This document shows, one piece after another, positions 1-32,564 of a stretch of DNA of 32,564 nucleotides. A program made the translations under genes and the position numbers. The notes under the pieces are model-generated. The model saw only the letters and a list, made by a program, of their open reading frames with translations, had not been told where the DNA came from and did not search any database. The DNA is taken from assembly GCA_030834165.1 (NCBI GenBank), contig JAURFU010000024.1:1-32564 (forward strand). Reading direction: 5' to 3'. Numbering within the stretch: position 1 is the stretch's first letter; each line of letters opens with the position of its first letter. This DNA is from Verrucomicrobiota bacterium (lineage in GTDB: Bacteria; Verrucomicrobiota; Verrucomicrobiia; Opitutales; UBA953).

Positions 1-1324
1 AGGGACCGACGCTGGTCGGCTCGAAGAAACTGCCGTCCGGACGGAAGCGGGCCATGCGCGTGTTGGGGAAGTCGGTGACATCGCCCTTGCTCGAGGTGAC
101 CTTGCCGGAATTGAACGCGCCCTGGGCGAGCCAGAACCAGCCCCACGGAGCGCGGGTGAACTGGTGAGGGAAGAGGTGCGAATCCTGCACGCCGAAACCG
201 GTCAGCAGCACCTCACGGGCGTCGGCCTTGCCGTCAGCGTCCGTGTCGCGGAGGAAGACGACGTCGTGACCGTGCTGGACGACGGCGCCATCCTTATAAG
301 GTAAGACGCCTTCGGGGATCGCCAGACCATCGGCGAAGGCGCGCGGCCGACGCACGCCCGGCTCGAAGGGCTTGTCGAAGACGATCACCTTGTCGCGGGC
401 CTTGGACTTGTAGAGCGCCTCGGCGGCGGCGGGATTCTCGTTGGCGTCGACCGGGTATTCGAGCGCGGTGCTGGACCACGCCCTGCCCTGCTGGTCGAAG
501 ATCAGCATGATGAACTTGCCGAAGTCGGCGGACTCCTTGGCGAAGAGCTCGATCTCGAAACCTTCCGGCAGCTTGAACAGTTTCTGCTGTTCCTCGGCGG
601 AGCGACGCACGCCTTGGACGTCGTTGTAACTCGTGTCCTTACGCGGAGCGGCCTTCTTAACCGGAGCGGCCGGCTTAGGCTCGGGCTTAACCTTGTCCCA
701 GGTCAGCGCGCCCGGCGTGGCGGGCAGCTCTTCGATCGTGATGTCCTTGGCCTGGATGACCGCCATGCCGCCGGAGTGGACCTGGATGCCGATCTTGCCA
801 TCGGTCGCGATGTTCGGGGCGGTCTCGACATAATCGAGCGCCGGCACGCCGTTGATCCAGCTGCGGATGCGGTTGCCCTCGGCGAGGATGCGATACTCGT
901 TCCACTCGCCCTCCTTCACGGCGGCGAGGACCGCGGCCGCGTCCTTCGGCTCAGCGATGACCTTGTTGCGACGGCTCTCGTCGTAGATCTTGCCATACCA
1001 GCCCTTGCCGTAGTCGACCTGGTAGCCGCTCATCTCGGTGCTATTCGGGACGCGCACGCTGCGGATCTGCACGCCGCTGTTGACGAAGCCCGTGCCGGTC
1101 AGGCGCAGCTTCAGACGGAGGTCGAAGTTCTGGTAGGACTTCTCGGTCGCGAGGAAGAAGTTCTTCGGCACCTTCACCGTGGAGGAGCCGCCGCGGATCT
1201 CGCCGTCCTCGACGCGCCACCAGGCGGCGTCGCCCTCCCAGCCCGCGAGGGACTTGCCGTCGAAGATCGTGACGGGGGCGGCTTGGACGGTCAGGGCGAG
1301 AAGCAGGGCCAGGAGACAACGCAT
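1..1324 (-). CDS. Secreted DUF1080 + PVC-type membrane-bound dehydrogenase domain protein (3' part missing)
   Basis: The reading frame opens at ATG 1324-1322 and stays open to the left edge (441 codons seen). Residues 1-15 form a short signal peptide (MRCLLALLLALTVQA). Residues about 18-205 are a DUF1080/3-keto-disaccharide hydrolase-like lectin fold, shown by FDGKSLAGW, NSGVQIRS, EWNEYRI and the KIGIQVHSGG strand. A Pro/Lys/Ala linker follows, then the start of a PVC-type dehydrogenase beta-propeller (LPEGFEIELFAKES, HGHDVVFLRDTDADGKAD). In known relatives this propeller is often followed by HEAT repeats and a cytochrome c domain, which would lie outside the window. The role is probably extracytoplasmic sugar or glycan oxidation or breakdown; the exact substrate is unknown. 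It is divergent from sufT across a 148-bp gap. Confidence 0.85.
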   Translation of the reverse strand, partial: MRCLLALLLALTVQAAPVTIFDGKSLAGWEGDAAWWRVEDGEIRGGSSTVKVPKNFFLATEKSYQNFDLRLKLRLTGTGFVNSGVQIRSVRVPNSTEMSGYQVDYGKGWYGKIYDESRRNKVIAEPKDAAAVLAAVKEGEWNEYRILAEGNRIRSWINGVPALDYVETAPNIATDGKIGIQVHSGGMAVIQAKDITIEELPATPGALTWDKVKPEPKPAAPVKKAAPRKDTSYNDVQGVRRSAEEQQKLFKLPEGFEIELFAKESADFGKFIMLIFDQQGRAWSSTALEYPVDANENPAAAEALYKSKARDKVIVFDKPFEPGVRRPRAFADGLAIPEGVLPYKDGAVVQHGHDVVFLRDTDADGKADAREVLLTGFGVQDSHLFPHQFTRAPWGWFWLAQGAFNSGKVTSSKGDVTDFPNTRMARFRPDGSFFEPTSVGP

Positions 1325-1437
1325 GGGAAGTGGGGTTACGGACAATTTAACCGACGGCCGGCGGGCCACAACCTTGAGCGTCTCCACGGCATGCAACCCG
1401 ACCACCCTCAAAAGCACATCCGAGCCGCACCCCACGC

Positions 1438-1466
1438 TTGCGTCCCGGGGGCTTACCGCCTGTTTT
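1438..1466 (+). promoter_or_regulatory. Candidate promoter of sufT operon (leaderless geometry)
   Basis: TTGCGT (1438-1443), a 17-nt spacer and TGTTTT (1461-1466), followed by only 6 nt before ATG 1473. There is no Shine-Dalgarno sequence. The spacing would place +1 at the start codon. The -10 match is only moderate. Confidence 0.4.
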
Positions 1467-1472
1467 CTCAGC

Positions 1473-2018
1473 ATGTCCTCCGTCCATAAGCTCGTCCGCG
1501 ACTGCGCCTCGACCCTGATTCCCGCCGGGGATGTCGTCGTGCTGGAAAAAGGCACGGAAGTCACCGTCACCCAGGCCCTCGGCGGCTCGGTGACCGTGCG
1601 CACCCCGATGGGCCTCTTCCGCATCGCCCCGGCCGACATCGAGGCGCTCGGCGCTGACGCCGTCGACCAATACGGCCAGAAGGACCAAGCCGTCGCCAGC
1701 GGCCCGGTGAATCAGGAAGCGCTCTGGGAAGCCCTCAAGGGCTGCTTCGATCCCGAGATTCCGGTCAACATCGTGGACCTCGGACTCATCTATCACCTCG
1801 AACTCACCCCCGGCGTGCGCGGCGGACAGAAGGTCGCCGCCAAGATGACGCTCACCGCCCAAGGCTGCGGCATGGGCCCGGTCATCGCCGCCGACGCCAA
1901 GTCGAAGCTCGAAGCCCTGCCCGGCGTCGAGTCGGCCGAGGTCGAGATCGTCTGGGACCCGGTCTGGAATCCGCGCATGATCTCCGAAGCCGGCCGCAAG
2001 CAGCTCGGCCTCGAGTGA
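1473..2018 (+). CDS. sufT: SufT-family Fe-S cluster assembly protein (MIP18/DUF59)
   Basis: 181 aa from ATG 1473. An in-frame upstream extension to 1179 overlaps the divergent gene and its promoter region and was rejected. An N-terminal segment of about 75 residues (the long SufT form) precedes the MIP18/DUF59 domain, recognised by DPEIPVNIVDLGLIY (93-107) and TLTAQGCGMGP (126-136) with conserved Cys132. Proteins of this family help Fe-S cluster assembly or maturation of Fe-S proteins in the cytosol. Its stop codon overlaps the next start (TGATG), so it is translationally coupled to hemW, a radical-SAM Fe-S enzyme, which fits the assignment. Confidence 0.85.
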   Translation: MSSVHKLVRDCASTLIPAGDVVVLEKGTEVTVTQALGGSVTVRTPMGLFRIAPADIEALGADAVDQYGQKDQAVASGPVNQEALWEALKGCFDPEIPVNIVDLGLIYHLELTPGVRGGQKVAAKMTLTAQGCGMGPVIAADAKSKLEALPGVESAEVEIVWDPVWNPRMISEAGRKQLGLE

Positions 2019-3157
2019 TGTCCGCGCCCGTCCAGTCCGCGACGGCCCTCTACCTGCACGTCCCGTTCTGCGCGTCGTCGTGCGACTTCTGCTCGTTCTA
2101 CCAGGAACAGCCTAAGCGCGGCGAGATCGACCGCTACCTCGCCGCCATCGAGCGCGAGATGGAGCTCCATCCGCCCGGTCGCGTCGAGACCGCCTTCTGG
2201 GGCGGCGGCACGCCGGGACTCCTGCCCGCCGATGACCTGCGCCGCCTGGGCCACGCGATGACCAAGGCCGCGGGCAAACCCGGCGAATGGACCGTCGAGC
2301 TCGCGCCTTCGTCCGTCCGCGCCGACAAGCTCGCCGCGCTCAAGGAGATCGGCGTCACGCGCGTCTCGATGGGCGTGCAGAGCTTCGACGACGCCACGCT
2401 GGACGCGCTCGGCCGCCGTCATTCGCCCAAGCAGATCATGGAGGCGTGGGAGCTGATCGAGGCCGCCGGCTTCGCCTCGCGCAACCTCGACCTCATCTTC
2501 GCCATCCCCGGCCAGGATGAGAAGCGCTGGACCGACGACCTCGCGCGGGCGATGGAACTCAACCCCGACCACCTCTCGACCTACTGCCTGACCTTCGAAG
2601 AGGACACCGCGATGTTCGTGAAGCTCTCGCAGGGCAAGGTGAAGATCGACCGCGAGCTGGAAGCCTTCCTCTACCGTCGCACCTGGGAGACGCTCGAAGC
2701 AGGAGGTTACGCGCAATACGAGACCTCCAACTTCGCCCGCCCCGGCCATGCCTGCCGGCACAACCTCATCACCTGGGAGATGGGCTCCTGGATCGGTTAC
2801 GGCCCTTCGGCTTCTTCGCAGTGGGGTCACGTGCGCTGGACGAATCCGGCGAACCTCGACCAGTGGATCAAAGGCATCGAAGCAGGCCAGCCCGTGCGCG
2901 AGCAGGCGAAGGCGCTCAGCGCGCGTGACCTGCTGTGTGACGCCTTGGTCTTCGGCCTGCGCCTGAACGAAGGCGTCGACCTCTTCGCGCTCGCCGAGCG
3001 CTTCGAGACCCCCGTGCCGCAGGGCGTGCGCGACCTCTTCGCCGACCTCGTCGAGGAGAACCTCATGGAACTGGCCGGCACCCGCTTCCGCCTGAACGGC
3101 GAGGGCCGCCTCCGGGCCGACGCCGTGGGCGTGGCCGTGCTGGAGAAATTCGACTGA
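2018..3157 (+). CDS. hemW: HemW-like radical SAM protein (coproporphyrinogen III oxidase-like)
   Basis: 379 aa. The start ATG 2018 shares one base with the sufT stop; a GTG three bases earlier is possible but less likely. The N-terminus carries YLHVPFCASSCDFCSF, with the radical-SAM CxxxCxxC cysteines at residues 18, 22 and 25, followed by FWGGGTPGLL and the VSMGVQSFDD and NLDLIFAIPGQ strands usual in HemW. The C-terminal region holds the HemW-type domain (YEISNFA-like YETSNFARPGHACRHN). HemW proteins bind heme and act as heme chaperones; true HemN oxidases have an extra N-terminal part that is absent here. The stop overlaps the next ATG by one base (TGATG). Confidence 0.88.
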   Translation: MSAPVQSATALYLHVPFCASSCDFCSFYQEQPKRGEIDRYLAAIEREMELHPPGRVETAFWGGGTPGLLPADDLRRLGHAMTKAAGKPGEWTVELAPSSVRADKLAALKEIGVTRVSMGVQSFDDATLDALGRRHSPKQIMEAWELIEAAGFASRNLDLIFAIPGQDEKRWTDDLARAMELNPDHLSTYCLTFEEDTAMFVKLSQGKVKIDRELEAFLYRRTWETLEAGGYAQYETSNFARPGHACRHNLITWEMGSWIGYGPSASSQWGHVRWTNPANLDQWIKGIEAGQPVREQAKALSARDLLCDALVFGLRLNEGVDLFALAERFETPVPQGVRDLFADLVEENLMELAGTRFRLNGEGRLRADAVGVAVLEKFD

Positions 3158-4047
3158 TGGACTACGCCCTCGGAGCCGCCTTCTTCTATGCGTGGTCCGT
3201 GACCTGCGCGCGGCGCAGCTCGGCCCACCACGGACCCGACCTCGCGAACCTCGGGCGACTGCTCGTCGCGCTCGTCATCGTCGGGCTCTTCGTGGCGTTC
3301 AGCGGACGCCATCCCTTCAGCGCCGGCTGGGGCTGGCTCCTCCTCGGCGGCGTGCTCGGCCTCGGCGTCGGCGACATCGCCCTCTTCCATGCGCTTCCGC
3401 GCATCGGCGTCGGCCTCACGATGCTGCTCACGCAGTGCCTCGCCGCGCCGATCGCGCTCTTCCTCGAATACGAGATCCTCGACCTCTCGCCCAACGGACC
3501 GCAGCTCTTCGCCGCCTTGGTCATCCTCGCAGGCGTCGCCGTGGCGCTCGGCGCGCCGGCGGAAGGCGACCCCGCCGACCGCCGTACGGGCGTCTGGCTG
3601 GGCCTGCTCTCCGCCTTCGGCCAGGCCTGCGGCGCCGTCGGCACGCCCATGGCGGTCGATGCCTGCGCCCGCGCGGGCGAGACCATTCCCGACGGCTTCG
3701 CGCAAGGGTTCGTACGACTGCTCGGCGGCGTGCCGATCGTCCTGCTCTTCGTCCTCTGGTCGGCCCGCAAGGACGGCCTCCTGGCACGCATCAGCCGTCC
3801 CTACGCCTGGCGCACCGCGCCGGCCTGGATGCTGATGAACGGCCTCGCCGGTCCCGCCTTGGGCGTGGCGTGCTATCAGTGGGCGCTCACCAAGCACGAC
3901 GCCGCGCTGGTGCTGAGCGTCGTGGCGCTGACGCCTCTGATCGGCCTGATCATGCAGTGGGGTGTCGAAGGCGAGCGTCCGTCCTGGCGCCTCTGGGTCG
4001 GCGGCGCGGTCGCCATCGTCGGCGTCGTGCTCCTGCGTCAGCTCTGA
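3157..4047 (+). CDS. EamA/DMT-family transporter
   Basis: 296 aa, very hydrophobic, with about ten predicted membrane segments arranged as two EamA repeats of about 145 residues each. The start ATG 3157 overlaps the hemW stop by one base. The protein begins YALGAAFFYAWSVTCARRS and ends in the typical membrane segment IVGVVLLRQL. DMT proteins export or import small metabolites such as amino acids; the substrate cannot be read from sequence. It is the last gene of the sufT-hemW operon. Its last 10 bp overlap the end of the convergent symporter gene. Confidence 0.85.
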   Translation: MDYALGAAFFYAWSVTCARRSSAHHGPDLANLGRLLVALVIVGLFVAFSGRHPFSAGWGWLLLGGVLGLGVGDIALFHALPRIGVGLTMLLTQCLAAPIALFLEYEILDLSPNGPQLFAALVILAGVAVALGAPAEGDPADRRTGVWLGLLSAFGQACGAVGTPMAVDACARAGETIPDGFAQGFVRLLGGVPIVLLFVLWSARKDGLLARISRPYAWRTAPAWMLMNGLAGPALGVACYQWALTKHDAALVLSVVALTPLIGLIMQWGVEGERPSWRLWVGGAVAIVGVVLLRQL

Positions 4048-5363
4048 GCCGTGCCTGCGTCGGCCTGGCGCTCGCGCTCGTCGATGACGGCGGCGACCGC
4101 CAGATCGCAGCCCACGTTCAGGGTGGATCGCGCCATGTCGAGGACGCGGTCCACGCCGAGCACGATGCCGATGCCTTCGGGCGGGATGCCGAACGTGACG
4201 AGCAGTCCGGCGATGAGCGGCAAGGAGCCGCCCGGAATGCCCGCGACGGCGACCGCGCTGAGGACGGACAGACAGAGCAAGGTCAGCTGCTGGCCGACGG
4301 AGAGGTCCACGCCGAAGACCTGGGCGACGAAGAGCACCACGCAGCCTTCGTAAAGGGCCGTGCCGCTCATGTTCATCGTCGTGCCGAGAGGCAGCACGAA
4401 GCCCGCGACGCTCGGCTTGAGGCCGAGGGTGTTCTGCGAGCACTCCAAAGCCGCCGGGAGGGTCGCGTTGCTCGAACTGGTGGAGAAAGCGGTCACGAGC
4501 ACGCCGCGGATGTCGCGGAAGAAAGCCAGCGGACTGCGGCCGGTCCATAGACGCAGCCACAAGGACATCGTCCCGAAGAGATGGAGCAGCATGACCGCCA
4601 GACAGCCGAGGGCGAAGACCCCGAGGGCGACCAGGATATCCAGGCCTACCTTCACCACGACGCCGTAGATCATCAGCGGCACGGCATAAGGCGCGAGCTT
4701 CAGCGCAAGCCGGACGATGCCGGTCATCAGCTCGGAGACGAGGTCGAGCGCCGACAGGAGCTGCTGACGCCTGGCTTCGGCGAGCTGCGTACCGACCACG
4801 CCCACGAGCAAGGCGAAGACGATGAGCGGCAGGACTTCGCCGATGGTGCCGTTGGTATGACCGACGACGGCCCCGAAAAGGTTCTTAGGCATGAACATCT
4901 CCACGATGCCGGACAGCGAGAGGGACGGCTGCGCCGCGGCGGTGGTCACGTGCTTCTGCGCGGCGCCGCCGAACTCCTGCATCAGCATCGTCTTCGCGCC
5001 TGCGTCGAGATGATCGCCCGGCCGGAGCACGTTCATCATCAGCAGGCCGAGCCCCACGGCGACGGCCATGTTGAGGAAGAAGAGCGCGAACGTCCGGCCG
5101 GCGAGAGGCCCGAGACGGTCGAGGCGCCCGAGCTGCGCGACGCCGGCGGCGAGCGAGGCGAAGACCAGCGGGATGACCACGAAGAACAGGAGCCGAAGGA
5201 AGACCTGGCCCAGCGGATCGAAGACGTCCGTCGAGACCTTGCGCATGAACGCGAGCGACGCGGGCGAGGCTTGCCCCAAGGCCAAGGTGGCGAGACCGGC
5301 GACGACCCCGAAGAGGAGCCCCCAGAGGATACGGTTGGCGAGCGGTCGGTCGGTGGCGGCCAT
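4038..5363 (-). CDS. Dicarboxylate/amino acid:cation symporter (DAACS family)
   Basis: 441 aa from ATG 5363-5361. It shows the GltP/DctA fold: eight membrane segments and two hairpins. The Ser-rich hairpin (TAFSTSSSNATLP), the cation-binding motif (TTMNMSGTALYEG), AVAGIPGGS in the second hairpin and the substrate-binding last segment (DRVLDMARSTLNVGCD) are all present. It would be an inner-membrane, Na+- or H+-driven importer of glutamate, aspartate or C4-dicarboxylates. The loop around residues 120-150 (LDAGAKTMLMQ) is typical of the family. No TTGCC element lies 28-30 nt upstream, unlike many neighbours. Confidence 0.9.
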   Translation of the reverse strand: MAATDRPLANRILWGLLFGVVAGLATLALGQASPASLAFMRKVSTDVFDPLGQVFLRLLFFVVIPLVFASLAAGVAQLGRLDRLGPLAGRTFALFFLNMAVAVGLGLLMMNVLRPGDHLDAGAKTMLMQEFGGAAQKHVTTAAAQPSLSLSGIVEMFMPKNLFGAVVGHTNGTIGEVLPLIVFALLVGVVGTQLAEARRQQLLSALDLVSELMTGIVRLALKLAPYAVPLMIYGVVVKVGLDILVALGVFALGCLAVMLLHLFGTMSLWLRLWTGRSPLAFFRDIRGVLVTAFSTSSSNATLPAALECSQNTLGLKPSVAGFVLPLGTTMNMSGTALYEGCVVLFVAQVFGVDLSVGQQLTLLCLSVLSAVAVAGIPGGSLPLIAGLLVTFGIPPEGIGIVLGVDRVLDMARSTLNVGCDLAVAAVIDERERQADAGTAQS

Positions 5364-5428
5364 GGGCGGGGATGGGACGGTTTTAGGAGCGACCTCGGCG
5401 GGCTTCCACTTTAATCAGGCCATAACCC

Positions 5429-6160
5429 ATGAACGCCCTGCCCCTCCTGCTCGCCTTCAGCCTCCGGCTCGGCGCCGCCGAAGTCATCCCGCCGACGCCG
5501 AAGCAGACCATGCCCGTCCCTTCGGCCGAGGAAGCCCTGGGTTGGAAGAGCCTCTTCGACGGCCAGACGCTCAAAGGCTGGACGGGCGACCCGAAGTATT
5601 GGCGCTGCGAAGGCGGCGCGATCGTCGGCGAGATCACCCCGGAGACCATCGTGAAGCGCAACACCTTCATCATCTGGGAAGGCAGCCTGCCCGGCGACTT
5701 CGAGCTCAAGGCGGAGTATCGCATCTCGGACCGCGGCAACAGCGGCATCAACTACCATAGCGCGGACGTCGCCGGGCTGACCTTCGCCCTGACCGGTCCG
5801 CAGGCCGACATCGACGGCCAGAACAAGCACACCGGCCAGAACTACGAAGAACGCGGCCGCACCTTCAACGCCCTGCGCGGCCAGATCACCCGCATCCGTC
5901 CGGGCCGCAAAGCCGAAGTCGTGGGCTCGGTCGGCGACCCGAAGGAACTCGCGACGTTCATCCGCGACGGCGACTGGAACGAATACCATCTCATCGTGCG
6001 CGGCGGCACGCAGGTGCACCTCCTCAACGGCCACGTCATGAGCGTGGTCATCGATGACGACGCGGCCGCCCGCCACCCCGAAGGCAAGCTCGGCGTCCAG
6101 GTGCACGTCGGCCCGCCGATGAAGGTCGAATACCGCAACCTGCGGGTCAGGCAGCCCTGA
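5429..6160 (+). CDS. Secreted DUF1080 (3-keto-disaccharide hydrolase-like) protein
   Basis: 243 aa. Residues 1-18 (MNALPLLLAFSLRLGAAE) look like a signal peptide. A single DUF1080 domain fills the rest: WKSLFDGQTLKGWTGD, YRISDRGNSGINYHS, DWNEYHLIVRGG and GKLGVQVHVGPPMKVEYRNL. Family members of this concanavalin-like fold include enzymes that hydrolyse 3-keto-glycosides. Unlike the gene at the left edge it has no dehydrogenase module. No clear Shine-Dalgarno sequence precedes ATG 5429. The 3' end overlaps the convergent DUF3050 gene by 14 bp. Confidence 0.88.
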   Translation: MNALPLLLAFSLRLGAAEVIPPTPKQTMPVPSAEEALGWKSLFDGQTLKGWTGDPKYWRCEGGAIVGEITPETIVKRNTFIIWEGSLPGDFELKAEYRISDRGNSGINYHSADVAGLTFALTGPQADIDGQNKHTGQNYEERGRTFNALRGQITRIRPGRKAEVVGSVGDPKELATFIRDGDWNEYHLIVRGGTQVHLLNGHVMSVVIDDDAAARHPEGKLGVQVHVGPPMKVEYRNLRVRQP

Positions 6161-6917
6161 GACCGGCCAGGATCGCCTCCCAGAGGGCGATGCGCGACTC
6201 GATCGCGGCGACGGAAGCGGCGGCCGCCTCGTCCCACTTACGATCGTCGTCGCCGCAGAGAAGTTCGACCATGCGGAGCGAGATCGCGCCGTGGTGGCCG
6301 CCGTCGACTTCGATGTGGCGCTCGAGGTAGTAGCGGAAGGTGTCGAGCTTGCCCGGATGTTCGCGGCTGAGACGCGTGACGAGTTCCGTGAACATGTCCG
6401 GGATCAGGTCCTCGCGTCCGAACGTGAAGGCCGCGGCGACCTCGTGGGAGCTGCCGTCGGCAGCCAAGGCGAAGGTCGCGCCGGAGAAGGCGGCGGCACC
6501 GGCAGGCACGCCGGCGGAAACCAGGGCCGCGGCGGTCGAGCCGCCCGCGCGCACGGAGGCGAGCGCCTTCTCGACCGCGGAAGTGTCGGCGCCCGCTTCG
6601 CGCATCGCGCGGAGATAAAGGTCGAAGTGGGAGATGCGCGTGCCCTGCGGGTCGACGTCGGACTCCTCGCCGCAGACGATCTCGTTGATCAGGAAGCGGA
6701 CTTCCGCGTCGCCGACCGGCACCCAAGGAACCGTCACGCAGGTCAGGTCACGCTGCAGACGCTTGAGCAAAGACATGAAGTCCCAGACCGCGAAGACGTG
6801 CGACCCCATGAAAACACGCACGTCGTGGAGCGAGGCCATGCGCGCGTAGAGCGGATGCGCGAGCAGGCGGGTGCGAGCCGGAGCGATGCGAGAGCGGATG
6901 GCTTCGAGGCGGGACAT
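6147..6917 (-). CDS. DUF3050 family protein (heme-oxygenase-like fold)
   Basis: 256 aa from ATG 6917-6915. The longer in-frame start at 7043 would add 42 low-quality residues and run across an inverted repeat, so it was rejected. The N-terminus (RTRLLAHPLYARMASLHDVRVF) with H-x-V-F-A-V-W-D-F and the later RYYLERHIEVDGGHHG are the hallmark helices of DUF3050. The conserved His and Glu residues in these helices would bind metal in heme-oxygenase-like diiron relatives. Function is unknown. The first gene-proximal TTGCCT ends 28 nt before the ATG, supporting the chosen start. Confidence 0.75.
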   Translation of the reverse strand: MSRLEAIRSRIAPARTRLLAHPLYARMASLHDVRVFMGSHVFAVWDFMSLLKRLQRDLTCVTVPWVPVGDAEVRFLINEIVCGEESDVDPQGTRISHFDLYLRAMREAGADTSAVEKALASVRAGGSTAAALVSAGVPAGAAAFSGATFALAADGSSHEVAAAFTFGREDLIPDMFTELVTRLSREHPGKLDTFRYYLERHIEVDGGHHGAISLRMVELLCGDDDRKWDEAAAASVAAIESRIALWEAILAGLRAA

Positions 6918-6924
6918 GAACAGG

Positions 6925-6951
6925 AGGGTAAGGGTGAAGGGAGGAAGGCAA
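6925..6951 (-). promoter_or_regulatory. Candidate promoter of DUF3050 gene (leaderless geometry)
   Basis: On the minus strand: TTGCCT (6951-6946), a 15-nt spacer, TACCCT (6930-6925), then 7 nt to ATG 6917. No purine-rich ribosome-binding site is present in the interval. Confidence 0.45.
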
Positions 6952-6966
6952 GCGGGAGGAGCAGAT

Positions 6967-7000
6967 GACTGAGTCGATGGCAGAGGACTGCATCGATGAT
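6967..7000 (+). repeat. Left inverted-repeat arm flanking the four-helix-bundle gene
   Basis: GACTGAGTCGATGGCAGA (6967-6984) is the reverse complement of 7484-7501 with one mismatch in 18. Similarity continues inward to about 7000 (GCATCGATGA versus TCATCGACGC on the other side) if a 7-8 base insertion in the right arm is allowed. Confidence 0.75.
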
Positions 7001-7036
7001 AGAAACCGCCCGCAGCCCCCTGGGGGAATGCCTTCT

Positions 7037-7065
7037 TTGCCACGAGTGAACCAGGCGTCTAACCT
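7037..7065 (+). promoter_or_regulatory. Candidate promoter of four-helix-bundle gene (leaderless geometry)
   Basis: TTGCCA (7037-7042), a 17-nt spacer, TAACCT (7060-7065), then TGGCC and ATG 7071. This is the best -35/-10 pair of its type in the window and selects ATG 7071 over the TTG at 7065. Confidence 0.55.
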
Positions 7066-7070
7066 TGGCC

Positions 7071-7451
7071 ATGGAATCTTCTGCAGAGGGCCCGCCTTAC
7101 CGGCAGCTTAAGGCATGGGCGGAGTCCAGGGACCTGGCGGTGTTGATTTACAAACTTTGCGTGAGACGAACCAAAACGATCGATCGCGGATTGGCCGACC
7201 AGATACGCCGGGCCGCCATTTCCATCCCCTCGAATGTCGCCGAAGGTAACGGCAGGGGCACGAATCGGGACTCGCTGAGATTCCTCTATATCGCCCGCGG
7301 CTCGCTCTGCGAACTCGAGTCACAGATAGACGTCTGCCTGCGTGCAGGCCTGATTGAAACCGGGGAAAGCCGAAACATCACCGACCAAATGGCCTTGGTC
7401 GGAAGGCTGATCGGCGGATTGATATCCTATCGAAAATCCCGTCCCGACTAA
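7071..7451 (+). CDS. Four-helix bundle protein (S23/23S rRNA intervening-sequence protein family)
   Basis: 126 aa. Family hallmarks are YRQLKAWAESRDLAVLIYKL, the DQIRRAAISIPSNVAEG motif, the RFLYIARGSLCELESQID helix and a final RLIGGLISYRKS helix. Relatives are encoded inside 23S rRNA intervening sequences, or act as Avd accessory proteins beside diversity-generating reverse transcriptases; many others stand alone with no known function. No rRNA or reverse transcriptase is near. G+C is about 58% over 7081-7440 by hand count, lower than neighbours (about 66-68%), and codon use is less GC-biased. The gene lies between inverted repeats, which suggests it arrived as a unit. Confidence 0.9.
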   Translation: MESSAEGPPYRQLKAWAESRDLAVLIYKLCVRRTKTIDRGLADQIRRAAISIPSNVAEGNGRGTNRDSLRFLYIARGSLCELESQIDVCLRAGLIETGESRNITDQMALVGRLIGGLISYRKSRPD

Positions 7452-7460
7452 ACCCCATCA

Positions 7461-7501
7461 GTCATCGACGCAGCCATCTGTCATCTGCCATCAACTCAGT
7501 C
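7461..7501 (+). repeat. Right inverted-repeat arm flanking the four-helix-bundle gene
   Basis: TCTGCCATCAACTCAGTC (7484-7501) is the inverted copy of 6967-6984 with one mismatch. TCATCGACGCAGCC just inside matches the left arm too. A short internal duplication (ATCTGTC/ATCTGCC) is present only here. The last codons and stop of trmL lie inside this arm. Confidence 0.75.
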
Positions 7502-7970
7502 CTCCACGCTTGATCTGCCTCAACGCCTCATACGTCGCGATCCCGCAGGCGGTCGAAAGGTTGAGCGAGCGGGTCTTGTCGTTGAAATGGGGGACCTTCA
7601 CCTCGCGGTCGCGCCCGAACCACTCGTGGACTTCCGGCGCGGCGCCGCAGCTCTCGCTGCCGAAGACCAGGCCGTCGCCTTCTTCGAAGCGGACGTCCCA
7701 GAGGCCGTTGCTCGTCTTGGTGGTGAAGAGCCAGAGGCGCTCCGGCCGGCCCGGCGACGCCAGGAAAGCTTCCCAATCGGCGTGATGACGGACGTCGAGC
7801 TCGTGCCAATAGTCCATCCCCGCGCGGCGGAGCTTGGCGTCGTCGATCTTGAAGCCCAGCGGATGGACGAGGTGCAGCACGCAGCCCGTCACCGCGCACA
7901 TGCGGCCGATGTTGCCGGTGTTCGGCGGGATCTCCGGGCGGAGCAGGACGAGGTGGAGCGGCGGCTTCAC
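7491..7970 (-). CDS. trmL: tRNA (cytidine(34)-2'-O)-methyltransferase
   Basis: 159 aa, with GTG start 7970-7968 in a GTGA overlap with the smpB stop; upstream in-frame codons belong to the smpB region. It is a single SPOUT (trefoil-knot) domain: LHLVLLRPEIPPNTGNIGRMC at the N-terminus, GLVFGSESCGAAPE and the knot motif TRSLNLSTACGIATYEALRQ. The family methylates the 2'-OH of wobble nucleotide 34 in certain tRNA-Leu species using SAM, as a homodimer. Its last six codons overlap the right inverted repeat. Confidence 0.9.
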   Translation of the reverse strand: MKPPLHLVLLRPEIPPNTGNIGRMCAVTGCVLHLVHPLGFKIDDAKLRRAGMDYWHELDVRHHADWEAFLASPGRPERLWLFTTKTSNGLWDVRFEEGDGLVFGSESCGAAPEVHEWFGRDREVKVPHFNDKTRSLNLSTACGIATYEALRQIKRGGLS

Positions 7971-8434
7971 TTCCGTCGGCTCATCGCGCGCGAGATCTCG
8001 CGCTTGGCTTCGCGCTCCTTGATGTCCTGGCGCTTGTCGTGCATCTTCTTGCCCTTGCCCACGGCGAGCAGGCACTTCGCCAAGCCGTGCTTGAAATAGA
8101 TCTTCAACGGCACGATCGCATGGCCGCCGGACTGGACCTCGGCGACGATCTTCTCGATCTCGGCCTGCTTCAGGAGCAGCTGCCGCGTGCGGTAGGAAGC
8201 GTGGTTATTGAGGTTGCCGAAGTCATACTCCGCGATGTGCGCGTGGTAGAGCATCACGCCCTTCGGGGTGACCTTGATGAACGCGTCGGCGATGTTGGCG
8301 CGGCCGGCGCGCAGGGACTTCACCTCGGTGCCGCGCAGGACGATCCCTGCCTCGTAGGTCGGGCCGATGAAATAGTCGCGCCCGGCCTTCGGGTTGTTGA
8401 CCTCGGGAAGAGACTGTTCGCGGCGGGCGGCCAT
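7967..8434 (-). CDS. smpB: SsrA-binding protein SmpB
   Basis: 155 aa, normal family length. It has NPKAGRDYFIGPTYEAGIVLRGTEVKSLR, then AFIKVTPKGVMLYHAHIAEY and the basic C-terminal tail KGKKMHDKRQDIKEREAKRE that enters the ribosomal A site. SmpB carries tmRNA to stalled ribosomes for trans-translation. It is coupled to trmL through a 4-base stop/start overlap. A -10-like TAGCCT lies 12 nt upstream of the ATG but no good -35 is seen. No tmRNA gene is in the window. Confidence 0.95.
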   Translation of the reverse strand: MAARREQSLPEVNNPKAGRDYFIGPTYEAGIVLRGTEVKSLRAGRANIADAFIKVTPKGVMLYHAHIAEYDFGNLNNHASYRTRQLLLKQAEIEKIVAEVQSGGHAIVPLKIYFKHGLAKCLLAVGKGKKMHDKRQDIKEREAKREISRAMSRRK

Positions 8435-8486
8435 CGGGAAACGAAAAGGCTACGCGCCGGGAGACCGGCTGTTCGGGGAATCCGCC

Positions 8487-8732
8487 TTAGGCAGGCAGAC
8501 GGTCCTCGGGACGGAACTCCCAGGAGATGCGGCCTTCGATGACCTCGCGCAAGGCGATGTCCTCGGGGGAAAGCTTTTCGAACACGTCGCCCAGGGTGTG
8601 GTTATACTTCGGGGGCTGGACGGAGTAGTCGGCCGTGCTGCGGAGCTGCTTCACGCGCTTCGAGACCACGTTGATGAGAATGTTCGCATCAGGGATGATC
8701 TTACGGGCTTCCTGGAGGTAATCTTCGCGCAT
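8487..8732 (-). CDS. rpoZ: RNA polymerase omega subunit
   Basis: 81 aa. Features of omega are the early helix ILINVVSKRVKQLR and the conserved DVFEKLSPEDIALREVIEGRI segment (family pattern ALREI..GKI). Omega aids assembly of beta-prime into RNA polymerase. The start ATG 8732-8730 gives an N-terminus MREDYLQEARKIIPDANILI that matches omega length. There is a 52-bp gap to smpB. Confidence 0.85.
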   Translation of the reverse strand: MREDYLQEARKIIPDANILINVVSKRVKQLRSTADYSVQPPKYNHTLGDVFEKLSPEDIALREVIEGRISWEFRPEDRLPA

Positions 8733-8760
8733 GGTGGGTTTTCCGACTAAGGAACCACTG

Positions 8761-8788
8761 AACCTAGGGTAGCACCCCCCTCTGGCAA
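8761..8788 (-). promoter_or_regulatory. Candidate rpoZ promoter
   Basis: On the minus strand: TTGCCA (8788-8783), a 16-nt spacer, TAGGTT (8766-8761). A leader of about 20-28 nt then precedes ATG 8732, so this one would not be leaderless. Confidence 0.4.
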
Positions 8789-8814
8789 GCGATTTTTGGG
8801 ACCCAAAAATGCCT

Positions 8815-8842
8815 TTGCCCTAAGAAAACAGAGGGATAGCGT
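8815..8842 (+). promoter_or_regulatory. Candidate dgkA promoter (leaderless geometry)
   Basis: TTGCCC (8815-8820), a 16-nt spacer, TAGCGT (8837-8842), then 8 nt to ATG 8851. No Shine-Dalgarno sequence. Confidence 0.45.
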
Positions 8843-8850
8843 GCTTTCAG

Positions 8851-9246
8851 ATGTCCAACCAGGAGCCTTACGGCCAGTCGATGAAATCCAAAGGCGGTCT
8901 ATCCCGCCTGTTCAACGCCCTAGGTTACACTTGGGATGGCCTCAAAGCCGCGGCCACCCACGAGGAGGCCTTCAAGCAGGAGCTCATGGTCGTCGTCCCC
9001 CTTTCGGTCGTCGCCTGGTTCGTCCCGGTCAGCCTGCCCGAGAAAGCCCTGCTCTTTTCGTCCCTGCAGCTGATCCTGATCGTCGAGCTCATCAACTCGG
9101 CCATCGAGGCCAACACCGACCATATCTCGCTCGAGCGGCACCCGCTGGCCAAACGGGCCAAGGACATGGGCAGCGCCGCGGTCTTCCTGACCATCGTCAT
9201 CGCCCTGTCCGTCTGGGCCACGGTGCTCTGGCAGAGGTTCGCCTAA
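8851..9246 (+). CDS. dgkA: Diacylglycerol kinase (prokaryotic DgkA type)
   Basis: 131 aa with an amphipathic N-terminus (LSRLFNALGYTWDGLKAAATHEEAFKQE) and three membrane helices. Conserved active-site features are VELINSAIEANTDHIS (Glu and Asn) and HPLAKRAKDMGSAAVFL. It is an inner-membrane trimeric enzyme that phosphorylates diacylglycerol with ATP to phosphatidate, recycling lipid by-products of envelope synthesis; some family members prefer undecaprenol. It is a single-gene unit ended by the hairpin at 9272-9300. Confidence 0.93.
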   Translation: MSNQEPYGQSMKSKGGLSRLFNALGYTWDGLKAAATHEEAFKQELMVVVPLSVVAWFVPVSLPEKALLFSSLQLILIVELINSAIEANTDHISLERHPLAKRAKDMGSAAVFLTIVIALSVWATVLWQRFA

Positions 9247-9271
9247 ACCACCCCGCCCTGCTCCGGGCACA

Positions 9272-9300
9272 AAAAACCCGCCGGTTCACGGCGGGTTTTT
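9272..9300. terminator. Bidirectional intrinsic terminator between dgkA and rpmB
   Basis: AAAAACCCGCCG - GTTCA - CGGCGGGTTTTT: a perfect inverted repeat with A- and T-tracts on both sides. It serves dgkA (plus) and rpmB (minus). Confidence 0.92.
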
Positions 9301-9322
9301 GCTGGGGTCGCGAGACCGAGGC

Positions 9323-9553
9323 TTAGGCCTTGGTGACGAGACCGGCCTTGAGGGCCTTGACCGAGACCCACTGGCGCTTCACCGAGCCGTTAGGCTGGAG
9401 GACGCGGATGCGCTGGACGTTCGGCTTGAACGTGCGCTTGGTCTGCTTCACGAGCTGGAAGCCGATACCGCCGCTCTTCTTGGACTGACCGCGGTGAATG
9501 ATTCGGCGGCCCTTGACGGGGCGCTTGCCGGTGACGCTGCAGATACGGGACAT
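9323..9553 (-). CDS. rpmB: Large ribosomal subunit protein bL28
   Basis: 76 aa from ATG 9553-9551 (MSRICSVTGKRPVKGRR); the 11-codon upstream extension to 9586 was rejected because an AAGGAG site sits 10 nt before this ATG. The N-terminal C-x-x-T-G-K motif and the later RTFKPNVQRIRV and VSVKALKAG stretches are typical of bL28. It is a structural component of the 50S subunit. Only one cysteine is seen in the N-terminal motif, so this is the zinc-free form. Confidence 0.95.
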   Translation of the reverse strand: MSRICSVTGKRPVKGRRIIHRGQSKKSGGIGFQLVKQTKRTFKPNVQRIRVLQPNGSVKRQWVSVKALKAGLVTKA

Positions 9554-9563
9554 AGTGTTCGGG

Positions 9564-9569
9564 CTCCTT
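9564..9569 (-). promoter_or_regulatory. Shine-Dalgarno site of rpmB
   Basis: AAGGAG on the minus strand, 10 nt before ATG 9553. It is one of only two clear ribosome-binding sites in the window, so it decides the start. Confidence 0.8.
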
Positions 9570-9581
9570 TTGGAAAGTCGG

Positions 9582-9609
9582 AGCAAAGGAGTGCCGGGGC
9601 CGTTGGCAA
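9582..9609 (-). promoter_or_regulatory. Candidate rpmB promoter
   Basis: TTGCCA (9609-9604), a 16-nt spacer, TTTGCT (9587-9582), giving a leader of about 20 nt that contains the AAGGAG site. The -35 to ATG distance (50 nt) equals that of rpoZ. Confidence 0.4.
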
Positions 9610-9623
9610 GCGGTAATTACCCC

Positions 9624-10793
9624 TTAAGTCCGCTTCAAAGCGCGGTCGAGGCCCTGCAGGCCCGCCGAAAGGGCGTCCGGAGGGGTCAAAAGGCTCAAAA
9701 CCACGCTCGGGGTCGTGGTCGGCATGCCATAGAAGTAGCCGGGATGGGCCCAGACACCCTCGCTGAGGGCGTTCATCAGGAACCGATCTTCATGGACGCC
9801 GGGGGGCAAGGTGAGGATGGCCGTCCAGCCGGCCGGACGTGGGAGCACCGCGCAGCCGACGCCGGTCGAAGCGGCCCAGGCGCGCAAGGTCGCCTCACCC
9901 TGGGCGACGCGGGTGCGGACAAGGGCGCGGAGCGGCTCGGCCCGGCGAAGGAGATCCGGCAAGGCGAGCTGAGCCGGGGTGTTCACCGAAAGGAAGGCGT
10001 CGGCGATATGCTCGAGACGGCGGCGGGCCTCGAGCGTCGAGGCGGCCGGACCGGCGACGACGATCCAGCCGAGCTTGAGCTGGGGCGCGAGCGCGACCTT
10101 GGAGAGGCCGCTGAGGACGAACGTCATCACGTTGGCTTCGCCGGCCCAGGTGCCCGGCGAGGCGACGCCTTCGGCGGGATAATCGAGGAAGACTTCATCG
10201 CACACGATCGCAATTCCGTGCTTGAGCGCGAAGCCGCGCAGTACGTCGCGGTCGCGACGGCCGACGAACGCGCCGGTCGGATTGGAAGGATTGATGCAGA
10301 GCACCGCGCGCGTCTGACGGCTCACCCTGAGCGTGGTCGCGTCGATGACCCACTCGCCGGCGAGCTGGACGAGCTGATACGGACGCAAGGTCACGCCTTC
10401 GAGGGCGGCGATGACTTCGAGCAACGGATAGGCCGGCTCGGGCACGAGGACTTCATCGCCCGGATCGCAGAGCAGCTTGAAGATCCAGGAATAAGCCTCG
10501 CTCGTGCTCGCGGTCAGGAAGAGCTGATCGACGGGCACGCGCGCGCCGCGGGCGGAATAGTAATCCGAGATCGCCGTGCGGGCCGAGGCCATGCCCATCG
10601 GGTTGGGATCCTGACGCTGTACGCCGTCGCGGCGCAGCAGCGGACCGAGGTCGGCGGCCGACCACGCGAAGCCCGCGTTGGCCGGATTGGAATCGGATAG
10701 GTCGAGCACCGGCTGACCGGCCGCGAGTCGCTTCGCCTTGGCCTTGCTCAAGGCGTTGGTCTCCGCGGCAAAAGCAAGGCGTGCGCTGAACAT
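9624..10793 (-). CDS. PLP-dependent aminotransferase, class I/II
   Basis: 389 aa from ATG 10793-10791 (MFSARLAFAAETNALSKAKA); an upstream extension to 10844 is less likely. Fold type I features: TASTSEAYSWIFKLL near the cofactor phosphate, CINPSNPTGAF with the PLP-contacting Asn, CDEVFLDY with the Asp that binds the pyridine nitrogen, and SGLSKVALAPQLKLGW with the Schiff-base Lys. The family moves amino groups between amino acids and 2-oxoacids; the substrate cannot be told. It ends 71 bp before rpmB, on the same strand. Confidence 0.88.
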   Translation of the reverse strand: MFSARLAFAAETNALSKAKAKRLAAGQPVLDLSDSNPANAGFAWSAADLGPLLRRDGVQRQDPNPMGMASARTAISDYYSARGARVPVDQLFLTASTSEAYSWIFKLLCDPGDEVLVPEPAYPLLEVIAALEGVTLRPYQLVQLAGEWVIDATTLRVSRQTRAVLCINPSNPTGAFVGRRDRDVLRGFALKHGIAIVCDEVFLDYPAEGVASPGTWAGEANVMTFVLSGLSKVALAPQLKLGWIVVAGPAASTLEARRRLEHIADAFLSVNTPAQLALPDLLRRAEPLRALVRTRVAQGEATLRAWAASTGVGCAVLPRPAGWTAILTLPPGVHEDRFLMNALSEGVWAHPGYFYGMPTTTPSVVLSLLTPPDALSAGLQGLDRALKRT

Positions 10794-10804
10794 GGGCGAG
10801 AGAG

Positions 10805-10833
10805 TCGGTAACAACACGGGACAAGCGAGGCAA
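10805..10833 (-). promoter_or_regulatory. Candidate promoter of aminotransferase gene
   Basis: TTGCCT (10833-10828), a 17-nt spacer, TACCGA (10810-10805), then 11 nt to ATG 10793, giving a leader of only about 5 nt. Confidence 0.4.
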
Positions 10834-10870
10834 AAGGCGGCCACCAGCAGGCCTACGGCTTAATTACGGA

Positions 10871-10899
10871 TTGAAGTCGGTTTCTCCGCCTTCAAGGGT
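10871..10899 (+). promoter_or_regulatory. Candidate fabV promoter (leaderless geometry)
   Basis: TTGAAG (10871-10876), a 17-nt spacer, AAGGGT (10894-10899), then 6 nt to ATG 10906. The -10 match is poor; the call rests on spacing shared with other genes. Confidence 0.3.
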
Positions 10900-10905
10900 A
10901 GGCAC

Positions 10906-12108
10906 ATGTCCCAGCAAGTCCTGAAGCCTCGCGTCCGCGGGTTCATCTGCATCACCTCCCACCCCGACGGCTGCGCCGCGGCGGTCCGCGAGCAGATCGC
11001 CTACGTGAAGTCCCGCAAGCCCATCCAGGGCGGTCCGAAATCGGTCTTGGTGATCGGCGCCTCCACGGGTTACGGCCTCTCCTCCCGCATCTCCGCCGCC
11101 TTCGGCTCCGGCGCCGCGACGCTCGGCGTGTTCTTCGAACGCAACGGTGAAGGCGACAAGCCGGGTTCGCCCGGCTGGTATAACACCGCCGGCTTCCATG
11201 CCGAAGCGAAGAAGGCCGGCCTCAAGGCCGTCTCGATCAACGGCGACGCCTTCTCGGCCGAGCTCAAGGCCCAGGTCATCGAAGCGATCAAGTCCAAGAT
11301 GCCCGGCGGCAAGGTCGACCTCGTCGTCTACTCCCTCGCCTCCCCTCGCCGCACCGCACCCGATGGCGTGACCTATAAGTCCGTCCTCAAGCCGACCGGT
11401 GCGCCTTTCCACGCCAAGAACCTCGACACCGACAAGAAGGTCGTGAACGAGGTCACCCTCGAGACCGCGTCCGCCGATGACATCGCGCAGACGGTCAAGG
11501 TCATGGGCGGCGAAGACTGGGAACTCTGGATGAACGCCCTCGACGGCGCCGGCGTCCTCCAGGAAGGCTGCCAGACCGTCGCCTACTCGTACATCGGACC
11601 GCAGGTCACCTGGCCGATCTACAAGGACGGCACCATCGGCAAGGCCAAGGAAGACCTCGAGCGCGCCGGCCGCAAGATCGACGACCTGATGAAGCTGCAC
11701 CGCGGCCGGGCCTTCGTGTCCGTGAACAAGGCCGTCGTCACGCAGGCCAGCTCGGCCATCCCGGTCGTCCCCCTCTACGTGTCCCTGCTCTTCAAGATCA
11801 TGAAGGCCAAGGGTACGCACGAAGGCTGCATCGAGCAGATCCAGCGTCTCTTCGAGAAGCAGATGTATAACGGCAACGCCCTCGACTTCGACGAGAATGG
11901 CCGCGTCCGCATCGACGACTGGGAGATGGCGCCCGACGTCCAGAAGGCCGTCTTCGACGCCTGGCCCCAGGTCACGACCGAGACCTTCGACGCCCACGCC
12001 GACTTCGCCGGCTACCAGACCGACTTCATGAAGAACTTCGGCTTCGGCCTAGCCGGCATCGACTACGAAGCCCCGACCGAAGTCGAACGCCCCATCGAGG
12101 ACGCCTAA
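10906..12108 (+). CDS. fabV: Trans-2-enoyl-ACP/CoA reductase (NADH), FabV
   Basis: 400 aa, the full family length. The Rossmann motif is VLVIGASTGYGLSSR (48-61). The FabV active-site motif Y-x8-K is Tyr239...Lys248 (YKDGTIGKAK); the residue after the Lys is Glu here. The C-terminal FAD-binding-like region holds YVSLLFKIMKAKGTHEGCIEQIQRL. The enzyme reduces the enoyl intermediate in the last step of each fatty-acid elongation cycle. Known FabVs are naturally insensitive to triclosan. The next gene, parA, begins on the base after its stop. Confidence 0.95.
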   Translation: MSQQVLKPRVRGFICITSHPDGCAAAVREQIAYVKSRKPIQGGPKSVLVIGASTGYGLSSRISAAFGSGAATLGVFFERNGEGDKPGSPGWYNTAGFHAEAKKAGLKAVSINGDAFSAELKAQVIEAIKSKMPGGKVDLVVYSLASPRRTAPDGVTYKSVLKPTGAPFHAKNLDTDKKVVNEVTLETASADDIAQTVKVMGGEDWELWMNALDGAGVLQEGCQTVAYSYIGPQVTWPIYKDGTIGKAKEDLERAGRKIDDLMKLHRGRAFVSVNKAVVTQASSAIPVVPLYVSLLFKIMKAKGTHEGCIEQIQRLFEKQMYNGNALDFDENGRVRIDDWEMAPDVQKAVFDAWPQVTTETFDAHADFAGYQTDFMKNFGFGLAGIDYEAPTEVERPIEDA

Positions 12109-12885
12109 GTGGCCAAGGTCTTCTCCATCGCGAACCAGAAGGGCGGCGTCGGCAAGACGACCACCACGGTGAACCTCGGCGCCGGCCTCGCGCGCCTCGG
12201 CGTCCCGACCCTCATCGTCGACCTCGACGCCCAGGCCAACGCGACCAGCGCGCTCGGCATCGAGAAGACCGAAGGGAAGTCCCTCTACAAGGTCCTGCAT
12301 GGCGAAGCCAAGGCCGCCGACATGATCGTCGCGACGTCCACCGAGAAACTCGACCTGATCCCGTCCGAAGTCGACCTCGCCGCCGTGGAATCCGAACTCG
12401 CGCAGGCCGAGAACTACCTCGGACGCCTCCGCGAGGCCCTCGCGCCCGTCGTCGCCTCCGGCAAATACCAGGTCATCCTCATCGATTGTCCGCCGGCCCT
12501 CGGCATGCTCTCGATGAACGCGCTCGGCGCGTCCGACCACCTCATCGTCACCCTGCAGACCGAATACCTCGCGATGGAAGGCCTCGGCCAGATCCTCGGC
12601 GTGGTCGACCAGCTCAAGGCGGCCGGCGCGAGCGACAAGCTCACCGTCGGCGCGATCGTGATGACGATGTATGACGTGCGCACGAAGCTCTCCCGACAGG
12701 TCGTCGAGGAAGTGAAGACCCACTTCCCCGCCCTGGTCATGGATGCGATGATCCCGCGCACGATCCGCCTGTCGGAGTGCCCGAGCCACGGACAGACGAT
12801 CTTCCAGTATGACGTCCATTCCCCGGGCGCCGTCGCTTACGACACGCTTGCCAAGGAATTCGCCAAGCGCTTCGCGCTGAAGTGA
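12109..12885 (+). CDS. parA: ParA/Soj-family ATPase
   Basis: 258 aa with GTG start directly after the fabV stop. It has the deviant Walker A NQKGGVGKTTTTVNLG (Lys11 and Lys16), DLDAQANATSAL, the Walker B-type ILIDCPPALG, and the PRTIRLSECPSHGQ and DTLAKEFAKR C-terminal motifs of chromosomal ParA/Soj. These ATPases form dynamic DNA-bound patterns that move ParB-parS complexes. No parB follows; a DUF1826-like gene does, in a GTGA overlap. No parS-like TGTTTCACGTGAAACA site was seen. Confidence 0.92.
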   Translation: MAKVFSIANQKGGVGKTTTTVNLGAGLARLGVPTLIVDLDAQANATSALGIEKTEGKSLYKVLHGEAKAADMIVATSTEKLDLIPSEVDLAAVESELAQAENYLGRLREALAPVVASGKYQVILIDCPPALGMLSMNALGASDHLIVTLQTEYLAMEGLGQILGVVDQLKAAGASDKLTVGAIVMTMYDVRTKLSRQVVEEVKTHFPALVMDAMIPRTIRLSECPSHGQTIFQYDVHSPGAVAYDTLAKEFAKRFALK

Positions 12886-13577
12886 GCGGCGCCGGCCAGC
12901 CGCGCGTCCGCCTCGTGCGGAGCTTCGAGGAACTGCGGACCACGTGCTTCGCGGACGGCGTCAACGCCCTCTGCTGGGAACGCACGCTGCCGGGCGATTA
13001 CGCCGAGGTCATCGCCAAGCTCGGCCCCGGCGAAGGCATCGTCGCCCTCGAAGACGAACACATCCGCGCCCTGGAACTAAGTCCGGCCGGCAGGGTCGCG
13101 GCCGAGTCGATGCTCGCGGACCAGCAGCGCCTACGCGATCACGACCTGGCCCCCTCGCTCAACTGCGTCTACGACTGCGTACGCGGACCGGACGCCGGCA
13201 CGGTGCCGACGGACGTGACCTCGTTCCACGTCGACAGCGCCCCCGTCGAGGTCGACACCTGGCTCTGCACCTATCACGGCGCCTGCAGCGAAGGCCTCCG
13301 CAACGAAGACGCCCTCCTGAAGGTCGAGATTCCGGAGATCCGCGCGGCCCTGCTCAAGGAATACGGCGGCCCGGATGACGTCGGCTTCGCGGAGTTCCTG
13401 CACGACAACAGCTACGACTCCCATTACGCGCCCAAGCCCGGCGCGAAGCCCTACCCCTTCGGCACGTTCGCTCTATGGCGTATCGCGACGCGCTGGCCGG
13501 GCAGCCCCGTACCGCCCTGCGTCCATCGCGCCCCGGAGAACCGCCCCGGCTCACCGCGGTTGCTGCTGATCAGCTGA
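12882..13577 (+). CDS. DUF1826-like protein, possible metal-dependent oxygenase
   Basis: 231 aa with GTG start overlapping the parA stop (GTGA). The central stretch TSFHVDSAPVEVDTWLCTYHGACSEGL and the C-terminal CVHRAPEN...PRLLLIS resemble DUF1826 proteins. I infer a possible Fe(II)/2OG-type facial triad from the H-x-D of FHVD plus the late His of CVHRAP; this is unproven. An alternative is a hypothetical protein with no enzyme role. It is the last gene of the fabV-parA unit and stops 1 bp before the end of the convergent NHL gene. Confidence 0.5.
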   Translation: MSGAGQPRVRLVRSFEELRTTCFADGVNALCWERTLPGDYAEVIAKLGPGEGIVALEDEHIRALELSPAGRVAAESMLADQQRLRDHDLAPSLNCVYDCVRGPDAGTVPTDVTSFHVDSAPVEVDTWLCTYHGACSEGLRNEDALLKVEIPEIRAALLKEYGGPDDVGFAEFLHDNSYDSHYAPKPGAKPYPFGTFALWRIATRWPGSPVPPCVHRAPENRPGSPRLLLIS

Positions 13578-13578
13578 G

Positions 13579-14622
13579 TTACTTAAGCAGCGTCAGCTTG
13601 GACGGATAGCGACGGTCGGCGTTCCATTCACCGAGGTAGATGTCGCCGGCGGAATCCACGAAGAGGTCATGGCCGTGCTTGAAGATCGGCTGGGCCTGGC
13701 TGAGCGGCTGGAGCTTGCCGTCGGCATACTTCGGCTCATTGCCTCCCGGCGCGCTGAGGACTTTCTTGGTGGCACGGTCCAGCACGAGCAGGAAGCCGGA
13801 CTGCGGGAGCCGCTTGCCCTTGGCGTCCTTGCTCCAGCAGACGGCGGTGTAGATCTTGTCGCCACGGAAGAACAACTGGCCGGCGAAAGCGCCCGGCAGA
13901 TCGAGCGTGTCGACATGCTTGCCGTCCAAGGTGAACGCCTTGACCTGGTTCTGGCTGCGCGAGGGCACCCAGACGAGCGGACCACGCGGGTCGGCGGCGT
14001 CGATCGAGATGCCGTGGGCGTTGCTGAGATTGGCGGCGTCCTTCGTCGGGCCGCCCCACTTCTTGAGCAGCTTCCCTTCGAAGGAGAATTCGTAGATGAG
14101 GTTGGAGCCGTAGCCGTCGGCGACGAGCAGCGTGCCCGCCGGCGTCCAGGCGACGTCGCACGGCATGAACTTGCCGTCGCTGAGGCCGAGCTCCTTCGGC
14201 GTCGGGAACTTGCGCACGACCTTGCCGTCGGTCGTCAGCAACGTGATGCGCCCTTCGACGGCGGAAGGGTTCCAACCCTCGGCGGCCATGTGCCAGCCCG
14301 AGTCGACATGGACGAGATACTCGACGCCTCCTTGTTCGAAGATCTCCAGGCCATGGCCGCCGCCGAGCCCCGCGCTGATCGAGCGGACATACCGACCGTC
14401 CTTCTCGAAGACGAGGAAGTCGTTCTTCGGATGGTCGGTGACGAGGTAGATGCGGCCGGCCTTGTCTTCGGCGAGAGCGTGGGAATTCACCACCGGGGCG
14501 ACGGACGGATCGGCCTTGGCCCAGGTCAGGTCGAGGGCGTAGCGAGCCGCGCCATGGCCGAGGACGACGGGCTGCTCCTTGGCGATGAGCGAGGTGAGGC
14601 AGAACAAGGCGAGCAGGCGCAT
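13579..14622 (-). CDS. Secreted NHL-repeat/six-bladed beta-propeller protein
   Basis: 347 aa. Residues 1-14 (MRLLALFCLTSLIA) are a short signal-like segment. The rest is repeated propeller blades with NHL features: HALAEDKAGRIYLVTDHPKN, VAWTPAGTLLVADGYGSNLIYEF, NAHGISIDAADPRGPLVWV, LFVDSAGDIYLGEWNADRRYP. The pattern is close to peptidylglycine alpha-amidating lyase-like propellers found in PVC bacteria, but lyase activity is not shown. It is probably periplasmic or extracellular. Confidence 0.8.
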   Translation of the reverse strand: MRLLALFCLTSLIAKEQPVVLGHGAARYALDLTWAKADPSVAPVVNSHALAEDKAGRIYLVTDHPKNDFLVFEKDGRYVRSISAGLGGGHGLEIFEQGGVEYLVHVDSGWHMAAEGWNPSAVEGRITLLTTDGKVVRKFPTPKELGLSDGKFMPCDVAWTPAGTLLVADGYGSNLIYEFSFEGKLLKKWGGPTKDAANLSNAHGISIDAADPRGPLVWVPSRSQNQVKAFTLDGKHVDTLDLPGAFAGQLFFRGDKIYTAVCWSKDAKGKRLPQSGFLLVLDRATKKVLSAPGGNEPKYADGKLQPLSQAQPIFKHGHDLFVDSAGDIYLGEWNADRRYPSKLTLLK

Positions 14623-14634
14623 GGGGATGGAATA

Positions 14635-14662
14635 CGACTAGCCCGAGGCCGGAGCCAGGCAA
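14635..14662 (-). promoter_or_regulatory. Candidate promoter of NHL-repeat gene
   Basis: TTGCCT (14662-14657), a 16-nt spacer, TAGTCG (14640-14635), then 12 nt to ATG 14622. The -35 to ATG gap is 34 nt, as for the aminotransferase gene. Confidence 0.35.
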
Positions 14663-14701
14663 GCCCTCCGACCGCGCCTCTTGTGGCTTCTTCTTAGTCC
14701 C

Positions 14702-14730
14702 TTGCCACGGGACCGCCTCGGGCTTGGATG
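14702..14730 (+). promoter_or_regulatory. Candidate promoter of Sel1-like gene (leaderless geometry)
   Basis: TTGCCA (14702-14707), a 17-nt spacer, TGGATG (14725-14730), or TTGGAT one base earlier, then 5-6 nt to ATG 14736. Confidence 0.4.
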
Positions 14731-14735
14731 TGTCC

Positions 14736-15686
14736 ATGCGCCGCAAACTCGAACGGCTCCGCCCCTACCTCTTCGGAGCCGGCCTCGCCGTCGTACTCAC
14801 CCTCGACCTCGCCAACCAGTGGGAAGTGCCGGTCGCACAGCTGCCCGGGGAGTTCTTCGACCGCTACTTCTCGGGCCTCGACCCGTGGTCCGAACCCTCC
14901 GAAATCCTTAGGCTCGCCGAAGCGGGCAACAAACAGGCGCAATACGTCTACGCGTTACGCCACACGGCCTATGCTCCGGTGGAGCTCCAGCTCAAGGAAG
15001 ACAAGCCTTTGGCGTTCCGCTGGACACAGGAAGCGGCGAAGAAAGGCCACTCGCGGGCCATGGCCGTGCTGGCGCTTTACCTCCTCCGCGGCACCGGCAC
15101 CGCCAAGGACAGTGTCGCGGCCCGGACCTGGGCGGAGCAAGCCATCGCCAAAGGACAACCGATGGGCTACCGTGTCCTCGGCGACCTCTGCCTCGAAGAA
15201 GCCGACGCGGCGCAGAAGGCTGCGGGAGGTTCGATGGACAAGACCGCCTATGCGGCCTACGAGCGTACGCTTCGGCAGGCTTACGCATACTATCGACGCG
15301 GAGCCGATGCCGGCGACCGCGTCTCTTTACGCAAGCTAGCCGAGGGCCACGACAAAGGCGTGCCCGGCATCCCCCGAGACTACGACCTTGGAACCGAGTT
15401 ACTCCGCCGGGCGGCGATGCGCCGCGACCTCGAATCGATAGAAAATCTCTCCGCTCGGCTGGAAGAAGGCCACAAATCTCCGCGCGACATGGCCGAGGCT
15501 TACGCTTGGCGCCTGGTGCTGGCCCAGCTGACCGGCAAGCAGGAGCACACCGATAAGCTCGGCCTCATGGAACAGCTCATGCGCCTGGAGGAAGTCCGCA
15601 CCGGGCAGAAGGCCGCCGCTCAGATTCTCGCGGAACTACCCTCGGAGGCATCCGACGCTCTTTCGCGCCTCCATACCGTCCGCTGA
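14736..15686 (+). CDS. Sel1-like repeat (SLR) protein with N-terminal membrane anchor
   Basis: 316 aa from ATG 14736; an in-frame GTG at 14730 is possible. Residues 10-32 (YLFGAGLAVVLTLDL) form a membrane anchor or uncleaved signal. Then come degenerate Sel1/TPR-type helical repeats: LAEAGNKQAQYVYALR, WTQEAAKKGHSRAMAVLALYLLRGTG, WAEQAIAKGQPMGYRVLGDL, YYRRGADAGDRVSLRKLAEGHDKG. Such repeats bind other proteins. It probably faces the periplasm. It sits 2 bp before the next gene and likely shares a transcript with it. Confidence 0.75.
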   Translation: MRRKLERLRPYLFGAGLAVVLTLDLANQWEVPVAQLPGEFFDRYFSGLDPWSEPSEILRLAEAGNKQAQYVYALRHTAYAPVELQLKEDKPLAFRWTQEAAKKGHSRAMAVLALYLLRGTGTAKDSVAARTWAEQAIAKGQPMGYRVLGDLCLEEADAAQKAAGGSMDKTAYAAYERTLRQAYAYYRRGADAGDRVSLRKLAEGHDKGVPGIPRDYDLGTELLRRAAMRRDLESIENLSARLEEGHKSPRDMAEAYAWRLVLAQLTGKQEHTDKLGLMEQLMRLEEVRTGQKAAAQILAELPSEASDALSRLHTVR

Positions 15687-15688
15687 CC

Positions 15689-15982
15689 ATGACTCCCGCC
15701 CAGCTGAAAGCCTCGGCCGCGACCGACACACAACCGCCGCGCGGCCTATCGCCTGAGGCGCGATCGCTCTGGTTCATCAAGAAGGGCGAATGGGACAAGG
15801 CGCACGACATCGCGCAGGACATCCACACTACGTCCGGCTCTTGGCTTCACGCCCTGCTCCACCTCATCGAAGGCGATCTCGGCAACGCCCGCTATTGGTT
15901 CGCCGAGGCCGGCCGCCCGGCGAAGAAACCGGCGCAGATCGAAGAACTCTGGGAAGAAATCGCCCAGGCGGTCCTGAAGTAA
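15689..15982 (+). CDS. Conserved hypothetical small protein
   Basis: 97 aa, starting 2 bp after the Sel1-like gene. It has no signal or membrane segment. The core GLSPEARSLWFIKKGEWDKAHDIAQDI and LHLIEGDLGNARYWFAEAGRP looks like a compact helical TPR-like hairpin; I have seen this pattern in conserved proteins of unknown function. The pairing with a Sel1 protein suggests a related role, but nothing specific can be said. Confidence 0.7.
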   Translation: MTPAQLKASAATDTQPPRGLSPEARSLWFIKKGEWDKAHDIAQDIHTTSGSWLHALLHLIEGDLGNARYWFAEAGRPAKKPAQIEELWEEIAQAVLK

Positions 15983-15992
15983 GGGGTTGGGT

Positions 15993-16021
15993 TTGACGCA
16001 TCTGTCCTTCCCGCCTCGATA
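15993..16021 (+). promoter_or_regulatory. Candidate mfd operon promoter (leaderless geometry)
   Basis: TTGACG (15993-15998), a 17-nt spacer, TCGATA (16016-16021), then 5 nt to ATG 16027. The -10 match is weak. Confidence 0.35.
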
Positions 16022-16026
16022 GCGGC

Positions 16027-19000
16027 ATGTCCGCTCAGCCACGCCGTGCCCTGACCGGCGTGCCTTCGCACGCCTGGGCCGCCTGCGCCTGTTCGGAAGG
16101 CGCCCGGCGAGGCGTGATCGTCTTCCTGGCCTCGAACCTGGGCGCGGCCGAGACCTTCGCCGAAGAGACCGCCCAGCTGCTCACCTTGCTCAACGACGCC
16201 AAGCCCGTCGCCCGCACGCTGACGGAAGCGGACGCCGCCGTGCCGGCCTTCGAGGCCGACTGCGACCTCCTCGGCGTGCTCTCGCTCCTGCGTCACGGCG
16301 GCCATGACGCGAAGCGGCCCCTCCTCATCGCCTGCACGCCCGGCGCGCTGACCCGCCGCTCGCCCGCGCCGGAAGCCACGGCCAAGGCGGAGATCGTCGT
16401 CCGCAAGGGCGAGAAGCTCGCCCTGCGTGATTTCGCGAAGCGCCTCGCCGAGGACTTCGGCTACGCCCACGAAGCGCTTTGCGAACAGCCCGGCGAATAC
16501 GCGCTCCGCGGCGGCATCCTCGACGTCTACCCGCTCAACGCGCAGATGCCGGTGCGCATCGACCTCTTCGGCGACGTCGTCGAATCCCTGCGCCCTTTCG
16601 ATCCCGCCACGCAACGCAGCGAAGGCGAGGTCGACGGCTTGGTCATCTGCGCCCCGCGCGACGATTCCGGCTCGGCGCCCGAAGCCCCCTTCTTCCGTCA
16701 CCTGCCGGCCGACGCGCTCGTCGTCTCCGTCGACCGCTGCCATGAGGACGTCCTCTGCGCGGAACTCCATGCCGCGGCGGTCGACGAACTCGTGCTGGAG
16801 GAAACCGACGACGCCCCGGCCGGCTACGCCGCGCAGGCGCTCGAATCCGCGCCCGCCGAGTCCTTGCTCATCGGTTCGGCGACCGACAGCGCCGAAACCC
16901 GGCCCGCCCTCCTGAAAGCCGCGGCTTCGCTCGCCAAGGACGGGCGCCCTTGCCTGCTCGCGGGCGACACCGACGGATCAGTCGACCGGCTCAACGCCGA
17001 CGTCGCCTGCGCCAAGATCCGCGGCTTCGCCCCGCGCGTCATCCCAGGACGTTTCGGCGGCGGCGTGATCGTCGCACCGGGCAAGCTGCCCGGCCTCCTC
17101 AACGACGGCCTGATCCTGCTCACCGAGCGCGAGCTCTTCGGACGACGCAAACGGCCCCTCGCCGTCCTGCCGCGCCGCCGTACCGCCATCCGCGCCGCCG
17201 TCGGCCGCGCCCTCGACTTCGGCGAACTCGCCGATGGCGACGCCTTGGTGCACGCGACGCAGGGCGTCTGCCTCTTCCGCGGCATCAAGGCCCACGAGCA
17301 CGACGGGCGCACCGAGGATTTCATCGGCCTCGAGTTCGCCGAGAAGTCGATGCTGCACCTCCCCGTGCGGGAGTCGCACCTGCTCACGCGTTACATCGGC
17401 ATCGGCCGCGCGCACCCCAAGCTTTCCAAGCTCGGCGGAGGCGGCTGGGAGAAGTCGCGCAAGGCCGCCGAAAAGGCCACCGCCGACCTGGCCGCGCAGC
17501 TGCTGGCGATGCAGGCCGCCCGCTCGACCAAACCGGGCATCACCCATCCCAAGGACGCGGACAACGCCTGGATGGGCGAGTTCGAGCGCTCCTTCCCGCA
17601 CCGCGAGACGCCGGATCAGACGCGCGCGATCCTCGACGTGAAGGCCGACATGGAACGCCCTGCGCCCATGGACCGGCTCGTCAGCGGCGACGTCGGCTTC
17701 GGCAAGACCGAGGTCGCGCTGCGCGCCGCGTTCAAGTGCGTGCTCGGCGGACGACAGGTGGCGATCCTCGCGCCCACGACCGTCCTCGCGCAGCAGCACT
17801 TCGAAAGCTTCAAGGAGCGCCTCGCCCGCTGGCCGGTCTCCGTCGAACTCCTGAGCGGTTACCGCACCGCCAAGCAGAAGGCCGACGTCCGGGCGCGCGC
17901 CGCGGCCGGGACCGTCGACGTCGTCGTCGGCACGCACGCCCTGCTCTCCGACGGCACGAGCTTCGGCAAGCTCGGCCTCGTGATCATCGACGAGGAGCAT
18001 CGCTTCGGCGTGCGCCATAAGGAACGCCTCAAGCAGCTGCGGACCGAGGTGGACGTCCTCGCCATGAGCGCGACGCCCATCCCGCGGACGCTCTACCTGG
18101 CGCTCGTCGGCGCCCGCGACCTCAGCGTGATCGAGACCCCGCCGCGGGAACGCCTGCCCATCCGCACCATCGTGCGCAGTTACGACGAGAAACTCGTCCG
18201 CGACGCCGTGAAGGCCGAGCTCGCCCGCGGCGGCCAGGTCTTCTACCTGCACAACCGCGTCGAGACCATCCAAGCCGTCGCGGAACGCCTCGCCGCGCTC
18301 GTGCCCAAGGCGCGCATCATCGTGGGGCACGGCCAGATGCCGGCGGGCCAGCTCGAGGAGGTCATGTCCGCCTTCGTCGCCGGCGAATACGACGTGCTCG
18401 TCTGCACGACCATCATCGAGACCGGTCTGGATATCCCGAACTGCAACACCCTCATCATCGAGGGCGCCGACCGCTTCGGCCTCGCGCAGCTCTACCAGCT
18501 GCGCGGGCGCGTGGGCCGCTTCAACCGCCAGGCCTACGCCTACCTCTTCCTGCACCGGCATGCCGCGCTGGTCGGCACGGCGCACCGACGCCTGTCGGCC
18601 ATCCGCCAATACAACCAGCTCGGCGCCGGCTTCCGCATCGCCATGCGCGACCTCGAGCTGCGCGGCGCGGGCAACATCCTCGGCGCGGCCCAGAGCGGCC
18701 ACGTCGCGACCGTCGGCTTCGACCTCTACTGCCAGCTCCTGCGCCGGAGCGTCGCCAAGCTCCGCGGCGACAAGGGCGCGGTCGTCGAACGCTGCGAGGT
18801 ACGGTTGGACTTCATCGACCACACCCAGGCCGCGCTCGGGACCGAACAGGCGAACAGCAGCGAAGGCGACGTGCCCCTGCTGACCGCCACCCTGCCCTCG
18901 GATTGGATTCCCGAGACCCGCCTGCGCATCGAAGCCTTCCGGCGCATCGCCCTGGCCTTGGACGCCGCCGAGGTGGCCGAACTCCGCACCTCGCTCAAGG

Positions 19001-19260
19001 ACCGCTACGGCAAGCTGCCTCCGGAAGCCGACGCGCTGCTGAGCCTGGCGGAGATCCGCTGCCTGGCGGAGGATAAATGTGTCGTTTCCGTGACGACCGA
19101 CGGCGACGTGATCCGCTGCCTTTCGGCGGCCGGCGGCCGCGCGCCCGAGCCCATTCTGGTCGGCAACCGGTTTCCCCGCTTGACCGTGCGAGACCCCCTG
19201 CGGAAACTGAAGGAAATCCGCGGCTTCCTCTCGAGATTACCCGCACCCGAAGTACGATGA
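16027..19260 (+). CDS. mfd: Transcription-repair coupling factor Mfd
   Basis: 1077 aa, slightly shorter than E. coli Mfd. Domains in order: UvrB-homology region with PGEYALRGGILDVYPLN (about residue 154); RNA-polymerase-interacting CarD-like domain (about 397-465, ALVHATQGVCLFRGI); DNA translocase with Walker A SGDVGFGKTEVALR (about 554) and DEEHRFGVRHKE (about 655); RecG-like TRG region with IIETGLDIPNCNT and QLYQLRGRVGR; C-terminal TRCF domain (about 955-1055). Mfd removes stalled RNA polymerase from DNA lesions and recruits UvrA. Its stop overlaps the start of the next gene (ATGA). Confidence 0.97.
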   Translation: MSAQPRRALTGVPSHAWAACACSEGARRGVIVFLASNLGAAETFAEETAQLLTLLNDAKPVARTLTEADAAVPAFEADCDLLGVLSLLRHGGHDAKRPLLIACTPGALTRRSPAPEATAKAEIVVRKGEKLALRDFAKRLAEDFGYAHEALCEQPGEYALRGGILDVYPLNAQMPVRIDLFGDVVESLRPFDPATQRSEGEVDGLVICAPRDDSGSAPEAPFFRHLPADALVVSVDRCHEDVLCAELHAAAVDELVLEETDDAPAGYAAQALESAPAESLLIGSATDSAETRPALLKAAASLAKDGRPCLLAGDTDGSVDRLNADVACAKIRGFAPRVIPGRFGGGVIVAPGKLPGLLNDGLILLTERELFGRRKRPLAVLPRRRTAIRAAVGRALDFGELADGDALVHATQGVCLFRGIKAHEHDGRTEDFIGLEFAEKSMLHLPVRESHLLTRYIGIGRAHPKLSKLGGGGWEKSRKAAEKATADLAAQLLAMQAARSTKPGITHPKDADNAWMGEFERSFPHRETPDQTRAILDVKADMERPAPMDRLVSGDVGFGKTEVALRAAFKCVLGGRQVAILAPTTVLAQQHFESFKERLARWPVSVELLSGYRTAKQKADVRARAAAGTVDVVVGTHALLSDGTSFGKLGLVIIDEEHRFGVRHKERLKQLRTEVDVLAMSATPIPRTLYLALVGARDLSVIETPPRERLPIRTIVRSYDEKLVRDAVKAELARGGQVFYLHNRVETIQAVAERLAALVPKARIIVGHGQMPAGQLEEVMSAFVAGEYDVLVCTTIIETGLDIPNCNTLIIEGADRFGLAQLYQLRGRVGRFNRQAYAYLFLHRHAALVGTAHRRLSAIRQYNQLGAGFRIAMRDLELRGAGNILGAAQSGHVATVGFDLYCQLLRRSVAKLRGDKGAVVERCEVRLDFIDHTQAALGTEQANSSEGDVPLLTATLPSDWIPETRLRIEAFRRIALALDAAEVAELRTSLKDRYGKLPPEADALLSLAEIRCLAEDKCVVSVTTDGDVIRCLSAAGGRAPEPILVGNRFPRLTVRDPLRKLKEIRGFLSRLPAPEVR

Positions 19261-20336
19261 AATCCTCCCTCCTCTGCAGCCTGCTCCTCCTGACCGCGGC
19301 CGTCGCGACCGCCCAGCTCAAGCAGCCCTCCTTGGAAGAGGCCGCCGCCAAGCGCTGGTCCCAGATCAACGCGGACCGCATCGCCGCCGACGCCGACGGC
19401 CAGGGCATCACGCTTTCCGACGTCCGCCGGCAGATCGACCCCATCGTCGGGCAGCTTCGCGCCGCGGCCCGCACCGACCGGGAGTTCGAACAGGCCCTGC
19501 AGCAGGCGGCCCAGGAGACGCTGAAGTCGATGGCCGAAAGGCAGATCGTCATCGCCGAGTTCCGCGCCAGCAGCGCCAACCTTCCGGCCTCGTACATCGA
19601 CGCCGACATCGAAGAGACCATCCGGCGCGACCACGGCGGCGACCGTAACCGCTTCGTCGCCGCGCTGCGGGCCGCCGGCACCACGCCGCTCGCCTACCGC
19701 AAGACCATCGAGGACCGCATCATCTTCGAATACATGGTCGGCCAGATCCGCCGGGCCGCCTGGGACGTCAATCCCGGCAAGATCCAGGAATACTACGACA
19801 AGAACAAGGCCGACTTCGTGCGCAAGGAACAGGTGAAGCTCCGCCAGATCACCATCACCCAGGGCGCCGCCGAGAAGCCGGAGGAGACCGCCGCGCGCGC
19901 CCAAGCCTGGGCCGAGGCGCTGCGCCAGCCCGCCAAGATCGCCGAGCTCATGGCCCGCTACAAGGTCGGCGGCAAGCCCCTCAACGGCCCGGCGACCTTC
20001 GCCGACGTGGCCGAGCGCATCAGCGCGGACGACTTCGCCCGCAAAGGCGGTGACGCCGGCTGGCGCAACGTCGAAGACCTCAACCAGACCGTCGTCGAAG
20101 CCGTCCGCAAGCTGAAGCACGGCGAAGTCTCGGCCCCTCTGAAGTTCGAGGTCGGCGCCGCGCCGCTCTACGTGATCGTCAGTCCCGAAGCCTCCCGCCC
20201 GCAGGGCTACGCTCCGGTCAACGATCCCGAGGTGATGTCCGAGATCGAGACCAAGGTCCGCTCGATCGGCATGAAGGCGGCGATCCAGCGCTGGCTGGAC
20301 GAACTCCGCGCCAAGCATTACGTCCAGCTGCGCTGA
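19257..20336 (+). CDS. SurA-like periplasmic chaperone / peptidyl-prolyl isomerase
   Basis: 359 aa with start in an ATGA overlap with mfd. Residues 1-20 (MKSSLLCSLLLLTAAVATAQ) are a clear signal peptide. A SurA-N-type helical region follows (LSDVRRQIDPIV, IEDRIIFEYMVGQIRR), then VNPGKIQEYYDKNKADFVRKEQVKLRQI and a parvulin-like domain (about 195-300). The consensus parvulin motif is degenerate, so isomerase activity is uncertain; chaperoning of outer-membrane proteins is the likelier role. It lies between mfd and malQ, which are not functionally related. Confidence 0.85.
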   Translation: MKSSLLCSLLLLTAAVATAQLKQPSLEEAAAKRWSQINADRIAADADGQGITLSDVRRQIDPIVGQLRAAARTDREFEQALQQAAQETLKSMAERQIVIAEFRASSANLPASYIDADIEETIRRDHGGDRNRFVAALRAAGTTPLAYRKTIEDRIIFEYMVGQIRRAAWDVNPGKIQEYYDKNKADFVRKEQVKLRQITITQGAAEKPEETAARAQAWAEALRQPAKIAELMARYKVGGKPLNGPATFADVAERISADDFARKGGDAGWRNVEDLNQTVVEAVRKLKHGEVSAPLKFEVGAAPLYVIVSPEASRPQGYAPVNDPEVMSEIETKVRSIGMKAAIQRWLDELRAKHYVQLR

Positions 20337-20337
20337 G

Positions 20338-21849
20338 ATGGACGCCGCCCGCCGCGAACCCGCCGCCGTGAACGGCCGGGCTCCCGCCGCCTACGCCTGC
20401 CGGGCGTTCCCGCGACGCTGCGCGGGCGTGCTGCTGCATCCGACGGCCCTGCCCGGCGAAGGACCCGTCGGCTCGCTCGGCGCCGAAGCGCGGCGCTTCG
20501 TCGACATCCTCGCCGCCGCCGGCTTCGGCTGGTGGCAGGTCTGCCCGCTCGGCCCCACCGGCTACGGCGATTCGCCCTACCAGGCCCTCTCCGTCTTCGC
20601 CGGCAACCCTTACCTGCTCGACCTCGCCGACCTCGGCGCGCGCAAGCTGCTCACGCCCGAAGAGATCGCCGCGTTGCGGCGCGGGAGCGACGGACGCACC
20701 GACTACGGCCGGCTCTGGAACCAGCTGCGCCCTGCCCTGCAGCTCGCCGCCCGGCGCGGCGCGAAGACGCTGAAGCAGAACGCCGCCTTCCGCCGCTTCC
20801 GCGAGGAGCAGGCCGGCTGGCTCGGCGCCTGGTGCCGCTTCTCCGCGCTGCGCGAGGCCAACGGTTTCGCGGCCCCGGACCGATGGGACATCGACGAAGC
20901 CCCCGCCGAAGCCGTCGCCGAGGCCGAGGTGCTGCAGTTCCTTTTCGCCGAGCAATGGAAGTCGCTCCGCGCTTACGCGCACGGCAAGGGCGTGCGCTTC
21001 TTCGGGGACGAACCCATCTACGTCTCCGCCGACGGCTGCGACGCGAAGACCCGCCCCGAACTCTTCCAGCTCGACGCGCAGGGCCGGCCGACGGCCGTGG
21101 CCGGCGTGCCGCCGGATTACTTCGCGGCGGACGGCCAGCTCTGGGGCAATCCGCTCTACGACTGGGACCGCCACGCCGCCGACGGCTACGCGTGGTGGAA
21201 GGCGCGGGTCCATCACGACCTCGAGCTCTTCGACGCGATCCGCATCGACCACTTCCGCGGCATCCATGACTACTGGAGCGTACCCGCGGGAGCGCCGAAC
21301 GCCCGCGAAGGCAAGTGGTGCGAGGGACCCGGCCTCGCCTTCACCGGCGCGCTGGCCGGCCTGCCGCTGGTCGCCGAGGACCTCGGCCTGCTCTCGCCCG
21401 GCGTCGACGTGCTCCGCCGGGCCTCCGGGCTGCCCGGCATGTCGGTGCTGCAGTTCGGTTTCGGCGGCCCGCCCGAGGGCAACCCGCATTTCCCGGCGAA
21501 CATCACCGCGGACCGCGTCGTCTATACCGGCACGCACGACAACGACACCGTCGTCGGCTGGTATGCGCAGGCGTCGGCCGAGGAACGCGCGCGCGTCGAG
21601 GCCGTCTTCGGCGCGATGACCGCCCCGCACGTCACGCTCGCCGAAGCCGCGCTGGCTTCGCCCGGCGTGGCCGCCTTCCTCCCCGTGCAGGACCTGCTCG
21701 GGCTCGGGGCCGAGGCGCGCTTCAACACGCCCGGCAACCCGCAGGGCAACTGGGGCTGGCGCATGAGCGACCTGCAGCTGACCACGCTCGCGGCGTCGGC
21801 CGGAGCGTGGAAGCAGCGGCTGAAGGCGGCGGACCGGCTCAGCGCGTAA
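20338..21849 (+). CDS. malQ: 4-alpha-glucanotransferase (GH77, amylomaltase)
   Basis: 503 aa, family length. It begins 1 bp after the upstream stop. GH77 marks: GVLLHPTALPGEGPVGSLG, WWQVCPLGPTGYGDSPYQ, and catalytic residues by family alignment: nucleophile Asp304 (AIRIDHFRG), acid/base Glu347 (VAEDLG) and Asp401 (THDND). It transfers alpha-1,4-glucan chains in maltodextrin or glycogen metabolism. The first 25 residues (Ala/Arg/Pro-rich) are unlike the family, so an internal start near CAGVLLHPTALPG is possible, though no ATG is there. The 3' end overlaps ettA by 11 bp. Confidence 0.95.
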   Translation: MDAARREPAAVNGRAPAAYACRAFPRRCAGVLLHPTALPGEGPVGSLGAEARRFVDILAAAGFGWWQVCPLGPTGYGDSPYQALSVFAGNPYLLDLADLGARKLLTPEEIAALRRGSDGRTDYGRLWNQLRPALQLAARRGAKTLKQNAAFRRFREEQAGWLGAWCRFSALREANGFAAPDRWDIDEAPAEAVAEAEVLQFLFAEQWKSLRAYAHGKGVRFFGDEPIYVSADGCDAKTRPELFQLDAQGRPTAVAGVPPDYFAADGQLWGNPLYDWDRHAADGYAWWKARVHHDLELFDAIRIDHFRGIHDYWSVPAGAPNAREGKWCEGPGLAFTGALAGLPLVAEDLGLLSPGVDVLRRASGLPGMSVLQFGFGGPPEGNPHFPANITADRVVYTGTHDNDTVVGWYAQASAEERARVEAVFGAMTAPHVTLAEAALASPGVAAFLPVQDLLGLGAEARFNTPGNPQGNWGWRMSDLQLTTLAASAGAWKQRLKAADRLSA

Positions 21850-23515
21850 GACGGCGGTATTTCGGACGGCGCGGCGTGTCCGACTCGAGGCCGAGGCGCT
21901 TGCGCCGGTCCTCGAGGTAGTCGCCGTAGTTGCCTTCGTGCCAGAACACCGTGCTGTCGTCCTCGAAAGCGAGGATGTGCGTGGCCACGCGGTCGAGGAA
22001 CCAGCGGTCATGCGTCACGATCACCGCGCAGCCCGCGAAGCCCTCGAGGGCGTCCTCGAGCGCGCGGATGGTGTTCACGTCGAGGTCGTTGGTCGGCTCG
22101 TCGAGCAGGAGCACGTTGGCGCCGGACTTGATGAGGCGCGCGAGGTGGATGCGGTTGCGTTCGCCGCCCGACATCACGCCGACCTTGCGCTGCTGGACGT
22201 CGCCGGTGAAGCCGAAGCGGGCCGCGTAGGCGCGGGCCGGCACCATGATCTTGCCGAGATGGACCATCTCCTGGCCGTCGGAGATCGCGGACCACAGCGG
22301 CGCGTCGGCCTGGAGCGAATCGCGGGACTGGTCGACGTAGGCGATCTTGACCGTGTCGCCGACCGTGAGCGCGCCCTTGTCGGGCTTCTCCTGGCCCGTG
22401 ATCATGCGGAAGAGCGTCGTCTTGCCGGCGCCGTTGGGGCCGACCACGCCGACGATGCCGCCGGCGGGCAGCGAGAAGTTCACGTCGTCCATCAGGATGC
22501 GGTCGCCGTAGCCCTTGGTCAGGCCGCGGGCCTCGATGACGGCGCCGCCGAGGCGGGGGCCGGGCGGGATCCAGATCTCGGCCGCCTTCTCCTGCTGGTT
22601 CTGGTCCTGGGCGAGCATCTGTTCGTAGGCGCGGAGGCGGGCCTTGTTCTTGGCCACGCGGGCCTTGGGCGAAGCGGCGGCCCACTCGCGTTCGCGCTCC
22701 ATCGAGCGGGAGCGCGCGGCGGACTGCTTCTCCTCCATCTCGAGGCGTTGCTGCTTCTGCTGGAGCCAGGAAGAGTAGTTGCCCTTCCAGGGGATGCCGC
22801 GGCCGCGGTCGAGCTCGAGGATCCAGCCGGCGACGTTGTCGAGGAAGTAGCGGTCGTGGGTGATCGCGATGACCGTTCCCTTATAGCCCTGGAGGTGACG
22901 TTCGAGCCAGGCGACCGTGTCGGCGTCGAGGTGGTTGGTCGGCTCGTCGAGCAGGAGGATGTCCGGCTCCATCAGCAGCAGGCGGCAGAGCGCCACGCGG
23001 CGCTTCTCGCCCCCGGAGAGCGCCGAGACGACGGCGTCGCCCGGCGGGCAGCGCAGGGCTTCCATCGCCATCTCGATGCGGGCGTCGAGGTCCCAGCCGC
23101 CGCGCGTGTCGAGGATCGTCTGGATCTCGCCTTGGCGGGCCAGGATCCTCTCCTGCTCCTTCGCGTCGTCGGTCTCCGAGACCTTGACGAACGTCTCATC
23201 GTATTCCTCAAGCAAGGCCTTCATCGGGCCGGCGGCCTGCATCACGCACTCCTGCACCGTCAGATGTTCGTCGAGGCGCGGCTCCTGGGCGAGGTAGCCG
23301 AGCGTGTAGCCGGGCACCTGGCTGATGGCGCCGTCGAACTCCTTGTCCTCGCCGGCCATGATCTTGAGCAGCGTGGACTTGCCCGAGCCGTTGAGTCCGA
23401 GGACGCCGATCTTGGCTCCGTAATAGTACGACAGTGAAATATCGCGGAAAACGGGTTTCTTTTCGAAGTACTTCGTGACCCCCGTCATCGTGAAGATTAC
23501 TTTTTCGTCGGCCAT
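21839..23515 (-). CDS. ettA: Energy-dependent translational throttle protein EttA (ABC-F)
   Basis: 558 aa from ATG 23515-23513. Two ABC domains without membrane segments: Walker A GLNGSGKST, signature LSGGEKRRVAL and LLLDEPTNHLD in the first; GPNGAGKTT, MSGGERNRIHL and LLLDEPTNDLD in the second. An Arm insertion and the linker (about 240-330: QQKQQRLEMEEKQSAARSRS, SPKARVAKNKARLRAYEQ) mark it as the EttA type. EttA binds the ribosomal E site and controls entry into elongation by ATP level. It is divergent from nusA. Confidence 0.95.
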   Translation of the reverse strand: MADEKVIFTMTGVTKYFEKKPVFRDISLSYYYGAKIGVLGLNGSGKSTLLKIMAGEDKEFDGAISQVPGYTLGYLAQEPRLDEHLTVQECVMQAAGPMKALLEEYDETFVKVSETDDAKEQERILARQGEIQTILDTRGGWDLDARIEMAMEALRCPPGDAVVSALSGGEKRRVALCRLLLMEPDILLLDEPTNHLDADTVAWLERHLQGYKGTVIAITHDRYFLDNVAGWILELDRGRGIPWKGNYSSWLQQKQQRLEMEEKQSAARSRSMEREREWAAASPKARVAKNKARLRAYEQMLAQDQNQQEKAAEIWIPPGPRLGGAVIEARGLTKGYGDRILMDDVNFSLPAGGIVGVVGPNGAGKTTLFRMITGQEKPDKGALTVGDTVKIAYVDQSRDSLQADAPLWSAISDGQEMVHLGKIMVPARAYAARFGFTGDVQQRKVGVMSGGERNRIHLARLIKSGANVLLLDEPTNDLDVNTIRALEDALEGFAGCAVIVTHDRWFLDRVATHILAFEDDSTVFWHEGNYGDYLEDRRKRLGLESDTPRRPKYRRLTR

Positions 23516-23520
23516 GCGGG

Positions 23521-23549
23521 AAGGTTCGGAGAAGACCCCCCGGGGGCAA
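23521..23549 (-). promoter_or_regulatory. Candidate ettA promoter (leaderless geometry)
   Basis: TTGCCC (23549-23544), a 17-nt spacer, AACCTT (23526-23521), then CCCGC and ATG 23515. No ribosome-binding site in the interval. Confidence 0.4.
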
Positions 23550-23582
23550 GCGGAACCCTCCGACCCCCGAGGCCGACCGCAC

Positions 23583-23611
23583 TTGACATCCCCCCGGGGG
23601 TGGCCAAGGTA
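23583..23611 (+). promoter_or_regulatory. Candidate nusA operon promoter
   Basis: TTGACA (23583-23588), a perfect -35 box, 17-nt spacer, AAGGTA (23606-23611). It would start an RNA at about 23618 with a leader of about 84 nt before ATG 23702, unlike the leaderless neighbours. Confidence 0.5.
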
Positions 23612-23621
23612 ACCGTCAGTT

Positions 23622-23661
23622 CACCTTTACCGAGGTGGGTCCTGCCGGACCCGCTTTTTTT
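23622..23661 (+). terminator. Terminator-like hairpins in nusA leader (possible attenuator)
   Basis: A first hairpin CACCT - TTACCG - AGGTG (23622-23637) is followed by GGGTCC - TGCC - GGACCC (23637-23652), then GC and seven T (23655-23661). The second is a classic intrinsic terminator shape. It lies between the TTGACA promoter and nusA, so it could stop transcription before the operon. The two hairpins share base 23637. Confidence 0.6.
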
Positions 23662-23701
23662 GTCCCCAAATCATTTCACCGAAAAACCCGCACCCATCAC
23701 C

Positions 23702-24949
23702 ATGAGCGTCGATATCAAACCCTTCCTCCAATATCTCGAAAAGGAGAAGAACATCAAAAAAGAAGAGGCCTGCGCCCTCATCGTCGAGGCCATCAAGTCC
23801 TCCGTCGAGAAGTCGGTCATGGCCGGCCAGAACGTCGAAGTGAACGCCGACCCCGTGTCCGGCAAGCTCGAGGCCCATGTCGTCCTGCGCGTGACCGACT
23901 CCGTATCCGACCCGCTCCAGGAGATCAACCCGGTCGCCGCCTCCCTCATCGACGCCGACATCAAGGTCGGCCAGGAAGTCCGCAAGCCGATCAAGGTCGA
24001 GGACCTCGGCCGCATCGCCGCCAAGACCACCCAGCAGCTGCTCAACCAGCGCTTCCGCAAGATCGAGAAGGACCAGGTCTTCCAGGAGTACAAGGACAAG
24101 GTCGGCGACATCGTCACCGGCACCGTCCGCCGCACCGAGCGCGGCAACGTCGTGATCGAACTCGGCACCGCCGAAGCCGTCCTCACCCACAAGGAGCGCT
24201 GCCACGGCGACGAATTCCGCACCGGTGACCGCATCCGCTGCCTCCTCCTCGAGATCCGCGAAGACCCCCAGCGCGGCCGCGAGTTCGTGCTCTCCCGCGC
24301 CAACCCGGCCTTCGTCCGCCGCCTCCTCGAGCTCGAGGTCGCCGAGATCGCCGACAAGACCGTCACCATCGCCGCCATGGCCCGCGACCCGGGCTACCGC
24401 ACCAAGATCGCCGTCGACTCGCGCGACCCCAAGGTCGACCCCGTCGGCGCCTGCGTCGGCGCCCGCGGCGCCCGCGTCCGCAACATCGTCAAGGAACTCG
24501 GCGGCGAGAAGATCGACATCATCCGCTACCACGCCGAGCCGCTCAAGCTGCTCGAGGAAGCCATCCGCCCGGCCAAGCCGCGCAACGTCCGCATCGACGA
24601 GCGCAGCCGCTCCATCTTCTTCGAAGTGGATGAGGATGACATGCGCATCGCCATCGGCAGCAAGGGCCGCAACGCCCGCCTGACCTCCAAGCTCATGGGC
24701 TGGGGCCTCAACATCCAGAAGGCCACGCACGCCGCCGAAAGCTTCGAAGCCAAGGCCGGCGACGCCGCCGTCCGCATCGCCGAGCAGCTCGGCCTCCCCG
24801 CCGAGCTCATCGCGAAGTTCGTCGGCCTCGGCATCTCCAGCGTCGACGCCCTCGAAGGCGCGACCGCGGAGGACTTCCAGGAAAGCGGCATCCCGGCCGA
24901 GGAGGTCGAAGCCGTCCTCTCCGCCTACGCCAAGGTCCGCCGTTCGTAA
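23702..24949 (+). CDS. nusA: Transcription termination/antitermination factor NusA
   Basis: 415 aa from ATG 23702; the upstream GTG at 23600 would include the leader hairpins. N-terminal domain (EACALIVEAIKSSVEKSV), S1 domain (about 135-200: GDIVTGTVRRTERGNVVIEL), then two KH domains with DPVGACVGARGARVRNIVKELGGEKIDI and the second with IAIGSKGRNARLTSKL. A C-terminal HhH/AR-like repeat follows (about 365-415). NusA binds RNA polymerase and promotes pausing and hairpin-dependent termination. No rimP precedes it. No Shine-Dalgarno sequence is seen. Confidence 0.97.
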   Translation: MSVDIKPFLQYLEKEKNIKKEEACALIVEAIKSSVEKSVMAGQNVEVNADPVSGKLEAHVVLRVTDSVSDPLQEINPVAASLIDADIKVGQEVRKPIKVEDLGRIAAKTTQQLLNQRFRKIEKDQVFQEYKDKVGDIVTGTVRRTERGNVVIELGTAEAVLTHKERCHGDEFRTGDRIRCLLLEIREDPQRGREFVLSRANPAFVRRLLELEVAEIADKTVTIAAMARDPGYRTKIAVDSRDPKVDPVGACVGARGARVRNIVKELGGEKIDIIRYHAEPLKLLEEAIRPAKPRNVRIDERSRSIFFEVDEDDMRIAIGSKGRNARLTSKLMGWGLNIQKATHAAESFEAKAGDAAVRIAEQLGLPAELIAKFVGLGISSVDALEGATAEDFQESGIPAEEVEAVLSAYAKVRRS

Positions 24950-24991
24950 TCCTTCCGCCGCCCACCCTCCCGACACCCTCCGCCCGCGCCC

Positions 24992-27418
24992 ATGACCGAG
25001 AAGAAGAAATCCGAAGCCAAGAAGCCCGCGACCACGCAGCGTTTCAGCGACGTGGCCAAGGAGCTCGGCGTCGAGGTCAAGGCGTTGCTCGCCCTGGTGG
25101 ACCAGTTCGTGGTCGCCCGACCCGACTTCAAGGACTACGTCTACACCGACGGCAAGAAGCCCGCGGCTTCGAGCAATTTCGGCAAGATCTACCGCGAGGA
25201 GTTCCTGGCGTTCGCCGCGGACAAGCTCCCGAAGAAGGCCGAGCCGGCGCCGGAGCCGGCCAAGCCCGCCGCCGAGGTCCCCAAGGCGCCGGAACCGGCC
25301 AAGCCGGCGCCGACCGCGCCCGGCGCCCCGGCCGCCAAGCCCGGCACGCCGCCGTCGGTGAGCCTGCCCCCGCGTCCGACCATCGCGGCCACGCCGCCGC
25401 CCGCCGCGCGCCCGCCCGTGCCTCCGGTCATCCCGCGTCCGGCCATCACCCCGACGCCGACCAAGGCCGACCTTCCGCCCGTCGTCATCAGCAGCACCCC
25501 GCCCGTCCCGGCCCGCGCCGCCAACGTCCCTCCCGTCATCCGCCCGCCCGTGGCCCCGGTCGTCAACCGGCCGGCCGCCAGCGGCCAGCAGGCCGTCCCG
25601 GGCAGCAAAGGCACCATCACCGTCCGTCCGCCGATCGTGGTGCGCGACTTCGCGATCGCCCTCAATCTCAAGCCCTTCCAGGTCATCGGCAACCTGATGG
25701 AACTGAACAAGGTCGTCAGCGTCTCCTCGGTCATCGAGGAGGCCGACGCCCGTAAGGTCGCCGAACGTCACGGGTACACGCTGGAAGTCCGTCATCGCGG
25801 CGAAGGCGTCCAGCCCGTGAAGAAGGTAGAGAAGCCGTCCGAAGACGACCCGGCCCTGATGACCCCGCGCCCGCCCGTCGTCTGCGTGCTCGGGCACGTC
25901 GACCATGGCAAGACCACCCTCCTCGACTTCTTCCGCAAGACCAACGTGGTCTCGGGCGAAGCCGGCGGCATCACCCAGCACATCGGCGCGTACTCCGTCG
26001 CCTACCAGGGCGAGAAACCGGAGTACAAGGGCAAGACCGTCACCTTCCTCGACACCCCGGGCCACGCCGCCTTCGCCAAGATGCGCGAGCGCGGCGCCTC
26101 GGTGACCGACGTCGCCGTCCTCGTCGTGGCGGCGGACGACGGCTTCATGCCGCAGACCGAAGAAGCCCTCAAGTTCGCCCAGAAGCACGCCAGCGCCATC
26201 GTGGCCGCGATCAACAAGGTCGACGCCAAGGGCGCGAACATCGACCGCGTGAAGCAGCAGATGCAGCAACGCAACATCACCCCGGAAGACTGGGGCGGCG
26301 AGACCATCACCAGCCCCGTGTCGGCGCTCAAGGGCACCGGCATGACCGAGCTGCTCGAGTCCATCCTCCTCCAGGCCGAAGTCCTCGACCTCAAGGCCAA
26401 CGCCAAGTGCCCCGCCCAGGGCGTCGTCATCGAATCCCAGATGGAGACCGGCCGCGGCCCCACCGCCACCGTCATCGTCCAGAAAGGCACCCTCAAGCCC
26501 GGCGACTCGTTCGTCTGCGGCGAGACCTGGTGCAAGGTGCGCGCGCTCATGGATGAGCGCGGCAACCGCATGACCTCCGCCGCGCCCGGCGCCCCGGCGC
26601 TCGTGCTCGGCTGGGACGCCGTGCCCTCCCCCGGCTCCAAGTTCAAGACCGTCAAGAACGACCGCGAGGCCCGCGAGCTCGCCGAAGAAGCCGCCCTCGC
26701 CGCCCGCAAGGCCGCCGAAGCGCGGCAGCAGGCGCCCGACACCGGCGCGCGCCCCGGCATGTCGGACCTCGAACGCCTCATGGCGGCCTTGGCCCAGGAC
26801 AAGGAGAAGATCCTCCGCGTCCTCCTCAAGGCCGACGTCAACGGCACGCTCGAAGCCCTCGAAGGTTGCCTCCGCGACATCAAGTCCGCGAAGGTGCGCC
26901 TCGAGGTCGTCGGCGGCTCCGTCGGCCCCGTCACCCAGGGCGACGTCGCCCTGGCCGAAGCCTCCAAGGCCCTCATCGTCGCCTTCGACACCAAGCTCGA
27001 GAACGGCGTCCAGCCCCAGCTCAAGCGCACCGGCGTCCGCCTCATCACGCACGACATCATCTACGAGCTGATCACGCTCGTGAAGGAAGCCATGACCGAG
27101 CTCCTGGACCCCGAGGTCCGCGAGAACAAGCTCGGCGCCGCCGAAGTACGCGCCGTCTTCCCGCTCGGCAAGGAGCACAAGGTCGCGGGCTGCATGGTCA
27201 CCGAAGGCCTCATCCGCCGCGCCGCCAAGGCGCGCGTGGTCCGCGGCGGCAAGATCATCCACAACGGCCCGGTCGAGACCCTGCGTCGCTTCAAGGACGA
27301 CGCCTCCGAGGTCAAGGCCGGCTTCGAGTGCGGCATCAAGCTCGGCGGCTACGACGAATACCAGCCCGGCGACGTCATCGAAGCCGTCGAGATGGTCCAG
27401 ACGCGTCCGGCCCTCTAA
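24992..27418 (+). CDS. infB: Translation initiation factor IF-2
   Basis: 808 aa, starting 42 bp after nusA. N-terminal IF2N-like domain ([20 protein letters not shown]), a Pro/Ala-rich linker (about 80-200), then a second IF2N-like helix (about 217-265). GTPase: G1 [10 protein letters not shown]2 GGITQHIG, G3 DTPGH, G4 NKVD, G5 SALKGTG. Domains II-IV follow, ending with [20 protein letters not shown]-2 places initiator fMet-tRNA on the 30S subunit and drives subunit joining. It is in the nusA-infB-rbfA order known from many bacteria. Confidence 0.98.
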
Positions 27419-27423
27419 GCCAC

Positions 27424-27792
27424 ATGTCCCAACGCCAGCTCCGGGTCGCCGAACTCATCCAGCGGGAGGTCTCCTCCGCGCTGCGTCAGAGCTGGCCGAC
27501 CGAAGCCGCGCTGATCACCATCACCGTCGCCAGCGTCTCCCCCGACCTCCGCCAGTGCCGCGTCGGCTACGCCGTCTCGGGCGACGACGCGGAGCGCAAG
27601 AAGGCGCGCGCGTTCCTGAAGCGCGTGCGCACGGAGCTCCGCTCGGCCATCGGCGGCATCCTGCAGATGAAGCACACGCCGGACATCCTCTTCGCCGAGG
27701 ATGACATCACCGGCGGCGTGGCGCGCGTGCAGGCGCTCCTGGACGAGATGGCCCGGAAGGACCGCGCGGCGAATCCGCCCCAGGCCGACTAA
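27424..27792 (+). CDS. rbfA: Ribosome-binding factor A
   Basis: 122 aa from ATG 27424, 5 bp after infB. It has RVAELIQREVSSALR, the strand VASVSPDLRQCRVGYAV, the helix RKKARAFLKRVRTELRSAIGGIL, and MKHTPDILFAEDD: the RbfA KH-like fold. RbfA helps mature the 30S subunit near the 16S 5' end. The last 4 bp overlap the end of the convergent mcsB. Confidence 0.95.
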   Translation: MSQRQLRVAELIQREVSSALRQSWPTEAALITITVASVSPDLRQCRVGYAVSGDDAERKKARAFLKRVRTELRSAIGGILQMKHTPDILFAEDDITGGVARVQALLDEMARKDRAANPPQAD

Positions 27793-28862
27793 GCGGACGG
27801 CGGGACGACCTCGGGGAAATCCTTCAGCGCCTCGCGGACGACCGCGGCGCGCCGACGGTCGCGTCCGTCGCTGTCGAGCTCCTGGCCGGCGCGGGCCTGC
27901 ACGTGGGCGGGCTGTCCTTCGATCATCAGGCGGTCGACGAGGTGGCGGCTTTCTTCCGGCAGGCAGCCCATGTCGCAGGCGAGCCGCAGGTGCGAGAGCA
28001 TGTTCATCGCCTCGGAACTCGTGAGCAGGCGGGCCGAGCGCAGCACGCCGAGCGAACGGGCGAGACGGTCGACGAACTTCTCGCCTTCCTCCTGCGCGAG
28101 CTTGCGGCGGGCGTTCCATTCCTGCTCGACGACGTGCTTGATCCAGCCGCCGAGGTGCCTGAGGATGGCGTCCTCGGAAAGCCCGAGCGTCTGCTGGTTG
28201 GAGATCTGGAAGACGTTGCCGGCGGCCTCGGTGCCCTCGCCGAGCCAGCCGCGGACGGCGAGGCCGTCCTGGTTGAGCGCGCGGGTGACCTTGTCCATGT
28301 GGCCGGCGAGGCAGAGGCCCGGCAGGTGGACCATCGCGGAGGCGCGCAGGCCCGTGCCGACGTTGGTAGGGCAGGCGGTGAGGTAGCCGAGTCGGTCCGA
28401 GAAGGCCAGCTTGAGCACGCCGCCGAGGGCGTCGTCGAGCTGCTCGGCGATGTGCCAGGTGCCGCGCAGATGCCAGCCGGCCTTGACGACCTGGATGCGC
28501 AGGTGGTCCTCTTCGTTGACCATCACGGAACAGGTCTGGTCGCGGCTGATGACGGCGGCGCCGAGCTTGCCGGCGGCGAGCTCCTTCGAGACCAGGTGGC
28601 GCTCCACGAGCACCGCGCGGTCGCGGTCGCCCAACTCGCCCATGCGGACGACGTGGCCGCGACGGAACTTGGGCAGGCCTTCGAGGACGGTGACGCAGCG
28701 ATCGGAGATCTCCTTGCGGTGCGGGGCCTTGGCCCAGCCGGGGAACGGCAGGCCTTCGAGGTTGCGGGCGAGGCGGATGCGCGTGCTCAGCACCACGGCC
28801 TGCTGGCCGCCGAGGAGGTGGGTGAGCTCGCTTTCCGCGGCGAGGATGTCTTCGACGGACAT
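27789..28862 (-). CDS. mcsB: Protein arginine kinase McsB
   Basis: 357 aa from ATG 28862-28860, 2 bp after mcsA. It is of the phosphagen-kinase fold: STRIRLARNL (26-35), the catalytic NEEDHLR (116-122), and TACPTNVGTGLRAS with Cys164 (162-175). The C-terminal RDRRRA (334-339) fits the RDxxRA phospho-arginine site known in McsB. The enzyme phosphorylates arginines on proteins, marking them for ClpC-ClpP degradation in Firmicutes. It is with mcsA, but ctsR and clpC are not nearby. Confidence 0.95.
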   Translation of the reverse strand: MSVEDILAAESELTHLLGGQQAVVLSTRIRLARNLEGLPFPGWAKAPHRKEISDRCVTVLEGLPKFRRGHVVRMGELGDRDRAVLVERHLVSKELAAGKLGAAVISRDQTCSVMVNEEDHLRIQVVKAGWHLRGTWHIAEQLDDALGGVLKLAFSDRLGYLTACPTNVGTGLRASAMVHLPGLCLAGHMDKVTRALNQDGLAVRGWLGEGTEAAGNVFQISNQQTLGLSEDAILRHLGGWIKHVVEQEWNARRKLAQEEGEKFVDRLARSLGVLRSARLLTSSEAMNMLSHLRLACDMGCLPEESRHLVDRLMIEGQPAHVQARAGQELDSDGRDRRRAAVVREALKDFPEVVPPSA

Positions 28863-28864
28863 GG

Positions 28865-29344
28865 TCAAGAGGCGAGCTGGCGCTCGAGGGCGGCGATTTC
28901 GTCGCGCAGGCGCGCGGCGGCTTCGAAGTCTTCGCCGGCGACGGCGGCGGCCATCTCGAGCCGGGCGGCGTCGAGGCGACGGCGCAGCTGGGCGACGGGC
29001 ACCACCCCGGCGGGCGCGCGGCCGACGTGCGCGGGCTCATGCTGGACCTTGAGGAGCAGGCCGCCGAGGGCTTCTCCGAAGGTCTCCCAGCAGGACGGGC
29101 AGCCGAGACGGCCGCGCTTGCGGAAGTCGAGGTCGGTGAAGCCGCACTGCGGACACGTCAACGTCGGCGCCGGCGTCGGCGCCGCCAAGGCGTCGGCGAG
29201 CTGGAAGACCGCCGGATCGGTCGCCCCGCCCTTCTGGGCGCAGGCTTCGCAAAGGTGCACCTTCCTGACCTTGCCGTGGACGACCTGGGAGAGGTGGACC
29301 GTGGCGGCCTCCTCGCACAGCGAGCACTGGATCGGCTGGGACAT
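28865..29344 (-). CDS. mcsA: McsA-like zinc-finger/UVR protein, activator of McsB
   Basis: 159 aa. Four CxxC pairs (Cys7/10, 32/35, 64/67, 82/85) form two zinc-binding units. The C-terminus has a UVR motif (about 117-157: LRRRLDAARLEMAAAVAGEDFEAAARLRDEIAALE). McsA activates McsB kinase in Firmicutes. An alternate reading as a UvrB/UvrC-motif protein is covered by this family. It is cotranscribed with mcsB (2-bp gap). Confidence 0.92.
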   Translation of the reverse strand: MSQPIQCSLCEEAATVHLSQVVHGKVRKVHLCEACAQKGGATDPAVFQLADALAAPTPAPTLTCPQCGFTDLDFRKRGRLGCPSCWETFGEALGGLLLKVQHEPAHVGRAPAGVVPVAQLRRRLDAARLEMAAAVAGEDFEAAARLRDEIAALERQLAS

Positions 29345-29351
29345 CGCCCAT

Positions 29352-29380
29352 CAGACAACTCGGCCGCGGCCGATTGGCAA
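29352..29380 (-). promoter_or_regulatory. Candidate mcsAB promoter (leaderless geometry)
   Basis: TTGCCA (29380-29375), a 17-nt spacer, TGTCTG (29357-29352), then 7 nt to ATG 29344. No ribosome-binding site. Confidence 0.4.
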
Positions 29381-29429
29381 GGGCAAGCGGGGAGCGGGGT
29401 TTGACTTCATGGCCGGCGGACGCTTGATG

Positions 29430-29434
29430 GGAGG
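29430..29434 (+). promoter_or_regulatory. Shine-Dalgarno site of beta-ketoacyl synthase gene
   Basis: GGAGG 7 nt before ATG 29442; it favours that start over ATG 29409 and ATG 29427. However, TTGGCA at 29374-29379 lies exactly 29 nt before ATG 29409, which would fit the leaderless pattern, so the start is not settled. Confidence 0.6.
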
Positions 29435-29441
29435 AAGTCAG

Positions 29442-30683
29442 ATGTCCTCCAAGCCCCGCATCGTCATCACCGGCCTCGGCCTCACCGCCCCCAACGGGAA
29501 CACCCTGGCGGAGTTCCGGGCCAACCTGCTCGCCGGCAAGGCGCGCATCGCCGTCATCGATGTCCGCCACATGGGGCCGCAGCCGGCCGGGGTGTGCGAC
29601 TTCGACGCCACCAAGTGGCAGAAACGGAAGGAAATCCGCAACGGCACCCGCGTCGGCTCCATCTCGATCTTCTGCGCGCGCGAGGCGCTGGGCGACTCCG
29701 GGCTCGACTGGGACAAGGTCGACAAGTCCCGCGTCGGCGTCTACCTCGGCATCACCGAGCACGGCAACGTCGAGACCGAGAACGAGATCCACAACATCTC
29801 CCAGTTCGGCAACGATACCAAGTATTGGACGCACCATCATAACCCCCGCACCGTGGCGAACAACCCGGCCGGCGAGGTCACGATGAACATGGGCATCACC
29901 GGCCCGCATTACACCATCGGAGCCGCGTGCGCCGCAGGCAACGCCGGCCTCATCCAAGCCGCCCAGATGCTGCAGCTCGGCGAGGTCGACGTGGCCTTCG
30001 CCGGCGGCGTCTCCGAGTCCATCCACACCTTCGGCATCTTCGCCGGCTTCAAGAACCAAGGCGCGCTGGGCGCCCATGAAGACCCGACCAAGGCCTCCCG
30101 CCCCTTCGACAAGCACCGCAACGGCATCGTCATCTCCGAAGGCGGCGCCATCTACGTGCTCGAGCGCCTCGACGACGCGCTGGCCCGCGGCGCCCGCATC
30201 ATCGCCGAGATCGCCGGGTGGTGCATCAACTCCGACGCCACGGACGCCGTGCTTCCCAACCCGGAACGCCAGACCGAATGCGTCCGGATGGCCCTGCAGC
30301 GCGCCGGCATGAAGCCGCAGGACATCCATATCGTCTCCACCCACGCGACCGCCACGGCCTTGGGCGACATCCAGGAGTGCACCGCCCTGCGCGCCGTGTT
30401 CGCGGGCTGCCCGGAGACGCGGATCAACAACACCAAGAGCTTCATCGGCCATTGCATGGGGGCGGCCGGCGCCTTGGAGCTGGCGGGCAACCTGCCCTCC
30501 TTCGACGACCACTGGGTCCATCCGACCATCAATATCGAGGAATTGGACCCCGAATGCGCCCTCCCCGGCCTGGTGATCAACCAACCGGTCAAAGTCTCCC
30601 GGGTCGACGCCATCCTGAACAACTCCTTCGGCATGCTGGGCATCAATTCCGCCCTCATCGTCAAGAAATATGGGGTTGCCTGA
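29442..30683 (+). CDS. Beta-ketoacyl-ACP synthase (KAS II/FabF-type)
   Basis: 413 aa from ATG 29442. Thiolase fold with Cys163 in GAACAAGNAG, His301 in STHATATALGD and His337 with Lys332 in TKSFIGHCMGAAGALE: the Cys-His-His triad of an active condensing enzyme. The usual first-His motif HGTGT reads HATAT here. It condenses acyl groups with malonyl-ACP. The paired ACP gene 36 bp on suggests a dedicated pathway, possibly not the main fatty-acid route; fabV is elsewhere. A start at 29409 would add 11 residues. Confidence 0.9.
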   Translation: MSSKPRIVITGLGLTAPNGNTLAEFRANLLAGKARIAVIDVRHMGPQPAGVCDFDATKWQKRKEIRNGTRVGSISIFCAREALGDSGLDWDKVDKSRVGVYLGITEHGNVETENEIHNISQFGNDTKYWTHHHNPRTVANNPAGEVTMNMGITGPHYTIGAACAAGNAGLIQAAQMLQLGEVDVAFAGGVSESIHTFGIFAGFKNQGALGAHEDPTKASRPFDKHRNGIVISEGGAIYVLERLDDALARGARIIAEIAGWCINSDATDAVLPNPERQTECVRMALQRAGMKPQDIHIVSTHATATALGDIQECTALRAVFAGCPETRINNTKSFIGHCMGAAGALELAGNLPSFDDHWVHPTINIEELDPECALPGLVINQPVKVSRVDAILNNSFGMLGINSALIVKKYGVA

Positions 30684-30704
30684 CGGGGTCCGGCCGTTTG
30701 TAAC
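30676..30704 (+). promoter_or_regulatory. Candidate promoter of ACP gene
   Basis: TTGCCT (30676-30681), a 17-nt spacer, TGTAAC (30699-30704), 15 nt before ATG 30720. The -35 overlaps the last codons of the synthase gene. Confidence 0.4.
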
Positions 30705-30719
30705 AATCTCGCTGAAAAC

Positions 30720-30977
30720 ATGACCAAGGAAGACATCAAGCAGGTGGTGCTCGACATCATCGCCGACATCGCGCCGGACGAGGACCTGACCGCCGTCAAG
30801 CCGGAGGTCCGCCTTCGCGACCAGCTGTCCCTCGACTCGATGGACTTCCTGGACATCGTCATGGAGCTCCGCAAGAAGCACGGCATCGAGGTCCCGGAAG
30901 CCGATTACGTCCAGCTGGCCTCCCTCGACTCCTGCGCGGAATACCTGCACCCTAAGTTCGAAGCCAAGGGGAAATAA
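30720..30977 (+). CDS. Acyl carrier protein
   Basis: 85 aa, acidic and helical. The phosphopantetheine attachment site is Ser40 in LSLDSMDFLD. Helix 3 is HGIEVPEADYVQLASLDSCAEYL. It carries acyl chains as thioesters. It lies 36 bp after the ketosynthase gene and may have its own promoter, so it can be made in excess. It is more divergent than a typical AcpP (LDSMD rather than ADSLD), hinting at a secondary pathway. Confidence 0.93.
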   Translation: MTKEDIKQVVLDIIADIAPDEDLTAVKPEVRLRDQLSLDSMDFLDIVMELRKKHGIEVPEADYVQLASLDSCAEYLHPKFEAKGK

Positions 30978-30991
30978 CCCCTCGGCCAGGA

Positions 30992-31034
30992 CGCCAAGCA
31001 AAAGACCGCCCTTATGGCGGTCTTTTGCTTGGCG
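30992..31034. terminator. Perfect 19-bp hairpin terminator, bidirectional core
   Basis: CGCCAAGCAAAAGACCGCC (30992-31010), loop CTTAT, then the exact reverse complement (31016-31034). The inner AAAAGACCGCC/GGCGGTCTTTT is a standard intrinsic terminator; the outer 8 bp extend it. AGGA/TCCT can add 4 more pairs beyond a 3-nt bulge. Confidence 0.85.
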
Positions 31035-31070
31035 AGGTCCTGCGACCTGACCCCGGCCGGCTTTCTTGAT

Positions 31071-31098
31071 TTGCCGACCCTCGCCCCCTCCCTACGCT
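31071..31098 (+). promoter_or_regulatory. Candidate promoter of secreted hypothetical gene (leaderless geometry)
   Basis: TTGCCG (31071-31076), a 16-nt spacer, TACGCT (31093-31098), then 7 nt to GTG 31106. No ribosome-binding site. Confidence 0.45.
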
Positions 31099-31105
31099 GG
31101 CTTAC

Positions 31106-32077
31106 GTGCACCCCGTCCGACGCCTCCTCTTCGCCGCGTTCTCCCTGGCCGCCGCCCTGCCGGCCTCCGCTGAAACCGTCCAGTTACGCCGCAACGGCAA
31201 CGCGACGGTCATCGCCTTCGAATACATCACCCAGGACGAGACGACCATCATGGTCAAGCGGCTGGACGCCGACGTGGTGCTGACCTACCGGTGGGAGGAC
31301 CTCGACGCCGAGTGGATCAAGCGGAACAACCCCAAGCTCTGGGCCGAACGCGAACTGATGCTCGAACTCGAAAAGCCGGAGAAGAAGATGGCCGCCAAGG
31401 AGGTCGAGGATCCCTTCGCCCAGCAGGCCGTGGCGACCGACAGCAAGTCCTTGATCAGGAACCTCGTGGTCTCCCTGCAGGACGGACTCAAGGGCATGTC
31501 GCTGACCGCCAACCGCATCGACATCGTGTGCAACGAGTTCCAGCTGGACGAAAACCTCTTCTGGCTGGGCTTCGACGACCTGAAGCGCGCCAGCACGCTC
31601 TCCGGCAAGGCCGAACCTCCCCCCCGGGTCGCCGAGAGCACGGCCGACGACACCCCGACGTCCAAGACCAAGACCAAAGGAAAGACCGCGACCAAGAAAG
31701 CCCGCAGCCCGGAAAGCGTCGCCGCCGAAGCCGCCGCCCGGAAGGATTTCGAGACCGAAGCCCGTCCGTATAACGCGCTGGGATACCTGCGCATGCTCGC
31801 GGAAGGCGGGACCAAAGGGAAACCGGCCTGGATGATGCTCCGTCGCTCGACCGCCGACCGGGAGGCGATCAAGACCCTGCTGACCAACTACGCGAAGCAG
31901 GCGGAGGAACTCGCCGAGAAGCCCGAAGGCAAGGCCAGCAAGACCGAACTCCTGGTCCTGAAGAAGGCCCTCGAGAACTGCGCCGAGTCGGTCGGTCGCG
32001 TGACGCGCGAATATAACGCCGTCGAAGCTCGCCTGCAGACGGATTGCCGCACGGTGCTGACGCTGGCCCTGCGCTGA
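31106..32077 (+). CDS. Secreted hypothetical protein
   Basis: 323 aa with GTG start. Residues 1-22 (HPVRRLLFAAFSLAAALPASA) are a signal peptide with A-S-A cleavage. The mature part is helical and charged, with a small N-terminal strand-rich segment (VQLRRNGNATVIAFEYITQDE) and a Lys/Thr-rich linker (about 185-205). The C-terminal third is predicted coiled helix (LLTNYAKQAEELAEKPEGK). No family is recognised. It may be periplasmic. It is convergent with tRNA-Ala and shares the terminator at 32101-32133. Confidence 0.75.
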   Translation: MHPVRRLLFAAFSLAAALPASAETVQLRRNGNATVIAFEYITQDETTIMVKRLDADVVLTYRWEDLDAEWIKRNNPKLWAERELMLELEKPEKKMAAKEVEDPFAQQAVATDSKSLIRNLVVSLQDGLKGMSLTANRIDIVCNEFQLDENLFWLGFDDLKRASTLSGKAEPPPRVAESTADDTPTSKTKTKGKTATKKARSPESVAAEAAARKDFETEARPYNALGYLRMLAEGGTKGKPAWMMLRRSTADREAIKTLLTNYAKQAEELAEKPEGKASKTELLVLKKALENCAESVGRVTREYNAVEARLQTDCRTVLTLALR

Positions 32078-32092
32078 GCCGGCCACCCCGGC

Positions 32093-32133
32093 AAAAGAGT
32101 CCGGCCGCCTTCCCTGAGGAAGACGGCCGGTTT
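32093..32133. terminator. Hairpin terminator between secreted hypothetical gene and tRNA-Ala
   Basis: CCGGCCG (32101-32107) pairs with CGGCCGG (32124-32130), and CTTCC (32109-32113) with GGAAG (32118-32122) around loop CTGA. On the minus strand it is followed by ACTCTTTT, on the plus strand only by TTT, so it suits the tRNA transcript best. Confidence 0.75.
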
Positions 32134-32136
32134 GAA

Positions 32137-32212
<76 letters not shown>

Positions 32213-32228
32213 GTTAAATGGGAAGTTA

Positions 32229-32257
32229 AACAAAGGTGACCGCACGGCCACGGTCAA
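32229..32257 (-). promoter_or_regulatory. Candidate tRNA-Ala promoter
   Basis: TTGACC (32257-32252), a 17-nt spacer, TTTGTT (32234-32229), then 16 nt to the tRNA 5' end. Confidence 0.45.
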
Positions 32258-32287
32258 CGCTTTTTTCCCACCCTGCCGAGTCTCTGA

Positions 32288-32316
32288 TTGCCAACAGCCT
32301 TGGGGTGCTTTGCCTT
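32288..32316 (+). promoter_or_regulatory. Candidate promoter of exonuclease gene (leaderless geometry)
   Basis: TTGCCA (32288-32293), a 17-nt spacer, TGCCTT (32311-32316), then 6 nt to GTG 32323. The -10 is poor; the spacing matches other genes. Confidence 0.35.
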
Positions 32317-32322
32317 CCCTGC

Positions 32323-32564
32323 GTGGAAGCGTCCGAAAATCAGCCAGAATCCGCCGAACCAGGCATCGAGGCCCGGTCCAACGGCCAAAGCGGCCGCGGC
32401 CAAGGGGGCATCCGCATCGAGAAGGATTTCATCGAATCCCTACCCGTGGGCGAGTGGACCGGACCGATCGAGCTGATCGAATCCGAGAAGGAAGCCGCCA
32501 AAGCCATCGCCTCGCTCGCCCGTGACCGCGTGCTGGGCTTCGACACCGAGACCAAGCCTTCGCA
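32323..32564 (+). CDS. 3'-5' exonuclease (DEDD/RNase D-like), N-terminus only
   Basis: 80 codons seen, open to the right edge. I chose GTG 32323 (MEASENQPES) because of the upstream promoter spacing; GTG 32305 is the alternative. After a disordered N-terminus, residues from about 32 read IRIEKDFIESLPVGEW and IELIESEKEAAKAI, then DRVLGFDTETKPS, the first catalytic motif (DxE) of DEDD 3'-5' exonucleases. The rest of the active site lies outside the window. Substrate (RNA or DNA) is unknown. Confidence 0.75.
   Translation, partial: MEASENQPESAEPGIEARSNGQSGRGQGGIRIEKDFIESLPVGEWTGPIELIESEKEAAKAIASLARDRVLGFDTETKPS

What the first reader, a model, noticed from the sequence alone, without database searches (positions are those of the whole stretch)
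1438..32325. Recurrent promoter box at fixed distance from start codons suggests widespread leaderless mRNAs
In eleven genes a TTGCC/TTGAC-like hexamer ends 28-30 nt before the start codon: sufT (1438), DUF3050 gene (6951, minus), four-helix-bundle gene (7037), dgkA (8815), fabV (10871), Sel1-like gene (14702), mfd (15993), ettA (23549, minus), mcsA (29380, minus), secreted hypothetical (31071) and exonuclease (32288). A -35 box, 15-17-nt spacer, -10 box and 5-8 nt would put +1 at or next to the start codon. None of these starts has a Shine-Dalgarno site; clear sites are seen only at rpmB and the ketosynthase. Several -10 boxes are weak, so the shared spacing is the main evidence. A second set (NHL gene, aminotransferase) has the box 34 nt away, and rpoZ and rpmB both 50 nt away.
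Basis: partly seen in the sequence, partly recalled or inferred. Interest (0 to 1): 0.75.

Follow-up and report, generated by a model that had tools for sequence, protein, structure and literature searches.

The report
Promoters set flush against start codons
In this freshwater bacterium roughly a quarter of the genes that head a transcription unit appear to have their promoter placed so that the messenger RNA would begin at the start codon itself, an uncommon way of starting protein synthesis that is here betrayed mainly by the far (-35) half of the promoter.

Summary
All eleven boxes lie at -34 to -36 from the stated start codons. In about a third of the genome (739 kb outside the window), gene-called without upstream signals, TTG begins at -35 in 29 of 277 promoter-proximal genes, 4.5 expected, with no peak before operon-internal genes. 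Aligned on TTG alone, a -10 box appears 16-17 nt further on. A fixed sigma70 two-box model with +1 at the start codon fits 27% (21-33%) of these genes, at most 6% at 13 shifted anchors. Shine-Dalgarno-like motifs are rarer than in control stretches. In six genes orthologues keep the box within 1-2 nt of its distance to ATG or GTG. Relatives in the same class show the signal to varying degree; a member of another class and E. coli do not. Widespread leaderless or nearly leaderless mRNAs are well supported by sequence; 5' ends were not measured. Leaderless mRNAs are already known in this phylum (Akkermansia, 10% of start sites). New here, as far as my searches show: the order Opitutales, and that the mark is the -35 box; in this genome a -10-only model sees nothing.

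The parts
1438..1473 (+). sufT promoter, TTGCGT at -35, ATG at 1473
   Evidence: TTG at -34/-35 in 7 of 7 distinct upstreams kept, window included
6917..6951 (-). DUF3050 gene promoter, TTGCCT at -34, TACCCT, ATG at 6917
   Evidence: Pfam PF11251; CTTGC near -35 in some relatives, shifted or with uncertain starts in others
7037..7071 (+). four-helix-bundle gene promoter, TTGCCA at -34, TAACCT, ATG at 7071
   Evidence: no usable orthologue in the loci searched
8815..8851 (+). dgkA promoter, TTGCCC at -36, TAGCGT; distance drifts in relatives
10871..10906 (+). fabV promoter, TTGAAG at -35, AAGGGT
   Evidence: TTG at -35 in 14 and -36 in 1 of 15 distinct upstreams; Pfam
14702..14736 (+). Sel1-repeat gene promoter, TTGCCA at -34, TTGGAT
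   Evidence: -34 in 5, -39 to -41 in 12, none in 1 of 18 distinct upstreams
15993..16027 (+). mfd promoter, TTGACG at -34, conserved CTCGATAG before ATG
   Evidence: TTG at -34/-35 in 33 of 33 distinct upstreams; Pfam
23515..23549 (-). ettA promoter, TTGCCC at -34, AACCTT
   Evidence: TTG at -34 to -36 in 30 of 30 distinct upstreams
29344..29380 (-). mcsA promoter, TTGCCA at -36
   Evidence: TTG at -36/-37 in 8 of 8 distinct upstreams kept
31071..31106 (+). secreted-protein gene promoter, TTGCCG at -35, TACGCT, GTG start
   Evidence: relatives mixed: TTG at -35 to -37 with GTG in 4 of 6 upstreams, no start codon or TTG there in 2
   Evidence: TTG at -35 and GTG in 7 of 7 distinct upstreams kept; no Pfam family in the 80-aa fragment
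23583..23702 (+). contrast: nusA promoter (TTGACA) with a leader of roughly 85 nt and a terminator-like hairpin
   Evidence: NusA_N and KH_5 domains

Best explanation
The boxes are -35 elements of housekeeping (sigma70-type) promoters. Each is followed after about 16-17 nt by a weak -10 element ending about 7 nt before the start codon, so RNA polymerase should start at, or within about 2 nt of, the A or G of ATG/GTG. The mRNA then has no leader and no Shine-Dalgarno site, and ribosomes would engage the 5'-terminal start codon directly, as for other leaderless mRNAs. About a quarter of promoter-proximal genes in this Opitutales genome have this arrangement; others have short or ordinary leaders (nusA, rpmB, rpoZ). 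Shown: positional peak, two-box architecture, constrained distance in several genes, lack of SD. Inferred: transcription start and mode of translation.
For: Peak of TTG at -35, 29 of 277 vs 4.5 expected, absent from internal genes. A sigma70 matrix not fitted to these data puts -10 boxes at -12, where +1 is the start codon, in 27 of 277 vs 4.0 per position. Fixed two-box mixture: pi 0.27, log-likelihood 80, at most 0.06 and 8.0 at 13 shifted anchors; bootstrap 0.21-0.33. TTG-aligned peak genes show T/A/T enrichment at offsets 22-23 and 27-28. SD-like 4-mers: 3 of 54 peak genes and 10 of 211 others (12 genes with TTG at -37 or -33 only were left out) vs about 11% in control stretches. Footprints, identity to window: exo box 1.00, spacer 0.43, -10 region 0.95; fabV 0.96/0.63/0.86; mfd 0.97/0.68/0.89. 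Controls: E. coli pi 0.01, own internal genes 0.00, G016 0.00. Published Cappable-seq: Akkermansia muciniphila, same phylum, 10% leaderless TSS (PMC4782308, passages).
Against: No 5' end was measured. -10 boxes are weak: the strict pattern TA...T at -13..-11 is not enriched in peak genes (1 of 54 vs 6 of 211), and a -10-only model sees nothing in this genome (pi 0.04). The -35-only model has pi up to 0.21 at shifted anchors, so single-box hits are not specific. For sel1, dgkA and nhl the distance changes among relatives, implying short leaders there; two-box hits are also raised at -18 (15 vs 4.0). In G034 the single highest TTG count is at -42 (12), with -36 second (11). Start codons come from my own caller, which agreed with annotation in 89 of 122 E. 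coli genes and 64 of 109 on D. radiodurans MP1. A version of the model that learned its matrices overfitted (0.99 for E. coli, 0.47 at one shifted anchor of the own genome) and was discarded.
Confidence: 0.85

Rival explanations
1. Ultrashort leaders: the same promoters start transcription 3-10 nt upstream of the start codon, so mRNAs have a few leader bases rather than none.
For: Two-box hits are raised over -18 to -11, not only at -12; sel1, dgkA and nhl relatives have the promoter about 5-8 nt further up.
Against: The sharpest excess in the own genome is at -12 (27 vs 4.0 per position) and TTG peaks at exactly -35; mfd, fabV, mcsA, sufT and exo distances vary by at most 1 nt.
Confidence: 0.3
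2. The true start codons lie further downstream, so these promoters make ordinary leadered mRNAs and the N-termini are misread.
For: Start calling without upstream signals is imperfect; nusA was first called at a GTG overlapping its promoter, whereas the NusA N-terminus starts 102 nt later.
Against: A start codon is kept at the same place in every distinct upstream kept for mfd, fabV, ettA, mcsA, sufT and exo (start-codon identity 1.00); the peak persists with unambiguous starts (23 of 186 at -35 vs 2.8).
Confidence: 0.05
3. The box is a regulator operator or translation signal at fixed distance, not a promoter element.
For: Most of the likelihood is in the -35 block (68 of 80).
Against: It matches TTGAC/TTGCC, pairs with a -10-like block at 16-17 nt spacing, heads functionally unrelated genes, and is absent before operon-internal genes.
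Confidence: 0.04
4. Chance, or selection of boxes by the reader.
For: TTGCC or TTGAC occurs 130 times on the two strands of the window.
Against: The peak was found in sequence outside the window with starts called blind, and an excess at -36..-34 again in G002 (21 vs 6.1), G011 (15 vs 5.4) and G034 (25 vs 10.1).
Confidence: 0.01

Closest known systems
Leaderless genes of Akkermansia muciniphila (Cappable-seq, PMC4782308)
   Same: Same phylum; 10% of mapped start sites sit at annotated gene starts (passages read).
   Different: There the 5' ends are measured. In G034 the -10 box alone is detectable (log-likelihood 16.2 vs at most 1.3 at shifted anchors), in the window's genome it is not (1.3 vs 1.1).
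-10-led leaderless genes of Deinococcus-Thermus and Actinobacteria (PMC3160421, PMC12340547)
   Same: Promoter so close that the -10 box lies about 10-12 nt before the start codon (passages and one section read).
   Different: There TANNNT is the mark, and most such D. radiodurans genes lack a classical -35. My D. radiodurans MP1 control agrees: TA...T at -12 in 6 of 71 vs 0.5 per position, no TTG peak at -35, clear SD sites. Here it is the reverse: -35 strong, -10 weak, SD nearly absent.
SD-scarce bacteria that keep CCUCC in 16S rRNA (PMC10783764)
   Same: That survey lists Akkermansia and Verrucomicrobia bacterium IMCC26134 as SD-scarce (passages); SD-like motifs are scarce here too, and CCTCC is kept in the 16S tails of G034 and G088.
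   Different: The passages I read do not tie the scarcity in these bacteria to promoter position. No 16S was found in the window's genome, so its anti-SD is untested.

Membership tests
Leaderless bacterial genes | 5' end of the mRNA at, or within a few nt of, the start codon | not testable with these tools
   No transcript data; inferred from promoter position only
Leaderless bacterial genes | Promoter -10 box about 10-12 nt upstream of the start codon | tested here: met
   Two-box hits with -10 starting at -12: 27 of 277 vs 4.0 per position
Leaderless bacterial genes | No Shine-Dalgarno site before the start | tested here: met
Leaderless bacterial genes | Arrangement confined to promoter-proximal genes | tested here: met
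   Internal genes: TTG at -36..-34 in 3 of 195, expected 1.6; pi 0.00
-10-led (TA-like) leaderless class of Deinococcus/Actinobacteria | TANNNT detectable on its own at about -12 | tested here: not met
   -10-only model pi 0.04, log-likelihood 1.3, shifted anchors up to 1.1; TA...T at -12 in 3 of 277
sigma70-type promoter | TTGACA-like and TATAAT-like boxes 16-18 nt apart | tested here: met
   -10 composition emerges at offsets 22-23 and 27-28 from TTG; conserved block pairs in orthologues; consensus hexamers and matrix recalled
Leaderless bacterial genes | Translated from a 5'-terminal start codon by 30S-IF2 or 70S ribosomes | not testable with these tools
   Recalled mechanism

The most novel reading that the evidence does not exclude
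In Opitutales leaderless or nearly leaderless mRNAs are the default for genes that head a transcription unit. Shine-Dalgarno initiation has been largely given up there and kept at most weakly inside operons, and initiation at 5'-terminal GTG is routine. Because the mark is the -35 box, surveys that look for a -10 box within 20 nt of the start would miss it.
Probability: 0.3. Interest if true: 0.72.

Novelty: new variant of a known kind. Interest (0 to 1): 0.5.

Why it matters
It adds a group of freshwater bacteria to those in which much translation probably begins without a leader or Shine-Dalgarno site, and shows that the signal can lie in the -35 rather than the -10 box. Start-codon annotation in these genomes could be improved by a -35/-10 model, and cultured Opitutales become a place to study leaderless initiation, including at GTG, in a cell with little Shine-Dalgarno use.

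Tried and rejected
a gene caller seeded on the longest ORFs learned the antisense frame; replaced by one seeded on four window genes, which still miscalls some regions (28155-30683, nusA start); the mixture with learned matrices overfits; only fixed-matrix results are used. One search ended in a script error after the main output; the listing was redone. C at -1/-2 looked like a start-site mark but is equally strong before internal genes, so not used. The strict TA...T pattern is not enriched in peak genes. The consensus promoter scans found 0 sites where 1.3 and 0.6 were expected, being too strict for these -10 boxes. Start-codon use: TTG starts in 0 of 54 peak genes vs 19 of 211 others (p 0.02, and possibly a calling artefact); second codons did not separate the groups clearly. 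16S searches gave none in the window's genome and hits in 3 of 12 relatives. Weak or partial signal, told for balance: G088 TTG at -36..-34 13 vs 7.7 expected (p 0.05); G028 11 vs 4.6. In one search plain column identity is low for ettA, mcsA and sufT because of 1-2-nt shifts.
Full report
What the window is. It is one contig (C67) of a 2.25-Mb, 150-contig genome, 81% complete. Its Mfd protein finds freshwater Opitutae/Opitutales MAGs (Verrucomicrobiota) at 83-96% identity among its nearest loci. G+C is 67% in the window and 64% in the rest of the sample.

The observation. Searches confirm all eleven boxes, first T at -34 to -36 of the stated start codons, and the second set (NHL gene, aminotransferase, rpoZ, rpmB).

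Is it more than chance? I took 739 kb of the same genome outside the window and called genes with a codon model that uses no upstream signal. Of 565 scored genes outside the window, 277 have at least 50 nt of upstream gap (my 'promoter-proximal' genes) and 195 are operon-internal (same strand, gap under 25 nt). TTG begins at -35 in 29 of 277, expected 4.5; at -36..-34 in 54, expected 13.4. With unambiguous starts it is 39 of 186 (expected 8.5), in divergent pairs 24 of 133 (expected 6.5), in internal genes 3 of 195 (expected 1.6). When the 54 peak genes are aligned on TTG only, T, A and T are enriched at offsets 22, 23 and 27-28, that is, a -10 box after a 16-17-nt spacer.

How many genes? A sigma70 matrix that was not fitted to these data puts a -10 box at -12, where +1 is the start codon, in 27 of 277 genes against 4.0 per position. 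In a fixed-matrix mixture 27% of the 277 (bootstrap 21-33%) carry the two boxes with +1 within 2 nt of the start codon; 13 shifted anchors give at most 6%. The -35 block alone carries most of the likelihood (68 of 80; shifted anchors up to 16), the -10 block alone almost none (1.3; shifted anchors up to 1.1). Start-calling errors should dilute the figure: the caller agreed with annotation in 89 of 122 E. coli genes and 64 of 109 on D. radiodurans MP1.

Shine-Dalgarno. GGAG/GAGG/AGGA in -17..-4 occurs in 3 of 54 peak genes and 10 of 211 other promoter-proximal genes, against about 11% in control stretches; internal genes 24 of 195 (control 10.6%). In G016, of the same phylum but not the same class, it is 29 of 72 (control 7%).

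Controls and relatives. Pi in the fixed two-box model, with the highest value at shifted anchors (and where higher): G002 0.29 (0.09; 0.13), G011 0.19 (0.08; 0.09), G028 0.14 (0.05; 0.07), G034 0.26 (0.11; 0.12), G088 0.22 (0.07; 0.11), G016 0.00 (0.16; 0.17), E. coli K-12 0.01 (0.17), D. radiodurans MP1 0.07 (0.15), own internal genes 0.00. D. radiodurans shows its known -10-only pattern instead (TA...T at -12 in 6 of 71 vs 0.5 per position). The -10 block alone is visible in G034 and G088, faint in G002 (log-likelihood 2.4 vs 0.1), and not above shifted anchors to any degree in the own genome, G011 and G028. G088 has a higher G+C (66.9%) than the own sample (64.1%), so base composition alone does not explain the weak -10.

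Footprints. Distinct upstreams, window included: mfd 33 of 33 at -34/-35, fabV 15 of 15 at -35/-36, ettA 30 of 30 at -34..-36, mcsA 8 of 8 at -36/-37, sufT 7 of 7 at -34/-35, exo 7 of 7 at -35 with GTG. Dropped before these counts: 3 of 10, 4 of 10 and 1 of 8 hits for mcsA, sufT and exo (N-terminus not aligned, too short, or, for mcsA and sufT, under 60% identity: paralogues); for mfd, fabV and ettA hits not aligning from the first three residues were dropped without count. The boxes are conserved while the spacer and the last 6 nt drift (exo 1.00 and 0.95 vs 0.43 and 0.56). sel1 (-34 in 5, -39 to -41 in 12, none in 1 of 18 upstreams), dgkA (-36 to -42 in 7) and nhl (-39 to -45 where a box is seen; 7 of 23 without a start codon at the aligned place) drift, consistent with short leaders. 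The secreted gene is mixed.

Mechanism. The simplest reading is housekeeping promoters whose +1 is the start codon, giving leaderless mRNAs read from a 5'-terminal ATG or GTG (route through 30S-IF2 or 70S recalled, not tested).

Literature. Zheng 2011 (PMC3160421, passages) defines bacterial leaderless genes by TA-like signals about 10-12 nt upstream, with 20-nt upstream stretches in its example genome; the term Verrucomicrobi- does not occur in its main text. Cappable-seq found 10% leaderless start sites in Akkermansia (PMC4782308, passages). PMC10783764 (passages) lists Akkermansia and IMCC26134 as SD-scarce. Searches for leaderless with Verrucomicrobia, Verrucomicrobiota, Opitutus and Akkermansia listed, as far as titles, abstract openings and those passages show, no report on Opitutales. 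The GeneMarkS-2 paper was not held, and a domain-wide motif scan (PMC12340547, section 11) gives its phylum figures only in a figure I could not see, so earlier in-silico assignment of such genomes cannot be excluded.

Noticed in passing
window 23583-23702: nusA has a TTGACA promoter and a leader holding a terminator-like hairpin followed by a T run (23632-23657). The stretch is almost invariant in 18 distinct leaders, window included, with a T-A to C-G compensatory change in L021, L027 and L028; no Rfam family reaches its gathering score, though the fold itself is only modest (z -1.4): a candidate nusA attenuator.
   Followed up: partly
window 23537-23600: The palindrome CCCCCGGGGG occurs twice in 772 kb of this genome, both times here, inside the spacers of the divergent ettA and nusA promoters. 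A near copy is kept in 27 of 30 ettA upstreams but in only 2 of 8 nusA ones; it is not rare in the loci (31 in 606 kb).
   Followed up: partly
window 32288-32325: A GTG start with both promoter boxes at fixed distance is kept in 7 of 7 distinct upstreams kept: a good case for leaderless initiation at GTG.
   Followed up: partly
window 9323-9610 and 8487-8790: rpmB and rpoZ have strongly conserved TTGCCA promoters about 56 nt upstream (rpmB 9, rpoZ 5 distinct upstreams); rpmB keeps an AGGAG-like site.
   Followed up: no
G016 stretches L197-L206: A member of the same phylum but another class uses Shine-Dalgarno sites strongly (29 of 72 promoter-proximal genes), unlike the six sampled genomes of the window's class, own included.
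   Followed up: partly
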